64,000 bases of DNA from Candidatus Zipacnadia bacterium (GCA_029820945.1 JALGUJ010000008.1:1337-65336), one strand, 5' to 3'. Shown: positions 1-64,000, counted from the first letter of the stretch. The notes: generated from the sequence alone by a model not told the origin. Numbers and translations: made by a program.

Positions 1-1013
1 CGTTTCGCGACGGCCCATTCGCTGCCGAGTTGCACAACGCAGATATCCCAACCTTCACCTTCTTCGCGCCGAACCGGAGGTTCTCCCGCCGCGAAGCCTA
101 TAGCCGGCTTTGTCGCACGATTCACGACTGGCGGCCTGACATCGTTCATGCGCACATGATTGAGGCGAATCTGATCGGCGGGTGGGCGGCGCGACGGTAT
201 GGCCTCCCCCTGATCGCGCACGTGCATGGGCCCGCGGAGTGGCAGAACTCATGGCTTCATCGGATGGCGTGCCGCTTCGGGTACCGCTGGCTGTGGCGAC
301 GGGGCGCGGTGCTTGTCGCCGTCAGTCAAGGCTTGGCCGACCGTCTGAGAGAGGTGACCGGAGTCCCGGCCTCGGTCGTCCGGAACGGCATCGACACCCA
401 GTTGTACCGCCCCCGCGAGGTCTCGGGTGCCCTGCGCGAGGAACTCGGTATCTCGGCCTCCTCTCAGATCGTCGGAGCGGTTGCCCGGTTCGAGTACCAG
501 AAGAACCCGCACTGCTTCGTGCGCGCGGCAGCACTGGTCGTCAACCAGATGCCAGAGGCACATTTCGTGATTGTTGGTGGGGGGGACATGCGCCTGAGGG
601 ACGAGGTAGTGCGCCTATCTGAGGAGCTGGGCATGCCCGACCATCTCCACTGCATCGGTGAGCGCGATGATGTGCCCGAGCTACTGCCCCAGTTCGACGT
701 TTTCGCACTTCCCTCCCGATACGAGGGACTGCCCCTCGTGTTCGCGGAGGCCATGGCTTGTGGCCTGCCTGTGGCCGCGACTGATGTCGTTGGTGTCAAT
801 GAGATCGTCAACCATGGCGAGACAGGATTCCTTGTGCCCTCGGACGACCACGAGGCTCTGGCCGAGAGTATCGTCGATCTCCTTCGCGACGAGCAGCTCC
901 GCAAGCGGATGGGCCGGGCCGGACGTGAGCGCGTGATAGAGCACTTCAGTATCCCTCAGATGATAGAGGGCGTAGTAGCGGTCTACCGGCGGGTCCTTCA
1001 GCGTGAGGGATGA
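1..1013 (+). CDS. Glycosyltransferase family 4 (GT-B), 5' truncated by window edge
   Basis: Transfers a sugar from a nucleotide-sugar donor during polysaccharide assembly at the cytoplasmic face of the membrane. The frame is open to base 1 and already reads like the usual N-terminal domain of this family, so the true start lies outside the window; the TTG at 30 is not the start. A donor-site domain is visible at the end: an IVGGGDMR stretch, then PSRYEGLPLVFAEAMACGLPV, where the glutamates form the EX7E-type motif. Four hundred residues would be normal, so roughly 50 are missing. It heads a run of exopolysaccharide genes on the same strand. Donor and acceptor cannot be read from sequence. Confidence 0.9.
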   Translation, partial: FRDGPFAAELHNADIPTFTFFAPNRRFSRREAYSRLCRTIHDWRPDIVHAHMIEANLIGGWAARRYGLPLIAHVHGPAEWQNSWLHRMACRFGYRWLWRRGAVLVAVSQGLADRLREVTGVPASVVRNGIDTQLYRPREVSGALREELGISASSQIVGAVARFEYQKNPHCFVRAAALVVNQMPEAHFVIVGGGDMRLRDEVVRLSEELGMPDHLHCIGERDDVPELLPQFDVFALPSRYEGLPLVFAEAMACGLPVAATDVVGVNEIVNHGETGFLVPSDDHEALAESIVDLLRDEQLRKRMGRAGRERVIEHFSIPQMIEGVVAVYRRVLQREG

Positions 1014-1219
1014 ACCCGATGCATCGAGGCCTGCAGCGTGAAGAGCGCCCTGCTGTCGCCGGCCAATGGCGTTCTCTGGGAAGAGCCCCGCTTTGGCGCC
1101 GGGCAAGGAGTAAGCTGGGCCCCGAGCACGGGCGGTCTGGTCTTCAACGAGTGGCTCGCGTGGAGCAGTACGCGTCCCGGAGGCAGGACAGGCCGATCAG
1201 GTGAGGAGAAACGCCAGCA

Positions 1220-3037
1220 ATGAGCAGAATGGCCGGATACTGGCGGGTGGCGGGAACCTCGGCCGAGACGCTGAAGCGCATGGCGGCGCGCCTGCCTGGC
1301 GAAGAGGCGAGGGAGCAGAGCCACGCCTCGGCCCGGTTCGGCGTCGTGTGCATTGACCCGGAGGTCGCCCCCTGCGCGGAGCGGATAGCCTGCTCGGACA
1401 CGGGCGACGTGGTCGTCGCCGTGAGCGGTCACCTGTTCGGGACCGACAGGCGACCGCATGACCGGCCTGCGTTATACTGTCTCGAGCTGTACTCCCGGTA
1501 CGGCGACGACCTCGCGCTGCACCTCAGCGGCACCTTCACGATCGCCATCTGTGATCGGCGGGACGGCGTGCTGCGACTGGTCAGCGACCGGTTCAACTCG
1601 CGCGCGTTCTACTTCAGCCAGGTCGGCGACGGCGTGCTGTTCGCAAGCTCCGTGCGGTCCATCCTCGCCCATCCGGAGGCGCAGGCCTACATCGACGACG
1701 AGGCGATCCGTGAGTTCCTGATCATCGGACAGCTCCTGGGGCAGGACACGTACTACCCGACCATCCGCCACCTCCCTCCGGCCTCGGTCATGACCTTCGG
1801 CGGGAAGGGCGGGATCCACAGGTACTGGCGGCCCGAGTTTGACGCCGATCCCGAGGAGCCACTGGAGAGCTGCGCCGCCCGGATCGCCGATCTGATCCGG
1901 TCGGCCGTACGTTGCGCAACGACCGACGACAGCCGCGATGGACTCATGCTGAGTGGGGGGATGGACTCGCGCGTCATCGCCGCCGCGGGGAGACCACTGA
2001 CCTGCGTGACGATGCACACGGTGGAGGCCATCGAGGCGGCGCTGGCGCGGCGCGTGGCGGCTACGCTCGGCCACGAGCACGTGTTCGTCGAGCTCGCGGA
2101 TGACTACCCGCTGGCGCTTCTGGAGGCGGGATCGCTTGTCGGTGACGCAATGCACCCGTTCGATCAGGCCCAGCCGCTCCTGCTCAGAGACGCGGTCAGG
2201 GAGTTGGGTCTGAACCGCCTCTACAACGGTTGGGGGATGGACATGTACTTCGCTGGCCTGTGGATGCCTCCCGTCCGATGGGGCCACGGCCCGGCGCGGG
2301 AGCTTGCGATGGAGCCCGCCGATTACTTCCTGGAGGGCCTGGAGGCCCCGGACGCCGCCCAGTTCCGGTGTCTCCTCGGCGCCGACCGGGCGCAGGACGC
2401 GCGGGAGCGGGTGCGGGCGAAGCTTACCACGCGCCTTGAGGAATGCCGGGCTCTCGCCGACAACGTCCACGACGCCATAGCCCTGGCCATCGTGCGGAAC
2501 TTCTCCCGCTTCCCACACTATCTCAACCTGAAGGCACTCTCAGCGATCTGCGCCGAAGCGGCACCAATGCACGACGTCGGCCTGATCGACGCTCTTCTCT
2601 CCATTCCTTACCAGCACCGCTTCCATGCGCGTGCCTACCGACGTGCACTGCAGATGATCGATGCGCGGATGACGGAGATACCGTACTCCGGGACAGGGGT
2701 GCGCATCTACCAGAACGACTACACGCAGATGGTCGCTTCGTATCTGCAGCGCAAGGTCGCCCGGCGGCTGGGGAAGCTCTGGCATGCCCTCAAGGGCACA
2801 CCCGAGCGCATGATCAAGTCTCCCTGGCCGGACATGTCGAAGGCAATGCGCCATCACCCGAACTGGCACCGAACGCTCCGCGAGTACGCGCGCGATTCGT
2901 GGCTGGCCGACAACGGTTTGGTGGACGGCGAGGCACTGGGCGGGCTCGTCGAGGACCACATCGCAGGCAGGCAGGACACGTCGCGGCTGCTGGCCAACTG
3001 GCTGACGCTTGAAGTCTGGTTCCGCCACTACGGATAG
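1220..3037 (+). CDS. Asparagine synthase-like amidotransferase (first of a pair)
   Basis: A 605-residue protein with an N-terminal Ntn-type glutaminase-like half and a C-terminal ATP-pyrophosphatase half. The PP-loop SGGMDSR begins at Ser245, so ATP binding and adenylation look intact. The N-terminus reads MSRMAGYWRV, with no cysteine at position 2, the nucleophile needed to release ammonia from glutamine in AsnB. Such proteins accompany exopolysaccharide and exosortase clusters, where they are proposed to amidate uronic acids or other carboxylates, here without evident glutaminase activity. A GTGAGGAG stretch precedes the ATG. It is followed by a second homologue about 66 bp downstream. Role in the cluster is inferred. 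Confidence 0.85.
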   Translation: MSRMAGYWRVAGTSAETLKRMAARLPGEEAREQSHASARFGVVCIDPEVAPCAERIACSDTGDVVVAVSGHLFGTDRRPHDRPALYCLELYSRYGDDLALHLSGTFTIAICDRRDGVLRLVSDRFNSRAFYFSQVGDGVLFASSVRSILAHPEAQAYIDDEAIREFLIIGQLLGQDTYYPTIRHLPPASVMTFGGKGGIHRYWRPEFDADPEEPLESCAARIADLIRSAVRCATTDDSRDGLMLSGGMDSRVIAAAGRPLTCVTMHTVEAIEAALARRVAATLGHEHVFVELADDYPLALLEAGSLVGDAMHPFDQAQPLLLRDAVRELGLNRLYNGWGMDMYFAGLWMPPVRWGHGPARELAMEPADYFLEGLEAPDAAQFRCLLGADRAQDARERVRAKLTTRLEECRALADNVHDAIALAIVRNFSRFPHYLNLKALSAICAEAAPMHDVGLIDALLSIPYQHRFHARAYRRALQMIDARMTEIPYSGTGVRIYQNDYTQMVASYLQRKVARRLGKLWHALKGTPERMIKSPWPDMSKAMRHHPNWHRTLREYARDSWLADNGLVDGEALGGLVEDHIAGRQDTSRLLANWLTLEVWFRHYG

Positions 3038-3103
3038 GTACGCCCGGTGCACCCAGGCCCGTCGGCACACTCGGGTCCGCCGCAACTGTGGGAGATGTTG
3101 AGG

Positions 3104-4987
3104 ATGCCGGGTATCTTCGTCGTTGCGGGAGATCGCTTCTCCAGGGAGCAGCGCGCCGACTTCGTCCGGCGCATGATCACACTGGACCGCGAGCGGACGG
3201 TTGCGCCCTTTGGCCCCAAGCCGGAGTGGATCGTCGAGACGGCCAACGATGACTTCGCCAGCATCGGCTGCGCGCATCTTGGCGTGTTCAGCGAGACGAC
3301 AATGAGCTCGCGGGAAGTGCCGCGACGGCTCACGGCCGCGGCCTTCGGGAACATCTCGCTCCGCGACGGTGAGCCGGTCGCCCGCATGCCCGACGCGGCG
3401 GCGACCATGCTCGACATGTACCTCGAGAGCGGCACCGAGTTCGTGGAAAAGCTCGAGGGTGACTTCGTGGTCGTCATCTCCGATCCAGACGAAGAGCGGC
3501 TGGTCGTGTTCAACGACCGGCTCGGACTGGTGCCGCACTACGTCGCCGATCCGCCGGGGCTGTTCGCCATGGCGCCGAACCTGAGCGCGGTTGCCTGCCT
3601 GCCGGGCGTCGATGATGAGGTGGACATGGTCGGCCTGGCGGACCTGCTGACCTTCGGGTACATCCTGGCCGACGACACCATCGTGCGGGGCGTGAAGGTT
3701 CTGCCGCCCGCGAGCGCGTCTGACTACCGCGATGGGCGGTGGCGAACCCGCGCGTACTGGGAGTTGAAGGTCGAGCCGGGCAGAACACCGCGGGCCTCAA
3801 CCCAGGAGCACATCGAGCGCATCGGCGAGCTGATGAGCGACGCAGTCCGGCGCTGTGTGCCCCCGGACGGTAGGGTCACCGTCTCGCTTAGCGGGGGGCT
3901 GGATTCGCGGTTCGTGGCCTGCGCGCTGCACAAAGAGGGCATCCCGTTCGATGCCTTTACCCTTGGGGCGGACGACGCATGTGATGTCAAGTTCAGCAGA
4001 ATGCTGTGCGAGCGGCTGGGCATCGAGCAGACGGTCGTGGAGCCTCGCTACGACGAGGCGTGGGAGCGGCTGAACTGGCTCGCGGCGAGGCAGGACGGCA
4101 TGGTGAACGTCTTCCACAACTTCGGGGCGAGCCACCGCCTTTCACATTGTCGCCCGACAACCCGGACCGTGGTCACCGGCTTCATTGGCGATGCAATCGC
4201 CGGGCATGACCTGACGCCGGGACTTCTACTTACCTCACGAGGCCACTTGCCCCGACATGTCCTCTCAGTACTCGGGCTTTGCGGCCAGGCACTCCTGGAG
4301 CAGGTTGTGCCGGCGACACATCGACCGAACACCATACCGATCGACAAGCGCATAGAAATGGCCTTGGCGGGTGAAGACGGTTGTCCGACGTGGGCCGTGT
4401 TCCTGGAGTTCATGCTCAACCACCGGGAACGCAAATTCATCAACTACGGCAACCAGACGGTACGGGGTCACGTGGAACCCGCGACCCCCATAGCAGCCAG
4501 TCGTATCGTGGAGCACCTGTCTGGACTGTCTTTCGGGCACTTGTTCCTACGACATCTGTATCGGGGATCAATATGTGCTCTATTCCCCGAAGTCAGGAGC
4601 GTGCCCTATGACTTCATAGACCTGCCACCATGCGTCAGCCGAGCGCGGATACTCCTGCAGCGTCTCGGCAAGAGAGGACGCCTTCCTGAGCCACTGGGAC
4701 GCGCGTGGCGGAGGTGGGTATGGGACCCCGATCATCCTGGTCACCTCGCCCGCTACCTTGATCGTGTACTCGCCCGCGTGCGTCCTGTAGCCACGGAGTT
4801 GGTGGCTGGTGCCACAGGCGACGTGACAGGAGTGAGAACGGAATCAGTATTGGACCTGCTCGCTCAACAGCAACCGGCAGGCCGCGACGGAGCTCTGATC
4901 CAGCATCTCTTGACCTATATCCTGTGGCACACATCGCGTCCCACCAAGTGGTCGGTCGACACTTCCGAATTGCAGCCTGGTGGTTGA
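3104..4987 (+). CDS. Asparagine synthase-like amidotransferase (second of a pair)
   Basis: A 627-residue homologue of the preceding gene with the PP-loop SGGLDSR starting at Ser263 and a preceding receiver-like glutaminase fold containing a GDFVVVISD stretch. Again there is no Cys2 at the likely N-terminus. The ATG at 3104 was chosen because GGGAG lies about 9 bases upstream; an in-frame GTG at 3047 and ATG at 3095 are alternatives. The 3' third is visibly poorer in GC and has different codon choice (runs such as AAATTCATCAACTACGG) compared with the 5' part and neighbours, which hints at recombination or recent acquisition of that end. Function in polysaccharide amidation is inferred from context only. 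Confidence 0.85.
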   Translation: MPGIFVVAGDRFSREQRADFVRRMITLDRERTVAPFGPKPEWIVETANDDFASIGCAHLGVFSETTMSSREVPRRLTAAAFGNISLRDGEPVARMPDAAATMLDMYLESGTEFVEKLEGDFVVVISDPDEERLVVFNDRLGLVPHYVADPPGLFAMAPNLSAVACLPGVDDEVDMVGLADLLTFGYILADDTIVRGVKVLPPASASDYRDGRWRTRAYWELKVEPGRTPRASTQEHIERIGELMSDAVRRCVPPDGRVTVSLSGGLDSRFVACALHKEGIPFDAFTLGADDACDVKFSRMLCERLGIEQTVVEPRYDEAWERLNWLAARQDGMVNVFHNFGASHRLSHCRPTTRTVVTGFIGDAIAGHDLTPGLLLTSRGHLPRHVLSVLGLCGQALLEQVVPATHRPNTIPIDKRIEMALAGEDGCPTWAVFLEFMLNHRERKFINYGNQTVRGHVEPATPIAASRIVEHLSGLSFGHLFLRHLYRGSICALFPEVRSVPYDFIDLPPCVSRARILLQRLGKRGRLPEPLGRAWRRWVWDPDHPGHLARYLDRVLARVRPVATELVAGATGDVTGVRTESVLDLLAQQQPAGRDGALIQHLLTYILWHTSRPTKWSVDTSELQPGG

Positions 4988-5088
4988 TGTCCGGCTGGCA
5001 GGGACCCGCTCGTACTAAGGTCCGTAGGCGGCATTTCAAACCCGAGTGCTATGTGTCACGTGCCGGACTGACCCTGAGGTAGCGGCGA

Positions 5089-6072
5089 ATGCGAGTAGCG
5101 GTCGTCATCCCAAGCTACAACGTCATCTCCACGCGCGGGGAGCGTGTGCTCGATCGGTGTCTGCGCGCCATCAGGGAGCAGCAGTCACCTCCGGCCGAGG
5201 TCATCGTCGCCGACAGCTCGGATGACGGCACGCCGCAGTTCATTGCTCGGTGCATGCCGGAGGCGCGCATTCTGCACTCGGCCGAGCGCATGTTGTCGGG
5301 CAGGGCCCGCAACGTGGGGGCCGAGGCGAGTAGCGGCGACATCGTCGCGTTCATCGACAGCGACTGCGTGGCGGCGCCGAGCTGGGTTGGGGCGATCGAA
5401 AGGGCCTTCGCCAGCCACCCGGATGCTCACGGCGTGACCGGACCGGTGCGCGCCGACCCGGCACAGAACGGCATCGCGCAGATCGACTGCATCCTGCACC
5501 TGAACCACCTTGCGCACTTCGAGACCGCACAGTGGGCCAGCCGCGCTTCCACTTCCAACCTAGCGGTGCGCCGACATACGTTCGAGGAACTTGGCGGGTT
5601 CGCGGAGGACGTGGTAGGCAATCCAGACTACCTTTTCACGAAGCGTCTGACCGAGCGCTACGGACCAATCAGGGTCGAGCGCGAGGCGGCCGTCTACCAT
5701 GCCGGCCGCGACACCGTCGAGGGCCTGCTGCACCACCAGCGGCGCTTCGGGCATGGGTTCGTGGATGGGCGGCGGGAGGATCCGACGCTGCCCGGCGCAT
5801 TCGCGGTGCGGCACCCGTGGTTGATACCGCTCCTCCCGCTGATGCGGGGCACCGCGATCCCGGCGCGATTGGCTCGGTACAACAGGCGTGACCTGGCAAC
5901 GCTCCTGTCGCATCCGGTGCTGTTTGCGCGCGCACTTGGGGCGTGGGCGCAGGGGATCCGCGAGGGTGTTCGTGGCGGCGAGATCGAGTGGGACCTGCAG
6001 AGAGATGAGGCATCCGAACCGGGTCAGGACGGCGCGCAACTGGCGCAGCAATCAAAGGAGAATCAGATGTGA
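5089..6072 (+). CDS. Glycosyltransferase family 2
   Basis: A 327-residue GT-A fold enzyme. It opens with VAVVIPSYN, continues with the ADSSDDGT segment that positions the nucleotide, and has a FIDSDC stretch that supplies the DxD-like metal site around residue 90. A second block with GGFAEDVVGNPDY matches the acceptor-side region of family 2 enzymes. A hydrophobic stretch near residue 240 (LIPLLPLMRG) suggests membrane association. The stop overlaps the start of the following nucleotide-sugar gene by 4 bases, so the two are translationally coupled. Donor sugar is unknown. Confidence 0.9.
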   Translation: MRVAVVIPSYNVISTRGERVLDRCLRAIREQQSPPAEVIVADSSDDGTPQFIARCMPEARILHSAERMLSGRARNVGAEASSGDIVAFIDSDCVAAPSWVGAIERAFASHPDAHGVTGPVRADPAQNGIAQIDCILHLNHLAHFETAQWASRASTSNLAVRRHTFEELGGFAEDVVGNPDYLFTKRLTERYGPIRVEREAAVYHAGRDTVEGLLHHQRRFGHGFVDGRREDPTLPGAFAVRHPWLIPLLPLMRGTAIPARLARYNRRDLATLLSHPVLFARALGAWAQGIREGVRGGEIEWDLQRDEASEPGQDGAQLAQQSKENQM

Positions 6073-7079
6073 GCACGGCAGCGGTCGTGACCGGTGGGGC
6101 GGGGTTCATCGGGTCACATCTGTGTGAGGAGCTTCTGGCGCGAGGCGCGGAGGTCTACTGCCTGGACAACCTGGTCACGGGCGTCACCGAGAACCTGGAT
6201 GGCTTCATTGACGCCGCTCGTTTCCATTTCCTGGAAGTGGACATCAGCGAAAAGTTGCCCGATGGCCTGCCGGCGCCGGATGTGATCTTCAACCTCGCAT
6301 GCCCGGCCAGCCCGAAGGACTTCGGTCCGCTGGCGCTGGAGATCCTGGACGTCTGCAGTCGCGGCACGCGGAACATGCTGGAGTTGGCGCGGGCGCATGG
6401 CGCGGTCTTCGTCCAGGCATCGACTTCGGAGGTGTACGGGGAGCCGGAGGTTCATCCGCAGACCGAGGAGTACTGGGGCCACGTGAACTCCATCGGTGAG
6501 CGATCCTGCTATGACGAGGGGAAGCGGTACGCGGAGGCTCTCGTCATGGCCTACCGCCGCCTGCACGACGTGGACGCGCGGCTCGGCCGGATCTTCAACA
6601 CCTACGGTCCGCGCATGCGCCCCGATGACGGAAGAGTTGTCCCGAACTTCATGCAGCAGGCGCTTGTCGGCGAGCCGCTCACGATCTACGGCGATGGGAT
6701 GCAGACGCGCAGCTTCTGCTATGTGGGGGATACCGTGGCCGGACTGCTGGCGCTGGCCGATGCCGGGGCGGATCGAGTTGACGAGGCGAACCCGGCCTAC
6801 AACATCGGTAATGGCGAGGAGATCACGATCCTGGAGTTTGCCCGGCGTGTCAACGAGGCCTGTGGCTCCTCCAGCGAGCTGCAGATGGTGCCGCTTCCGC
6901 ACGCGGACGATCCGACGCGTCGGTGTCCGGACACGGCGAAGCTGAGAGGGCTGTCGGGATGGCGTGCGCAGGTATCGCTGGAGGAGGGCCTGGCGCGAAC
7001 GGCAGAGTGGTTTGCGGCGCGCATCGGCGACGAGGGCAGCGACCGTGCAGCAGGTTCGGAGCAGGCCGCCAGTCGATAG
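6069..7079 (+). CDS. NAD-dependent epimerase/dehydratase, UDP-glucuronate decarboxylase-like
   Basis: A 336-residue extended short-chain dehydrogenase. It has the Rossmann motif GGAGFIGSH at 9 to 17, the catalytic Ser/Glu region STSEVYG around 118 to 124 and the Tyr148-x3-Lys152 pair inside RSCYDEGKR, the hallmark of UDP-xylose synthase. The family makes UDP-xylose from UDP-glucuronate with NAD recycled in the active site. The start is a GTG inside the GT2 stop (ATGTGA), with AAAGGAG upstream. The neighbouring glucuronokinase-like and GalU-like genes would supply its substrate. RmlB-type or related SDR chemistry is possible but less likely given the RSCYDEGKR motif. Confidence 0.85.
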   Translation: MSTAAVVTGGAGFIGSHLCEELLARGAEVYCLDNLVTGVTENLDGFIDAARFHFLEVDISEKLPDGLPAPDVIFNLACPASPKDFGPLALEILDVCSRGTRNMLELARAHGAVFVQASTSEVYGEPEVHPQTEEYWGHVNSIGERSCYDEGKRYAEALVMAYRRLHDVDARLGRIFNTYGPRMRPDDGRVVPNFMQQALVGEPLTIYGDGMQTRSFCYVGDTVAGLLALADAGADRVDEANPAYNIGNGEEITILEFARRVNEACGSSSELQMVPLPHADDPTRRCPDTAKLRGLSGWRAQVSLEEGLARTAEWFAARIGDEGSDRAAGSEQAASR

Positions 7080-7091
7080 CGGGCCGCCGGA

Positions 7092-7137
7092 CTGTGAGGT
7101 AACTTTGAGGGAATCCGGGAGGGTCCTGTGCTACAAT
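7092..7137 (+). promoter_or_regulatory. Promoter with CTGTGAGG-type direct repeat and TACAAT -10
   Basis: Direct repeat CTGTGAGG-N3-CTTTGAGG with an 11-bp period at 7092 to 7110, then TACAAT at 7132 to 7137. The gap between the repeat and the -10 is too long for the repeat to act as an ordinary -35, so an activator is expected. The same layout is found upstream of 23765 and, more weakly, upstream of 25244, both minus-strand genes. Confidence 0.6.
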
Positions 7138-7246
7138 AACCAACGACACAGCGGGAAGCGCCTATGGATGGAATGGATAGCGAGGTCGGAAGAGCGCAAC
7201 CGAGGAAGACCCACCAGGTAAAAGACCGCAATCAAACATAGTGGAA

Positions 7247-7298
7247 CCAGGGAGATGGGGCTCCCTGGCTCCGGGGCAGACGTGCATCCTGGCTTGGG
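7247..7298 (+). ncRNA. Leader RNA element, copy C (AUGGGG hairpin plus CCTGGCTTGGG)
   Basis: An 8-bp stem CCAGGGAG/CTCCCTGG (7247 to 7254 with 7261 to 7268) closes an ATGGGG loop and is followed at 7288 to 7298 by CCTGGCTTGGG. The same two conserved blocks occur in the leaders of two minus-strand PEP-CTERM genes, where the stem is GAGGAG/CTCCTC. The stem sequence differs while pairing is kept, so a structured cis-acting RNA is likely. It sits 118 nt after the -10 and about 150 nt before the GHMP kinase. The rest of the 7138 to 7451 gap holds a small GCCACC/GGTGGC hairpin at 7388 to 7403 and no coding frame I trust. Confidence 0.55.
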
Positions 7299-7317
7299 AC
7301 TTAGCCTGCCGTAATTC

Positions 7318-7346
7318 TTTATAGCAAACGCCACAGCAATTGTCAA
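7318..7346 (-). promoter_or_regulatory. Near-consensus sigma-70 promoter directed leftward, antisense to the leader
   Basis: On the minus strand TTGACA (7346 to 7341) and TATAAA (7323 to 7318) are separated by exactly 17 bases. Transcription would begin near 7311 and run back through the leader element and then antisense into the decarboxylase-like gene. No minus-strand coding sequence follows. Confidence 0.6.
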
Positions 7347-7451
7347 GGCCCCGAAGGCGTATCCCCGGCCGCGAGCCCCCGGAGCTCGCCACCCACAGGT
7401 GGCCTGCCGTCCCCATCTCCACATGGCGAGGCTGTCCGGAGGCGAGCCGAG

Positions 7452-8588
7452 ATGATCGTCCATCGATGTGTCGGGGCGCGAGTCGGACTGATGGGGAACC
7501 CGTCCGACGGGTTCGGCGGGAAGACCATCGCCGCGCTCCTCGAGGACTTCTACGCCTCGATGACCCTATGGGAGTCGCCTTCGCTCGAAATCATCCCACA
7601 TCCGCAGTTCGATCCCTTCCGCTTCGACAGCATCGACCACCTTGCGCGCGTCGCCGAAGATGACGGCTACTACGGCGGCGTGCGGCTGCTGTACGCCACC
7701 TGCAAGCGGTTCCACTCATACTGCCGGGAGCACGGCATCGGGCTGGACGACCGCAACTTCACACTCGAGTACGACACCACGATCCCACGCCAGGTGGGGC
7801 TGGCGGGCTCGAGCGCGATCATCACGGCCGCCCTCAAGTGCCTCATGGACTTCTACGGTGTCACCGATGCCGACATTCCCCGAGAGGCCCAGCCGCAGAT
7901 CGTGCTCTCCGTCGAGACTGAGGAGCTGGGCATCCAGGCCGGGCTGCAGGACCGAGTGGTCCAGGTCTACGGTGGTCTGGTCTACATGGACTTCGACAGG
8001 GCGCTGATGGAGCGACAGGGGCACGGCCGTTACGAGCCGCTGGACCATGCCAAGCTCCCGCCACTGTGGGTGGCCTACGTTCCGCGCTCAACGGAGTGCT
8101 CGGGCAATCTGCACAACAACATGCGCTACCGGTTCGCCAGCGGCGAGCCGGAAGTCGTCGCGGGGATGAAGGAGTTCGCGCACTACACCGACCTCGCCCG
8201 TGAGGCCATTGAGGCCGAGGACTACGAGGCCTTCGGCGAACTGATGAATCGCAACTTCGATCTGCGACGCAGGCTCTACGGCGACGAGGCTCTGGGCCGG
8301 CATAACCTGGAGATGATCCAGATTGCCCGGAGCGCGGGGCTGCCCGCGAAGTTCCCGGGCTCCGGCGGGGCGGTCGTCGGCATCTACGATGACGCGGCCC
8401 GGCTCGAATTTGCCGCGGAGGCATTCCACCAGGCCGGCTACGCCGTCCAGCCGGTCACGCCGACGTCCGAGCTGACGCCTTCGTGGGCCGGCGAAACGTA
8501 CGAGCGCACAATCGAGGCCGCCGGCGGAGCCGCCTGGCGGCGGTCGGTGGCGAGCCAGTTTGGTGACGACGTGCTGGTGGCCAAGTAG
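7452..8588 (+). CDS. GHMP kinase, glucuronokinase-like
   Basis: A 378-residue GHMP-superfamily sugar kinase. The N-terminal GNPSDGFGGKTIA segment and the phosphate-binding loop IPRQVGLAGSSAII near residues 111 to 124 match the pattern of glucuronokinases, which phosphorylate glucuronate at C1. The C-terminal motif is GSGGAVVGI near residue 300. Product glucuronate 1-phosphate could be turned into UDP-glucuronate by the uridylyltransferase at 18681, feeding the decarboxylase at 6069. GGAGG lies 9 bases before the ATG. The gene begins after a long 370-bp leader carrying a conserved RNA element. Other heptose or galactose kinases share the fold, so the substrate is inferred. Confidence 0.8.
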   Translation: MIVHRCVGARVGLMGNPSDGFGGKTIAALLEDFYASMTLWESPSLEIIPHPQFDPFRFDSIDHLARVAEDDGYYGGVRLLYATCKRFHSYCREHGIGLDDRNFTLEYDTTIPRQVGLAGSSAIITAALKCLMDFYGVTDADIPREAQPQIVLSVETEELGIQAGLQDRVVQVYGGLVYMDFDRALMERQGHGRYEPLDHAKLPPLWVAYVPRSTECSGNLHNNMRYRFASGEPEVVAGMKEFAHYTDLAREAIEAEDYEAFGELMNRNFDLRRRLYGDEALGRHNLEMIQIARSAGLPAKFPGSGGAVVGIYDDAARLEFAAEAFHQAGYAVQPVTPTSELTPSWAGETYERTIEAAGGAAWRRSVASQFGDDVLVAK

Positions 8589-8621
8589 CCGATTACAGGG
8601 CCCGACAGGAGCCCAGGCTTG

Positions 8622-9788
8622 ATGAAGATCGCCATGCTCGGCGTGAAGAGCGTCCCCGCCATCGGCGGGATAGCTCACTACGTCGAAGAGGTCGGCAGCA
8701 GGCTGGTGGAGCGCGGTCATGATGTGACCGTGTACTGCCGCCCTCAGTACATCGAAGGGAATGGCGAGTACCGCGGCATGCGCCGAGTCATCACGCCGGG
8801 CATGCGCGGCAAGCACCTGGACGCGCCGACCCACACGCTCACGGCCGCGTTTCACGCTGCTTGCTCGAAGTTCGATGTCGTGCACTTCCACGGGTCGGCG
8901 CCGGCGGCGTTCGCGCCGCTGTCCCGGGTGCTTGGTCGGCAGAAGGTGCTGCTCACCATTCACGGGCTCGACTGGCAGGGCGCCAAGTGGGGCTCGCTGG
9001 CATCAACCCTGATGCGAGGCGCCGGACGCGTGGCGGCGACCAGCGTGCAGAAGATCGTTGCGGTGTCGCGCAGCGTCAGCGAGCAGTACGCCCAGGTGGT
9101 GCCGTGCAGCATCTCGGTGGTCCCCACCGGCGTTGACTTCCCGGAGCTGGCCGAGCCGCGCGAGATCCTCGAGATGGGGCTCGAGCCGGGGGAGTACGTC
9201 TTCACCGCCTCGCGGCTGATGCCGGAGAAGGGGCTGCACCGCCTGGTCGCCGCCTGGGAGAGCGTCGACACGGACAAGACCCTGGTCATCGCGGGCAACG
9301 CTCCCTACGAGGACGAGTACACCAGGGAGCTGCTCTCGCACGCCAGCAAACGGGTCCGGTTTCTCGGCTACGTCAAGGGGCGGCTGCTCGCCGAGCTGTT
9401 CTCGAACGCCTATCTCTACGTGCAGCCCTCGGAACTTGAGGGGCTGTCGATTGCCGTGCTCGAGGCGCTGAGCTACGGGCGGTGTGTGCTGGCCAGCGAC
9501 ATCGCGGCCAACTGCGAGGCGCTGGGGCCCTGCGGCTACACCTTCCGAAGCGCTGACGTGCTCGATCTGTGGCGTAGCCTGCGGGCATTGCTCGAGAGCC
9601 CGGAGGCCGTTGCGGCGCAGTTCATCATCGCGCGCGAGCATGTGCGCCGCCAGCGCAACTGGGACACGACCGTAGACGCCTACGAGTGCCTCTACGAGGA
9701 CCTGCTGGTTGGACGCACGGTCTTCCCCGCCGATCAACCGGACTCATCGCCCGCCGCCTCGGCTGCGCGGCGGCGGGCAGCGGTGTAA
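8622..9788 (+). CDS. Glycosyltransferase family 4
   Basis: A 388-residue GT-B enzyme. The N-terminal MKIAMLGVKSVPAIGGIAHYVEE region is the glycine-rich acceptor-domain loop, and the C-terminal QPSELEGLSIAVLEALSYG segment is the EX7E donor-site motif. The ATG at 8622 is preferred over the TTG immediately before it; AGGAG is about 10 bases upstream. It lies 33 bp after the kinase and 12 bp before the sugar transferase, so it belongs to the same operon. The sugar transferred is not predictable. Confidence 0.9.
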   Translation: MKIAMLGVKSVPAIGGIAHYVEEVGSRLVERGHDVTVYCRPQYIEGNGEYRGMRRVITPGMRGKHLDAPTHTLTAAFHAACSKFDVVHFHGSAPAAFAPLSRVLGRQKVLLTIHGLDWQGAKWGSLASTLMRGAGRVAATSVQKIVAVSRSVSEQYAQVVPCSISVVPTGVDFPELAEPREILEMGLEPGEYVFTASRLMPEKGLHRLVAAWESVDTDKTLVIAGNAPYEDEYTRELLSHASKRVRFLGYVKGRLLAELFSNAYLYVQPSELEGLSIAVLEALSYGRCVLASDIAANCEALGPCGYTFRSADVLDLWRSLRALLESPEAVAAQFIIAREHVRRQRNWDTTVDAYECLYEDLLVGRTVFPADQPDSSPAASAARRRAAV

Positions 9789-9800
9789 GGAGGACATCCG

Positions 9801-10505
9801 ATGGCTGAGACGCGCACGTTGGAGCGGCCTGAAGTCGGCTCGCCCGGACAGTGGGCTGCCGGCGCGGATGCGGCCTGGCCCGCCGACTGGTCCCGGTCGG
9901 AGGTCTCGGCGTTGTACCTCGCCATCAAGCGTGGTGGCGACATCGTGCTGGCACTCATGGGCATCATCCTCTGCCTGCCCCTGTGGCTCATCGTGGCAAT
10001 CGCCATCAAGCTCGACTCCCGAGGCCCGATTCTGTTTCGTCAGAGGCGTCCGGGCCACCGCGGCGTGCCCTTCACCATCCTCAAGTTCCGCACCATGCGC
10101 GAGGATGCGGAAGAGCGCCTCGGCGAGGTCCTCGAGCACAACAAGGAGCCAGATGACTCGCTGATCCGGGTCGATGACGATCCGCGCGTTACCCGCGTCG
10201 GCCACTGGCTGCGCAAGTGGAGCATCGACGAGACGCCGCAGTTCATCAACGTGCTGAAGGGGCAGATGAGCATCGTCGGTCCGCGGCCGATCTCACGGCC
10301 TATCCACGATCCGCGCGGCCTGCTGCGACTGGAGGCGGTGCCCGGAATCACCGGAGTGTGGCAGACGAACGGGCGGAAGCTCACCGACTGCCAGCACATG
10401 CTCGAGCTGGACATGAAGTACCTGCAGGACCGCTGCATCCTGCTTGACCTGGCCATCATCAGAGGCACATTCGCAGCGGTGTTGCGGGCCGAGGGAGCGG
10501 AGTAG
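9801..10505 (+). CDS. Priming sugar-phosphate transferase (bacterial sugar transferase family)
   Basis: A 234-residue monotopic phosphoglycosyl transferase that moves a sugar phosphate from a UDP-sugar to undecaprenyl phosphate and so starts each polysaccharide repeat unit. One hydrophobic segment (about 45 to 70) precedes the motifs PILFRQRRPG, FTILKFRTM and the catalytic Asp-Glu in SIDETPQFINVLKG, with VGPRPISRP following. It lacks the four-helix N-terminal region of long WbaP/WcaJ enzymes, so it is the short form. AAGGAGG lies upstream of the ATG. It sits directly before the EpsI-like gene. Confidence 0.92.
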   Translation: MAETRTLERPEVGSPGQWAAGADAAWPADWSRSEVSALYLAIKRGGDIVLALMGIILCLPLWLIVAIAIKLDSRGPILFRQRRPGHRGVPFTILKFRTMREDAEERLGEVLEHNKEPDDSLIRVDDDPRVTRVGHWLRKWSIDETPQFINVLKGQMSIVGPRPISRPIHDPRGLLRLEAVPGITGVWQTNGRKLTDCQHMLELDMKYLQDRCILLDLAIIRGTFAAVLRAEGAE

Positions 10506-10513
10506 GGACAGCG

Positions 10514-11176
10514 ATGAGAGGAATCGCGCGTCCACATCTTGCGGCCGTCGCGGTCCTGGCCCTGGCGCTCATCGCCGGGCAGGCGGGCCGCACCGTGGTT
10601 GACGTCTCCGACCTGCCGCTGACGTCGGTGCCGGAGGCGCTCGGCCCGTGGACGTGCATCGAGCAGGAGATGCCCGAGGAGAAGAACACGGGGGAGGCGG
10701 CCTACCTCAAGCGGACCTACCGCCATGAGGATGGCACCGAGATCCTGACGAGTCTGCAGGTGACATCGAGCCGGCTGGGCGCGCTGCGCAACTGGTCGGT
10801 GGCGATGATGGGCAACGGCTGGAACGTGGATGAGCCGACTCGGATGAGGCCCCGCGAGGTCGAGGGGCTGCCCTTCGAGATGACCGCGAAGCTGCAGTGG
10901 CTCCATCGGCCGGGAAGGCGGATGTTCACGGCCACCTGGTTCGTCTCGCCGCGGGGCCAGGCGCTCGAATACGAGAAGGCGCAGATGCTCGGGTGGCGCG
11001 ATAAGCTGCTGGGCAAGTGCATCTGGGGCGAGATGTACCTGAGGAGCACGAGCGCCGACTCAGCGGATAGCGCCGAAAAGGCAACTGAGGATCTCGTTGT
11101 GCGATTGGCTCCGCACTTCTACAACCTGTTGACACGTGCGGACACGAAGACACTTGCCGGGACCGGGGGAGCCTGA
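10514..11176 (+). CDS. Exosortase-associated EpsI-like protein
   Basis: A 220-residue protein with an N-terminal signal anchor (about 8 to 27) and an extracytoplasmic domain that fits the EpsI/DUF3485 family, in which a short LGPWTCIEQEMP stretch and a YKR-like TYRHEDGTEIL stretch recur. In exosortase systems this domain occurs alone or fused to the exosortase; here it stands alone 6.4 kb from the exosortase at 17596. Its molecular role in the family is not settled. It overlaps the following membrane-protein gene by one base (TGATG), indicating coupled translation. Confidence 0.75.
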   Translation: MRGIARPHLAAVAVLALALIAGQAGRTVVDVSDLPLTSVPEALGPWTCIEQEMPEEKNTGEAAYLKRTYRHEDGTEILTSLQVTSSRLGALRNWSVAMMGNGWNVDEPTRMRPREVEGLPFEMTAKLQWLHRPGRRMFTATWFVSPRGQALEYEKAQMLGWRDKLLGKCIWGEMYLRSTSADSADSAEKATEDLVVRLAPHFYNLLTRADTKTLAGTGGA

Positions 11177-13059
11177 TGGTGTCTCACGCTGAAGACATGC
11201 AGCAGCGCAGACGGGTGGCGCGCGGGCAGCGGACCGCGTCCGCGGCGCGTGACGCCGCCGACAGCCGCGCGGTGGTCAACCGGATGGCGCGGGCCTGGCT
11301 GCTCGGGGCCCTGGTCGCCGGCTTCGGCGTGGCGCTGGTGATCCGCTTCTACGGCACGCACTTCGACCGGCTCCGCACGCTGGACGGAGTGAACGTCGCA
11401 CAGGTCGCGCGCAACGTCGAGCGCGGGCGAGGGCTGAAGACCGACGTGATCTACCCGATGCACGCCGCCCTGGGAGACGCGAACGACAGCCGCCACGACA
11501 TCGCGGCCGGGCCGCTCTACGCGTTCGCCCTGGGCATGTTCTTCAAGGGGCGTGGGGCAGAGGACAGTTCCGTCGCGCTCTTCAACATCATCCTTCTGTT
11601 CATTACGGCAGCCTTCGTGTATGCGCTCATCAACCTGGTCTATGACAAGACGACCGCCATCTGGGGCGTGCTCGCGTACTTCATCAGCATGAAGGCGATC
11701 TCGCAGGCGCTCGGGGCCGGGGGCGCAACTATGGGCGCGCTGGCGGTCACGGCCGCGCTCTACTTCGGGCTGGTGGCGCACAAGAACGCTCAGGCGGCCG
11801 GTGAAGAGACCGACGATGACGAGGCGCGCTCGATCTGGACCAGGCTGAAGATGCTCTACCGGTCGCCGTGGCCGTGGGCCGTCGCCGCGGGCCTGGCGGC
11901 CGGCCTGGGCTACCTGACGGGCATGGTCGGATGGTTGGCGATCGGAGGCCTCGTGTGGGTCGCGGCACAGATCGGCGAGCGGCGCAGGACGGCGCTGGTC
12001 GTCGCCGGCGTGCTCGCGGTGATCGTCGCGGCGCCGTGGCTGGCGCGGAACTTCACTCACTTCGGGGCGCCCACGCCGCCGCTGCACAGCTACAGCCTGC
12101 TGATGTACACCGCCGAGTTCCCGGGGCGCAGCTTCATGTGGCAGACCACGGGGCTGCCGGAGAGCCCGGCGCTGTGGGCCGTCACGCACCCGATGGCGAT
12201 GGTGCGCAAGATTGGGTATGGGGTCAGCGGCTTCTACGCGACCGTGCCGGAGTTGGTGAACCGCTACCTGTTCCCCTTCTTGGTGGTCGGGCTGTTCGTG
12301 CTCCCGAAGACTCGAGGCCAGCGACTGCTGTGGGGCGGCGTGTGGTTCATCCTGCTGGCGCAGCTCCTGACGGGGGCGGTCTACGACCGCGATCCGGACC
12401 CGCTGGCCGTCGTCACGCCCGCCGCCATCGGGCTCGCGGTCGCCACGCTGATTGGCCTGATGCGCGAGCACGTGACCGGCAGGCGGGCGATCCTCGGCGT
12501 CGGGGTGGCGGCGGCGCTGCTCGTGGCCATTCCCTACATCGCGAGCTCAGTCGCCGGGGGCCCCGGGCCCGCGAACCCGTCGAAGCCGGCACTCGATATG
12601 CTGGCCACGCAGGTCCCGCGCCAGGCGCTGATCGCGACGGACAACCCGTGGCAGGTCGCGTGGTACGGCGGGAAGCGCGCGCTGTTGCTGCCCGAGAGCA
12701 GCGCGCAACTGCAGGCGCTCGGGCAGGCCGGCATCGAGCCGGACGTGGTCTACCTGTCCGGCGAGCTGCGCGGCGCGCGCGTGGAGCGCGGCCGGGAGTA
12801 CTGGGCGCGCATACTGATGACCGGCCAGGGCGTGGACGATCTGCCCATGCTGGACAAGGCGCAGATGTTGCCCAATGGCGAGGCGCTCATCACGCTCGAG
12901 CACGCCAAGGCGATGATCGACGAGCTGCGCGAGCGGGCCGCGGCGGCCGCCGCCGACGCTGAGGGGCAAGAGGGCGCGGCCGAAGAGGGCGCTGACAGCG
13001 GCGTGACGGAGTCAGAGGGGGAGCCGACGGCGAAGCAGGGAACGCCCGAGGATCAGTAG
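11176..13059 (+). CDS. GT39/ArnT-like polytopic membrane glycosyltransferase
   Basis: A 627-residue integral membrane protein with a hydrophobic helix at 35 to 58 followed by an extracytoplasmic loop (RTLDGVNVAQVARNVERG) that resembles the GT-C family 39 first loop carrying the catalytic Asp. Many further helices follow up to about residue 480, then a soluble C-terminal part ending in an Ala/Glu-rich tail. Enzymes of this family take sugars from polyprenyl phosphate. The position between EpsI and the PEP-CTERM genes suggests glycosylation of sorted proteins or of the polysaccharide; that is inference. It is possible that it is only a GT39-like protein of unknown activity. Confidence 0.7.
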   Translation: MVSHAEDMQQRRRVARGQRTASAARDAADSRAVVNRMARAWLLGALVAGFGVALVIRFYGTHFDRLRTLDGVNVAQVARNVERGRGLKTDVIYPMHAALGDANDSRHDIAAGPLYAFALGMFFKGRGAEDSSVALFNIILLFITAAFVYALINLVYDKTTAIWGVLAYFISMKAISQALGAGGATMGALAVTAALYFGLVAHKNAQAAGEETDDDEARSIWTRLKMLYRSPWPWAVAAGLAAGLGYLTGMVGWLAIGGLVWVAAQIGERRRTALVVAGVLAVIVAAPWLARNFTHFGAPTPPLHSYSLLMYTAEFPGRSFMWQTTGLPESPALWAVTHPMAMVRKIGYGVSGFYATVPELVNRYLFPFLVVGLFVLPKTRGQRLLWGGVWFILLAQLLTGAVYDRDPDPLAVVTPAAIGLAVATLIGLMREHVTGRRAILGVGVAAALLVAIPYIASSVAGGPGPANPSKPALDMLATQVPRQALIATDNPWQVAWYGGKRALLLPESSAQLQALGQAGIEPDVVYLSGELRGARVERGREYWARILMTGQGVDDLPMLDKAQMLPNGEALITLEHAKAMIDELRERAAAAAADAEGQEGAAEEGADSGVTESEGEPTAKQGTPEDQ

Positions 13060-13221
13060 GCCCGGACGGGCCGCTGATCGTCGGATGCTCGATACAGAGG
13101 CGGACAGTACATGATGTGGTGGAGAGCATTCAGAGGTTTTCCCGTAGGCCATTCGGTCCCTACTGGCGACGGCCGTGGCAGCGGGAAGCGGACGAGCTTC
13201 GGAGGGGAGGAGGTGAGAACC

Positions 13222-14283
13222 TTGCGCACACTGTTTGTAGCAGCCGGCGTGCTTGCGATGCTGGTGTTCACCATCGCACCAGCGCTGGCGGCTCCGAACA
13301 TCACCGTGGATGGCGACCTGAGCGACTGGGGCGTTGATGTGACTGGTGCCTACCCGGACGACTGGCTCCCAGAGCTGACGGGTGCGGCCTTCGTCCTGGA
13401 CGACGACGTAGTCCACAACACCTACAACTGTGGTGGAGAGTGGTACGACATCGAAGCCCTCTACCTCAGCCTCGACACGGATGGTGACACTCAGTACCTT
13501 AGCTGGGCTCTGGTGACCAGCTACGCCGGGGCCGAGCCGCCGGAAAGTCAGGCGGCTGGGGACCCCATCGGTTACCGGAACAACACGTATGGTACCAATG
13601 TGGGCTACCCCTATCGTCGGCACCCTGTGCTTGCGCTGGCCTTCAATGGTGATCCCTGGTCGCACGGGATCATCATGGCGCCTGGTTACGACTGGGAGTG
13701 GAACACGGAAGAGACAGCCACCGACTTCACCAACAGCAGGGCACTCGAGGACGTGAAGCGCGCTTCCTCCGACGCGTCGTGGGACGAGCGGGAGGACGAC
13801 AGGGTCCCCTCCATCGCCGACACTCCTCAACTCTGGGCTGTGCCAGAGACGAACTGGCGTGGAGCACACCCTCTAGAGTTTGGCAACCAGTGGGACAAGC
13901 CGATCGACTTCGACGTGCGCAGCGGGTCCGGCAACACGGACCTGAGCGTAACTGGTGATGTCTACGCCGGTCCCCTGTACCTGGAGGACGCCGGGAGCGC
14001 GCAGAACGGCCAGACCTACTGGAAGCAGCAGGACAACTGGGTCTGGGAAGGCTACGTCGAGTTCCCGAAGTACGACGAGACAAGCCAGCCCAACGGCGTG
14101 ACCTTCGACGCTCACACCACGGTGAGCTTCACCTATGGTGTGTGGTGTGCGAACAACCACACCTATGGTGACTCAGTCAGCTACGGCGACCCGGACGACG
14201 ACTCGCCGGAGCTCGCCACCTGGATGCTGCTGGGCTGCACGGCTGGCCTGGGCGGCCTGATCCGCCGGCGACGTAAGGACTAA
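13222..14283 (+). CDS. PEP-CTERM-like sorted protein with DGDLSDWG domain
   Basis: A 353-residue secreted protein. TTG at 13222 is chosen because an AGGAGG run ends about 8 bases before it and the resulting MRTLFVAAGVLAML start gives a normal signal peptide ending at ALAAP. The mature part opens with ITVDGDLSDWG, as in CBM9-like domains, and contains YRRHPVLALAF and HGIIMAPGYD. The tail DDDSPELATWMLL, a hydrophobic helix and RRRRKD form a tripartite sorting signal of the PEP-CTERM kind with PEL instead of PEP. It is a paralogue of the next gene. No enzymatic motif is visible. Confidence 0.85.
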   Translation: MRTLFVAAGVLAMLVFTIAPALAAPNITVDGDLSDWGVDVTGAYPDDWLPELTGAAFVLDDDVVHNTYNCGGEWYDIEALYLSLDTDGDTQYLSWALVTSYAGAEPPESQAAGDPIGYRNNTYGTNVGYPYRRHPVLALAFNGDPWSHGIIMAPGYDWEWNTEETATDFTNSRALEDVKRASSDASWDEREDDRVPSIADTPQLWAVPETNWRGAHPLEFGNQWDKPIDFDVRSGSGNTDLSVTGDVYAGPLYLEDAGSAQNGQTYWKQQDNWVWEGYVEFPKYDETSQPNGVTFDAHTTVSFTYGVWCANNHTYGDSVSYGDPDDDSPELATWMLLGCTAGLGGLIRRRRKD

Positions 14284-14300
14284 CCAGGGACCTTGGGAAC

Positions 14301-14326
14301 GGGGCGGCGGGTCGCCACGCCGCCCC
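14301..14326 (+). terminator. Hairpin after PEP-CTERM gene
   Basis: Nine-base stem GGGGCGGCG/CGCCGCCCC around an 8-nt loop, 17 bp after the stop codon. No U-rich tract follows, so termination is likely but unproven. Confidence 0.5.
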
Positions 14327-14434
14327 AGGACCACAAAGAGATAGCACGTCGCTCCGACAACACGCGCATCGCCGACCGGCGATCGCCATGGACGGTCTGA
14401 CGGTTCGCAATCTGCCGGAGGACGTGGGCAGTTG

Positions 14435-14475
14435 GATGGGCCGCCGAACAGCCGGTGCGGAACCGGCGGCCCATC
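14435..14475 (+). repeat. 12-bp inverted repeat in PEP-CTERM intergenic gap
   Basis: GATGGGCCGCCG at 14435 to 14446 pairs with CGGCGGCCCATC at 14464 to 14475 around a 17-nt loop. A similar hairpin occurs at 17269 to 17314. The remaining 14284 to 14656 sequence shows no gene. Confidence 0.5.
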
Positions 14476-14656
14476 CCGGGCCCATCATCAGGGCCGATGA
14501 GGCGCCCTGATAGCGCGACGAAGCGACGGATGCCGGAGCGCGTTCGCCAGCGCGACTGGCACCGGAGGGGGTTGGCACCGAGGCATACTGGCAAGAGAGA
14601 CAACCAACTACACGTCCATCCCGGGGGAGCTGTAATCGAGGAAAGAGGAAACCGAG

Positions 14657-15805
14657 TTGCGACACGCCATCGTCCTGACGAGCATCATCGCAGTCATCGC
14701 TATCTGCGCCGGTCCGGCCACGGCCCAGTGGGTGACGGCCGACGGCGACCTGACCGAATGGGGCCTGGACCCCAGCAATACCGGCGGGCTGAACTGGCTC
14801 TCCGATGTGAATGGGGTCGCCTTCGAGCTGGATGACGACACCACCCACAGGGATTACTGGTCGGGTGGCGAGTGGTACGACATCGAGGCAATCTACCTGA
14901 GCCTGGACTGGAACAGCGACGGGCAATACATCCATTGGGCCATGGTGACCAGCTACGGTGGGGTGGATATCCCCTCCAATGCATCGCCGCGCCCGGCACT
15001 GCCGTCGGGGGTCAGTTCGGTCGCTGATCTGCGCGACTACTACTACCGCGACGGCTCGGGACTGCACTACCTGGACTACCCGTACCGACGCCACCCGGTG
15101 CTGGCGCTGCGCTTCAACAGCGAGGTCAACTGGACCCACGGTATCATCATGGCGCCGAACTACGACTACGACAGATACGACGACACAGGCCACGTCTACA
15201 ATCCCGCGTCTACATTCGTGGGCAGCTACGGCCTGAAGGATCCCCACCCCGACTACAGCGGCAACCCTGATGCAGAAGGTGCAAAGGACAACATCCACGA
15301 CGCACCGCAACTGTGGGCGGTGTCCACCTGGCGAGATGCGCATCCAAACGAGTTCGGCCAGGGCACGTATCACCCGAGCCACGACCACCCCGTGGACTTC
15401 GACGTCACGAACCCGTCGAACGTGCTCCTGACCACTGGTGACGTCTGGGGCGGCGCGATGTCCAGCAGCCTCCAGGGCAGCGCGTACCCGCATGACTACT
15501 GCAACGAGTCGCCGCAGGTGGGCGGCAGCGGTGCGCCCTGGCCGCAGGCGGACAACTTCGTGTGGGAGGGCTGGGTTCCGTTCCCAACGACCGGCGAGTC
15601 CGCCGACTACGGCGTTGACTTCGACCGGCACACGACGGTGAGCTTCCACTACGCGATGTACTGCGGCAACAACAACACCTTCGGGGATTCCATTGTCTAC
15701 GGCGCTCCCGACGGCGACGATTCGCCGGAGCTGGGCACCTGGGCGCTGCTGGCGTGCACCGGCGCCTTCGGTGGCCTGCTCCGGCGAAGGCGAAGCAAGG
15801 ACTGA
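14657..15805 (+). CDS. PEP-CTERM-like sorted protein, paralogue of the preceding gene
   Basis: A 382-residue secreted protein starting at TTG 14657 (AAAGAGGAAA upstream), with signal peptide ending near ATAQW. It begins with VTADGDLTEWGLD and shares GGEWYDIEAIYLSLD, YPYRRHPVLALRF and HGIIMAPNYD with the protein encoded just upstream, so the two are tandem duplicates. The tail DDSPELGTWALLACTGAFGG then RRRRSKD is the variant sorting signal. It contains a longer insertion of about 45 residues around 110 to 155 compared with its paralogue. Likely anchored or released at the outer surface after cleavage by the exosortase at 17596; ligand unknown. Confidence 0.85.
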   Translation: MRHAIVLTSIIAVIAICAGPATAQWVTADGDLTEWGLDPSNTGGLNWLSDVNGVAFELDDDTTHRDYWSGGEWYDIEAIYLSLDWNSDGQYIHWAMVTSYGGVDIPSNASPRPALPSGVSSVADLRDYYYRDGSGLHYLDYPYRRHPVLALRFNSEVNWTHGIIMAPNYDYDRYDDTGHVYNPASTFVGSYGLKDPHPDYSGNPDAEGAKDNIHDAPQLWAVSTWRDAHPNEFGQGTYHPSHDHPVDFDVTNPSNVLLTTGDVWGGAMSSSLQGSAYPHDYCNESPQVGGSGAPWPQADNFVWEGWVPFPTTGESADYGVDFDRHTTVSFHYAMYCGNNNTFGDSIVYGAPDGDDSPELGTWALLACTGAFGGLLRRRRSKD

Positions 15806-16146
15806 CGCGGACAGGAGCTGCTGATCTGGACAACTCCGACCCTAGGGTCGCTTGACGGACATGCGAGACGCTCGGATCAACTCAGGATCGTGAAGCCGGA
15901 TCGCCTTGACGCACGACGATGGACGGGAGGCGTGCACAGGTCACATGCCGGGGCGCCGCCCGGACGAGCCGCGGGACGAGACGCATGACATCAGAACATA
16001 GAGCAACCCCACCGTGAAAGGGGCAGGCGATGTCAATCTCATGGGTTGAGGCTGTCGTCGGCTACGGGGAGCTACTCGGCATCGCCCATACCGACGGGCA
16101 GCATGGGATCTGCTCCGAAGTCCATAGGAAGAAGGGAGGCAAACGC

Positions 16147-17124
16147 ATGAGAAGACTATCGATCCTGATCGCCGCAATGTTCGCAGTGGCGCTTGTTGCC
16201 ACGCCAGCGTTCGCCGCGGAGAATTCGGTGTACGACTGGTGGTCCGCCGCATTCCCGAGCGACGCGCTTACCCAGGGCGAACTCGACACGGATGTCAACA
16301 GCACGACATCAGGCGCGGGTTACTACGGCGCCGGGTATACCGCTGGCGGCACGACCTACAAGGGCGTCTGGCACAACGGCGACGCCTTCACCGAGATCCG
16401 AGTCGAGCTGGCCGGCTGGCGCAACATCAACAGCTTCGGCTGGTACGGCTGGGATCTGGGCACGAGTGGGTACACACCCATCAATGACAGCAGAAGGACC
16501 ACGGAGTACGACATACGCGGTGATGGCTCGCCGTTCGGGCTGTACGAGATCTTCCCCGGAACGGCGGGAAGTGGTGCCACCTGGACCTCTGTGACGAACA
16601 GTTGGTTCAACGATCACTCGTATGACGCTCCGGAGATGTGGGGCTTCTACATCCACACCAACCACGGGACGTGGTTCAGCGAGTGGGCGTACAACGACCG
16701 CACGAGCTACGCTGACCAGCGGCACCTGGAGGTCTTCGACCACCCGGGCCACGGCCACAACAACAACGGAACGAAAGGGACCAAGTGGGTGCTCTGCTGG
16801 GAGGACCTCAGGCGAAGTAGCTGGGACACCGGCTACTACGACGGATCGAAGTGGACGACGGCTACTTGGCAGAACAGCGAAGGCGATACGAGCCTACGCA
16901 ACGACCACAATGTGTTCGAGAACTGGGGTAGTCACTTCACGAACCCCTACGACAACGACAACGTCACGGCCGAGCCGGACTATCAGGACATGATCCTGAC
17001 CTTCGAGCGGTTCTCCTACCAGCAGCACGACTGGGACGACTCGCCCGAGCTTGGCACCTGGGCGCTGCTTGCATGCACCGGCGTCTTCGGTGGCCTGCTC
17101 CGGCGACGGCGCAGGGAGGACTAG
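16147..17124 (+). CDS. PEP-CTERM-like sorted protein of unknown function
   Basis: A 325-residue secreted protein. ATG at 16147 follows GAAGGGAGG, giving MRRLSILIAAMFAVALVATPAFAAE as a signal peptide; an in-frame ATG 117 bases earlier lacks a good ribosome site. The mature chain is rich in Trp, Tyr, Asn, Asp and Gly and has no recognisable catalytic motif. The C-terminus has DDSPELGTWALL, a hydrophobic stretch and RRRRRED. It is the third of three consecutive such genes leading to the exosortase. The gap before it (15806 to 16146) holds a 14-bp palindrome at 15837 to 15850 and no clear promoter. Confidence 0.82.
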   Translation: MRRLSILIAAMFAVALVATPAFAAENSVYDWWSAAFPSDALTQGELDTDVNSTTSGAGYYGAGYTAGGTTYKGVWHNGDAFTEIRVELAGWRNINSFGWYGWDLGTSGYTPINDSRRTTEYDIRGDGSPFGLYEIFPGTAGSGATWTSVTNSWFNDHSYDAPEMWGFYIHTNHGTWFSEWAYNDRTSYADQRHLEVFDHPGHGHNNNGTKGTKWVLCWEDLRRSSWDTGYYDGSKWTTATWQNSEGDTSLRNDHNVFENWGSHFTNPYDNDNVTAEPDYQDMILTFERFSYQQHDWDDSPELGTWALLACTGVFGGLLRRRRRED

Positions 17125-17268
17125 GTAAAGGCCCGTGAGGGCTGATGTGCAGGGACGGTGGATTGCGCGTCGGCCCGACCTGGTCCGAACAGGGGGCACA
17201 ACCTGGCTACTTCACGCGCGTGAACTAACTGGTTGGAACGAACCAGGGACGCAGACAACCGGACGGAT

Positions 17269-17314
17269 GGTGGGGCCGCCGGACGGCGGTTCCGAAGGCG
17301 CCGGCGGCCCCACC
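17269..17314 (+). terminator. Strong 14-bp hairpin after third PEP-CTERM gene
   Basis: GGTGGGGCCGCCGG (17269 to 17282) pairs perfectly with CCGGCGGCCCCACC (17301 to 17314) across an 18-nt loop. It lies about 145 bp after the stop codon and separates the PEP-CTERM genes from the exosortase leader. No U-tract. Confidence 0.55.
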
Positions 17315-17465
17315 AACACCCTTCGCGCCACGCAGGATCAGGCGGTCATGGGAGGAGCACTCGAGGGCAGAGACGCGGCCGGATGCGTTGGCCGCACGAG
17401 CCGATGGCCGAGCGGCACCAAGCGGACCCTGAGGACTGATCCCGTGTTCATTCATCATGTCCATA

Positions 17466-17559
17466 CTGCCCTGTGAGAGGTTTCGGCTGCTCCGCCGGGC
17501 AACCGGCGTTCTTCCGCCACAGGGCAGTCCGGTGAGGGCGCTCTTGAGGCTCCCTCACC
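17466..17559 (+). promoter_or_regulatory. Structured leader upstream of exosortase gene
   Basis: An outer stem CTGCCCTGTG/CACAGGGCAG (17466 to 17475 with 17518 to 17527) encloses a 6-bp hairpin CGCCGG/CCGGCG with a GCAA tetraloop (17493 to 17508). A second hairpin GGTGAGGG/CCCTCACC (17531 to 17559) follows and ends 37 bp before the exosortase start. The nested shape with a GNRA loop could be a riboswitch or attenuator; it matches no class I recognise. Confidence 0.45.
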
Positions 17560-17595
17560 AGCAATCATCTTGACCGACGACTCGGATCATCAGCG

Positions 17596-18615
17596 ATGCC
17601 TGAGAATGAGAGACGGACCGCGAACCTGGTCGGACCCGCGATTGTCGGTGGCCTGGTGGCCGCCACAATCGTGGGTGCCATGTACCGGGACGTCGCCGCC
17701 TACTTCTGGCAGCGCTGGATCACCGAGGACACCTATCATCATTGCCTGTTCGTGCCTGTCGTGGTCGGCTGGCTGATCTGGCGGCGGCGCAGCGACCTCC
17801 AGGAAGCAGAGCTGAACCCGTCGTGGGCCGGCCTGCCGCTGCTGGTCGTGGGGGCGCTGCTGTATGTCGTTGCCATGCGCGTCGGCGTGCGTGTGGCCAT
17901 CGGCCTGTCCTTCCCCATCATCATCGGCGGACTCGTCTGGACGGGCCTGGGCGGAGGCTATGCGCGCCTGCTGGCGTACCCGCTGGGGCTGCTCGTCTTC
18001 CTGATCCCGGTACCCAAGCACATCCTCGGCCATGCCGGGATGCCGCTGCAGGTGCTCTCGGCGGGCGGCGCGGCGAAGGTCGCGCATGCCCTGGGGCTTC
18101 CCGTCATCCACGATGGCATCAACCTGACGCTCAACGGCCACACCTACGTGATCGCGGAGGCGTGCAGCGGGCTCAACTCCCTGCTCGCGCTGCTCTTCGC
18201 GGCGGCCGTGCTCGTCGAGATCATGAGCGTGCGGTGGACGGGGCGGCTCGTGCTGCTGGCCATCCCCGCCATCGTTCTCGCCGCCAATACCATCCGGCTC
18301 ACATCGGTGCTGCTCTTCGCGGAGTTCGCCGGACCCGACTTCGCCATGGACTCGTTAGTACACGGTGGATCGGACATCATCGTCTACCTCGCCGCGCTGG
18401 CACTTACCTGGGGGCTGATCGACCTGGTGTCGGCGCAGCGACTGCTGGCGATTGCGTTTGGCTGGGACGACCACACGAGCGGCCCAGGCGCGTCCGTGTC
18501 GGGGGAGGAAGACGGCCCGTGGCGCGAGGACCATTCGCCTGACGGCCCCGCGCCGCGCCGCGACTTCGTGGGGCCTGGGGTCGAGGCGGGGGATCTGCAG
18601 AGCGTGTACAAGTAG
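17596..18615 (+). CDS. Exosortase (PEP-CTERM protein-sorting transpeptidase-like protease)
   Basis: A 339-residue polytopic membrane protein with about eight hydrophobic helices. The three conserved catalytic residues of the exosortase/archaeosortase family are visible: Cys190 in EACSGLNSL, Arg234 in NTIRLTSV and His256 in SLVHGGSD. The family cleaves PEP-CTERM-type tails after membrane insertion, releasing or anchoring surface proteins. It is the only exosortase seen here, so it probably serves all seven tailed proteins in the window. The last 50 residues are hydrophilic and low complexity, an extension beyond the usual core. The separate EpsI-like gene at 10514 is its expected partner. Confidence 0.93.
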   Translation: MPENERRTANLVGPAIVGGLVAATIVGAMYRDVAAYFWQRWITEDTYHHCLFVPVVVGWLIWRRRSDLQEAELNPSWAGLPLLVVGALLYVVAMRVGVRVAIGLSFPIIIGGLVWTGLGGGYARLLAYPLGLLVFLIPVPKHILGHAGMPLQVLSAGGAAKVAHALGLPVIHDGINLTLNGHTYVIAEACSGLNSLLALLFAAAVLVEIMSVRWTGRLVLLAIPAIVLAANTIRLTSVLLFAEFAGPDFAMDSLVHGGSDIIVYLAALALTWGLIDLVSAQRLLAIAFGWDDHTSGPGASVSGEEDGPWREDHSPDGPAPRRDFVGPGVEAGDLQSVYK

Positions 18616-18680
18616 GGAGACCGTGCCTGCAGGGGCGGTCGGGGTGAAACGAGGACATTCCCCGGAAGGGGTAGTGATGC

Positions 18681-19562
18681 ATGACCATCACCAGGGCCAT
18701 CATCCCGGCCGCGGGGACCGGCAGGCACCTGTACCCCATCACGAAGTCGCAGCCCAAGGAGATGCTGCCGCTGGGGCGCAAGCCCGCGGTGCATCTCGTG
18801 GTGGAGGAGCTTATCGAGGCCGGACTGACCGACCTGTGCATTGTCACGCCGCGTGGCAAGCGCGCGATCGCCGACCACTTCAGCTTCGGCACGAACTCCG
18901 ACTCCCGGGGGGCCAACCTCACCGCCTTCCCCTCTGAGCTGCTCGACAACCTTGCTCACATCTACTTCGTGGAGCAGCCCGATCCGAAGGGCCTGGGCGA
19001 CGCCCTGCTGCGCGCCAAGGGCTTCGTGGGCGACGAGCCGTTCGCGGTGGCTCTGGGCGATGCGGTGATCACCGGCGTCGAGGGCAGCGGCGGCTTGATG
19101 GCGAGGATGACCAAGACCATCACCTCCACCGGCTGCGACGCCGTGATAGCGGTGCGGGAGGTCATGAGGGCCCACGTGAGCCAGTACGGTATCGTCGAGC
19201 CCGTGGGGGATCACGCCGGTAAGGCCCACTTCATGATCTCCGACATCGTCGAGAAGCCACCGATCGAGGAGGCCCCCAGCAACATCGCGGTGGCGGGGCG
19301 CTACATCTTCCATCCCCTCATCTTCGACTACCTCGAGGAGATACCACCCGGGCTTGGCGGTGAGCTGCAACTGACCGACGCGATCCGCCGCATGGTGCAC
19401 GACAGGGAGAGCGTGTGGGCCGAGGTCATGAGGCCGGGGGAGCGCCGCTTCGACCTCGGCAACTTCCTCGAGTACAGCCGAGCATTCATCCACTTCAGTC
19501 TTAACGATCCTGAGGTCGGGCTGTCGATCAAGGAGTATCTGCAGGAGCTGATCAGCGGCTAG
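18681..19562 (+). CDS. UTP--glucose-1-phosphate uridylyltransferase-like (GalU family)
   Basis: A 293-residue nucleotidyltransferase forming UDP-sugar from a sugar 1-phosphate and UTP. The N-terminal AIIPAAGTGRHLYPITKSQPKEMLP is the nucleotide-binding loop; the usual GxGTRFLPxTK is altered to GTGRHLYPITK. Later blocks include EQPDPKGLGDALL, FAVALGDAVI and VEKPPIEEAPSNIAVAGRYIF, all typical of GalU. The altered loop, and the presence of a glucuronokinase-like enzyme in the same cluster, leave open that glucuronate 1-phosphate is an additional or preferred substrate. It follows the exosortase by 65 bp. Confidence 0.85.
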   Translation: MTITRAIIPAAGTGRHLYPITKSQPKEMLPLGRKPAVHLVVEELIEAGLTDLCIVTPRGKRAIADHFSFGTNSDSRGANLTAFPSELLDNLAHIYFVEQPDPKGLGDALLRAKGFVGDEPFAVALGDAVITGVEGSGGLMARMTKTITSTGCDAVIAVREVMRAHVSQYGIVEPVGDHAGKAHFMISDIVEKPPIEEAPSNIAVAGRYIFHPLIFDYLEEIPPGLGGELQLTDAIRRMVHDRESVWAEVMRPGERRFDLGNFLEYSRAFIHFSLNDPEVGLSIKEYLQELISG

Positions 19563-19643
19563 CCGGCGGGGCTCCCGTTGGCGACGCGATGGCCGCGAGC
19601 GTCGAACCGCGCGTTTAGAACATCACCGGGGGCGTGGGCCTGC

Positions 19644-20429
19644 ATGAAGGCGACGGTGCTGCTCGTCGAAGGCGATCCGGATCTGTGCTGCGCGCTGAGG
19701 GCCCGGCTGGAAGAGGAGGAGGTCGCCGTCACGGAGGCCGACTCCGGCATCAGGGCGCTCGCCCTCTCGGAGCTGCATCGGCCGGACCTGGCGATCGTGG
19801 ACCTCGCCCTCCCCGACATGAGCGGGATCGAGTTCTGCGACAAGATGCACCGGGTGTGCGACGCCCCCACGCTGCTGCTCGGCGTGATGCTCCCGGAGGA
19901 GCGGGAGATGGCGGGGCTGCGGCCGAGCATCAGCGACTACGTCCCCAAGCCGTTCGACAATACAGAGGTGGTCGTTCGCGCGCTCCGACTGCTGCGTGGC
20001 TCACGACCGCGGAACGAAGGTGGAAAGGCCGTGCAACAGGGGCGGCTGCTGACCCTCGGGGATATCTGCCTGGACCTGCGCACTCACCGTGTATCGGTTG
20101 GGCGGCGGGAGATCAAGCTACGTCCGACGGAGGTCAAGCTGCTGCGGACGCTCATGGAGCGCTCGCCTCGCGTCGTGTCTCCGGAGGCGCTCGTCCAGCA
20201 GCTCTGGCCCGAGGGCGCCCAGGACTACGCCGCCCTGGGTGACGCTATCCTGGCACTACGAGATGCCCTCGAGGACGATCCGCTCCAGCCGAGGCGGATC
20301 AAGCACGTGCCCGAGTACGGCTACAAGCTTGAGGCGGTGGCCGAACCCCGCCTCGATAGAGGCGGCGGTAATCGCAACGACGACAGCAACGCCGGCGCCT
20401 ACCCGGCCGCCACATCCACCAGCTTGTAG
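19644..20429 (+). CDS. OmpR-type response regulator with atypical receiver domain
   Basis: A 261-residue protein with an N-terminal receiver (about 1 to 120) and a C-terminal winged helix (about 140 to 235). The phosphoacceptor Asp53 (IVDLALPD) and the Lys in VPKPF are present, but the acidic pair reads E9-G10 instead of two acidic residues and the conserved Thr/Ser region reads LLLGVM, so phosphorylation may be weak or absent. ATG 19644 starts the receiver; an upstream in-frame start adds only an unlikely 22 residues. It converges on another regulator, their 3' ends overlapping by 31 bases. It is a candidate for binding the CTGTGAGG repeats. No histidine kinase is encoded in the window. Confidence 0.82.
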   Translation: MKATVLLVEGDPDLCCALRARLEEEEVAVTEADSGIRALALSELHRPDLAIVDLALPDMSGIEFCDKMHRVCDAPTLLLGVMLPEEREMAGLRPSISDYVPKPFDNTEVVVRALRLLRGSRPRNEGGKAVQQGRLLTLGDICLDLRTHRVSVGRREIKLRPTEVKLLRTLMERSPRVVSPEALVQQLWPEGAQDYAALGDAILALRDALEDDPLQPRRIKHVPEYGYKLEAVAEPRLDRGGGNRNDDSNAGAYPAATSTSL

Positions 20430-21121
20430 CCAAAGCCCCTGACCGTCACGAGGCGCCTGGGGGAGCGGGGCTCCTGCTCGAGCTTGCTGCGCAGCCGGTA
20501 GATGTTGCTCTCCACGATGTGCCGGTCGTAGCCGTCGTAGCTCCACACGGCGCGGATGATCTGGTCCACGCTTACCGCGCCGCCTCCCCGCTCCGTGAGG
20601 ATGCGAAGCAGCTTGAACTCCGTGGGGGAGACATCCAGCCGCTCGCCGTCGAGCCAGACCTCGCGCGTCGATAGGTTGAGGCTGACGCCGCCGTACGAGA
20701 GGATGGAGTGCCCGTTGTTGTCGTCCTCGCCATTGCCCCCCAACGTCGAGGCGACCCAGGACCGTCTCAGCAGTGCTTTGATCCTCGCCTCCAGCTCCCG
20801 AAGGCTGAGAGGCTTCGTGAGGTAGTCGTCGGCGCCATTGTTGAGGCCGTCGATCCGGTCCCGCTCCTCACACTTCGCGGAGATGATGATGACCGGGATG
20901 GTGCTGTGCTCCCGGACCCACTCCAGTACCTCCTCGCCCGAGACGTCGGGCAACATCAGGTCCAGGATCACGAGGTCGAAATCGCGCGAGTCGAACACCC
21001 GAAGTGCGGCCCGGCCCGAGGGCGCGTGCAACACTCGGTATTTCGACCGCTGGAGCCTGTGCTCCAAGGCCGCGGCGAGCAGAAGGTCGTCCTCGACCAG
21101 CAACAGCGTGCCTTCCTGCAT
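20399..21121 (-). CDS. OmpR-type response regulator, canonical receiver
   Basis: A 240-residue two-domain regulator. The receiver has the complete active site: E10-D11-D12, phosphoacceptor Asp54 in VILDLMLPD, Ser in IIISAK and Lys in LTKP. The C-terminal winged helix ends with RRLVTVRGFGYKL, the usual wing of the PhoB/OmpR class, which binds 11-bp-spaced direct repeats. Start at ATG 21121 fits the receiver; upstream in-frame codons are not needed. Its long 5' gap (21122 to 21506) carries two such repeats at 21507 and 21601, so autoregulation is plausible. Its partner kinase is not in the window. Confidence 0.9.
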   Translation of the reverse strand: MQEGTLLLVEDDLLLAAALEHRLQRSKYRVLHAPSGRAALRVFDSRDFDLVILDLMLPDVSGEEVLEWVREHSTIPVIIISAKCEERDRIDGLNNGADDYLTKPLSLRELEARIKALLRRSWVASTLGGNGEDDNNGHSILSYGGVSLNLSTREVWLDGERLDVSPTEFKLLRILTERGGGAVSVDQIIRAVWSYDGYDRHIVESNIYRLRSKLEQEPRSPRRLVTVRGFGYKLVDVAAG

Positions 21122-21506
21122 GACCCAGCTACACCCCTTACCTGGCGCGTTATGCACTGTGTCCAGCCGGCACAGAACGCGTCCCCACCCCATCTCCCTG
21201 GAGGGCTCGAGGCGTGCCCCCAGCTACGGCGAAGCTGCGTGGTGTCTTGAGATGTGCGTCGGTGCGACTCGCTCCTCTCTGGATGTCGCCCCATGTGCCG
21301 AGACGATAAGCGGCCTCCGCCCAAGTGGCTGCGATGATGGAGGCCGCGATGGTGGCTTCAGCTCACGTGATGCTCACGACTACGCTGCTGCTATTGTAGT
21401 CCGTGGGATGCATGCGGTCAACGTCACAACGAATAAGATCAGGTTAAGATACATTGATGTGCCTACTATCGTATCGCACCCTACGGCCGCCTGTCTACTG
21501 ATTCCT

Positions 21507-21525
21507 CCTCACAGCAACCTCACAG
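21507..21525 (-). promoter_or_regulatory. CTGTGAGG-type direct repeat (perfect)
   Basis: On the minus strand CTGTGAGG-N3-CTGTGAGG, both halves identical with an 11-bp period. It sits in the divergent gap between the canonical response regulator and the metalloprotease gene, 385 bp from the former and 205 bp from the latter. The period is that of OmpR/PhoB-type operators. Confidence 0.55.
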
Positions 21526-21600
21526 TATCGCCAATGCCCTGATCGACAGAGCGCCCTCTCGTGGGCCGTCTCGCCTATCATCCGCGCTGCCGGGGCCCCA

Positions 21601-21661
21601 TCTCACAATCGCCTCACAGGCGCTCGCTGCGGTTGACCGGACATGCCCGTCGGCCTATTCT
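21601..21661 (+). promoter_or_regulatory. Metalloprotease promoter with upstream direct repeat
   Basis: The repeat (CTCACAA-N4-CTCACAG, the reverse of CTGTGAG) occupies 21601 to 21619. It is followed after 13 bp by TTGACC (21633 to 21638), a 17-bp spacer and TATTCT (21656 to 21661). Transcription would start near 21668, 60 bases before the ATG at 21731. The placement just upstream of the -35 is that of an activator site. Confidence 0.6.
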
Positions 21662-21730
21662 GTATGATGGTGGAGTATCGGTCATGAGCGACCTGCCGGT
21701 TGGACCGCGCTCGACAAGCAGTGACGCGAG

Positions 21731-22963
21731 ATGCCATCACGAGCGATCGCCAGAGTGTGGACCGTCCTGGGAGCTGCGGCGCTGACCGCCGCCGCCTGTC
21801 TCCCGGTCGCGGCCGACAACGTCTTCTGGCTAGACTTCACGGACTTCGACGCATCGCCCTACGGCTTCGGCGGCCAGGAGGACTTGCTCGTCGCCGACAT
21901 CTACAGCAGCGTCGTCGCGGACTACTCCCCGTGGTCCTCCTTCACCATCGGCTACGACTTCGACGCGGTGACCCCCGGCTACCAGGCGCCCTCGGGAACC
22001 TACTCGCACATCGACATCGGCGGCTACGACGGCGACCCGGGCCGCTACATCTTCGGGATGGCCGACGACATCGACTGGCGCAACCTCAATCACGAGGACG
22101 GCGCCGTGATCTACAGCAGCGAGTTCGACGCCTGGGACTCGAGCTACTTCGACGACTGGGATCGGCTGACGAACGCCCTGGCCGGTACCACCGCGCACGA
22201 GATGGGCCACATCCTCGGGCTCTGCCACCACCATGCATTCGGGCCGATCGGCGAGGCCGGCGTGCCGTCTTACGGAGCCTACCCCTACGAGGGCGGATCC
22301 GAAACCAATGAGCACCTCATGGCGACGGGGAGCACGGGTCTCTCCAAGTCCGAGCGGGCGGCCGACCGGTACTTCGGCGAGCGCGAGACGTGGGTGCTCG
22401 ATGCGGCCGACGGTCGCATCACGGTCCACGCCGAGGCGAGCGACCACGGCAGCCGCGACACGGCACAGCTCCTGTCGGGCGGCTGCAGTGTGTCGGTGAC
22501 CGCGTCGATCAGCGTGGTGGGCGAGGAGGACTGGTACGCCTTCTCGTGGCACGAGGGTGATCGGGTCAGCATCGAGGTGTTCTCGCAGCGGTGCAATCGC
22601 TTCTCATCCAACCCCATCGACCCGTACTTCGAGCTGTACGACCCGCTCGGGAATCTGTTGGACAGCTACGACAACTACTGGTCGTACTCGACCGGGCACG
22701 ACGGGGCGCTGCTCGATTACCTTGTGCCCCAGACGGGCATGTGGCACGTCGCTGTCGGAGGAATCGGCTACGAGAGCGCACCCAACCAGGATTTCGTCTA
22801 CGGGCAGGGCCCGGCCGACGACGGTACTGGCAGTTACGAGCTGTGGACATACCGCGATTCGGTGCCTGAACCAGCAACCACCAGTCTGCTGCTGGTGGCA
22901 CTGGCCAGCGTCGGGATCTGGGGGAGGAGACAAGTCAAACGGATGAGAGGGGCCTCGAGCTAG
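21731..22963 (+). CDS. PEP-CTERM metzincin-type metalloprotease
   Basis: A 410-residue secreted protein with a signal peptide ending near VAAD. The zinc site is H156-E-M-G-H160-I-L-G-L-C-H166, a full HExxHxxGxxH metzincin motif. A C-terminal pre-peptidase-like domain (about 235 to 370, with DTAQLLSGGCSVSVTASI and EEDWYAFSW) precedes the sorting tail VPEPATTSLLLVALASVGIW, then basic RRQVKRMRG. This is a classical PEP-CTERM tail, unlike the SPEL tails of its neighbours. The protease probably acts at the cell surface or in the matrix. Substrate is unknown. It has its own promoter at 21633. Confidence 0.88.
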   Translation: MPSRAIARVWTVLGAAALTAAACLPVAADNVFWLDFTDFDASPYGFGGQEDLLVADIYSSVVADYSPWSSFTIGYDFDAVTPGYQAPSGTYSHIDIGGYDGDPGRYIFGMADDIDWRNLNHEDGAVIYSSEFDAWDSSYFDDWDRLTNALAGTTAHEMGHILGLCHHHAFGPIGEAGVPSYGAYPYEGGSETNEHLMATGSTGLSKSERAADRYFGERETWVLDAADGRITVHAEASDHGSRDTAQLLSGGCSVSVTASISVVGEEDWYAFSWHEGDRVSIEVFSQRCNRFSSNPIDPYFELYDPLGNLLDSYDNYWSYSTGHDGALLDYLVPQTGMWHVAVGGIGYESAPNQDFVYGQGPADDGTGSYELWTYRDSVPEPATTSLLLVALASVGIWGRRQVKRMRGASS

Positions 22964-23041
22964 CCGACCTCGGCTTGGACGGACGGATGCCGCTCGCTCG
23001 TACGCGCTCGGCGTTTCCCGCTAGGTGTCAGTGTGAGAACA

Positions 23042-23069
23042 GGCCCTCAGCATGTCGATGCTGAGGGCC
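23042..23069 (+). terminator. Hairpin terminator after metalloprotease gene
   Basis: A perfect 12-bp stem GGCCCTCAGCAT/ATGCTGAGGGCC closes a GTCG tetraloop about 80 bp after the stop codon. The following sequence is only mildly T-rich (CGCTTGTGCTT). Confidence 0.65.
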
Positions 23070-23194
23070 CGCTTGTGCTTCAATCCGTCGGTTGTTCGTG
23101 GACCGTGACCCCTTCGCGGCTTCACAGGGTTCACTCGTCCGGGCTGTCGCGGCTGGCAGAGGCCGGGAATCCCGACTTCTGACTCATGTGCACA

Positions 23195-23218
23195 GGGCGG
23201 CCTGGCGACCCACCGCCC
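23195..23218 (-). terminator. Hairpin terminator for the minus-strand PEP-CTERM gene
   Basis: GGGCGG/CCGCCC with an intervening loop that on the minus strand reads TGGGTCGCCAGG. The whole arm resembles the hairpin at 14301 (GGGTCGCCA loop inside a GC stem), so the same kind of terminator follows two PEP-CTERM genes. Confidence 0.5.
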
Positions 23219-23237
23219 AGTGCGCATTCAGCAGTCG

Positions 23238-23765
23238 TCAGCCACCCTTGCGCCGCCTGACCAGTCCGCCAATGGCCCCGGCGCAGAGCAGCAACGCCCA
23301 GCTGCCAAGCTCTGGTGAGTCACAGCCCGGCCCGTCGAAGGCGTAGATGTCGTGCGTTCGGCCCCCTTCGAAGCCGTCCGCGGTGTAGCTGTACCAGTGT
23401 GAGGTGCCGGTCTCCAGCACCGTGAGGTCGCATGGGCTGTCAGTGTAGCGGATCTTCGCGTAGTCGAAGTCGTGCTTCTTGTTGTAAGTAAGCACATTGG
23501 CGACGTAGCTACTGCTAACCCAGGTGGAGTCGTTCCAGAAGGCTCCATAGGAGCCGTCTGCATAGGTCTCCCAGCCGGACATGCTGATGCCGTACAGCTC
23601 CCAGTCCCCAAGCGGCCAAATCTGGACGTAGTTCCAGCCGGGGCTGACTCCGTACCAGTAGAAGGTAGCGCTGGGGTTCCCTTCCTCGACGGCGATCTGT
23701 GCGTGGAGCGGACCGCAGGCCACGACTACACCTGCGACAACGGCAATAATCACTATGCGTCGCAT
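23238..23765 (-). CDS. Small PEP-CTERM-like sorted protein
   Basis: A 175-residue secreted protein. ATG at 23765 follows GGGAGGTGA and gives MRRIVIIAVVAGVVVACGPLHAQ as signal peptide. The mature part of about 125 residues is rich in aromatic residues and has no known motif. The tail CDSPELGSWALLLCAGAIGG plus RRRKGG is the variant sorting signal, with a Cys directly before it. The gene carries a 380-nt leader with a conserved RNA element and a promoter at 24157. It shares this upstream region layout with the next minus-strand PEP-CTERM gene and with the GHMP kinase at 7452. Function unknown. Confidence 0.8.
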   Translation of the reverse strand: MRRIVIIAVVAGVVVACGPLHAQIAVEEGNPSATFYWYGVSPGWNYVQIWPLGDWELYGISMSGWETYADGSYGAFWNDSTWVSSSYVANVLTYNKKHDFDYAKIRYTDSPCDLTVLETGTSHWYSYTADGFEGGRTHDIYAFDGPGCDSPELGSWALLLCAGAIGGLVRRRKGG

Positions 23766-24012
23766 GTAGTCACCTCCCATCTCTTCCAGCTAGGTTGTCC
23801 CTCCATCCGACGCTGGTGCCATCCGAGCCGCCAGTTGGGGTGTCGATGGCAGCGTCGGTTGAGGTTCGATGGTCAGGGGAGATGGGGGGATCGGTGGTGA
23901 GGGAGAACGACTGCGGCCACACGGCGCCGCTGTTCCGCGGTGCGCGACGCACGATGCGTCCTGCTGAGGTCGTCCCCCAATGCGGAGAGGGCTCGGCGGG
24001 CCGAGGCGTTCG

Positions 24013-24054
24013 CCCAAGCCAGGCCAGGCGCAACATGAGGAGCCCCATCTCCTC
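24013..24054 (-). ncRNA. Leader RNA element, copy A
   Basis: On the minus strand GAGGAG-ATGGGG-CTCCTC forms a 6-bp hairpin (24054 to 24037), followed by CCTGGCTTGGG at 24023 to 24013. The blocks GGAGATGGGGCTCC and CCTGGCTTGGG are identical in copies B and C. It starts 104 nt after the -10 of the promoter at 24157 and lies in the leader of the gene at 23765. The remaining leader (23766 to 24012) is GC-rich without a credible gene. Confidence 0.55.
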
Positions 24055-24151
24055 GCATGCGACCGTCCGTCTCGGCAATGCGTCCTCGCCGCTGGAGCAA
24101 CCACACGATATGCCGCGTGCCTGAGTGCCTGTTGCTCCGTCCTTACACGAT

Positions 24152-24198
24152 ATTATACACCATCCGGGGCCCTGCACCTCCTCAAGAGAACCTCACAG
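24152..24198 (-). promoter_or_regulatory. Promoter with CTGTGAGG-type direct repeat and TATAAT -10
   Basis: On the minus strand CTGTGAGG-N3-TCTTGAGG (24198 to 24180) is followed by TATAAT starting at 24157, 41 bp from the repeat start. The equivalent distance upstream of 7452 is 40 bp. It drives the leader of the small PEP-CTERM gene. Confidence 0.65.
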
Positions 24199-24354
24199 TT
24201 TTTCGCACCGCAGGCACACAGTCCCGTCGAAATCCACGGGAGTTTGGACTCGGGGTGTCGGCCGTCCGGGCCTGGGCGCCGGGCGTCTGGGGAGCGAAAG
24301 GACGGCCTCCTGCGCGGTGCACACGCGCCGCGAGGAGCGTATCGCTTGGCGGTC

Positions 24355-24432
24355 TCAGGGGCGTTCGTACGCCCCGAGGTCGGGCGCGTCACCGCGGGGG
24401 TTGCCCCGGAGGTCCACAGCCACGAGCTCAGG
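24355..24432 (-). pseudogene. Remnant of a parallel beta-helix protein C-terminus
   Basis: The last 25 codons read LVAVDLRGNPRGDAPDLGAY plus ERP and stop, nearly the same as the terminus of the beta-helix gene at 25850 (VDFAGNPRGDAPDLGAFQRQ). A 37-bp stretch is identical in both (24369 to 24405 and 25864 to 25900). No matching upstream beta-helix coding sequence is present, so this is a broken copy or the scar of a recombination. Confidence 0.6.
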
Positions 24433-24465
24433 CGAGACACTGGCGCTTCGTAGTGACGACGTGAG

Positions 24466-24497
24466 AAGGCCGCCGCGAAATGACTCGCGGCGGCCTT
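24466..24497 (-). terminator. 12-bp hairpin downstream of minus-strand PEP-CTERM gene
   Basis: AAGGCCGCCGCG at 24466 to 24477 pairs perfectly with CGCGGCGGCCTT at 24486 to 24497 around an 8-nt loop. It lies 58 bp beyond the stop codon of the gene at 24555. Confidence 0.6.
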
Positions 24498-24554
24498 TAG
24501 TTCCTGCTGCACGGACCGGCGGGCTGGCGGCGCCCCGCCGGGTGCGACCCTCAG

Positions 24555-25244
24555 TCAGTCGTCCTTCCGGCGGCGTCGCAGGAGCCCGCCGACAGCACCT
24601 GTGGCAAGCAACAGAACCCAGGTGCCGGGCTCGGGCGAGTCGTCCTCCTCGCCAGCTTCGTAGCTCTGACCCTCGAGCCGGAACGCTGGCTCTTCCGAGG
24701 TCCACGCCCAACCGTAGGGCATAACCCCTCCCCCCGGCGGATGGTTATAGTACGATCCGTCGGTCGACGCCGGGTCGGCAAACTGCCAGGCCCCGCCGAC
24801 GGACCCACCATAGTCGCTGCCCATCACCAGCCAGTAGGTGGTGTCAGCCGCCAGCGTCGGAACAGAGGTACTCGGCATTACGCTGACCTGTCCATACTCG
24901 TCTTCAGGCAGCTCGAACCGGTCAGCTACGGGCAGCGCCCAGACTACGCTATCGGGGCCGCCGTTGTCGGACCAGATCTCCAGCCAGAACTCGTTCTTGG
25001 AGCCTAATCCTCCGAGTCCCACATACCAGCCGTATACGTCGATGCTGCTGATGTCCCACTGCTCCAACGGCGTGAAGTTATTCGCGCGCCATGTGCCGCT
25101 GTCGCAGTTGCCCCCGCTGAAGTCCCCTTCGCACATGAGGAAGCCATCGGTCGTGTTGTCGAACAGTGTCTCCGCCGCCGATGGTTGAGGCGTGGCGAGG
25201 CCGAAGAGCACCAGACAGCATGTGGCAATGCAGACACTTCTCAC
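24555..25244 (-). CDS. PEP-CTERM-like sorted protein with SPEPGTW tail
   Basis: A 229-residue secreted protein starting at GTG 25244, with AAGGAGG eight bases upstream and signal peptide MRSVCIATCCLVLFGLATPQPSAAE. The mature part resembles a choice-of-anchor domain: GWYVGLGG, FWLEIWSDNGG and TYWLVMGSDYGG fit a jelly-roll fold. Its tail, DDSPEPGTWVLLLATGAVGG then RRRRKDD, is intermediate between the SPEL variant and classical PEP, linking the two. A 480-nt leader with element B and a promoter at 25722 precedes it. Function unknown. Confidence 0.82.
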   Translation of the reverse strand: MRSVCIATCCLVLFGLATPQPSAAETLFDNTTDGFLMCEGDFSGGNCDSGTWRANNFTPLEQWDISSIDVYGWYVGLGGLGSKNEFWLEIWSDNGGPDSVVWALPVADRFELPEDEYGQVSVMPSTSVPTLAADTTYWLVMGSDYGGSVGGAWQFADPASTDGSYYNHPPGGGVMPYGWAWTSEEPAFRLEGQSYEAGEEDDSPEPGTWVLLLATGAVGGLLRRRRKDD

Positions 25245-25579
25245 GTGTCTCACCTCCTTCCGTGGTGGTACGATTCCGCTGAGGCAGCTACAGAAGGTGC
25301 CGCCAGAAGCCGCTTCCGTATCGCCGTGCGCGGGTACGGCAAACCTTGAACCATAGTGGCTTGGCGATCCAACACCCGGCCAACGGCTGGAAAGACGCAC
25401 GCCGCTGAGCCGGAGTGTTTAGTTACTGACGTCACGTAAGCCGGGTTCGATGGCCCGTTCTGCCGGCAGCGATTGGTCAGCTCGTCGTGGGGAAAGGATG
25501 GGAGGCGAGCCCGAGGGCACCCATCGGGACACGTGCACATATAGTCTATAGGGACGACGCTGACAGGTTGGGTGCCTGG

Positions 25580-25621
25580 CCCAAGCCAGGTGAGGCGTGA
25601 CATGAGGAGCCCCATCTCCTC
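25580..25621 (-). ncRNA. Leader RNA element, copy B
   Basis: On the minus strand GAGGAG-ATGGGG-CTCCTC (25621 to 25604) is followed by CCTGGCTTGGG at 25590 to 25580. In this copy the second block can also fold as CCTGGC-TTGG-GCCAGG. It starts 102 nt after the inferred -10 at 25722, against 104 nt in copy A. Confidence 0.55.
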
Positions 25622-25716
25622 TACGAGCTTGTCGTCACGACGGTCGTCTGTCAGTCCGGCTCTGTCACTCAGATGCGGGCGAGGCGCAATGCCGCGATCC
25701 GCGCGCATCGTGGGAG

Positions 25717-25762
25717 ATATTCTCTTCGCCCGGCGATCCTCCTTCCCAGACCTTCCTCACAA
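25717..25762 (-). promoter_or_regulatory. Weaker promoter of the same architecture
   Basis: On the minus strand TTGTGAGG (25762 to 25755) is followed 40 bp later by GAATAT (25722 to 25717). The second repeat half (GTCTGGGA) matches only 4 of 8 positions. Spacing to the leader element agrees with copy A, which is the main support. Confidence 0.4.
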
Positions 25763-25849
25763 AACCATGAGGTTAGGTCTACATTCCCGCTAAATGCGGA
25801 CTTCTCGTCATATCGCCCCTTGTGGGCCGGCCGGGAGTGGGAGCCACGC

Positions 25850-27208
25850 CTACTGGCGCTGGAACGCCCCGAGGTCGGGCGCGTCACCGCGGGGGTTGCC
25901 GGCGAAGTCCACGGTGACGAAGTCGAGCGGGAGGCCCGCGCCCACCGCCGGGCTGTCGGCGCGCAGGCGCAGGTCGCGGGCCTCGACGCTGACGAAGCGC
26001 GGGTCGGCGAAGATGCTGTGCTCGCCGATGGGCAGCGCGCCACGGCGCAGGTCATGGAGGGTGTACGGGCCCCGGTCCCGGTCCATGATCTTCCAGATGA
26101 GGTCGTCGCCCGGTGCGTAGTAGAGGTTGTGGTCGTCGTCGTAGACGCCCGGGCCGCCGCGCGCGAGGTACTGCCGGATGAAGTTGTAGGCGACGATGCA
26201 GTTGCGCAGCACGATGCGGGAGATGTCGTCGGCCTCCGGCCGCAGCGCGGCGCGGCGGTTGAAGACTATGGTGCAGTGATAGAGGTGCGCCGCGGCCGCG
26301 AGGGTGACGCCGGTGTCATCGTTGTCGCGGGCGATGCAGTTGATCAGCCGCGCGCCATCGCCCCACAGCTTGAAGCCGTTGTCCCAGTTGTGGTGGGCGA
26401 GGCAGCGCTCGATGACCGCGCCATCGGGCTTGATGTCGAAGCCCGAGTCGTCGAAGCCGGCGGCCTCGCAGCCGCTGATGTGCACGTCCGTGCAGAGCCC
26501 CTCGACGCGGAAGCCGTCGGTGTTGCGGTCCGCCTCCGCGTCCGCCTCGCGGATCGCCGCGCAGTCGCTGATCTCGACGCCGGCGATGCCGGACCGGCCC
26601 TTGACGCCCAGCCCGATGCCATCGTCACAGTCCTCGACTCGCACGTGGCGGAGTTGCAGGTCGCCGCCCGCCTCGCAGATGAATGCGTGCCGACAGTCGG
26701 CGATGGTGCAGTCGGAGAGGGTGAGGTGATCGATCGGCGCGTCGAGGTCGAAGCCGCACGCCGCGTTGCGGATGTGCAGGCCGCTCATGACGACGTGCGC
26801 GAGGCCGGCGTCGCTGTCGCGAATGGTGGTCTCGCCGCCGCCGTCGATGACGGCCGCTCCGGGCTCGCGCGCACGGATGATGATGGGCTCGTCGGCTGTA
26901 CCCGTCAGAGCCAGGCGGAGCCGCTCGGGATAGACGCCGCTCTCCAGCACGAGCACGTCGCCGGGGCTGAGATGGTCGATGCTCCACTGGAGCGTGCGCC
27001 ACGGCCGATCCTCGGTCCCGGGGGTGTCGTCGCTGCCCTCCGGCGAGACGAAGCGGGTGCCGGGCCGCTCGAGCCAGGGGCCGGGTCCGGACTGCGTCGC
27101 GGCTCCATCGTCGCCCGACGATGGGCTGAGCGCCAGCATGGCGAATAGTGCCACGAGCGTCGCCTGACATGCACGGCAACCGTCGAGTGCGAGTACCTGC
27201 GATCGCAT
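25850..27208 (-). CDS. Secreted right-handed parallel beta-helix protein
   Basis: A 452-residue protein with a signal peptide after ATG 27208 (MRSQVLALDGCRACQATLVALFAM). The N-terminal module FVSPEGSDDTPGTEDRPWRTLQWSIDHLSPGDVLVLESGVY is typical of the start of polysaccharide lyase-like beta-helix proteins. Repeating rungs of about 22 residues follow (IHISGCEAAGFDDSGFDIK and similar). It ends with the anchor motif PDLGAFQRQ. Proteins of this type bind or cleave polysaccharides, for example as lyases or epimerases. No sorting tail is present, and no catalytic set can be assigned with confidence. The divergent gap before the next gene carries that gene's promoter. Confidence 0.8.
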   Translation of the reverse strand: MRSQVLALDGCRACQATLVALFAMLALSPSSGDDGAATQSGPGPWLERPGTRFVSPEGSDDTPGTEDRPWRTLQWSIDHLSPGDVLVLESGVYPERLRLALTGTADEPIIIRAREPGAAVIDGGGETTIRDSDAGLAHVVMSGLHIRNAACGFDLDAPIDHLTLSDCTIADCRHAFICEAGGDLQLRHVRVEDCDDGIGLGVKGRSGIAGVEISDCAAIREADAEADRNTDGFRVEGLCTDVHISGCEAAGFDDSGFDIKPDGAVIERCLAHHNWDNGFKLWGDGARLINCIARDNDDTGVTLAAAAHLYHCTIVFNRRAALRPEADDISRIVLRNCIVAYNFIRQYLARGGPGVYDDDHNLYYAPGDDLIWKIMDRDRGPYTLHDLRRGALPIGEHSIFADPRFVSVEARDLRLRADSPAVGAGLPLDFVTVDFAGNPRGDAPDLGAFQRQ

Positions 27209-27340
27209 CGGATCACGCTCCCGGTGGCTCCTTCGCGTTGCGTGGGGCCGGTCCCTGCATGCGATGCAGACACGCGGAGCAACGCCAGGCTCGGCACTCC
27301 TGCAGGCCCTGCCGTGCGGAAACGGCACCGGCTGCGGCGC

Positions 27341-27369
27341 TTGACACCGGGCCGGTGGGAGCGTATAGT
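27341..27369 (+). promoter_or_regulatory. Consensus-like sigma-70 promoter of the chain-length operon
   Basis: TTGACA (27341 to 27346), a 17-bp spacer and TATAGT (27364 to 27369). The predicted transcript has a leader of about 370 nt before the ATG at 27747, unusually long, in which I see no second gene and no copy of the AUGGGG element. Confidence 0.75.
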
Positions 27370-27746
27370 ACGGCCCAGTTAGGCCGCTTCGCCGCGCTGG
27401 ACGGCGTCACCGGGGGAGCCCGGGGGCACCTTGAGCACAGGTGCGCGCGTCGTCGCGTGGCATACCGCCGGTAGACGAGACAGCACAGTTGCCGTCCAAT
27501 CATCGCAGCAGAGGTGGGACGCATGCGCCACCGGTGGGAGGATCTTGCTGTGCCTTCGGCCGTCACCGTGCCCATCGGTGGGGCCGGAGGGACGGCCCGA
27601 GATGTCAATGCGTCGCCCCCGGCAGGTGTTCGTGTGCCCATCCTCGCTCAGTCTGCCCGTTGCGGCCGCCGGAACGACTCCGTGTATGGTAGCAGCCCCG
27701 ACACCCGCGCGATCGCCCTTGCTATGGTGTAGGATGTCCGGCCACC

Positions 27747-29201
27747 ATGGAGTTCCTTGAGTACTACCGCATAATCAGGGATCGGGTCTGGATCGTGGTC
27801 CTCACGGCCTCGGTGGCGGTGGTCATCGTGGGCGTGATGTCGGTGCTGCCACCGTCGGAGTACACGGCACGGGGGCGGATCCTCGTGCACGGCGAGGCGT
27901 CCCTGATAATGCGGAGGACCGGAGACAGAGTAGGTCCCGAAAGCCTGCGGGACTTCTGGTACACCCTCTTCCAGGTGCTCGAGTCGGACATGGTGCTCTA
28001 CAGGTCGGCGCAGCAGGCGGGGATTACGGACCCACGGGTTGTGGAAAACCTCGATCCGGTGCAGGGGCGCCAGGAGTCGCGCAGCAGCGTGGCGCGCATC
28101 ACGGCATCGGCTCCGAAGTCGGACCAGGCGGAGGACCTCACGAACACAGCCATGGAGGTGCTGCGCGAGCAGTGGGATGCATTCCGCCTGAACCACATTG
28201 AGCAGATCGAGGCCGACCTGAAGACGGTGCTGTCTCAGACAGAGGAGAACCTCAAGCCGGTCGAGCAACGGATGGAGGGGTATCGGACGACGGAGCGGCC
28301 GGGGGTGCCGCCGGACTGGCTGAATTCGCTTGAGGCACGCATCAGCTCGCTTGAAGGGCAGATACAGGGGGCGGAGATCGAGGTAGAGCTCGGGCAGGAC
28401 CGGATCGAGTCACTGCGCGCTCTGCAGCGGGGCGAAAGCGCGCTGCCTCTGGGCGCGCAGGAGTATGGCGGAGTGGTGGCGGGCGAGCTAAGGACCCTCC
28501 ACCAGGAGCTTGATGATCGACGTGACGAGCTGGCGGCCATGCTTGAGTACCGAACCGAAGAGCATCCCGCGGTCGAGGCGCTCAAGAACCATATCGCGGA
28601 GCTGGAGGAGGACATCGACGCCGTTCGCAGCGGTGAGACGCCGACCACGGGCGTGCCCTCGCCGCTTGAGGCGCAGGTCATCGACGCGGAGCTGGCGCTG
28701 CAGGATGCGCGACACCGCATCCAGGTGCTGCAGGCGCAGGCGCTTGAGCTTCGCGCGCAGCTTCCAGCCTACCGGGCCCAGGCCAGGGAGTACGCGGAGA
28801 TCGCGAACGAGTACGCCAAGCTGACGGGCGAACGCGACGCGATCCTCGCCGAGCTTGACGAACTGGACGCGGAGAGGCGGCGCCTGCAGGAGACGGACGA
28901 CATCGAGGTTCTCGACGAGGCGATGGTGCTGCCGACCGGCCGGACCGTGGGCAAGACGATCCTCCTTTTCTTCGCCGGGATCATGGGCGGCGGCATCATC
29001 GGCGTGCTCGCAATCCTCGTCCTGCACTACGTGGATGTCACCTTCAAGAATGCCTACGAGGCCGCGCGGCTCAGCAGGCGTCGCGTGCTCGTGGCTATCC
29101 CTCGCACCGACATCGTCTTCGAACCCATCGAGCCGCAGAGCGCTGAGCCGGCGGAGGACGAGTCCGGCCCGCCCGAGGAGCCAGAGGAGGACGAGGGCTG
29201 A
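27747..29201 (+). CDS. Polysaccharide co-polymerase (Wzz/GumC family)
   Basis: A 484-residue inner-membrane protein that sets polysaccharide chain length together with the polymerase and exporter. A transmembrane helix at about 13 to 33 and another at about 403 to 425 (ILLFFAGIMGGGIIGVLAILVL) flank a long periplasmic coiled coil (about 140 to 380, rich in Leu, Glu, Arg and Gln). The tail after the second helix is acidic. The last base is shared with the following tyrosine-kinase gene (GATGC overlap), so the pair is a split co-polymerase and BY-kinase. Transcribed from the promoter at 27341. Confidence 0.88.
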   Translation: MEFLEYYRIIRDRVWIVVLTASVAVVIVGVMSVLPPSEYTARGRILVHGEASLIMRRTGDRVGPESLRDFWYTLFQVLESDMVLYRSAQQAGITDPRVVENLDPVQGRQESRSSVARITASAPKSDQAEDLTNTAMEVLREQWDAFRLNHIEQIEADLKTVLSQTEENLKPVEQRMEGYRTTERPGVPPDWLNSLEARISSLEGQIQGAEIEVELGQDRIESLRALQRGESALPLGAQEYGGVVAGELRTLHQELDDRRDELAAMLEYRTEEHPAVEALKNHIAELEEDIDAVRSGETPTTGVPSPLEAQVIDAELALQDARHRIQVLQAQALELRAQLPAYRAQAREYAEIANEYAKLTGERDAILAELDELDAERRRLQETDDIEVLDEAMVLPTGRTVGKTILLFFAGIMGGGIIGVLAILVLHYVDVTFKNAYEAARLSRRRVLVAIPRTDIVFEPIEPQSAEPAEDESGPPEEPEEDEG

Positions 29202-29887
29202 TGCTGCAGGGCACCGACACGCTCCTGGGGCCGGACCCGCCCGAGTCGGACTACCTCGAGGCGTACCGACAGCTCCGCGCATCGCTCATGGCACTGGAGC
29301 ATGGCGATGCGTTCAAGTCGGTGCTTGTGACGAGCGCAACCGCGGGGGAGGGCAAGTCCACTCTCGTCCTCAACCTCGGCACCGTGCTGGCGTTCGCGGC
29401 GAAGCAGACGGTCTGCGTGGACCTCGACCTCCGACACCCCCACCTGCACGACCTCCTCGGCCACCCGGTAGAGCCCGGGATGACCGACCTGCTGAAGGGC
29501 GAGGCGACCGTGCAGGAGACGCTAATCGAGACCGGGGTCGAGGGGCTGCAGGTCATCCCGGCGGGCAGCCACTACCATGAGCGCGCGGACCTCCTGGCTG
29601 CCGGGGCCCCCGCCGAGCTGATCCACGAGGTCGGGGCAGAGCGTGACTTCGTCATCGTGGACACCACGCCTGTGCTGGACTTCGCCGTGCCACAGGAGCT
29701 CGCGCGCGTCGTGGACATCTGCCTCGTCGTGGCGCGCGCGCGCCGGAGCATCGCGCCCGTCGTGCAGGCCTGCGAGATGCTCGAGGAAGTCGGCGGTCAT
29801 ATCGCCGGCATTGTCGTGAACGACGTCCTCCCCGAAGATCGAGCGCCCGCGCAGTTCGTCTACTACGACGAGATGGCGGGATCGTAG
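29201..29887 (+). CDS. BY-kinase-like ATPase (CpsD/CapB family)
   Basis: A 228-residue cytoplasmic ATPase with Walker A SATAGEGKST (Lys52) and Walker A' VCVDLDLRHP at 71 to 80. DFVIVDTTPVLD supplies the Walker B. Partner of the co-polymerase it overlaps; family members autophosphorylate a C-terminal tyrosine cluster and regulate polymer length. Here the C-terminus has only Tyr221 and Tyr222 (FVYYDE), so autophosphorylation may be limited. Activity requires the partner's cytoplasmic tail. Confidence 0.87.
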   Translation: MLQGTDTLLGPDPPESDYLEAYRQLRASLMALEHGDAFKSVLVTSATAGEGKSTLVLNLGTVLAFAAKQTVCVDLDLRHPHLHDLLGHPVEPGMTDLLKGEATVQETLIETGVEGLQVIPAGSHYHERADLLAAGAPAELIHEVGAERDFVIVDTTPVLDFAVPQELARVVDICLVVARARRSIAPVVQACEMLEEVGGHIAGIVVNDVLPEDRAPAQFVYYDEMAGS

Positions 29888-29901
29888 CGCCCCGCGCCGC
29901 A

Positions 29902-29920
29902 CCTCACAGTCTCCTCACAG
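29902..29920 (+). promoter_or_regulatory. CTCACAG direct repeat upstream of C39-like gene
   Basis: CCTCACAG-N3-CCTCACAG, a perfect repeat with 11-bp period, lies 15 bp after the BY-kinase stop and 183 bp before the C39-like gene. Same sequence as the repeats at 21507. No good -10 is seen after it. Confidence 0.5.
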
Positions 29921-30102
29921 ATGAAGATTCGGCAGGATTCAAGAGGGTTATCCCCACGTGAGGGGGAACAATCCAGGGTGGCCCCTTCGCTCGGGGGAGG
30001 TGCGGAGCGTTACCGCACGGTATACGGTATGCTGACCGAGGCGTTGCTGGTCCGCGGGGAGAGGGGCAAACCGTGTCTGGCGGGTCGCCTCAAGGGGTGC
30101 GA

Positions 30103-31098
30103 ATGAGGATGCCCCGGCCCAAGAGGTGGTTGGCGCCCAGGCGCACCGGCTGCTGCCGGACGGCGGCAGCGTGGCTGTGCTATGGGGTTGCCGCTCTTCT
30201 ACTGGCCACCGCGAGCGCGACCGTTGCCGACACCATGGACTACGGTCAGGGCAGCGAAGTCGTCCTCGACGGGATGCCGACCTACTACTGGTGGGGCGGG
30301 TGTACGCCGACCTCGGGCGGCATGATCATCGGCTACTGGAACGACCCAGCGCTCTATCCGCTGTACAATGGCGACGCAACCGTGTGGAGTGGAGCCAGCT
30401 ACAATTCGGACGGCACCGCGCCAACGGGCACCGCCGCGATGGTCGCAAGCTGGGATCATGTGCGCGAGGGCGAACTCCATGATCCGCCCTACGACACGAG
30501 CCATGGTTGCGGGAAGTACACGCCCAGCGAGCGCGACGCGAACTGCATCGCGGACTTCATGGGGACGGAAAACGGCAATACGGGCGCCGGCGGTATCTAC
30601 GGGCTGGAGGAGTTCGCGGCGTGGGACAATCCTGACACCCCGGACTTCAACGAGTCGGTGGACGCGACATGCACCGGGTCCTACTACCGCTGGATCAGCA
30701 TGGACGTCTGGTCGGACTTCAAGGCCGAGATCGACGCCGGACGCCCTGCGGTGATGATGTTGAGCAGGTCGGGGGGCGGGGGCCATTCGGTCGCCGCCTA
30801 CGGGTATCTCGATAACTCGGGGACTGACAACGACTTTTTCGCCGTCAAGGACACGTGGCCGTCCGGGGCGAACAGCAAGGACCCGCCAGGCAGGTACTTC
30901 GACGACGGCGTCGAGTGGTGGCCGTGGAAGCCCTACGACGGGACCTACGATTCAACCTACGACTGGCGCGTGGACTTCATGGTGACCTTCTACGCGGAGC
31001 CCGTGCCGGAGCCCACCACTATGGCTCTGCTCGGGATCGGTGTTGCCGTGATCGGATTCAGGATTCGCCGACACAGGAAGGGCCACAGTCGCGAGTAG
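30103..31098 (+). CDS. PEP-CTERM protein with C39-like peptidase domain
   Basis: A 331-residue secreted protein. Two starts are possible, GTG 30073 and ATG 30103; both have G-rich ribosome sites, and the later one gives a sufficient basic n-region. After the signal segment (about 22 to 40) the sequence YYWWGGCTPTSGGMIIGYW contains the likely nucleophile Cys67. GGGGHSVAAYGY supplies the His and FFAVKDTW the Asp of a papain-like triad, as in peptidase C39. The tail VPEPTTMALLGIGVAVIGF then RIRRHRKGHSRE is a classical sorting signal. It may cleave peptides at the cell surface; substrate unknown. Confidence 0.83.
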   Translation: MRMPRPKRWLAPRRTGCCRTAAAWLCYGVAALLLATASATVADTMDYGQGSEVVLDGMPTYYWWGGCTPTSGGMIIGYWNDPALYPLYNGDATVWSGASYNSDGTAPTGTAAMVASWDHVREGELHDPPYDTSHGCGKYTPSERDANCIADFMGTENGNTGAGGIYGLEEFAAWDNPDTPDFNESVDATCTGSYYRWISMDVWSDFKAEIDAGRPAVMMLSRSGGGGHSVAAYGYLDNSGTDNDFFAVKDTWPSGANSKDPPGRYFDDGVEWWPWKPYDGTYDSTYDWRVDFMVTFYAEPVPEPTTMALLGIGVAVIGFRIRRHRKGHSRE

Positions 31099-31237
31099 GC
31101 CGGCCGCACCCCTCTGAGGAGCTCTGCCCTCGGGTCATCGACTGAGCGTAAGCCTTCCCTCCTGGCGTAAGACGCCTGCGGCCTCACGTGGTCCACCGCT
31201 CAGGTCGTGCTTCCCGCCTGAGGCCCCCATCGACGCT

Positions 31238-31819
31238 GTGCGCTCCGCGATCGAGGCCCTGTCCGAACATATGGAGCGCGCCGATCTCGGCGGCCTGGTC
31301 CGGCAACTCGTGGGGTCGGATGAGCTGTCGCGGCTGATCGCCGTGACTTCACACCTGCACGAGTTCGTGGTCCATGGGGCCGCGATCCCGGGGATGAGCC
31401 AGCTAGTGGAGAAGCTCTCTGAGCTTGTCGCCGGTCCGCTGTTCGCGACCCACCTGCGGAACGCGAGGAGCCGAGAAGGCATCAGCATCAGAGAGCTCGA
31501 GAGGCGATCCGGCGTGTCCAACTCATACATCAGCCAATTGGAGAGCGGCGCGAACCCGCCGCCGTCTCTTGGGATCGCGGGCCGATTGGGGCGGGGACTC
31601 AGTCTCCGCGGGGATGAGTTGCGGGAGTTCTACCTCGAGGAGTTCATTCCGAGCATGCCAGAAGTCGCCGCTTCGGACGTAGTGTGGGACCCTTCGGTGC
31701 AGGAGCTATTAGGAGTCGCGCGGCGGTTGAGTGGGCGGCAGCGTCGCCTGCTTGCCGATGTGGCGAAGGCGCTCGAGAAGCATCTGTTGGAGGACGAGGA
31801 GGCAGAGGGGGATAGCTGA
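31238..31819 (+). CDS. XRE-family transcriptional regulator
   Basis: A 193-residue protein whose middle (about 70 to 125) is a helix-turn-helix: LFATHLRNARSREGISIREL followed by ERRSGVSNSYISQLESG. The N-terminal 65 residues resemble no known domain. GTG 31238 is the assumed start and has no clear ribosome site; a later ATG at 31271 is possible. It overlaps the recombinase by one base (TGATG), so both were transferred or expressed together, apparently as part of a decayed mobile element. Preceding gap 31099 to 31237 holds nothing I can assign. Confidence 0.75.
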   Translation: MRSAIEALSEHMERADLGGLVRQLVGSDELSRLIAVTSHLHEFVVHGAAIPGMSQLVEKLSELVAGPLFATHLRNARSREGISIRELERRSGVSNSYISQLESGANPPPSLGIAGRLGRGLSLRGDELREFYLEEFIPSMPEVAASDVVWDPSVQELLGVARRLSGRQRRLLADVAKALEKHLLEDEEAEGDS

Positions 31820-32253
31820 TGCCGGTTGCAGCGCTCTACGCGCGGGTGTCCTCGGATTCGCGGGCCGAGAAGGACCTGTCCATGCCGAGCCAGCTTGACG
31901 CCATGCGGAAATATGCGCGGGAGCGGAACTGGGACATCCACCACGAGTACATCGAGAAGGCTGCGTCCGCCCGCTCGGCGGACAGGCCCGCGTTCCGGGA
32001 GATGATCACGACCGCCAAGCAGGAGAATCCGCCCTTCAGCGTCGTGTTGGTCTGGAAGCTCTCCTGCTTCGCGCGCGGTCGCAAGGCCTCCGTAATCTAC
32101 AAGAGCCTGCTCGAGCGCAGGGGCATTCAGGTCGTGTCGGTCAGTGAGCCCGTGGACGATAGCCCGACCGGCCAACTGCTCGAAGGCATCATCGAGGTCA
32201 TGGACGAGTCCTACTCCCTGAACCTGGCCCAGGTGACCCGCCCCCATAAGTGA
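31819..32253 (+). CDS. Truncated serine recombinase, catalytic domain only
   Basis: A 144-residue protein equal to the resolvase catalytic domain of a large serine recombinase. The YARVSSDSR segment carries the catalytic serine. The normal KLSRFAR motif reads KLSCFAR, losing an arginine. At EVMDESYSLNLAQ the alignment with family members ends and TRPHK plus stop follow, where about 200 residues of DNA-binding and zinc-ribbon domain should be. It is very likely inactive. See the in-frame fragment downstream. Confidence 0.75.
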   Translation: MPVAALYARVSSDSRAEKDLSMPSQLDAMRKYARERNWDIHHEYIEKAASARSADRPAFREMITTAKQENPPFSVVLVWKLSCFARGRKASVIYKSLLERRGIQVVSVSEPVDDSPTGQLLEGIIEVMDESYSLNLAQVTRPHK

Positions 32254-32560
32254 TACCAGTTGCAGTGTGGTACTGGGCGGCCTGTCATGCAGCCCTGGGC
32301 GGAGCTCCACGAGGTTGAGGACGAGGGCGACCGGCTGAGCGACGAGCGCGAGCGGACGAAGCTGGTCGAGATGGACGAGGCGGAGATCGAGGAGCTTCTG
32401 GACGATCTGCTGGACATCGCGAATGCGGATGAGATCCCGGTGCTGCGCGAGTTCCTCGCGCTGGTGATCGAGCGCATCACGGTCTACGAGGACCACCTGA
32501 AGCTGCGGTACTCGATCCCGGTACCGGGCTCTAAGGGGCCTCCAGGGGGCTCTGCGGGCC
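32254..32560 (+). pseudogene. C-terminal fragment of the same serine recombinase
   Basis: In the same frame as the preceding gene, after its stop, the sequence LSDERERTKLVEM is followed by DEIPVLREFLALVIERITVY and DHLKLRYSIP. This is the usual coiled-coil and C-terminal end of large serine recombinases. The middle of the gene has been deleted, so the two pieces are one inactivated gene. The fragment ends against the tRNA gene. Confidence 0.65.
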
Positions 32561-32593
32561 GCAGAGGCGATCCGATGTATCTTGTGATGAAGG

Positions 32594-32682
32594 TGGCGGA
32601 GGGGGAGGGATTCGAACCCCCGGTGCCCGTTGGGCACAACGGTTTTCAAGACCGTCACCTTAAACCGCTCGGTCACCCCTCC
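32594..32682 (-). tRNA. tRNA-Ser(TGA)
   Basis: The 89-nt gene starts GGAGGGGTGACCGAGC on the minus strand. It has a 7-bp acceptor stem, an anticodon stem ACGGT/ACCGT with loop CTTGAAA (anticodon TGA), a long variable arm typical of serine tRNAs and the T-loop TTCGAAT. The 3' CCA is encoded. A recombinase remnant abuts it, suggesting past integration at this gene. Confidence 0.95.
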
Positions 32683-32691
32683 GCCCCCGGG

Positions 32692-32720
32692 ATTATACAA
32701 CGTCCGTGCCATCGGGGCAA
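32692..32720 (-). promoter_or_regulatory. tRNA-Ser promoter
   Basis: TTGCCC (32720 to 32715), a 17-bp spacer and TATAAT (32697 to 32692), ending nine bases before the mature 5' end of the tRNA. Confidence 0.75.
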
Positions 32721-32905
32721 CGCCGGTTTCTGTCCGCGCCCGGTGGTGTACGAGTAGGCGGCATGACGGCGGGCATCGCGATGGGCGCGGGACTTCGTGC
32801 CGCTGACCGGCTATGTAGGGAGGATTCCCCCGCGCCGCGGACAAATGGAGGCGCGACGCGCGGTCGGCGCCACCGGCCGGACTCCCGATTGAAAGCTGGC
32901 CTCTG

Positions 32906-34594
32906 ATGAGCAGTGCACTCCTCACCCTGATGTCGCTGGTGCTTCTCGGCCTGGGTTACCATCTGTACGGGCGCCTGATTGAGCGGCGGTGTGTGGAGCC
33001 GGACCCGGACGCGGTGACGCCCGCCTTTGAGCTGAGAGACGGCATCGACTACGAGCCCGCGCGGCCCCTGATGCTGTTCGGGCACCACTTCACCAACATC
33101 GCCGGGGCCGGTCCGATCGTGGGCCCAGTCGTGGCGGTCGCCTACTTCGGCTGGGCCTCGACGCTGGCGTGGGTAATCCTCGGGACCATCTTCATCGGCG
33201 GCGTGCACGACTACCTTGCGCTGATGGTGTCGGCGCGCAATGGCGGGCGGGCGATCTCGGAGATCGCCGGACGGCTGGTGGGCAGGCGCGCGGCGGTGGT
33301 CATGGGGCTGTTCGTATGGCTGGCGCTGGTCCTGATCATCGCCGTGTTCGCGATCCTGGCCGCGCAGACGCTCATCACCGCGCCGAGCGTGGTCATTCCG
33401 AACGTGGGCCTGCTTATCGTCGCCATGTTCCTCGGCGTCGCGATCTATCGCTTGGGCCATTCGCTGCGGCTGGCCACGCTCATCGGCGCGATCCTCCTCG
33501 CCCTGCTGTTGTGGGCGGGCTTGAGCTACCCGCTGGAGCTGCCCGCCGGCCTCGGCGATCCCTTCAGCATCTGGTTCGCGGTGCTGATGCTCTACTGCCT
33601 GCTCGCCTCCGTGCTGCCGATCTGGTTCCTGGAGCAGCCGCGAGACTACCTCAGCTCGATGTTGATGGTGTTGGGGATCGGCGTCGGGTTCATCGCGATC
33701 TTCGCGGCCAACGCCCCGGTGAACGCCCCCGCGCACGTCGCGGTGGTGGGGGAGCAGGGGCCGATATGGCCGATGCTCTTCATTTTGGTGGCCTGTGGTG
33801 CGGTGTCCGGATTCCACGCGCTGGTCGCCAGCGGCACCACGGTCAAGCAGCTCGAGAACGAGAGCCAGGGCCTGGTCATCAGCTACGGCAGCATGGTGCT
33901 TGAGGCGGCCCAGGCGGTCTCGGTTATCTTCCTGGTCGCGGCCGGGCTCTACTGGGCGGGCGAACACCTCGGCCCGGACGGTAAGAGCCTCGTCCTGCAG
34001 GACGTGATAACCGCGGGCGAGGAGGGCGGGCCGGCCGTCGTCTTCATCCGGGGTTTTGCCAGCCTGACGGCGCGCGGCATCCCGTTCCTGTCATTCCAGG
34101 CCGGCATCCTGCTGGCGGCGATCGTGCTCAATGCGACCCTGCTCGACACGCTCGACACCTGCACGCGCCTGGGGCGGTTCGTGCTCACCGAGACCTTCGG
34201 CGACCGCTTCACGCCGCTTCAGAACCGGTGGATCGCCAGCATCATCACGCTGCTGCCGGCGGCGTACCTGGGCGTGTCGGGCGCGTGGGAGACGATCTGG
34301 CCGGTATTCGGAGCCGCCAATCAGCTCATTGCCGGCCTGGCCTTCCTGGTCATCGCCGTCTACATGGTGGGCGTGGGCAGGCCGAAGGCCTACGTGGTCT
34401 GGCCCGGCCTGTTCGTGCTGGTGACCACGGTGGCGGCGCTGATGTACCAGGCCTACGGCTTCGTCGTCGGCGATGCGCCTAACTACGTCCTGGCGGGCGT
34501 GTGCGTGGTGCTCATCGCGCTGGCCGTGTACGTGTCCACGGAAGCGCTCCCGCGGCTGCGGAGAAGCCGCGAGGAGCCCGTGGCCGCCGAGTAG
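32906..34594 (+). CDS. cstA: CstA-family carbon starvation transporter
   Basis: A 562-residue membrane protein with many helices, matching the CstA family by the N-terminal LGYHLYGRLIERR and the GHHFTNIAGAGPIVGPVVA segment. Known members import pyruvate or peptides when carbon is scarce. The protein is shorter than the E. coli form of about 700, as is common in this subgroup. The 209 bp between it and the tRNA promoter show no gene. It is convergent with the chain-length gene at 34762, and a hairpin lies between them. Confidence 0.9.
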   Translation: MSSALLTLMSLVLLGLGYHLYGRLIERRCVEPDPDAVTPAFELRDGIDYEPARPLMLFGHHFTNIAGAGPIVGPVVAVAYFGWASTLAWVILGTIFIGGVHDYLALMVSARNGGRAISEIAGRLVGRRAAVVMGLFVWLALVLIIAVFAILAAQTLITAPSVVIPNVGLLIVAMFLGVAIYRLGHSLRLATLIGAILLALLLWAGLSYPLELPAGLGDPFSIWFAVLMLYCLLASVLPIWFLEQPRDYLSSMLMVLGIGVGFIAIFAANAPVNAPAHVAVVGEQGPIWPMLFILVACGAVSGFHALVASGTTVKQLENESQGLVISYGSMVLEAAQAVSVIFLVAAGLYWAGEHLGPDGKSLVLQDVITAGEEGGPAVVFIRGFASLTARGIPFLSFQAGILLAAIVLNATLLDTLDTCTRLGRFVLTETFGDRFTPLQNRWIASIITLLPAAYLGVSGAWETIWPVFGAANQLIAGLAFLVIAVYMVGVGRPKAYVVWPGLFVLVTTVAALMYQAYGFVVGDAPNYVLAGVCVVLIALAVYVSTEALPRLRRSREEPVAAE

Positions 34595-34705
34595 CCGCAA
34601 GCTCCCCGGGTCGGTTGTGTGAAGATCCCTCGGCGCCATCTATCCCGCGGGTCATCCACGGGCGGCGTGCGCATGGGGGCATCCGCACCACGGAGCGGCA
34701 CCGCC

Positions 34706-34726
34706 GCACGGGCGAGGCGCCCGTGC
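34706..34726. terminator. Bidirectional hairpin between convergent genes
   Basis: A 9-bp stem GCACGGGCG/CGCCCGTGC with a three-base AGG loop lies in the 167-bp gap between the two convergent stops. Confidence 0.55.
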
Positions 34727-34761
34727 CACGGAACGGCCCTGACTGGCGGCCGGTGCTCGCG

Positions 34762-36126
34762 CTAACCGCCGAACCACCGGCGGTCGATCAGGAGCAGCCC
34801 CTGCAAGACCATGAGGGCGGCGAAGGCGATCAGTCCGGCGAGGAGGGTGGCCGGCCCCTTGCGATCGTCGGGCGCCGTGGCGCGGTCAAGAATGGTGAAG
34901 GGCGCGCCGGTCTCGGTGCGCGCCTGGTCGAACTCCGCGAGCCACAGCGCGCGCTCCACGGAGGCAAGCTGCTCCGACTGTACCTGCTGCCGGCGCTGAA
35001 TCTCGACGTACTCGCGGGCGACCGCGGGCATCTCAGCCATCTGCCCCCGTGCGGCGGCGAGCAGCGACTCGGTCTCCAACCCGCGGGCGCGCGCGCCGGC
35101 GAGCTGGATGCGCAACTCGATGGCGCGCTTGACGGCCTCGTCGTAAAGCGGGTTGGCCTGCTCGCCGACCTCCTTGGTGACCTTCTCCTCGAGCGCGGCC
35201 ATCTGTCCCTCGATGGAGTCGATCGAGCTCTGCACCTGCACCACGTCGCGGTTCTGGGCGGTCTTCCCCGCAGCCAACTGCGTGGCGAGGTCGATGCGCA
35301 GCCGCGCCAGCTCCTGCTCCAGACTCGCGATCACCGGGTTGCGGGTCTCGACAGCGGAGGCGACCCGCCGGGCATCGGTGGCGTGGAGCTCCGCCTCGGC
35401 GGTCTCCAGAGAGCCAGCCGCGGCGCTGGCCTCAGCGGCGGCGTCGGCGCGAGCCTGCTCGAGGGTGCGGATGCGCTCACTCAGCCGCGCGGCCTTCGAC
35501 TCCGGGTCAAGCAGCTCGTACTGGGCGCGCAGGGACTGCATCCGGTCCTCGATGGCGTCCAGCTCGTCGCGGAGGTCATCATGGCGCTTCTGCAGGAACT
35601 CCCGGGTGCGGTGGGCGGTCTCGCCGCTCACGTCGCGGAGGTACTCGGTCAGCTCAGTGATGTAGGCGTTGGCGATCTGGGCGCAGAGCTGGCGCGCCGC
35701 CTCGAAGTCCAGCGGCGTGCCGAGGATGGCGTAGTGCGGTGCGGCGTAGCCGCCCACGGTGACGGTGACGCTGAGGCCGTCCTCGCCGATGCTCTTGACT
35801 GTGGTCATGCCCATGAGGGCCTCGATCACGTCGGCCTTGCCCAGACCCATTTTGTCGGTGAGAGAGAGCTCGTCGGCGACGCGCTCCCTGAGAGCCCGGC
35901 TGACGAGGATGGCCTTGAGCCGCTCCAGGGAGATGGGAGAAGACCCCGAGGCCCCCGCGCCCGAGACGACGGTGGCGAGGATGTCCGGGCGGTCATTCAG
36001 GAGCACCGAGGTGGTGGTGGTGAAGGTCCCCGGCTGCATGAAGTGCACGGCCACGCCCACGAGCGCGCCGCCGATCAGGCTGATGATCAGCACATGCAGC
36101 CAGGTGAATCTCTCGAGCAGTCTCAT
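34762..36126 (-). CDS. Second polysaccharide co-polymerase (GumC-like, no kinase domain)
   Basis: A 454-residue inner-membrane protein with helices at about 10 to 32 and 428 to 450 and a central coiled coil (about 165 to 395). SVLLNDRPD near residue 41 and the C-terminal FTILDRATAPDDRKGP are typical of the chain-length determinant family. It is cotranscribed with the upstream SLBB export gene (37-bp gap), so this pair would form a periplasm-spanning export complex. The cluster thus holds two such proteins, perhaps for two polymers. Confidence 0.87.
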   Translation of the reverse strand: MRLLERFTWLHVLIISLIGGALVGVAVHFMQPGTFTTTTSVLLNDRPDILATVVSGAGASGSSPISLERLKAILVSRALRERVADELSLTDKMGLGKADVIEALMGMTTVKSIGEDGLSVTVTVGGYAAPHYAILGTPLDFEAARQLCAQIANAYITELTEYLRDVSGETAHRTREFLQKRHDDLRDELDAIEDRMQSLRAQYELLDPESKAARLSERIRTLEQARADAAAEASAAAGSLETAEAELHATDARRVASAVETRNPVIASLEQELARLRIDLATQLAAGKTAQNRDVVQVQSSIDSIEGQMAALEEKVTKEVGEQANPLYDEAVKRAIELRIQLAGARARGLETESLLAAARGQMAEMPAVAREYVEIQRRQQVQSEQLASVERALWLAEFDQARTETGAPFTILDRATAPDDRKGPATLLAGLIAFAALMVLQGLLLIDRRWFGG

Positions 36127-36162
36127 GCGGGCGTCATATCCTCCGCCCGTGCCGGGGCGGCC

Positions 36163-38844
36163 TCAGAATATCAGTGCTGCGGTGGCCAGGGGCACGATCG
36201 TTCGCAGCCACATCTGCAGCTCGCTCTCGGTGCGGACTGTGCGCACGATGTGCCGCGTGGGCACGACGACGACGTCCCCGGGGTCGAGCACGGCCTGGGA
36301 GTCGATCGGCTCGACGGCGCCGTTGGCGTGCACGACCACCATGCGGTTAGAGGCGGCATCCTCGCGCAGGCCGCCGGACTCGTTGAGGTAGTACTCGGTT
36401 GCGCTGCCCTCCACCCACGGCACCGCGCCGGAGCGCGGCACGGCGCCCAGAACCATGATCGTGTTGACCTGGCGCGGCACCACCACGGTGTCGCCCGGCT
36501 CCAGCGCTATGTCCTCCTCCCGGCCGCGCGTGGCGATCAGAGCGCGCCCATCGACCGGGATGGCGGCCACCCAGTCCTCCTCCTGCACCGGATGGGGCGG
36601 CAGGACGATGCTCACGCCGCTGGGCGTGGTGAGGACCTGCCGGAGCTGCTGGCTGACGGCCTGCTGCATGGCCTGGGCCTGTTGCGCCGCCTGGACCTGC
36701 ACGGCGCGCTGCTCTCTGGCCTCCCGGTTGACCGACTGTAGCACCCGGCGCAGGTCTTCCTCCTGCGCATCGCCCATGGCGAACGTGCCGCGGCGGTAGA
36801 CGACGATGCCGCCGCGGTTGGCGTCGTCGAGGATGCCCCCGCCGTCGGAGAGGAGGTCCCAGACGGTGTAGGGCTCGTCCTCCGGCCCCGAGGTGATGGG
36901 GTATGCGCCGGGCCTCTCGACCCGTCCCTCCAGGAAGACCACGTCGGCGGTCCGCTTGAACTCGCCGCGTCCTGTCACCGTCACGCTGTCGTCATCGGCC
37001 AGGAGCAGGTCCGGGGTTACCTCACAGTCGTCGAGTTCGCCGTTGAGTACCAGCCTGACGGGCTCGGGCGCGCCCTCGAAGCGGCCGCGGCTGAGCTTGA
37101 TGACCGGCCCGGCGCCGGGGAGCAGCCCGCCGGCCGCGAAGATCAGGTCGCTTACGCGCATCCCCTCATGGCGGCGGTAGCTCCCCTCCTGGCGCACGAA
37201 CCCGGCGATGTGCACCTCACCCGCTCTCCCGATCTCCGCGCGAGTCTTCACCTGAAGACGGTCGCCGCGCCGGAGCGCCAGGTCGGCCTGCTCGTCGCCG
37301 GCCAGCGCCGCCTTGAGGTCCACCGCGATGACCTCGTAGCTCTGGGTCTCGGTAAGCCGGAGCAGGTCGGCGCGGCTCGTGTAGGCGTCCGGCATTAGGC
37401 CACCGGCACGCAGGATGAGCTGGCTGACGCGTAGATTCGCCGCCCACCGATAGGAGCCGGGGCGGCGCACCGCTCCCTGGACCGACACCTCGGCGGGCGG
37501 CTCGACCTCATCCTGCTCGTAGATCGTCACGTAGTCCCTGGCCTGCAGCGGCAGGTCGTGGTACGGGTCGCCGTCGAGGGCCTTTGCGACCTCGAAGCTG
37601 ATGACTTCGAAGTGGCGCTCTGCGTCGAGCCGGCTGATCACGGCGCGGCCCACGTGGGCGTTGTAGGCCAGCCCCTCGGCGGCGTCGATCAGGGCACTGA
37701 CGCTCGGGCAGCGCTCGATGGGGTAGTAGCCGGGGCGCTTGACCGCGCCGAGAATGCGCACCGTGTTGCCGACGGTGTCACGGATGCCCCGCGCCACGAT
37801 GACGTCGCCGTCCTGGACGGCCATGCCCATGCCCGCGGTGGACGGATCGCCGGTATCGCAGGTGAGCAGGCGCCACTGCCTGCGCTCGTCGGTGCGCCAC
37901 AGGTGGAGGACCCGGTGGGCGTGGGGCGTGAGTCCGCCCGCCATCTCGACGAGTTCGGCGACTGTGGCGTGGTCCGCGATCTCGTACCGGGCCGGTCGCC
38001 GCACCTCGCCGCTCACCGCGACCTCCGCGCCCATGGCGGGTACGAAGACGGTATCGCCGGGGTTGAGGAGCACGTCGCCCTCGCGGCTGCCGCTGAGCAG
38101 GTAATCGTACAGATCGAGCACGACCGGATCTGCGCCGACGCGGCTGAGGCGGATGTCTCGATAGGAGCCGATCTCCGACGGCCCGCCCGCGGAGTAGAGG
38201 GCGTCCAGCACGGTAGCCATCCCCGACTGCAGGTAGCGGCCCGGGCTGGCGACATCGCCGGTGACGTAGACCTCGATTCGCCGCTGTGCCGAGATCGTGA
38301 GGGTGACCGTGGGCTCGGCGAAGATGCGGCTGTAGGCCTGGGCCAGCTCGCGGCGGAGGGCCTCGAGGGTCTTGCCGGCAGCGGTCAGGCGCCCGAGCTG
38401 CTCGGGGAAGATGAAGCCCTCGGGCGTCACGGTCATCTCCTGCGCAACCTGCTCCCAGTCGCGCGCGAAGACCTGCAGCGAGAGAGCGTCGCCCGGGCCG
38501 ATAAGGTAGCTCGCCGGGACCGGAGCGGTGGTCGTCTCCTCCGGCTCGTCCTCGTCCCCAGCCTCGACCGCTGGCGTGGCCGCGCGGAAGAGGTCGGCGC
38601 CGAAGCGTGGCAGCTCCCGGTAGATCTCGGCGGGGGAGGCGTGGGTCTCGCCCGCCGCCGACTGCGGGAGGACGGTCTCGTGCACGGGTTCGGGGGCCCC
38701 GCCGCTGACGACCGCCGGCGGCACCTCGGGCGCGGCCGTGAGGGCGCTTGCGGCGAGAAGCACCAGCACGGCCACGGTAGCCACCGCAGTGTGGAGCGAA
38801 CCCTGTGGACGTCTGCGGGAACGACCTGTCAGCATCATGATCAT
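36163..38844 (-). CDS. Large SLBB-domain polysaccharide export protein
   Basis: An 893-residue protein, more than twice a standard Wza-like exporter. After an N-terminal signal anchor (about 21 to 38), the Poly_export domain lies at about 112 to 200 (YLIGPGDALSLQVF and IFAEPTVTLTI). It is followed by a series of about six SLBB modules, recognised by repeats of VTGDVASPGRY, VSGEVRRPARYE, ILGAVKRPGYYP and VQGAVRRPGSYR. The C-terminus ends in a short hydrophobic stretch, LRTIVPLATAALIF. It likely forms the outer-membrane or periplasmic channel for the polymer. The ATG at 38844 has further ATG codons just after it, so the start is uncertain by up to three codons. Confidence 0.88.
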   Translation of the reverse strand: MIMMLTGRSRRRPQGSLHTAVATVAVLVLLAASALTAAPEVPPAVVSGGAPEPVHETVLPQSAAGETHASPAEIYRELPRFGADLFRAATPAVEAGDEDEPEETTTAPVPASYLIGPGDALSLQVFARDWEQVAQEMTVTPEGFIFPEQLGRLTAAGKTLEALRRELAQAYSRIFAEPTVTLTISAQRRIEVYVTGDVASPGRYLQSGMATVLDALYSAGGPSEIGSYRDIRLSRVGADPVVLDLYDYLLSGSREGDVLLNPGDTVFVPAMGAEVAVSGEVRRPARYEIADHATVAELVEMAGGLTPHAHRVLHLWRTDERRQWRLLTCDTGDPSTAGMGMAVQDGDVIVARGIRDTVGNTVRILGAVKRPGYYPIERCPSVSALIDAAEGLAYNAHVGRAVISRLDAERHFEVISFEVAKALDGDPYHDLPLQARDYVTIYEQDEVEPPAEVSVQGAVRRPGSYRWAANLRVSQLILRAGGLMPDAYTSRADLLRLTETQSYEVIAVDLKAALAGDEQADLALRRGDRLQVKTRAEIGRAGEVHIAGFVRQEGSYRRHEGMRVSDLIFAAGGLLPGAGPVIKLSRGRFEGAPEPVRLVLNGELDDCEVTPDLLLADDDSVTVTGRGEFKRTADVVFLEGRVERPGAYPITSGPEDEPYTVWDLLSDGGGILDDANRGGIVVYRRGTFAMGDAQEEDLRRVLQSVNREAREQRAVQVQAAQQAQAMQQAVSQQLRQVLTTPSGVSIVLPPHPVQEEDWVAAIPVDGRALIATRGREEDIALEPGDTVVVPRQVNTIMVLGAVPRSGAVPWVEGSATEYYLNESGGLREDAASNRMVVVHANGAVEPIDSQAVLDPGDVVVVPTRHIVRTVRTESELQMWLRTIVPLATAALIF

Positions 38845-38969
38845 CGCCGGCCCGCCATGCCGGCGGGCTCATGGGACATGATGAGGTGCGGCCTCAGCCA
38901 CCATTCGCGCCTGTTGGTGGCGTGCGAACGTCTCCCCAAAGACCTTCCTCGCGGGCGAAGCGTCTCCTC

Positions 38970-38990
38970 CTCCCGCGGGTACCGCGGGAG
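38970..38990. repeat. Perfect 9-bp inverted repeat in divergent gap
   Basis: CTCCCGCGG-GTA-CCGCGGGAG lies between the export gene (minus) and the amidohydrolase gene (plus). It could be an operator or a hairpin in one of the leaders. The rest of the 338-bp gap shows no gene. Confidence 0.4.
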
Positions 38991-39182
38991 TCTATCGTAC
39001 CGACGGCCGGGGCGCAACCTCAGTGAGCGCGGGGAGAGCATCCAGATTCCTGTGGATGACACACGGACGCCCTCGTCCGCAGGTCGTTGCCGTGCATCCG
39101 GGCCGGACGCAGGACGACGTGGGAGGCGCGAGGAAACGGGAGGCCGGCAAGCAGTGCTACGGACGCGAGGAGATCGACCGAG

Positions 39183-39944
39183 ATGGAGCTGTTCGACTGC
39201 AACTGCTGGTTCGGTGTGCCCAGGAAGCCGCCGCTGGCCCGCGCCGAGACAGCGGGCGATCTGCTGCGGGAGATGGAGCGCGGCGGCATCGCGCGGGCGC
39301 TTGTGCGCAACGTGGCCATCTCCGAGGAGTCGCCCGAGGTCGGCAACGCGCTGACGGCGGACGCCACGATGGGTGACGACAGACTGGAGCCCGCCTGGGG
39401 GATCCTGCCCCCGCAGACGGGCGAGCTTGGCGACGTGGATGAATTCCTTGAGGCCATGCGGCAGGCCGGGGTTCGGGCGCTCTGGGCCTATCCAAGCGCG
39501 CACCGCTACCTGCTGAACGCGACGACGATGGGCGGGCTGCTCGAGGAGATGGTCGCGCGTGGCATTCCCCTGTTCATCCACCGGCGCGAGATGCCCGGCA
39601 ACCTCGCGACCTACGAGCTGGCGGAGAGCGTGCTGGCCGACTTCCCCGATCTGCGCCTGGTGGTCGCCGGGCACGGAAGCTGGGGCGAAGATCGGCTGTT
39701 CCGGCCGCTCATGACGCGCTACCCGCACTTCGCCGTGGACACCTCGCGCTACGAGCTGGATGGCGGGATCGAGGAGCTGTGCCGCACGCTCGGGCCCGAT
39801 CGGCTGCTGTTCGGCAGCGGCTTCCCGGAGACGCCGATGGGCGGGTCGATCCTGACGCTCCTGCACGCGGACATCCCGGACGAGCACCGGGAGCTGATCG
39901 CGGGCGGCAATCTGCGGCGCATCCTCGAGGAGGTGCGGCTGTGA
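39183..39944 (+). CDS. Amidohydrolase-related TIM-barrel protein (first of a pair)
   Basis: A 253-residue metal-dependent hydrolase of the amidohydrolase-2 type. The N-terminal FDCNCWFG replaces the common DxHxH metal site, so the first metal ligands are weakened. FIHRRE, VVAGHGSWGE and RLLFGSGFPE correspond to the later strands with His and Asp. Start at ATG 39183 follows the cleanest family N-terminus. It overlaps the next gene by four bases (GTGA). The reaction is unknown; relatives hydrolyse or decarboxylate small aromatic or lactone compounds. Confidence 0.75.
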   Translation: MELFDCNCWFGVPRKPPLARAETAGDLLREMERGGIARALVRNVAISEESPEVGNALTADATMGDDRLEPAWGILPPQTGELGDVDEFLEAMRQAGVRALWAYPSAHRYLLNATTMGGLLEEMVARGIPLFIHRREMPGNLATYELAESVLADFPDLRLVVAGHGSWGEDRLFRPLMTRYPHFAVDTSRYELDGGIEELCRTLGPDRLLFGSGFPETPMGGSILTLLHADIPDEHRELIAGGNLRRILEEVRL

Positions 39945-40777
39945 TCGGCGAGGGCCGACTGACGAGGGAGTTCGTGGCACATGGGCGCGTGGACGACTGC
40001 CCGGTCATCGATACGCACGCCCACTTCGGGCCCTACCGGGCGATTCACTTCCCGCGCTGGCGGCCGGAGCGGGTGCTGGACAGCATGGACCGCTGCGGAG
40101 TGCGATGGCTGATCATGTCCGCGCACGCGGCGCTGGTGGACACCGAGCGCGGCAATCGCGAGATGGCGGAGACGGTCGCGGCACACCCGGACCGCTTCCG
40201 CGGCTGGTGGGTGCTCAACCCCAACTACCCCGAGCGGATGCAGCGGGAGCTGGACGGCTTCGAGAGCCGCCAGCAGGCTCTCGGCCATGGCGCCGGGCCG
40301 GCGGCCTTCGTCGGGTTCAAGCTGCATCCGAACTGGCACGAGACGCCGCTGACCGATGACCGCTACCGGCCCGCGCTGGAGTACGCGAACGACCGCGCTC
40401 TGCCGATCCTCAGCCACACCTGGCAGGGCAAGGGTATGAGCAGTTACCGCGAGGTGGCGCAGGTCGCGGGGGAGTTCCCGCGCATCCCGCTGCTGATGGG
40501 CCACGCGGGGTACGGCGACTGGGAGGAGTCGGCGAAGGTCGCGCGAGACCACGAGAATGTGTACCTGGAGCTGACCGCCGCCTACTCGGTGCGTGGGGCG
40601 CTGGAGATCATGGTCGAGTTCGCCGGGAGCCGCAAGATCACGTTCGGGACCGACCACCCGTGGTTCGACCCGCACTACGGCATCGGCTGCATCCTGTCGG
40701 CCTACATGACCGACGAGGATCGGCGCAACATCCTCTACCGCAACGCGCAGCGCATCTTCGACCTGCCGCTGGACTGA
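39941..40777 (+). CDS. Amidohydrolase-related TIM-barrel protein (second of a pair)
   Basis: A 278-residue homologue of the gene before it, starting with GTG 39941 in a GTGA overlap. It keeps the intact DTHAHFG metal motif near residue 24, the Lys/His strand FKLHPNWHE, a further His in ILSHTW and the strand-8 ITFGTDHPWFDP. It may be the catalytic partner of the degenerate neighbour, but pairing is inferred only from coupling. Substrate unknown. Confidence 0.78.
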   Translation: MIGEGRLTREFVAHGRVDDCPVIDTHAHFGPYRAIHFPRWRPERVLDSMDRCGVRWLIMSAHAALVDTERGNREMAETVAAHPDRFRGWWVLNPNYPERMQRELDGFESRQQALGHGAGPAAFVGFKLHPNWHETPLTDDRYRPALEYANDRALPILSHTWQGKGMSSYREVAQVAGEFPRIPLLMGHAGYGDWEESAKVARDHENVYLELTAAYSVRGALEIMVEFAGSRKITFGTDHPWFDPHYGIGCILSAYMTDEDRRNILYRNAQRIFDLPLD

Positions 40778-40870
40778 GGAAGCCCGGGCCACGGAGCACA
40801 GTGCGCTGCCGGAGAGCGAGATGGCGCACAGCGACGAGATCCTCGGGCGCGATCCGTCATAGGGGAAGTG

Positions 40871-43621
40871 GTGGCAGAGATGCGTCGGGCAGTTGGCGTG
40901 ATGCTGGGACTAACGTGCGCGGTCGCGTGGTCGGGGCCGGAGGCCGTGCAGCTCGACAACGCCGGCTTCGAGGCCGGGCGGCTGGACGGATGGGAGCGCG
41001 CGGTGCCCGCGGCGCTGTTTGAGGTGACCGACGAGGCGGCGCACTCGGGCCGCTTCTGTCTGCGCGCGCACGGCGACCCGGAGGAGCGCTACAACGGCTT
41101 CGCCCACCTGGTGCAGTCGGTAGGGGTTACGCCCATCCCCGGCGCGCGCTACGAGATCTCCGGCTGGGTGCGCGGGCGGATCGCGCCCGGGAAGAAGTCC
41201 GCGCGACTGGCCGTCCGGGAGGTCAGCGCCGAGGACACGACCGTCTGCTACGATGAGGTCTGGTTGGCGCCGGAGCCGGACCGCTGGCAGCGGGTCTCGC
41301 ATCGCTTCCGCGCGCGGCAGGGCGCGGTGCGCTTCCAGGTCTACGTGATCCTTTCCGAGCTGGCCCGCGAGGACGTCGTCCACCTGGATGACATCGAGTT
41401 CGCCGCGGTGGACGCGCCGGGCGAGCCGGTCACCGTCGCGCCGCCCGCGTTCTCGGGTGGTGGCGCCGCGCCTGAGCGCACGCGCGAGATCGCGCAGGAC
41501 GGCCTCCTGGCGCAGATCGACCGCGAGACCGGACTCATGGCGTCGCTGGAGCTGACCGAGCCCGAGCCGAAGCTGTTGCATCCGCCGGCTGCGGATGGCA
41601 CCGTGGTCTTCGCGCAGCTCGGCGACCGGGAGGTCCGCTTCACGCGCGTGCTGGAGGGCGGCCCGGCCGAGGACGCGGTGATGCTGGGGCCCGAGGACGG
41701 ATCGCTGCCGCTGCGGGCGCGCGTGCGCTACGACGGCGACCGGCGCGGGATCACCGAGCACGTCACATTCGAGGCGACGGGCGGGATCGATCAGATCGTA
41801 CGCCTGGGCGTGCGGCACGGCTTCGTCGTGGAGGACTGGGAGCGCATTATCTGCGCACTCCGGCCGGTTCGGGTCATCGAGGCGGGGGAGAGCACGCTCT
41901 TCAGCTACGGCGAGCGCGCGGGCGATCTCGCGCCCACGAAGCTCGACGCGTGGCAGTCCGCCACCTTCCCGATGACCGTGCTTCAGGGCGCCGACCGATG
42001 GGTCTGCGTCGGGAGTTGTGATCTTGACGACTTCGTCACCCTTGCGCCGAACCAGCCCGCGGGGTACTTCCCCAGCGTGCAGCAGAACCCGACCGGCGTC
42101 CGGGAGGGTGACACCTTCTCATTCCGCATCACCTGGAGGTCATTCCCCAAGTCCGAGGCCCTGCTGCGCGACGTGTGGCGCTGGTACGCGCAGAATGCCT
42201 CCAGCGCGAACCCGCTGATCGCCGATCTCGTGCCCTTCGAGCCGCACGAGATGCCGCGCACGCTCCCGCCGGGGTGTGAGGTGACCGCCTCGGGCATCTG
42301 GGCGGGCGAGGGCGCGCGCATCGACACCGCGCGCACGATCCCGGGCGCGAACATCTGGTACTTCGGCTGGCACGATTGGGTCAACGAGTGTTACCCGGCC
42401 GAGGGCGAGTGGTGGTGCAAGGTCGGCGGCTGGGCGAAGGAGAACGCGGAGGACCTCCGCCGGGCCATCGCGCAGTACCAGGCGGACGGCTTCAAGTGCT
42501 ATCTGTACTTCCGGCAGATCGCGAACCTGGCGCAGCGCGGCGAGAGCCTGCCTGAGGCGTGGTTCCTCGGCGACGCCGGGGGCGCGCTGGACCTCTACGG
42601 TGGTGGCTATACCCTCGACCCGCCGCCTGAGGTGGCCGAGGAGACGGGCTATGAGCGCATCCCCTGGGGCATGTACGACTTCGGCAACGACGAGTTTCGC
42701 GCGCAGTACCTCGCACAGGTCCGGGCCTGCATCGATTACTACCGGCCGGCCGGGATCGCCTGGGACATGGGCTGGCGGCCGCGCAACCCCGGCATCCTGG
42801 CGGTGCAGGCGGAGGTCTTCGGCTGGCTGCGCCGGCATCATCCAGAGATGCGGGTCATCGCGAACGAGGGGGGCGGCAGCCCCTCCCAGTGCTTCGCCGA
42901 CTGCGTGCTCATCGAGAACGGCATCCTCTACGGCAAGTCCGTCTGGGACTACGAGGTGTCGAAGGGCTTCGGGACCCAGGTCGCGAGCATAGAGCGCGGG
43001 CACCTGTTCCGGCGGGCTGCCGAGCGCATCCTCGCCGGAGAGAGCGGCTGGCCCTCCGCGCACGGCATGGCCGACGCGAGGCGATTCGCGGAGTGGTCGA
43101 TGGCCGATCGTCCCTTGCCTGACGCCGAGGATGCCGCGCTCGAGGAGCTGACCTTCAGGCTGCACCTGCGCGCGGGGCTGCGCAACATGGGCCTGGGTGC
43201 GAACTGGGCCTACGTCGATGGCATGCGGCACTACTCCACTCCGATGCCCGACCGGCTCATCGACACGATGACGGAGCTGATGGCGATACCGCCGCTGCAG
43301 CAGAGCTTCGCCCTGCGGCTCTCCGGCGGGTCGGATGCGCTGGACGGCCTCTACGCCGGTGGCTGGGCCGATGCTCAGCGCGTGCGGCTGGCGCTGTTCA
43401 ACGACAGGGGTCTGCAGCGCGAGGCCGTCCTATCAGTGGACAGGGAGGCCCTGGGGCGACACGGGTGGAAGGGCGCGCCTGAGACGGTGGACTGCTGGAT
43501 GATGGACACGTCGGGAGAGCTGGCGGACTGGGAGGCGACCAGTGAGCGGGACGGTGGCGCGCTGATGCTGCGCGCGCAGGTCCCGCCCTTCTCTCTGGTC
43601 ATGATCGCGCTGGGAGCCTGA
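40871..43621 (+). CDS. Large secreted protein with carbohydrate-binding domain and TIM-barrel-like domain
   Basis: About 916 residues. A signal peptide (MRRAVGVMLGLTCAVAWS) is followed by a jelly-roll module at about 25 to 180 (LDNAGFEAGRLDGWERAV) typical of carbohydrate-binding domains. A beta-sandwich region extends to about 470. The last part has GFKCYLYFRQIANL, GIAWDMGWRPRNPG and MRVIANEGGG, which look like strands of a glycoside-hydrolase TIM barrel; acid residues are present but I cannot name the family. Start is ambiguous: GTG at 40868 and 40871 or ATG at 40880; GGGG five bases before favours 40871. Probably acts on extracellular or periplasmic glycans. Confidence 0.65.
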   Translation: MAEMRRAVGVMLGLTCAVAWSGPEAVQLDNAGFEAGRLDGWERAVPAALFEVTDEAAHSGRFCLRAHGDPEERYNGFAHLVQSVGVTPIPGARYEISGWVRGRIAPGKKSARLAVREVSAEDTTVCYDEVWLAPEPDRWQRVSHRFRARQGAVRFQVYVILSELAREDVVHLDDIEFAAVDAPGEPVTVAPPAFSGGGAAPERTREIAQDGLLAQIDRETGLMASLELTEPEPKLLHPPAADGTVVFAQLGDREVRFTRVLEGGPAEDAVMLGPEDGSLPLRARVRYDGDRRGITEHVTFEATGGIDQIVRLGVRHGFVVEDWERIICALRPVRVIEAGESTLFSYGERAGDLAPTKLDAWQSATFPMTVLQGADRWVCVGSCDLDDFVTLAPNQPAGYFPSVQQNPTGVREGDTFSFRITWRSFPKSEALLRDVWRWYAQNASSANPLIADLVPFEPHEMPRTLPPGCEVTASGIWAGEGARIDTARTIPGANIWYFGWHDWVNECYPAEGEWWCKVGGWAKENAEDLRRAIAQYQADGFKCYLYFRQIANLAQRGESLPEAWFLGDAGGALDLYGGGYTLDPPPEVAEETGYERIPWGMYDFGNDEFRAQYLAQVRACIDYYRPAGIAWDMGWRPRNPGILAVQAEVFGWLRRHHPEMRVIANEGGGSPSQCFADCVLIENGILYGKSVWDYEVSKGFGTQVASIERGHLFRRAAERILAGESGWPSAHGMADARRFAEWSMADRPLPDAEDAALEELTFRLHLRAGLRNMGLGANWAYVDGMRHYSTPMPDRLIDTMTELMAIPPLQQSFALRLSGGSDALDGLYAGGWADAQRVRLALFNDRGLQREAVLSVDREALGRHGWKGAPETVDCWMMDTSGELADWEATSERDGGALMLRAQVPPFSLVMIALGA

Positions 43622-43670
43622 CGTGCGTGCGGACGGGCCGCCGCGCCTTCGCCTGGGAGGCGAGAGAGAG

Positions 43671-44882
43671 ATGGCCAGACTACGCATCGGGATGGTCGGA
43701 GCCGGTACGGGCCGTGGCCAGTCGTGGATGCAGAGCCTCGACAAGCTCACGCGCCTGAGCGAGCTGTACGAGTTCTGCGGCTTCTGTGAGGTAGACGAGG
43801 AGAAGCGCCGCGCAAGCAGCGACAGGTGGGGCGTGGAGGGATACCCGACTCTGCTGGCGATGCTGGACGGGGCCGAGCCGCACGCGGTGCTCAACGCCGC
43901 GCCCCCCGACTCAAACCCGATGACGCTCGGCGTGTGCGCCGCACGCGGCGTGCACGTGATGACCGAGATCCCGATCGCCCCGACCACCGGCATCGCCGAC
44001 TGGATGGTCGAGACCGCCCGCGAGGCGGGGATCGTCCTGGAGGTCGCCGAGCAGGTCTGGCTTTGGGCCGACGAGCAGCTCAAGCGCGCGATCATCGACG
44101 GGGGCCTCATCGGTGCCCCCCAGCATGCGCGGCTATACTACACCAACAAGGCCGACTACCACGGCATCAACGCGATCCGCATGCTCGTGCCTGGAGAGGT
44201 GACGCGCGTGCTGGGCGTGACCGGCCTGGTGGACGTGCCGGAGTTCACGCACTTCACCGGGGCGAAGCTGCGCCACGACCGCTGGGACCTGGGCGCGCTC
44301 GACTTCGACTCCGACGTCACCTGCATCTTCGAGAGCCCGCCGCGGGCGCGTATGTCTCGGCGCTGGGACGTCGAGGCCAGCGGCGGCCAACTCTTCGGCG
44401 AAGAGCTGTTCATCGGTGGACAGGAGGACTTCCTGCACTACGACTTCGTGGCGGAGTACGAGGAAATCGGCGGCGAGAGTGTGCTCGCGCACGTGCGCGT
44501 GGACACCGACCCGCCCGTGGTCTTCGAGAGCCCCTACCGCGACTGGCGCGCGGACAGCGGCGACGAGGTCGCGCGCATGGCCCTGCTCGAGGGCCTGCAT
44601 GCGGCGATCGGCGGAGCGGGTGCCTCCGGCCCGGGCGATGTGAGCCCGGCCTACGGCCCGGACAACGCGCGGCGGGACATCGAGATCCTGTTTGCCGTCC
44701 GGGAGAGCCACCGGCGCGGTGGCGAGTGGCTGAAGCTGCCGCTGGCGGAGCCGACCGAGCTTGAGGCGGACATCGAGCAGGCGTACCGTGAGGAGTACGG
44801 CGACTGGACGGACCCCGAATCGCTGGTCGGCGTGCCCTTCCCGCAGGGCGGGGTGCGCTTCGAGGTCGCGAACTGGGACTGA
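43671..44882 (+). CDS. Gfo/Idh/MocA-family oxidoreductase
   Basis: A 403-residue NAD(P)-dependent sugar or inositol dehydrogenase. ATG 43671 follows GGGAGG. The Rossmann start is LRIGMVGAGTGRG, and the family EKP-type segment here reads MTEIPIAP, without the usual Lys. The C-terminal domain contains the YHGINAIRMLVPG strand with a His likely to serve as catalytic residue. It lies in the glycan-degradation block between a secreted hydrolase and a DUF protein, all likely in one operon. The altered motif makes catalysis uncertain. Confidence 0.82.
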   Translation: MARLRIGMVGAGTGRGQSWMQSLDKLTRLSELYEFCGFCEVDEEKRRASSDRWGVEGYPTLLAMLDGAEPHAVLNAAPPDSNPMTLGVCAARGVHVMTEIPIAPTTGIADWMVETAREAGIVLEVAEQVWLWADEQLKRAIIDGGLIGAPQHARLYYTNKADYHGINAIRMLVPGEVTRVLGVTGLVDVPEFTHFTGAKLRHDRWDLGALDFDSDVTCIFESPPRARMSRRWDVEASGGQLFGEELFIGGQEDFLHYDFVAEYEEIGGESVLAHVRVDTDPPVVFESPYRDWRADSGDEVARMALLEGLHAAIGGAGASGPGDVSPAYGPDNARRDIEILFAVRESHRRGGEWLKLPLAEPTELEADIEQAYREEYGDWTDPESLVGVPFPQGGVRFEVANWD

Positions 44883-44910
44883 GGCGGCGAGTGCCCGAGG
44901 AGGTCACGCC

Positions 44911-45780
44911 ATGCCATTCGCACCAGACGAGACGTCGGGCCGGTGGCGCTTCGAGACCGAGGAGATGGAGGGTCTGCTGGAGCCGATGGGCGCGCGCCAC
45001 GGCATCAAGACGCTCACGCACAAGGCCACGGGCGTTGACGTGGTGCACCCCAGGTACGACGTGCTGAACCTGTTCCTGCTGTTCGCACAGAACCGCTGCA
45101 TGGGCGCCGCGCGCGACTACGAGCGCGAGGTGGAGGTCGAGGGCGACGCGCTGCGCGTGCACTGGGAGGCCAACGAGACGCACCGGGCGGAGCTGACCGC
45201 CGTCTACGAGATCGCCGGGCCGAACCTGATCGACCTCACCGTCACCGTGCGCTCGGAGTGGCCGTACCCGGCCTACGAGGTCTTCCTGTCGAACTACTTC
45301 GACCCGTCGATGGACCCGTACGTCTACCTGCAGGGCTCGCCCTACGTCGATCCGCCTGATGTGCCGCAGTGGGTCGGGACCGAGTGCAACGAAGTGTTCG
45401 TGGGCACGGGCCTGGTGTTCCCGCGCGACTTCCACGCCGCCCGCAACCCGGTGGACGGGCGCTGGACGAGCATCTGGGCGCTGTTCCAGTGGAACCCGCA
45501 GCGCTTCTACGAGCTGCCCCTCTGCCTGCAGGTGGGCCCCAAGACCGGGGTCGCCGGGGTGCTCATGTCGCGGCCGGAGGACTGCTTCGCGGTGGTCAGC
45601 GGCTACACGAACGCGCACCCGGATGACCCCTTCGGCAACCAGAACCCGCTGTACCTGTCGCTGTTCGGGGACGACCTCTCGCCCGGCGACGAGCGCACCG
45701 CGCACGTGCGCTTCGCGGTTATCGAGCTGGACCAGGCGATGCAGCGGCCCCTGGAGCTGTACGCGGAGTTCGTGGGCTGA
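44911..45780 (+). CDS. Uncharacterised protein with galactose-mutarotase-like beta-sandwich features
   Basis: A 289-residue soluble protein starting at ATG 44911 (CGAGGAGG upstream). No named family is recognised. Its length, aromatic-rich strands (PAYEVFLSNYFDPSMDPYVYL, RFYELPLCLQVG) and lack of signal peptide fit a cytoplasmic beta-sandwich that may bind or epimerise sugars. It is 28 bp after the oxidoreductase and 88 bp before the GH20-like gene, so it is probably cotranscribed with the glycan genes. Function cannot be given. Confidence 0.6.
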   Translation: MPFAPDETSGRWRFETEEMEGLLEPMGARHGIKTLTHKATGVDVVHPRYDVLNLFLLFAQNRCMGAARDYEREVEVEGDALRVHWEANETHRAELTAVYEIAGPNLIDLTVTVRSEWPYPAYEVFLSNYFDPSMDPYVYLQGSPYVDPPDVPQWVGTECNEVFVGTGLVFPRDFHAARNPVDGRWTSIWALFQWNPQRFYELPLCLQVGPKTGVAGVLMSRPEDCFAVVSGYTNAHPDDPFGNQNPLYLSLFGDDLSPGDERTAHVRFAVIELDQAMQRPLELYAEFVG

Positions 45781-45868
45781 CCGGAAGCCGTGGACCGGCA
45801 GTCAGACCCGACCGCGCAAACGATACGCCGCCCGGGTGCGGCGAGCAGAGATGAGGAGATGTGTGCCC

Positions 45869-47938
45869 ATGTCAGCAGAGGACCTGAGACCGGCAAGTGC
45901 GGATGCAGCGAAGCGTTTCCCGCCCATCATCCCCGAGCCGCAGCACGTGGAGCTGTACGGGCAGACCGTGCAGAGGCCGCCCATGCTGGCGACGCCGCGG
46001 GGTGCTGAGGCGGGTGAGGAGAGCCATGCCGACATGATCGCCGCTGAGCTCGGCCCCATCGACTGCCAGGTCAGCGTGTCGGTGGACGAGGGCTTCTCGC
46101 GCGAGGAGATCCCCGAGTTCGCACTCGACGAGGCCTATGAGCTGGTCATCCGTCCCGACGGCGCCGAGCTGAGCGCGCGCACCGCCCAGGGCGTGCGCTG
46201 GGGCCTGAAGACGCTGCGCCAGCTCCTGAGCAGGATACCCGAGCAGGGCGGAATCCCGGCGGCGAAGATCGTGGACTGGCCGATGCTGCGCACCCGCGGC
46301 GTCTTCGTCGAGGACAAGTGGGGCCCCGACCTGATGGAACTCGACGACTGGAAGGACGTCATCGACTACCTGGCGGAGCGCAAGCTCAACAAGCTCGGCA
46401 TCGGCCTCTACGGCTGCTGGTGCGTGCAGTACGACGGGCAGATCACCGAGTGGATCAACACGCCCGTGCCCGGTCATCCGGAGCTGAGGCGGGAGTGGAC
46501 GATTCGGTGGTACTCGCCGGCGGATGATGAGGAGAAGGAGATCACCTATCTGCCGAGGATCTTCGAGCAGGACCTGTTCGGCCGGATCGTTGCCTACGGG
46601 CAGGAGCGCGGCGTGACGGTCATCCCCTACGTGAACAGCCTCGGCCACAACACGCTCATCCCGCGGCTGATCCCGGAGTTCGCCGCGAAGAACGAGGACG
46701 GCGAGCCGGAGGAGTTCGGCTACTGCCTCAGCAACCCCGACGTGGTGGAGTTCGTGACCGGCTGGTACCAGCACATCTACGAGACCTACCTCAAGCCCAA
46801 CGACGTGCACACCTTCCACATCCAGCTCGACGAGGTCGGCACGAAGTTCTGCCGCTGCCCGGAGTGCAGCAGGACGCCGCCGGAGGAGATGTTCCAGAAC
46901 TGGGCGATCACGCTCGCGAAGCACCTGGTCTCCGTGGGCGTGCAGAACGTGGTCATCTACAACGACCAGTTCACCCGCCACATGGAGGCGTGGGATGAGG
47001 CCTTCGTGGACCGCCTGCGGGATGAGGGGCTCATCGACCACGTCATCATCGACTGGTGGTGGTACTCCAACGAGAGCACGAACCCGAAGGCGGACCCGAA
47101 GATGGGCCTGGGCGTGCGGAGCTGGGTTAAGCCGATGACCTGCTACTACAACTGGTCGCGCTGGGATCCACGCGCGCGCAACGTCGAGAAGATGCTGCAG
47201 CGCGCGCAGACCGAGCGCGCCGAGGGTGCGGCCTCCTACTCGGTCTTCGACCCCGCGTGGGGCCTGGAGTTCGATGCCCTCGCGGAGTACTCGTGGAACC
47301 ACCGTGGCGCGGGGCCGGTCCACGTGTTCGAGGAGAAGTGGGCGCAGGTGCGCGGCGACGGCGACCTGCTGGAGGCCCGCAGGCTGCTCGACCGCGCGGC
47401 GGCGTCGCCGGCCTTCGGGCCACTGTGGTACTACACTTACACGTATCAGCGCGCGGGTAAGCCCTGGCCGCGCGAGTACCCGCGCGAGCCGCTGGAGGAG
47501 CTTGGGGGTAGGGCCGACGACCTGCGATTCCTCGAGGAGGCCGGCAGACGCGCTCGCGCGCTGCTGGAGGGTCGCTCGGACGCGCTGTCGCTGGGCATGG
47601 CGGCCGAGGCCGCGCGCCTGGAGTGTCACGGCCGCGCCTTCGGCGCGATGTCGAGGGCCTTCGAGGTCGCCCACGGCCGCGAGCAGGCAGAGCCGACGTC
47701 CCTCGCGCGGGAGATCGACGGCGCACTGCAGAGCGTCACAGACGCCATGGCGGTGATCGAGACGAACAAGCCGCACTACGTGGTGCCCTCGTGCCTGCGC
47801 GACATGTCGGTCCTGCACGAGTTCCTGGGCTTCCTGCGCGGGCAACTCGCGGAGGTCGCGGACGGCAGCCGCGCGTGGGACGAGATCGAGTGGTACATCG
47901 AGAACGAGATCGCGCAGCGAGGGCGCGCCCAGCAGTAG
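45869..47938 (+). CDS. GH20-like beta-N-acetylhexosaminidase
   Basis: A 689-residue protein starting at ATG 45869 with AGGAG ten bases upstream. The N-terminal domain (about 20 to 140, IIPEPQHVELYG and RTAQGVRWGLKTLRQLL) is the GH20b module that precedes the hexosaminidase barrel. The barrel has VIPYVNSLGHN and FHIQLDEVG, where Asp321-Glu322 match the catalytic Asp-Glu pair. The third quarter continues the barrel (MTCYYNWSRWDPR) and the end is helical. No signal peptide is evident. It would release terminal GlcNAc or GalNAc residues; the following NagA and sulfatase fit with breakdown of sulfated amino-sugar glycans. Confidence 0.8.
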   Translation: MSAEDLRPASADAAKRFPPIIPEPQHVELYGQTVQRPPMLATPRGAEAGEESHADMIAAELGPIDCQVSVSVDEGFSREEIPEFALDEAYELVIRPDGAELSARTAQGVRWGLKTLRQLLSRIPEQGGIPAAKIVDWPMLRTRGVFVEDKWGPDLMELDDWKDVIDYLAERKLNKLGIGLYGCWCVQYDGQITEWINTPVPGHPELRREWTIRWYSPADDEEKEITYLPRIFEQDLFGRIVAYGQERGVTVIPYVNSLGHNTLIPRLIPEFAAKNEDGEPEEFGYCLSNPDVVEFVTGWYQHIYETYLKPNDVHTFHIQLDEVGTKFCRCPECSRTPPEEMFQNWAITLAKHLVSVGVQNVVIYNDQFTRHMEAWDEAFVDRLRDEGLIDHVIIDWWWYSNESTNPKADPKMGLGVRSWVKPMTCYYNWSRWDPRARNVEKMLQRAQTERAEGAASYSVFDPAWGLEFDALAEYSWNHRGAGPVHVFEEKWAQVRGDGDLLEARRLLDRAAASPAFGPLWYYTYTYQRAGKPWPREYPREPLEELGGRADDLRFLEEAGRRARALLEGRSDALSLGMAAEAARLECHGRAFGAMSRAFEVAHGREQAEPTSLAREIDGALQSVTDAMAVIETNKPHYVVPSCLRDMSVLHEFLGFLRGQLAEVADGSRAWDEIEWYIENEIAQRGRAQQ

Positions 47939-48000
47939 CGACTGGGGCAGAGCGGGAGCGGGCATCGAGCCGGCTCCTGCAGCCCCGGAGGAGGATCTCC

Positions 48001-48768
48001 ATGGCAGACCGCGAGGTCCGCTGGACGATGATGACGCCGCAGGAGCTGGACGAGGCGATCGAGCACCTGCCGCTGGCGCTGGTGCCCGCGGGGTCGCTGG
48101 AGTGGCATGGGCCGCACCTGAGCACGGGGTCGGACTTCATCCGCGGAGACGCCATCTGCACGGCTGTCGCCGAGCGGCTGGGCGGCGGCGTGGTGCTGCC
48201 CGCGACCTGGGTGGCGGCGCCGGGCTTCTGCAACTGGCGCGGCACCATCAGCTTCACCCCCGCCCTGGTAAAGCAGGTGGCGCTGGAGCTGTATCGGGAG
48301 CTGGAGAAGTGTGGCTTCCGGTGGATCTTCGTGCACCTCGCGCACGCGGGCGGCATGCAGCGCGAGGCGTGGGAGGGCGCCGCGAGCCAGCACAAGGACG
48401 TCGGCTTCGCGCGGATCCGGGTGGCGCATGGTCCGAATGGGCCCTTTGAGGCGTCGCTTGGTGGTGGCCACGCGGGGCCCAACGAGGCCGCGGAGCTGAT
48501 GGCCTCCATGCCCGGCACTGTGCACCTCGACCGCTACGACCCCGAGGACACGCTGCTGCCCAAGTACCCGCATTGCGACCCGTGGCTCTACTCGCGCGGC
48601 CTGAGCGATGAGGCGCGGGAGAGCGTCTTCCGCTTCATGGCGCGCGAGCACTACGAGTGGGACCCGGAGCTGGCGGAGAAGGTGACGCGCGAGGCCGCGC
48701 AGGCTCTCTTCGACGAGGTCTGCGGCAAACTGGCGGACGAGCTGCGGGAGTGGATGGCGGACGGGTAG
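48001..48768 (+). CDS. Creatininase-family amidohydrolase
   Basis: A 255-residue metal-dependent amidase. The first-sphere ligands are visible as Glu34, His36 and Asp45 in GSLEWHGPHLSTGSD, followed by the family GGHAGPNEAAEL segment. GGAGGAGG precedes the ATG. Family members open creatinine, cleave formamides or hydrolyse sugar amides; context suggests a sugar-derived amide but this is inference. It is the last gene of the plus-strand block before a run of hairpins. Confidence 0.85.
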   Translation: MADREVRWTMMTPQELDEAIEHLPLALVPAGSLEWHGPHLSTGSDFIRGDAICTAVAERLGGGVVLPATWVAAPGFCNWRGTISFTPALVKQVALELYRELEKCGFRWIFVHLAHAGGMQREAWEGAASQHKDVGFARIRVAHGPNGPFEASLGGGHAGPNEAAELMASMPGTVHLDRYDPEDTLLPKYPHCDPWLYSRGLSDEARESVFRFMAREHYEWDPELAEKVTREAAQALFDEVCGKLADELREWMADG

Positions 48769-48816
48769 GCTCCCCGCGGCTGAGGGCGAAAGACGCCGTT
48801 GCGCAGTCGTGTGGAG

Positions 48817-48838
48817 GGGCGCGACTGTGTTCGCGCCC
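48817..48838 (+). terminator. Terminator hairpin of the plus-strand glycan operon
   Basis: GGGCGCGA/TCGCGCCC, 8 bp, with a CTGTGT loop, 49 bp after the creatininase stop. No U-tract. Confidence 0.5.
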
Positions 48839-48946
48839 GGCCGTTCGCCGGTGCCGTGCGTCGTTCGGAGGAACGCAGGTTCATGTGCGGGGGCCCGCCG
48901 CCCAAGGTACGGGTGGGAGCGCGAAGAGCGTTGCCGTTGATGGAGA

Positions 48947-49009
48947 GGAGGGACCCCGTTCCCTCCTGTGCCGTTGCCGTTCTCGAGGGGAGGGAGTAAG
49001 TTCCCTCCC
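48947..49009. terminator. Two tandem GGAGGGA-type hairpins between convergent genes
   Basis: GGAGGGA/TCCCTCC at 48947 to 48966 and GGGAGGGA/TCCCTCCC at 48988 to 49009. They lie in the 260-bp gap between the creatininase and the minus-strand ADP-ribosylglycohydrolase and may stop both transcripts. Confidence 0.45.
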
Positions 49010-49028
49010 GGCCGTTCGTCGTCGGCCG

Positions 49029-49817
49029 TCATCGCGCGAATGCATAGAGCCGGTGTGCCACGTCCGTGAGGTAACCCACGCGCTCAACCCGATCGCGCCA
49101 CTCCTCAGGGATCGCGTCGATGCCGTTGTGCGCGCCGGAGATCGCGCCCGCGACCGCCTCCTCGGCGACCCAGCCCCGGCCGAGCTGGCGCCACGCCTCG
49201 TCTTCCCGAGCGTGGAGCACCTCCCGCACCACCGCGAGCTGGGCCACGAACTCATCGCTGATGTCGCCGGTCGGCGCGATGACCCGGTCGAGCATTGCCT
49301 CGGGCTTCTCGGCCTCGAGCGCCGCCGGATGGCCGTGCGTGGCGAGGCTCTGTGCGATAGCGACCTCGCAGACACGCGCGTAGTCGCCCGGCCACGCCAG
49401 GCCGATGGGCGCGGCGCGCATGGCGCTGCCGCAGCCCTTGCTGTCGGCGACGCCGGCCTGGCGCCACGGGACGCCCGCGGCCAGGTTGCGGCAACCGGTC
49501 AGGCAGGTGTTGCCCGGCGCCCGATGCGCGCCCGGCGGTTCCTTCATCCAGTGAACGAACTCGACCGTCACTTCCGCCATGACCTCGTCCACGGATGCAT
49601 CGCGCCCGGCGGCGAGGATGGCCTCGGCGAGCGCAAGGGTCATCTGCGTATCGTCGGTGAAACACCCGGCGCGCCACTGCCCGGCCTCGAAGCCGTGTAC
49701 GCCCTGCGGGCCGAAGCGCCGGCGAATGTCCTCCAGCGTCAGGAACTCCGTGGGCATCCCGAGCGCATCGCCGATGGCGAGGCCCAGGATACAGCCGCGA
49801 TGGCGTTCACGGTCCAT
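49029..49817 (-). CDS. ADP-ribosylglycohydrolase-family protein
   Basis: A 262-residue all-alpha hydrolase of the ADP-ribosylglycohydrolase family. The motifs GLAIGDALGMPTEF, the FTDDTQMTLALAEAI metal-binding region and GCGSAMRAAPIGL are present, and aspartates near the second motif bind magnesium. Members remove ADP-ribose from proteins or cleave other N-glycosidic bonds. It is 11 bp downstream of NagA and on the same strand, so the pair is one operon. In this setting it may act on a small nucleoside or sugar rather than on protein; this is speculative. Confidence 0.85.
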   Translation of the reverse strand: MDRERHRGCILGLAIGDALGMPTEFLTLEDIRRRFGPQGVHGFEAGQWRAGCFTDDTQMTLALAEAILAAGRDASVDEVMAEVTVEFVHWMKEPPGAHRAPGNTCLTGCRNLAAGVPWRQAGVADSKGCGSAMRAAPIGLAWPGDYARVCEVAIAQSLATHGHPAALEAEKPEAMLDRVIAPTGDISDEFVAQLAVVREVLHAREDEAWRQLGRGWVAEEAVAGAISGAHNGIDAIPEEWRDRVERVGYLTDVAHRLYAFAR

Positions 49818-49828
49818 CAGAGTAGCCC

Positions 49829-51034
49829 CTAACGGTACATCGCCACCCTCTGCCCCTTCGCGTAGACCTCCTGCAGCTTCAGGTCCTCATCGAGCAGCAG
49901 GATGTCCGCGTCCTTGCCGGGGTCGAGGGAGCCGATGCGATCGTCCACGCCGATGATGCGCGCGGGCGTCAGTGTCGCCATCATCCAGGCGTCCTCAAGC
50001 CGGAGGCCGACGGTCTCATGGGCGAAGCGGAGCATCCCGATGAGCGGCGTAACCGAGGATGCGATCACCTCCGGGCGATCGGCGATGATCGCGATCCCGC
50101 CCTCGACCAGGCAGTCCTGGCCGCCGATGAGGTACTCCCCATCCGGCAGGCCGACGCCCTTCATGGCGTCGGAGATCAGCGCCAGGCGGTGCGGGCCCTT
50201 GCACTGCAGCGCGAAGCGGATCAGCGCCGGGTGCAGGTGGAAGCCGTCGCAGATGACCTCGGCGGTGAGCGCCTGGTGCATCAGCACGGTCTCGACGACC
50301 CCCGGCGCGTAGCCCTTCCCCGGCGACTCGCGCAGGGCCTCGAAGCGCAGGCCGCCCATCACGCAGTAGAGGTGGGTGGCATGGCGCAGGCCCGCGTCGA
50401 TCGCCGCCATCATCTGCTCGTAGGTGGCCTGGGAGTGTCCGGCGGAGGTCGTGATACCCGCGTTGCGGCAGGCGCGGATCAGGTCCAGTGCTCCCGGCAG
50501 CTCCGGCGCGAGCGTCCACTCCGTGATGAAGTCGCCGTGGTTCGCGATGAGCGGCAGGTACTCCTCCGGGTCGGGGTCGCGGACGTACTCCTCCAGATGC
50601 CCGCCGCGGTACTCCTGGTCGAGATACATGCCCTCGACATGGTAGCCGAGGATGTGCGACCTGCAGTCCGGCGCAGCGTGGCGCGTGGCCTCGATGGACG
50701 CGCGGAGTTGCTCGATGGGGACGCTCAGGGCCGACGGTGCGATGGCCGTGGTCCCGACCGAGAGGTGATACTCGCAGCCGTCGATGATCTCCTGCGGGGC
50801 ATCGGTCACGAAGTCGTGGCCCTGGCCGCCGTGCACGTGGATGTCCACGAGGCCCGGCCCCACGTAGAGGCCGCGGCAGTCCACCAGCCGGTCGCCCGGC
50901 GAGGTCGGGGCGGCGCTCGGACGGATCTCGCGCACGCGCCCGCCCTCCACGACCAGGTCGCCCTCAACGCGCAGCGTCGGCGTAATGAGCGTGCCGTCGG
51001 TGAAGACGATCGTGTCGGGTTTGCCGCGCGCCAT
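49829..51034 (-). CDS. nagA: N-acetylglucosamine-6-phosphate deacetylase
   Basis: A 401-residue amidohydrolase. ATG 51034 is preferred: GAGAGG lies nine bases before it. The metal site HVHGGQGHD is near residue 65, and downstream motifs EGMYLDQEYRGGH, TSAGHSQATYEQM, THLYCVMGG and ALISDAMKGVGLPDGEY carry the substrate and metal contacts. It removes the acetyl group from GlcNAc-6-phosphate in amino-sugar use. No deaminase (NagB) or kinase is seen in the window. A 48-bp degenerate copy of part of its 5' end lies upstream. Confidence 0.92.
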   Translation of the reverse strand: MARGKPDTIVFTDGTLITPTLRVEGDLVVEGGRVREIRPSAAPTSPGDRLVDCRGLYVGPGLVDIHVHGGQGHDFVTDAPQEIIDGCEYHLSVGTTAIAPSALSVPIEQLRASIEATRHAAPDCRSHILGYHVEGMYLDQEYRGGHLEEYVRDPDPEEYLPLIANHGDFITEWTLAPELPGALDLIRACRNAGITTSAGHSQATYEQMMAAIDAGLRHATHLYCVMGGLRFEALRESPGKGYAPGVVETVLMHQALTAEVICDGFHLHPALIRFALQCKGPHRLALISDAMKGVGLPDGEYLIGGQDCLVEGGIAIIADRPEVIASSVTPLIGMLRFAHETVGLRLEDAWMMATLTPARIIGVDDRIGSLDPGKDADILLLDEDLKLQEVYAKGQRVAMYR

Positions 51035-51187
51035 ACGCAGCATCCTCTCGCAATACGACGGTGAACGATGCGGGCCGGGGTGGAACCTGAGGCCCTGCTC
51101 GCCGCACTCGCAGTGCCTCACGCCTCGCGCCAACGCTGCGCGTCGGACGCTCGGCGCGGCCCCTCCATGACATCAAACGGCGCGCCC

Positions 51188-51235
51188 GTCGGACGGACCT
51201 GGCGCACGCGGCCGCCCTCGACGACCAGGTCGCCC
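51188..51235 (-). pseudogene. Fragment resembling the nagA 5' region
   Basis: Forty-three of 48 bases match 50916 to 50963 within nagA. On the minus strand it still reads GDLVVEGGRVRQVRPTGAP, against GDLVVEGGRVREIRPSAAP in nagA, with conservative replacements. No rest of a gene surrounds it. The remaining 51035 to 51390 gap shows no gene. Confidence 0.5.
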
Positions 51236-51390
51236 CCAGGAGGGGCGTCCGGGCCAATGCGCCGGTCCCCCTCGTCCCGCCCTCGCGCGCAGCGCGACAG
51301 GGAGACGGGGGAGGGAGATCGCGCCAGCGGTCTCCGGTGGTGAGGCCCGCACGGTCGCGACCCGGGTGGATTGCCGCCCCCTGGCCGAAG

Positions 51391-52773
51391 CTATCCGCTC
51401 CAGTCGGGGTTCGCCGTCGGCAGCCTCGCGCCGATCTCCGCCCGCCAGGCTCTGAGCAGCCCGTGCATGTCCGCCGCGCGGCCGGGTTGCTCGTCCGCGA
51501 GGTCGCGTGTCTCGCTGATGTCGTCGCGCAGGTTGTAGAGCTCCAGGTGGCCGTCCTCGAAGAACTCTATGAGCTTGTAGTCGCCCGCGCGCACGGAGCA
51601 GCCGGGCGTCCCGCCCTGGTTGCCGTAGTGCGGGTAGTGCCAGAAGATCGCCTCGCGGTCCGGCTCGCCCTCGCCGCGCAGCAGCGGCGCAAGGCTCTCG
51701 CCGTCGCAGTGCTGCTCGGGGAGCGGATCGAGCCCCGCCATCTCCAGCATCGTCGGGTAGAAGTCCGGGCTGGTGACAGGGACGCGGGAGATGCTGTCGG
51801 GCGCGGTGACGCCCGGCCAGCTCACCAGCAGCGGCTCGCGCGTGCCGCCCTCGTACATCCAGCCCTTCCCCTCGTGCAGAGGGGCGTTGCAGGTCGGCGC
51901 GCCCTCGGCGGTCGCCAGGCCGCCGTTGTCCGAGGTGAAGAAGACCACCGTGTCCTCGGCGCGCCCGCTCTGCTCGACCGCGTGCAGCAGGCGGCCAATG
52001 TTCTCATCCATCGACCAGACCATCGCGGCGTACTGCGGGTCAGACTGGAGCTGTCTGCGCTGCACGCGCCTCTCGCGCTTGTGCTCGCACGGGAAGTATT
52101 CGCCCTCCACGAAGGGGTCGATCTCGTCCAGGTGCATCGCCTCCGCCTTGGCCTGGAAGCGTTCGATGTGCCGGGCCTTCGCCTGAATGGGGACGTGGAC
52201 GCTGTAGTAGCACATGTTGAGGAGGAACGGTCGGTCGTCGGCGCGCTCGATCAGGTTGATGGCCTCGTCGGTGAGGCGGTCGGTGAGGTACTCGCCTTCG
52301 GGCCCGTCCTCGAGCGTCGGGATCTCCCACGGGCTGAAGTAGCCCCGGTGCGGCATGCCCATGTGGCAGCCGCCCACGTTGACGTCGTAGCCGTGGCGCT
52401 CGGGCCGGTAATCCTCGCCACCGAGATGCCACTTGCCCACGTGCCAGGTCTGGTAGCCGCCGTCGCGCAGGGCGGCGGCGATGGAGTGCTCCTCGTGGGG
52501 CAGATGCTTGACGTAGTCGGGCTCGATGACGCGCCCGCGCGCCTGGCCCGCGATGAAGTTCGTCACGCCGACGCGCGCCGGGTAGCGACCCGTCTGGATG
52601 CTTGCGCGCGTGGGGGAGCAGACCGGGCAGGAGGCATAGGCGTCGGTGAAGAGCATCCCGCGCTCGCGGAGGCGGTCCAGGTTCGGGGTCTCGTAGAATG
52701 TACTGCCGTAGCAGCCAAGATCGCGCCACCCCAGGTCGTCGATCAGGATGAAGATGATGTTGGGCTGTGCCAT
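51391..52773 (-). CDS. Sulfatase (formylglycine type)
   Basis: A 460-residue arylsulfatase-fold enzyme. The formylglycine signature is C52-S-P-T-R56 in PVCSPTRAS, and metal-binding Asp12-Asp13 sit in ILIDDLGWRDLGCYG. WHVGKWHLGG supplies the Lys and His of the active site. No signal peptide is seen, so it is probably cytoplasmic, or the start is misplaced. A formylglycine-generating enzyme is not in the window. The adjacent NagA, GH20-like protein and sialidase-like proteins suggest sulfated aminosugar substrate. Confidence 0.92.
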   Translation of the reverse strand: MAQPNIIFILIDDLGWRDLGCYGSTFYETPNLDRLRERGMLFTDAYASCPVCSPTRASIQTGRYPARVGVTNFIAGQARGRVIEPDYVKHLPHEEHSIAAALRDGGYQTWHVGKWHLGGEDYRPERHGYDVNVGGCHMGMPHRGYFSPWEIPTLEDGPEGEYLTDRLTDEAINLIERADDRPFLLNMCYYSVHVPIQAKARHIERFQAKAEAMHLDEIDPFVEGEYFPCEHKRERRVQRRQLQSDPQYAAMVWSMDENIGRLLHAVEQSGRAEDTVVFFTSDNGGLATAEGAPTCNAPLHEGKGWMYEGGTREPLLVSWPGVTAPDSISRVPVTSPDFYPTMLEMAGLDPLPEQHCDGESLAPLLRGEGEPDREAIFWHYPHYGNQGGTPGCSVRAGDYKLIEFFEDGHLELYNLRDDISETRDLADEQPGRAADMHGLLRAWRAEIGARLPTANPDWSG

Positions 52774-52793
52774 GCGGTCACTCCTTGCGCTCG

Positions 52794-54071
52794 TCAGCGG
52801 CTCGGCACATGCAGGTCCGCCAGGAACTCGTCGGTAATGCGCTTGCCGACCAGGAAGAACTTGCGGTCCGGGTGCCAGAGCACGTTCTCGCCATCGCGCG
52901 TGGTCAGGCTCGGATAGACGCCGATGTCGATGCGGCTCAGCGGGCCGAGGCCCGAGCCCTGATTGTCCATGAGCTGCTTGCTGCGCGAGAACCAGATGGG
53001 CTGTTCGGCGCCAGGCCGAAACTCTCCCAGCGCAATGAAGGCCGGGCGGCGGTTCTTCCCGGTCTCCTCCCGCTCACAGCCCTGGAAGTGCCCGTCGTTG
53101 TTGTGGTGCAGCAGCACGTAGCGGCCATCCACGAGCCGGTAGATTGGGCAGCAGCACAGCGGCTGGAGGATCGGCAGGCCGTGATCGCGCCGCAGGAGCG
53201 GCCGCGGGCCGCACCAGCTCTCGCCATCGTCACCGGACAGCGAGTACCAGATGAAGCCGCTCATCGTGCGCATGGTGCAGAAGAGCCGGTCATCCGGCAG
53301 CCGCACGATGCCGGGCTCCTGCGCGATGGATAGCTCTGGCTTGTCGTAGTGCGGGACGCGCAGCGCCTCATCGTCGGGCGACCACTCGATCTGTATCTCC
53401 TCCGGCTCGGGGTCGTCATCCACGTTCGTGAAGCGCATGAACTGCACCACGGTCTCGCCGGCCGTCCAGGACTCCTTGTGTGGCGGCGTGCGCACGGCCT
53501 TCGAGACCCAGCGCGAGAAGCCCGTGAACCACAGGCCCTGCAGGTCGCGGAAGGGAAGCTGCCAGACGATCCAGTTCGAGGGCACGCTTGGGTCCGGGTG
53601 GTCGTATGCGCTGCGAGGCATGGGAACCGTGCGCGGCTCTGACCAGTTCTCGCCGAGGTCGTCCGAGTATCGGCAGTCCATCGTCCCGGTGTGCTGGTGG
53701 ACCACGTCGTCGATGCCCTGGTACTGGTTCCAGAAGACGTAGATCCGCCCCGAGGTGGAGGTCAACGGGAAGCCCCAGCTCGCCATGTGGCCCTGGCCGG
53801 GTCGGCGCGGCCCGGCGACGTGGATCGGCTCGCCCCAGCTCCGGCCCTCGTCCTCCGAGCGCGCCATCATGATGCGGTGGTCGCCGGCGCCCTCGTAGCT
53901 GGACTGCGTCCAGACCGCCATGAGCGCGCCGTCCGGGGCGTCGGTCACCAGGAAGTGCTCGTTGCCGGTGTCATGGTCGCCGGTGGGGACGTAGACGACG
54001 TAGTCCGGGTCGCTGCGCGCAAGCTCGCGGTCGATGTCATCGGGCATTGCGGCGGTACCGCCACCGGGCAT
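52794..54071 (-). CDS. Sialidase-like six-bladed propeller (Asp-box) protein
   Basis: A 425-residue cytoplasmic-looking propeller. Asp-box repeats SEDEGRSWGE, SDDLGENWSE and SGDDGESWCG are visible, and no signal peptide is present. The family includes exo-alpha-sialidases but many members hydrolyse other glycosides or only bind. ATG 54071 follows GAGGGG. It lies 12 bp after the TIM-barrel gene and 20 bp before the sulfatase, on the same strand and probably in one operon. Sialidase activity is not established because the arginine triad cannot be assigned safely. Confidence 0.78.
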   Translation of the reverse strand: MPGGGTAAMPDDIDRELARSDPDYVVYVPTGDHDTGNEHFLVTDAPDGALMAVWTQSSYEGAGDHRIMMARSEDEGRSWGEPIHVAGPRRPGQGHMASWGFPLTSTSGRIYVFWNQYQGIDDVVHQHTGTMDCRYSDDLGENWSEPRTVPMPRSAYDHPDPSVPSNWIVWQLPFRDLQGLWFTGFSRWVSKAVRTPPHKESWTAGETVVQFMRFTNVDDDPEPEEIQIEWSPDDEALRVPHYDKPELSIAQEPGIVRLPDDRLFCTMRTMSGFIWYSLSGDDGESWCGPRPLLRRDHGLPILQPLCCCPIYRLVDGRYVLLHHNNDGHFQGCEREETGKNRRPAFIALGEFRPGAEQPIWFSRSKQLMDNQGSGLGPLSRIDIGVYPSLTTRDGENVLWHPDRKFFLVGKRITDEFLADLHVPSR

Positions 54072-54083
54072 CTCAGTCGCCCC

Positions 54084-54974
54084 TCAGTTCGCTTCGACCT
54101 CGCTGATGATGCGCCGCAGGTTCGCCACGCCGTCGCGCACCGAGGCGTAGATGTCGTCGGGCAGCGAGATCTCCAGCGAGATGTTGCCGTCGTAGCCGGC
54201 GTCGCGGATGATGGAGAACAGCAGCGGCCACTGCATGTCGCCGGTGCCGCCCACGACGGGCCTGATCCACTCATCGGCGGGCGTCTTGCGCCAGCCTTCC
54301 GCCTCGGCGTTCTCAGGCTCCTCGGTGCGGACCTGGAAGTCCTTGGCGTGAGCATGGACCACGTGGTCGGCCAGCAATCTGGTGGCCGCGACGTGGTCCT
54401 CGCCGAAGACGTGGCGGAAGTTAGTGAAGTCGATGTTCACGCCGAAGTTCGACCGGTCCACCAGCTCCACCATACGTTTGACCTGATGCATGCGGCCCAG
54501 CAGCAGGCCGTGATTCTCCACGCCGACCGTGATCCCGCGCTCTGCCGCCACGTCCGTGACCTGCTGCATGCCCTCGCTGACGCGCTCGAGGATGAAGTCG
54601 AGGTCCGGGTCCTCCGCCTTATCGGACGGCAGGGAGCTGCGGGGGTCGAGGCGGATGGTGTCGGTGCCCAGCGTCTCCGCGATATCGAGCGCCAGGACGC
54701 AGTCGGAGACCGTCTCCATGAAGCGCTCCTCGTCATAGGCCGCGAAGTCGCTGTCGAGCGTGTAGCACGAGACCTCCAGGTCCAGCCGATCGAGCATCTC
54801 GCGGGCGCGGCCGGCCTGATCGCCGACGGACTCGTCCTCCCGCCAGTAGCGGCTGAGCGGCTCGAAGCACTCAGCCTCCGTCTCCGTGCCCACGAACTCG
54901 ATGCAGTCGAACATGTCGATCTGGTCTTCCGTGAGCAGGGCGTTGAACACCCACTGACATACTCCTGCCTTCAT
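54084..54974 (-). CDS. Sugar phosphate isomerase/epimerase-like TIM barrel
   Basis: A 296-residue protein of the xylose-isomerase-like AP-endonuclease-2 superfamily. GVCQWVFNAL at the start, DTIRLDPRSS, GITVGVENHG and FGVNIDFTN mark successive barrel strands with His, Glu and Asp metal ligands. Members isomerise or epimerise ketoses and sugar acids. It heads the minus-strand cluster NagA to TIM barrel and is divergent from the large secreted protein gene at 55147 across a 172-bp gap. Substrate unknown. Confidence 0.82.
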   Translation of the reverse strand: MKAGVCQWVFNALLTEDQIDMFDCIEFVGTETEAECFEPLSRYWREDESVGDQAGRAREMLDRLDLEVSCYTLDSDFAAYDEERFMETVSDCVLALDIAETLGTDTIRLDPRSSLPSDKAEDPDLDFILERVSEGMQQVTDVAAERGITVGVENHGLLLGRMHQVKRMVELVDRSNFGVNIDFTNFRHVFGEDHVAATRLLADHVVHAHAKDFQVRTEEPENAEAEGWRKTPADEWIRPVVGGTGDMQWPLLFSIIRDAGYDGNISLEISLPDDIYASVRDGVANLRRIISEVEAN

Positions 54975-55146
54975 GGTTGCCTCCTCCGGCCGACGCGGCG
55001 GACGCCGGCACGCGCGGCTTGGTTGGCCTGGTCCGTTATTCGTCGGGCGCGCGACCGCACCTTTGGCGGGAAGGGGAGACGCCGATCAACGGCTAAGTAG
55101 TCTCCACGAACGAAGCGGCACCGGGAGCAGCACGGGAGGGCGACGG

Positions 55147-58100
55147 ATGAGGCGAATCATGGCCGTGTGCATCGCGCTGCTGCAGGGCGTCTGTCCCTGC
55201 CTGGCCCAGCAGGCGCAGCAGACGGACAACCTGCTGGCCAATGGGGACCTGGAGACCGACGAGGATGGCGACGGCGTCCCCGACGGCTGGAGCTGGCACG
55301 AGGGCGGGTTCGGCACGCTCGGGAAGGTGTTCTGGAGCACGGACGATCCGCTCCAGGGCGAGGTCTGTATCCGCTACGTCAAGACCGATCCCCAGAAGTG
55401 GTACCCGCAGGTGTGGCACGCGCCGGTGGAGATCACGCCGGGGTGGCAGTACGAGCTGTCGGCGCTGGTGCAATCGGACGCGCCCTTCGTCTTCCGACAT
55501 ACGCTCAGCGGCGACCTCGGCGGCGAGCGCCACCAGCGTTTCTCCGCGCAGGCCGAGCCCACGCGGGTGTCGCTGCGCTTCGACAGCCCGCCCGGCAGCG
55601 ACCGCGTGTCGGTGGGCTTCCAGATGTCGGACAATGCCGGGACGATGCTCATCGACGACGTCCGTCTCGTCGCCCTCGGGCCATCGCTGGGAACCATGCT
55701 GTCAATCCGGGAGGCGAGCGACATCCACGACCTCGAGGAGCTGGCCGCGCGCAGACGCTTCAAGCCATTCGATCTGATCGCCGATGAGGAGGGCGTCCAT
55801 CCCTCCGAGCGCGTCATCTTCCGCGATACCGCGACCGGCGCCATCACCGCACGCATGACCCACAGCCCGTACTACAACCGGCACATCTACTCAAATCAGT
55901 GGATCTGGAACTGCGACGGCTCACTGCTGGCCTTCCGCAGCCGCCGCGATCCCGATGGCTGGTACATCATGGACGCGGATGGGAACCACATTCGCTACCT
56001 CATCGGTGAGATCCCATTCTGGAGCCGCTCAGACCCCGACATCGTCTTCCATCGTGACACCAGCGACAGAACCATCAGGGCGCTGAATGTGCGGACAGGC
56101 GAACAGAGGATCGTCTTCACCATCCCTGATGAGCTGGACGGCCTGGGCTTCACCATCTGGCCGATGCACCCGGACGGGAAGAAGCTGTTCGTGGTGGTGG
56201 GCAACCAGACCGCCCGGCGGCCGGACAACTGGGGCTACCTGGTGGACATCGACAGCGGGGAGTACACGCGCATCGACTTCCCACACACCACTCATCAGGT
56301 CTGGTTTACCAAGGACCCCGACTACACCATCTCCTACAACTACGAAAGGCGCGCGCCCGGGGAGTACATCGACGTGTCCATGCTCGTGGACGCCGATGGG
56401 ACGAATCACCGACAGGCGCGCGCCCGGCACATGAGCCATCGCGGGTACAGCCCAGACGGCACACGCGTGGCCTTCCACGCCGGTGGTGGCATCCACATCA
56501 TGGACGCGCTGGGTGGCAACGAGCGCCTGCTGGCGACCGGCGGCGGGGGGCATCTGTCCTGGCAGGTGGATGACGAGTGGCTCGTCGCCACCATGCGCAA
56601 CGCCATCTACCGCATCTGGACCGACGACGGCCACAAGACGCTGATCAATCTGCCGAACACGCAGCTCCATTACTACAATTACCCCTGCGAGGCGCACCTC
56701 GAGTCAAGCCCCGACGGCACGAAGATCGGCTATGCGTCGAGCATGCTGGGCGACATCGACCTGTACCAGGTGGTCATGAAGCCGCCCGACCCGCCCCGGA
56801 ACCTGTCGGCGCACGCGGACGGCGAGCGCATCAGCCTCACCTGGGAGCCGCCGGAGCACTCTCGCGAGGTCATGGGCTACAACGTGTGGGCGTCCGACGT
56901 CAGCGGTGAGGGCTATCACCCGGTCACCTGGGAGCCGGTGCGGGCCGCGGAGTACTCGTGCGGCCCCGCGGAGGGGCTGTGCTTCGTGGTGACGGCCGTG
57001 GAGCACTCGGGCCTCGAAGGCCGGCCGTCAAAGGAGGCGTGCATCGCGGGCCCGGACCTGCCGCGACGCATCTGGCTCGAGGCCGAGGACGCGGAGCTGC
57101 GAGCCCCGTTCGAGCCCATCTTCAGCATGGAGTGCTCGGCCATGTACTGCGTGGCGTCAACCGCGCACGGCAAGGCGGCCCTGGCCACGCTGAGCGCCGA
57201 GGTCCCAGCGGGGAGCTACCTCGTGTGGGCGCGCACGCGGGGCATGAACGAGGACGCCGCGCTCCAGTTGAGTGCGGGCGGCGAGGTGCTGGGAGCGATC
57301 TCCGCGGCCACGGAGGGGTGGAGCTGGCAGTTGGCGGCGGCGCACGGCGAGCCGGCGTCCCTCTCCGTGGCAGAGGGCGAGATCGAGCTTGAACTGACCG
57401 CGCAGATGGGCGGGATCATGGTCGATCAGCTCCTGCTGAGTAGCGATGCCGAGTACAGGCCCGAAGGTGCGCCCACCTGGCTACGGCGGGCGGCCGTCGA
57501 GCTGCCGGCGGTGACCGGACTGGAGGCAGAGGCGATCTCGCCCTACTGCGTGCGCCTGAGCTGGGACGAGGCCGCTGCGCCGGACCTCAGCCACTACAAC
57601 GTGTACGCGTGCTCCGACGGCGAGCCGGCCGGCCAGGAGCATCTGATCGCCTCGCCGGCCCAGCCGCGGCGATTCGACTGGGGCCTGCAGGCGGGGACCG
57701 AGTATCGCTACGCGGTGACCGTGGTCGATCGCCAGGGCAATGAGGGCCCGCCGGTCACCGCAAGCGCGACGACGCCGGAGATCGACCGGGTCTTCGAGGA
57801 GATCGAGGCGAACGCTCAGCTCAAGGAGGGGCCCCTGAGCTTCGACGTCACGCTGCCGCGGGACGACAGCTACGTGACCTGGGTGCGCATCGCGTCGCGG
57901 GACGAGAGGCGCGGCACCCTGGACGTGTGGCTGGACGGCGAGAAGATCATGAGCGGTGGCTATGTGCCGTGGGAGTTCGTGACGCGCGGCCACGGCGGCC
58001 CGCAGGCGAACGTGCCGCTCTGGGTCCCGGTCCAGGTGAGAGGCGAGATGCCGCGGAGCCTGCGCGAGATCGCGGCGGGTGAGCACACCATGAGGATCGC

Positions 58101-58218
58101 GGCCGGCGACGCGATCGACGCGGTGATCGACCGCGCGGTGATCACGAACGACCTCGGCTGGCGACCGGCGGGCATCAGCAGCTTCCTGGGAGCCGAGGAG
58201 GGCACTGCGGGCGAGTGA
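55147..58218 (+). CDS. Large secreted multidomain protein: CBM, TolB-like propeller, Fn3 modules
   Basis: A 1023-residue protein with signal peptide (MRRIMAVCIALLQGVCPCLAQ) starting at ATG 55147, seven bases after GGGAGG. A jelly-roll domain lies at about 28 to 180. A TolB-like propeller follows (about 230 to 550), with repeats such as SPDGTRVAF and SSPDGTKIGY. Fibronectin type III-like modules flank a CBM6-like region that starts WLEAEDAELRAPFEP. No catalytic residues are recognised, so it may bind glycans for the neighbouring hydrolases. It forms an operon with the next gene after 10 bp. Confidence 0.7.
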   Translation: MRRIMAVCIALLQGVCPCLAQQAQQTDNLLANGDLETDEDGDGVPDGWSWHEGGFGTLGKVFWSTDDPLQGEVCIRYVKTDPQKWYPQVWHAPVEITPGWQYELSALVQSDAPFVFRHTLSGDLGGERHQRFSAQAEPTRVSLRFDSPPGSDRVSVGFQMSDNAGTMLIDDVRLVALGPSLGTMLSIREASDIHDLEELAARRRFKPFDLIADEEGVHPSERVIFRDTATGAITARMTHSPYYNRHIYSNQWIWNCDGSLLAFRSRRDPDGWYIMDADGNHIRYLIGEIPFWSRSDPDIVFHRDTSDRTIRALNVRTGEQRIVFTIPDELDGLGFTIWPMHPDGKKLFVVVGNQTARRPDNWGYLVDIDSGEYTRIDFPHTTHQVWFTKDPDYTISYNYERRAPGEYIDVSMLVDADGTNHRQARARHMSHRGYSPDGTRVAFHAGGGIHIMDALGGNERLLATGGGGHLSWQVDDEWLVATMRNAIYRIWTDDGHKTLINLPNTQLHYYNYPCEAHLESSPDGTKIGYASSMLGDIDLYQVVMKPPDPPRNLSAHADGERISLTWEPPEHSREVMGYNVWASDVSGEGYHPVTWEPVRAAEYSCGPAEGLCFVVTAVEHSGLEGRPSKEACIAGPDLPRRIWLEAEDAELRAPFEPIFSMECSAMYCVASTAHGKAALATLSAEVPAGSYLVWARTRGMNEDAALQLSAGGEVLGAISAATEGWSWQLAAAHGEPASLSVAEGEIELELTAQMGGIMVDQLLLSSDAEYRPEGAPTWLRRAAVELPAVTGLEAEAISPYCVRLSWDEAAAPDLSHYNVYACSDGEPAGQEHLIASPAQPRRFDWGLQAGTEYRYAVTVVDRQGNEGPPVTASATTPEIDRVFEEIEANAQLKEGPLSFDVTLPRDDSYVTWVRIASRDERRGTLDVWLDGEKIMSGGYVPWEFVTRGHGGPQANVPLWVPVQVRGEMPRSLREIAAGEHTMRIAAGDAIDAVIDRAVITNDLGWRPAGISSFLGAEEGTAGE

Positions 58219-58228
58219 GGAGGGGCCG

Positions 58229-59290
58229 ATGGGCATCCGTACCGTCGAGCACCTGACACTGTACGCCAATCCGGACCGGTTCTGCGGCAATCCCAACATC
58301 GCGCGGCTGGACAACGGCGAGCTGCTGCTGGGCTTTCGTTGGGCGGAGGGCAGGCTCGGCGCGGACTGGGACCCCACGCTGAGGCCGGTGCACATGAGGG
58401 GCCGCTCACCCCGCGAGCTGGCGCGGGCCGAGCCGCGAGTCATCTGGGACGAGGATTGCGGCCTCACCCCGTACACATGTCAGCTCTCGGACGGCAGCCT
58501 GCTGTGCGTCTTCAACCGCTGGCGGCTCGTGTCGAGCGAGGAGGCGGAACGCCTGGGCGGCCGGGCCCGCGTGCGGGAGGGCTACGACCTGACCGGCGTG
58601 CCCGCGCCCATCACCATGCTCCGCTCCACCGACCGTGCCCGGACGTGGGAACACCTGGGCGAGTTGTGGCTCCCGCGATACGGACCGGGCGCGGGGTTCC
58701 GGGGCAACATGGTGGAGCTGCCGGGCGGGCGCCTGCTATTCAGCCTCTACGTGCAGGTGCGCCCCCCGAGCCGGGCGGCGACGTCCCTGCTCGTTGCCTC
58801 GGACGACGCGGGTGAGACCTGGGAGGCGGTCGCCACGATCGCCGACGATGCCGATGGCCGGGTGGGCTTCAACGAGACCTTCCTGCACCGAACCGGCGAG
58901 GGGACGCTGGTGGCATTCCTGCGCACGAGCGATGCGGAGGGGCATCTGTTCACGGCGCGTTCGCGGGACGACGGCGCCACCTGGTCGGAGCCGACCGACG
59001 AGGGCGTCTACGGCTTCCCGCATCACGCGCTGCAACTGCCGGACGGTCGGGTCCTGCTGACCTACGGCCGCCGGCAGGCCCCGTACGGCACGCGCGCGCG
59101 CCTGCTCGATCCCGAATGCCGGAACATAGCGGAGGCCGACGAGGTCATCATCCGAGGCGACGGCGCCAACGGAGCCACAGGCTACCCCTCGGCGGTGGAG
59201 CTGGAGGAAGACCTGGTGCTGGTGGTGTACTACCACAACACCGGCGGGGAGCTGCCGTGGATCGGCGGGACGGTGCTCGAGATCAGCTAA
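58229..59290 (+). CDS. Second sialidase-like Asp-box propeller
   Basis: A 353-residue protein with Asp-box-like repeats STDRARTWEHL, SDDAGETWEAV and SRDDGATWSEP. No signal peptide is present. Residues such as Arg in FCGNPNIARLDNGELLL and the FNETF segment fit the start and middle of sialidase-like propellers, but a full arginine triad and Tyr/Glu pair are not secured. AGGAGGGG precedes ATG 58229. Its partner gene upstream encodes a secreted protein while this one appears cytoplasmic. Confidence 0.75.
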   Translation: MGIRTVEHLTLYANPDRFCGNPNIARLDNGELLLGFRWAEGRLGADWDPTLRPVHMRGRSPRELARAEPRVIWDEDCGLTPYTCQLSDGSLLCVFNRWRLVSSEEAERLGGRARVREGYDLTGVPAPITMLRSTDRARTWEHLGELWLPRYGPGAGFRGNMVELPGGRLLFSLYVQVRPPSRAATSLLVASDDAGETWEAVATIADDADGRVGFNETFLHRTGEGTLVAFLRTSDAEGHLFTARSRDDGATWSEPTDEGVYGFPHHALQLPDGRVLLTYGRRQAPYGTRARLLDPECRNIAEADEVIIRGDGANGATGYPSAVELEEDLVLVVYYHNTGGELPWIGGTVLEIS

Positions 59291-59377
59291 CGCCTGGTCG
59301 CCGTCTGTTGCACGTGCGCAACACGACTGTGCAGCATCGACTCCCGGCGCCGCTCTGGCGAAAGAGGCGTGTGGAGG

Positions 59378-62329
59378 ATGACCCGCAGACTGTGCGCTGT
59401 GCTCGCGTTGGCGACAATCGCGATCCCGGCGCCGGCGGTCGAGGACAGCGATGTGCTGTTCTTCGCCCCCTTCGAGGACGTGATGGACGCGGCCGTGGCC
59501 CGCGGAGAGCCCTCGGCCACGGTGACCGGCGAGCCACAGCTCGTCGCCGGCGTCCGGGGCCGGGCGGTGCTCGTGGACGCTGCGTCGATGCTCAGCTACG
59601 CGTTCGAGGGGAGCGTGGTGCCTGATGAGGGCACCGTCATGATGTGGTTCCGTCCGGACTGGCCTGCCGACGACGGAGAGTTCCACTTCCTCTTCCACGC
59701 CACGACGGGCAATGACCGCGGGAAGGCGCTCAACGCGCTCTACGTCTACAAGTACGGCCGCTGGGGCCGGCTGATGTTCTACACCTCGAACGGGGAGAAG
59801 ACCGGGCCGCAGCAGGGAAGATCGCTCGCCTACAAGAACGACATGTCCTGGGAGCCGGGCACCTGGCACCACATCGCCGCGACCTGGAGCTCGACGCTGC
59901 AGAACACGGAGATGTACCTGTACTTCGATGGCGAGCGCATCGCCGCGTGCGGAGGTCAGGTGTTCGTGCCGGACCAGGCTCCCGAGACCTTCGAGCTCGG
60001 CGAGGAGGGCGTGAGTTCAACAGCCTTTGATGACGTGCTGGTGTTCAGCCGCCCGCTGCTCGAGCGCGAGATCCAGGAGATCTACGGGGCCTATCAGATA
60101 GGTGACGTGGCGGACGCCACGGAGCTGCCCTTCGTGCCGAGGAAGGAGCTGCACCTCCGGCCGTTCGTCAACTTCCCGCGCGACCACCTGGTGGTGCTGG
60201 TGGACTACCGCGGCGCGCGCCGCGAGCTGGGCGACCGCCCCGGCGAGGTGGAGGTGACGGTGGAGGGCGCGGCGGGCGGCGAGAGCGGCTCGGCGGCGAC
60301 CGACGAGGGGGGCGTCGCGCGTGTCGAGCTCGACTACCGCGCCGTCGGTGCGGGACCGGTGACGATCGATGCCACGTTGCGCGATGGAGAAGGGGATGTC
60401 ATTCGCTCCGGGAGACTGCAGTGGGCGGTGCCGGAGCGCCCGGACTGGCTCGGCAATCGGCTCGGCGTGACGGACGAGGTGCTGCCGCCCTGGACGCCGG
60501 TTCGCGCCGCCGGCGACGCCGTCAGCGTATGGGGCCGCGAGTACGCCTTCGGCCGCTCACCGCTGCCGGCGCAGGTGACCAGCCAATCGCAGCAGTTGCT
60601 GCGGGGGCCGATCGAGCTGCGCGCAGGCGCGGCCGGTCTCGTGGCCGATCCCGTCACCGGGATCCAGGCAACCGACACGCAGGCCTCGCGGGGCTGGAAG
60701 GGCGCGGTCGGGCCCCTCGCCTGCGAGGCGACCACCAGCGTCGAGTTCGACGGCTTCGTGCGCGTGGACCTCGAGCTCACGCCGCCAGGCACCGCCGCGC
60801 TTGATGAGTTGCAGCTCGTCGTGCCCCTCCGCGAGGACGCCGCCACGCTCTACCACCATTGCGTGGGTGAGTGGACCGACCTCTCGGACGCAGGCGCCAC
60901 GAGCGAGGCGGGCTGGAGCAAGACGCTGCCCTTCGTGCCCTACGTCTGGCTCGGCAACGAGAGCGCCGGCCTTGCCTGGTGGTGCGAGAGCGCGTGGAAC
61001 TGGCGGAACGCCGACCCGGACCGCGCGGTCGAGATCGTGCACGGCGAGGACGGCGTGGACCTGATCCTGCGCTTCATCGACGGACCAACGAGACTATTCG
61101 AGCCGCTGCGGCTCACCTTCGGCTTCCTCGCGACGCCGGTCAAGCCCCTCCCCGATGGCTGGCGCGATTGGCGGCCGATGTTCATCAGCGCCACGGACAT
61201 CGACGGCTTCGCCCAGCAGCGAAGCTGGATACACGAGGGCTGCCGGGACATCGGCGTCCTGTGGGCGACTCACGTTGGCCGGTTCAGCTACTTCCCCGCC
61301 GACCCGGAGGAGATGGCGCGGAAGATCGCGACCTTGCACGAGGCCGGCTGGCAGACGATGGTGTCGTACTACGCGGTCAACTCCACGCAGACGGGGACGC
61401 CCGAGTACGAGCTGCTCGAGCGGGAGTGGCGGCGCAATCCCTACTCCGAGGCGCCGGCGGCCATCGGCAACCACGGCAGCGTCTGCCAGGCCAGCTCTTG
61501 GGCGGATATGCTGCTGACCATCATCGACCGCACCATGGACCAGACGGGGACCGACGGGGTGTACCTCGACTGCTCCTCGCCCCGCTTCTGCCGCAGCGCC
61601 GAGCACGGCTGCGGGCACGGCCGCTGGCCGCTCCTCGCCACTCGAGAGCTGCAGAAGCGGCTGTACGCACTGGTCAAGCAGAAGCGCGGCGACAACGGCT
61701 TCGTCTACAGCCACGTCTCCGAGAGCGTGTTCATGACCACCTACACCTACTCCGACGCCATCCTCAACGGAGAGCAGTACAACCGCAAGGACCTGCTCAC
61801 CGACCTGACACTGGAGAAGTTCCGCGCCGAGTTCCTGCCTCACTCGATCGGTGTGCCGCAGATCCTGCTGCCCACACTGGTGAAGTTCCAGCCGGAGGGG
61901 CAGGAGAAGATGCCGGGCCAGGAGTTCCTGGCCCTCCCGCTGCTGCATGACGTCATCACTGTGCCACCGTGGATGAGCCGCGAATCACAGCAGCTCCTGC
62001 GGTCGATCCAGCACCTGAAGCACGAGTTCGGCGTCGGCGGCGCGCGGTTCCTGCCCTACTGGTCGAACGAGGACGCGATTGGGCTCTCGGCGGAGGGCGC
62101 GCTCGTCAGCGCGTATCACCGCCAGGAGCCGCCGGGTCTGTTGCTCATCGCGCAGGCGCCGAGCGAGGAGCCGGTGGAGCTTGAGGTGGCGCTGATCGGC
62201 GATCTCGCCGGACTGTCGGGCGCTCCGGCTCGCGATGCGCTGACCGGCGAGGATCTCGGGTGGCGCGATGGGCGGCTCGTCTGGCCGCTGCCGGGCCGGG
62301 CGGTGCAACTCGCGATCATCGAGCGCTGA
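59378..62329 (+). CDS. Secreted LamG plus TIM-barrel putative glycoside hydrolase
   Basis: A 983-residue protein. Signal peptide MTRRLCAVLALATIAIPAPAVE begins at ATG 59378, ten bases after AAAGAGG; an in-frame GTG lies nine bases earlier. Residues about 30 to 240 form a LamG domain (GTVMMWFRPDW, WEPGTWHHIAATW). After a beta-rich linker the region from 590 to 900 has barrel strands, with DGVYLDCSSPRFC carrying a possible catalytic Asp and NGEQYNRKD a Glu. The exact glycoside hydrolase family is not recognised. Its stop overlaps the tail of the convergent membrane-protein gene. Confidence 0.68.
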   Translation: MTRRLCAVLALATIAIPAPAVEDSDVLFFAPFEDVMDAAVARGEPSATVTGEPQLVAGVRGRAVLVDAASMLSYAFEGSVVPDEGTVMMWFRPDWPADDGEFHFLFHATTGNDRGKALNALYVYKYGRWGRLMFYTSNGEKTGPQQGRSLAYKNDMSWEPGTWHHIAATWSSTLQNTEMYLYFDGERIAACGGQVFVPDQAPETFELGEEGVSSTAFDDVLVFSRPLLEREIQEIYGAYQIGDVADATELPFVPRKELHLRPFVNFPRDHLVVLVDYRGARRELGDRPGEVEVTVEGAAGGESGSAATDEGGVARVELDYRAVGAGPVTIDATLRDGEGDVIRSGRLQWAVPERPDWLGNRLGVTDEVLPPWTPVRAAGDAVSVWGREYAFGRSPLPAQVTSQSQQLLRGPIELRAGAAGLVADPVTGIQATDTQASRGWKGAVGPLACEATTSVEFDGFVRVDLELTPPGTAALDELQLVVPLREDAATLYHHCVGEWTDLSDAGATSEAGWSKTLPFVPYVWLGNESAGLAWWCESAWNWRNADPDRAVEIVHGEDGVDLILRFIDGPTRLFEPLRLTFGFLATPVKPLPDGWRDWRPMFISATDIDGFAQQRSWIHEGCRDIGVLWATHVGRFSYFPADPEEMARKIATLHEAGWQTMVSYYAVNSTQTGTPEYELLEREWRRNPYSEAPAAIGNHGSVCQASSWADMLLTIIDRTMDQTGTDGVYLDCSSPRFCRSAEHGCGHGRWPLLATRELQKRLYALVKQKRGDNGFVYSHVSESVFMTTYTYSDAILNGEQYNRKDLLTDLTLEKFRAEFLPHSIGVPQILLPTLVKFQPEGQEKMPGQEFLALPLLHDVITVPPWMSRESQQLLRSIQHLKHEFGVGGARFLPYWSNEDAIGLSAEGALVSAYHRQEPPGLLLIAQAPSEEPVELEVALIGDLAGLSGAPARDALTGEDLGWRDGRLVWPLPGRAVQLAIIER

Positions 62330-64000
62330 GGGAGCGCGACAGGCGTCGGTACGCCCAGAACCGGTAGGTCGGGAAGCGGCCGACGGCGCCGATCAGGCCC
62401 CACATGCCTCCGACCATGAACTCCCCCCAGCGTCAGGCCCAGGAACATGGGCATCAGGCGGCGATAGAGCCTGTGGCCGCCGTAGCGCAGTGTCAGGCCC
62501 TTGACCGGCCAGGCAACGAAGAGCGGCATCCACAGCAGGCCGATGAACCAGACGCTGGATGCGGCATAGCCCGTCGGATGGAAGGGCCACCAGACGTAGC
62601 GCTGGCGCATGAGCAGCAGCCCAACGGTGAATGCGCCGCGCACGAGCAGCGCGGCCAGGCGGTTCCAGCCGGTGGGGCGAGGATAGGCCAGCCAGCTCTG
62701 CGGGCGTGAGAAGGCGCGCTTGCCCGGGTACGGCGCATCCGTCGGGGCGTTCGTGAAGCCGTGCGCATACCCCGGATGCAGCATGCTCCAGAAGCCCGCC
62801 GCGATGCCGATGACGATGGCCGCCGAGAGCGCGACGAGCGTTCCGCTCGCGGCCACTGCTCGGCGCTCGCCCAGCGCCAGGCCCTCGCTCCCATGTGGCA
62901 TCGGGTGACTGCGCTGCACGCGCTCCAGCCACCAGAGCAGTCCCAGTCCGAGCATGTTCTCGCGGCCGAGGTAGCCGGTCCCGCCGATGCGCACCATCAT
63001 GTCGAGCGGGCCGGTGAACAGGTCGTGCACGGGTAGTCCGAACTCGGCGCGCATGCGCGTGATGGAGAGCGACAGCACCAGGTAGCCCGCGAGGTAGCCG
63101 ACCGCGGCCCACAGGGTCACCCCCAGGATGTTGGTCATGAAGGCCACGGCGACCGCGAGAAGCGCGACCAGAGCGAAGAGTGTGGCCTGGTATCCCAGCG
63201 CCTGGGACTCGTCGCCGGGCCGCACGCCGCGCAGCACATCGCGGAGCACCGCCGCGAAGTACCTGCGCCCCGTCCACAGCGCGAAGAGCGCTATCCCCGC
63301 GTAGGCGCCCACGGTCTGTTCGCGCACGAAGGGCAGCCCCAGGCGTTGATGGCCGGTCAGGTGACAGCCCACCAGCTAGGCCTGCCACAGCCAGTAGAAG
63401 AACCGGCACGAAAACAGGAAGTCCTGGGGCATGAGGTAGCCCAGGCCGATGGCAAAGGGGTAGACGGAGACCCAGGTGTTGCCCATGGCCCGCCACGGAT
63501 AGGCGCCGAGTTGAGGCCGGAGGTCGTGGGCGGTGACCTTCACGGTGGGGATCGCCGGGTGGAGGTAGCCGAGGCCGTTGATCAGATCGGTGGCGGCGGC
63601 GATCGCGAAGCCCACCCAGAAGACGCGGCTGCCCAGCAGCTCCCCGCCGAGCAGATCAAAGCGCGGCTCCGTCGGCCGGAAAGGGATGTCGGTCGGCGGG
63701 TAGGTCAACTTCTCCTGCTCCGTCCACCGCCGCCAGACCGGGACGTCGATGGACATCATCACGCCCAGGAGGGCGAGGACGAAGACCGTCCAGGTGCCGA
63801 TGGGCGCGAGCCACGGGGCAATGCCGCGCGTCGAGTGGAGGAGCGCGTCGCCCTCCCAGAAGCTCCACGCGGCGCCGCGGTCACTCACCAACAGGCCGGA
63901 CGCGAGATGCTCGGCGAACAGCTCCTCCCAGCCGTTGACGGGGTCAGCGTAGTAGGTCGCGAAGGGCAGCTCGTTGCCGAGGACCTGCAGGAAGTCGTGT
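62316..64000 (-). pseudogene. Multi-pass membrane protein gene (DUF6785-like), broken by amber codon and frameshift
   Basis: The frame is open at the right edge and continues leftward with helix after helix (IGTWTVFVLALLGVMMSIDV, VGFAIAAATDLINGLGYL). At 63376 to 63378 an in-frame TAG interrupts WLWQA and LVGCHLTGHQ, as a CAG would if changed by one base. The same frame then continues. Near 62424 a run of six C on the plus strand shifts the frame; with one base removed the end reads GLTLGEFMVGGMWGLIGAVG and stops at 62316. Both lesions in one gene suggest decay. Sequencing error is possible, particularly for the homopolymer. Family assignment is tentative and function unknown. Confidence 0.65.

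Follow-up and report, generated by a model that had tools for sequence, protein, structure and literature searches.

As pointed out by Haft et al. 2006 (PMC1569441), long upstream regions are found at many PEP-CTERM genes, in and beyond the Proteobacteria, and the regulators and motifs of these regions were still to be found. For proteobacterial PEP-CTERM genes, sigma-54 and PrsR have been described (PMC1569441, PMC9850573). Antisense control within a long leader is known from RnaG/icsA of Shigella, where convergent promoters lie 120 nt apart, hairpins form a kissing complex, and the resulting antisense attenuation is relieved by an activator of the sense promoter (PMC5394118). Here, a window of 64,000 nucleotides (the whole stretch of DNA analysed) from a 5.35 Mb Candidatus Zipacnadia (Armatimonadota) MAG was found to carry a repeated leader element, which is best read as an antisense small RNA gene together with its pairing sites in PEP-CTERM leaders. 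The class of these MAGs, to which the relatives bearing the element also belong, is described in PMC10290634.

The predicted arrangement resembles RnaG/icsA (PMC5394118) in its antisense RNA from a strong promoter in a long leader, its pair of hairpins with proposed loop-loop contacts and its sense-promoter activator. It differs in phylum, in the OmpR/PhoB-type box and in the convergence distance (about 170 here versus about 120 nt in RnaG/icsA). Furthermore, RnaG is ~450 nt long and was described on its own cognate mRNA, whereas the RNA proposed here would measure ~75-80 nt and have candidate trans sites. With the PEP-CTERM motif of the sigma-54 and PrsR/PrsK case (PMC1569441) the locus shares a common regulatory sequence in long PEP-CTERM upstream regions and the link to a two-component regulator near an exosortase/EPS locus, but a direct-repeat box, a sigma-70-type -10, OmpR-type regulators and an RNA element are present here. 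pMV158 RNAII (PMC4485353), ColE1 RNAI and FinP/traJ (PMC5394118) are likewise small hairpin antisense RNAs that pair with leaders; unlike the plasmid copy-control RNAs, the present candidate is chromosomal, linked to polysaccharide and surface-protein genes, and has extra complementary sites beyond its own locus. RfaH/ops, LoaP and EAR also involve RNA or DNA elements in polysaccharide-operon leaders, in contrast to the opposite-strand gene proposed here, for which a NusG paralogue and an Rfam match are absent.

No described small RNA was found in the literature searched on Armatimonadota and on PEP-CTERM genes, nor were papers combining PEP-CTERM with small RNA and antisense, and such an RNA seems previously undescribed in this uncultured bacterial order. 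For one group of PEP-CTERM genes of the kind pointed out by Haft et al., a two-component-type box plus a covariation-supported antisense small RNA, recurring in nine genomes, is thus offered as a candidate. It would be unusual for a single RNA to act both on the leader to which it is antisense and on those of genes with a linked function, and joint expression of polysaccharide and sorted surface proteins becomes testable.

Element copies and promoters in the exopolysaccharide locus

The three copies in the window, denoted W1, W2 and W3, lie in an exosortase/exopolysaccharide locus, which also encodes EpsI-like, chain-length and tyrosine-kinase-like proteins, glycosyltransferases and several PEP-CTERM proteins. 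The genes relevant for the analysis are the following:

7452 to 8588, plus strand: GHMP-type sugar kinase, downstream of W1 (PF00288/PF08544)
17596 to 18615, plus strand: exosortase, EpsH family (TIGR02602 above cut-off)
19578 to 20429, plus strand: RR1, OmpR/PhoB-type response regulator, start uncertain (PF00072 and PF00486)
20399 to 21121, minus strand: RR2, OmpR/PhoB-type response regulator (PF00072 and PF00486)
23238 to 23765, minus strand: gene downstream of W2, secreted protein with the C-terminal sorting-like tail ...SPELGSWALLLCAGAIGGLVRRRKGG (translation)
24555 to 25244, minus strand: gene downstream of W3, PEP-CTERM protein (PF07589, TIGR02595)

The protein encoded downstream of W2 scored under the Pfam PEP-CTERM threshold. 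The promoter and leader features of the three copies and of RR2 are:

7092 to 7110, plus strand: direct-repeat box CTGTGAGGTAACTTTGAGG of the W1 forward promoter (GHMP-kinase leader), two 7-bp half-sites 11 bp apart
7132 to 7137, plus strand: -10 hexamer TACAAT of the W1 forward promoter (sequence)
7243 to 7311, plus strand: W1 kinase-leader copy in sense view, the proposed cis antisense target
24180 to 24198, minus strand: W2 promoter box CTGTGAGGTTCTCTTGAGG, with -10 TATAAT at 24157-24152
23998 to 24060, minus strand: W2 leader element, class B (see below), candidate trans pairing site (covariance-model match)
25744 to 25761, minus strand: W3 promoter box, degenerate, with a weak second half and 3 mismatches
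25565 to 25627, minus strand: W3 leader element, class B, candidate trans pairing site
21507 to 21524, minus strand: box TGTGAGGTTGCTGTGAGG upstream of RR2, candidate for autoregulation

The original prediction had reported three copies with one common order, and all three were located by direct sequence reading: GGAGATGGGGCTCC at 7251-7264 (plus), 24052-24039 (minus) and 25619-25606 (minus), and CCTGGCTTGGG at 7288-7298 (plus), 24023-24013 (minus) and 25590-25580 (minus). As an ordered pair, GATGGGG-N12..40-TGGCTTGGG matched three times in the 5.35 Mb genome, each time in the window, compared with one match of the reversed control pattern. Both segments are thus present in all three copies; their spacing differs, the distance from ATGGGG to TGGCTTGGG being 35 nt in W1 and 27 nt in W2 and W3. 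The repeat and -10 assigned to all three were recovered at W1 and W2, while the second half-site and the -10 of W3 are weak.

The promoter said to be common to the copies turned out to carry an activator-type box at the kinase and PEP-CTERM leaders: in TGTGAGG-N4-TTTGAGG, two 7-bp half-sites 11 bp apart replace a -35. The pattern TGTGAGG-N5-KTGAGG has exactly five matches in the genome, four of them on the window contig, and boxes precede the kinase gene, PEP-CTERM genes and RR2. Seven-bp direct repeats 11 bp apart are the site geometry of PhoB/OmpR. With moderate confidence we propose that an OmpR-type regulator of the locus acts on the box, so that one or both of these regulators would activate the kinase and PEP-CTERM promoters; which of RR1 and RR2 would bind we can only infer. 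A sigma-54 -24/-12 type sequence (TGGCAC-N5-TTGC) was not seen in the three leaders, and the regulators of the locus are OmpR-type, not NtrC-type.

Distribution, structure and covariation

Via a one-mismatch box elsewhere in the same genome, a fourth copy was reached on contig C128, where the element (stem AGGGG/CCCCU) stands behind a box and before an unlinked PEP-CTERM gene ending SPEPATWVLLLATGALGGWARRRRGD. The syntenic locus of relatives holds two copies in G007 and one in G009. A first covariance model, built from 7 copies, led to a second family, in which diverged copies stand before GHMP kinases; there the loop reads GUGCCG instead of AUGGGG, and a locus may have as many as four copies. 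A third family was then found. With a second model of 16 copies, 19 copies were detected in 9 genomes (E <=6e-5), with no other match below 0.02 in 40 genomes and none below 5e-4 in 291 Armatimonadota. The element-bearing genomes, 9 of these 291, belong to one order only and to three families.

Nearly all of the 19 copies precede GHMP kinase or PEP-CTERM genes, which agrees with the expectation, voiced together with the proposal of such a model, that relatives should carry more copies before PEP-CTERM and polysaccharide-locus genes, here kinase genes. The kinase-leader placement is kept in all three families; the G023 contig stops just short of the expected kinase position, leaving the neighbour out of view. 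In the f6 genomes the kinase-adjacent copy was found and no leader-type copy, and most GHMP-kinase orthologues of other family members have no element at their start. An exact-pattern search of 84,980 genomes returned two Zipacnadia MAGs plus five scattered matches, a number expected by chance. Eight matches outside the order from a phylum-wide pattern search were likewise rejected as chance, because the reversed pattern gave about the same number.

No Rfam family matches the element at gathering or permissive thresholds, in line with the earlier statement that no described class was recognised. The location of the element in gene leaders of a polysaccharide locus would suit an antitermination element of the RfaH/ops, LoaP or EAR kind. 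This reading is very improbable: the Rfam library covers the described families, each genome has one NusG-domain protein and none lies in the locus, short single genes carry the element too, and the kinase copies are opposite-strand genes.

Structurally, the element consists of two hairpins, one with a 6-12 bp stem and a six-base loop and the other with a variable stem around YCC-UGGNUY-GGG. The stem sequence had been reported to change while pairing is kept, and this is borne out in both sets, with changes on both sides at 3 of 6 stem pairs among the 7 copies and at 9 of 13 pairs among the 16. The covariation score of the latter set (0.324) lies above all 500 shuffles (0.177) and all slid controls (<=0.176), a figure that is not a probability because shuffles ignore relatedness. 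The motif is real, and beyond its covariation the analysis shows a promoter and terminator for nine copies on the strand of the small RNA (see below), clustering of the box, and complementarity; small RNA transcription, trans pairing and the sign of the effect we infer. Loop-loop pairing inside one element was rejected, as inspection of alignment A7 gave no supporting covariation.

The sequence GGAG-ATG-GGG-CTC might also open a short leader peptide (MGLLMxRLxWLG...) reaching the next gene, and the frame is indeed open for ~92-121 codons in W2, W3, G007b and C128. We consider this hardly credible, for other frames are nearly open too, the frame relation to the gene varies (1, 2, 0, 1), GGAG abuts ATG at a spacing too short for a ribosome site, and a conserved block further downstream falls into different frames in W2 and G007b. 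In W1 a stop follows after 19 codons and the second segment is out of frame. The reading as an upstream ORF was rejected, the frames not being conserved.

A probable small RNA gene opposite W1 in the kinase leader

All three copies had been taken for one sense-strand leader element (a riboswitch, a protein-binding leader or a processing site). At W1 this strand assignment proved wrong: the RNA would be encoded on the opposite strand, which has its own promoter and terminator, both previously missed:

7341 to 7346, minus strand: -35 of the small RNA promoter, TTGACA, separated from the -10 by 17 bp (0/1000 shuffles as good)
7318 to 7323, minus strand: -10 TATAAA of the small RNA promoter
7230 to 7311, minus strand: predicted two-hairpin small RNA gene, ends estimated from promoter, fold, U-rich tail and orthologues

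Read on the opposite strand, the long-stem hairpin comes last, a U-rich tract follows, and a clean two-hairpin fold results (-39.7 kcal/mol). The 5' hairpin spans 7310-7275 and the 3' terminator hairpin, with 12 bp and the loop CCCCAU, 7272-7243. The predicted length is ~75-80 nt. This RNA is not the leader of another gene, because no reverse-oriented gene lies downstream.

A sigma-70 promoter on the opposite strand was detected at nine kinase-leader copies (W1, G007a, G037b, G037c, G021a, G029c, G019, G023 and G026). Each resembles TTGACA/TATAAT with 17-18 bp in between, lies 21-25 bp from the motif and has a shuffle p of 0 to 0.012. The nine class-B copies (see below) have none. Where the promoter is present, the 3' hairpin has a 10-12 bp stem followed by 8-12 U in 22 nt (an interrupted tract in W1), compared with 2-6 U in the same stretch of four PEP-CTERM-type copies; G029a and G037a have U-rich tails and no good promoter. 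In W1, G007a, G037b and G037c the single imperfect pairs of the first hairpin (H1) are all A.C on the strand first read, which makes them G.U on the strand of the small RNA; a forward G.U occurs in none of the four. The PEP-CTERM copies and the second copies of family f3 lack the opposite promoter, have shorter stems and show frequent forward G.U pairs; a terminator on the opposite strand is missing from the PEP-CTERM copies as well. From these contrasts in promoter, stem and G.U pairs two classes were distinguished, class A comprising small RNA genes and class B sense leader elements. The strand opposite W1 very probably carries a small RNA gene, judging from these sequence features.

A sense-strand element bound by protein or ligand, with the opposite promoters incidental or secondary, would fit the class-B copies, which show G.U pairs in the forward direction, lie about equally far from the box and have no opposite promoter, and also the second f3 copies, which are held within a long conserved stem. 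It leaves unexplained the nine promoters at fixed distance, the U-rich tails and the A.C/G.U asymmetry of the kinase copies; an Rfam match is absent as well, and this explanation is quite unlikely.

A small RNA that lies on the minus strand inside the long kinase leader, and has a sigma-70 promoter and an intrinsic terminator of its own, would pair in cis with that leader. The W1 kinase leader starts at the box promoter (7092-7137) and is transcribed toward the small RNA start at ~7311, so the promoters converge, ~170 bp apart. The f3 genomes G037, G021 and G029 have a conserved forward promoter (TTGACA-17-TATACT) 237-253 nt upstream of the motif and therefore the convergent layout as well; G019 and G026 have weaker upstream forward-promoter candidates. 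We regard antisense action on the kinase leader as probable.

Possible refolding partners were located in two leaders:

7411 to 7420, plus strand: CCCCATCTCC in the W1 leader, exact complement of GGAGATGGGG of the element (0/500 shuffles)
23878 to 23887, minus strand: CCCCATCTCC in the W2 leader, complementary to the element (0/500 shuffles)

In both, CCCCATCTCC is placed between element and start codon, and one-mismatch versions occur in G009 and G007b, which suggests that the leader may be able to refold upon small RNA binding. No clear U-run terminator was seen on inspection downstream in the W1 and W2 leaders. Pairing would tune expression by leader refolding or premature termination rather than by a ribosome-site block, which is less likely because the pairing sites lie ~200-370 nt upstream of the start codons. 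Attenuation or refolding as the mechanism is put forward tentatively.

Candidate trans pairing with PEP-CTERM leaders

The small RNA exposes two loops, CCCCAU and AAGCCA, which, flanks included, have their complements in GGAGAUGGGGCUCC and CCUGGCUUGGG. Both of these segments also occur in the W2, W3 and C128 leaders, each behind a box copy. In the class-B elements of W2 and W3, 14 and 11 nt are the exact complement of the two loop regions, and these are the very segments that had been noted as invariant; the leader sequence around them hardly aligns. Loop-loop contacts through these segments would allow the small RNA to pair in trans with PEP-CTERM leaders, a proposal to which we assign an even chance. 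The whole model, an antisense RNA in the kinase leader with additional trans pairing to PEP-CTERM leaders, appears rather probable. That one small RNA arose antisense in the polysaccharide-kinase leader and its pairing sites were copied into PEP-CTERM leaders, creating a riboregulated PEP-CTERM regulon that coordinates exopolysaccharide precursor supply with exosortase-sorted surface proteins, falls slightly short of an even chance.

Alternatively, the small RNA gene may be real and act in cis only, by antisense or promoter collision, the PEP-CTERM copies being non-pairing duplication remnants of the kinase promoter-leader. Box, -10 and element do occur together in all f1 copies, as duplication would give, and the f6 genomes carry the kinase-adjacent copy alone. 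The retention of exactly the two loop-complementary segments in leaders that otherwise barely align, and their conservation in C128, which is unlinked and has a compensated stem, make this cis-only explanation unlikely.

The loops of small RNAs and leader copies match within f1 and within f3, and duplication rather than co-evolution could account for this. In f3, the small RNA copies have C as base four of the second loop, a base never seen there in the leader copies, so complementarity is not maintained at this point. The f1 class-B copies furthermore have a common stretch, AUGUCNCGCCU, without complementarity to the W1 small RNA, and for this reason may have an additional role or have arisen recently from a common source. 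In this GC-rich DNA, ranking by RNAduplex did not discriminate. An additional complementary site, which is not kept in G007, lies in the RR2 leader:

21188 to 21201, minus strand: CCAGGGAGATGGGG, 14 nt exact complement of the small RNA

PEP-CTERM-type leader copies

Between their two segments, the PEP-CTERM-type copies of the two-hairpin element have AUGUCNCGCCU in common, which is not accounted for by complementarity to the small RNA. The copies are:
window 24052-24013 (-), leader copy
window 25619-25580 (-), leader copy
L030 10898-10836 (-), leader copy in the related genome G007

A short distance upstream of the secreted-protein gene behind leader W2 (window 23860-23780(-)) there is a second hairpin, CCGACGCUG...CAGCGUCGG, which contains GCCAUC/GAUGGC and is conserved at the G007 orthologue (L030).

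Additional direct-repeat boxes

Two further boxes in the window read in reverse:
29919-29902 (-), upstream of the forward PEP-CTERM gene 30073-31098
21618-21601 (-), upstream of the forward PEP-CTERM gene 21731-22963

Given this orientation relative to the forward genes, the box may therefore serve divergent genes. Outside the window, the same genome (G000) carries good boxes upstream of apparent secreted proteins:
L122 (G000:C90:17672)
L127 (G000:C89:15420)

No two-hairpin-type element was found behind these two boxes.

Kinase loci in related genomes

In G009 (C166; L031 8774-8283(-)) the GHMP kinase behind box and leader element is reduced to its first 47-64 residues, and next to it comes the orthologue of window 16030-17124. 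The arrangement looks as though a different gene had retained the promoter-leader.

In family f3, a single kinase gene in G037:C28 (L113) is preceded by one leader-type copy and three tandem small-RNA-type copies, the first of which has no more than a degenerate promoter:
L113 2492
L113 3806
L113 4303

A covarying 14-bp long-range stem, AUUGGGGAAGAGAG/CUCUCUUCCCCAAU, encloses the second leader copy in f3, immediately upstream of the kinase gene:
L113 4540-4690
L114 3505-3630
L111 4600-4740
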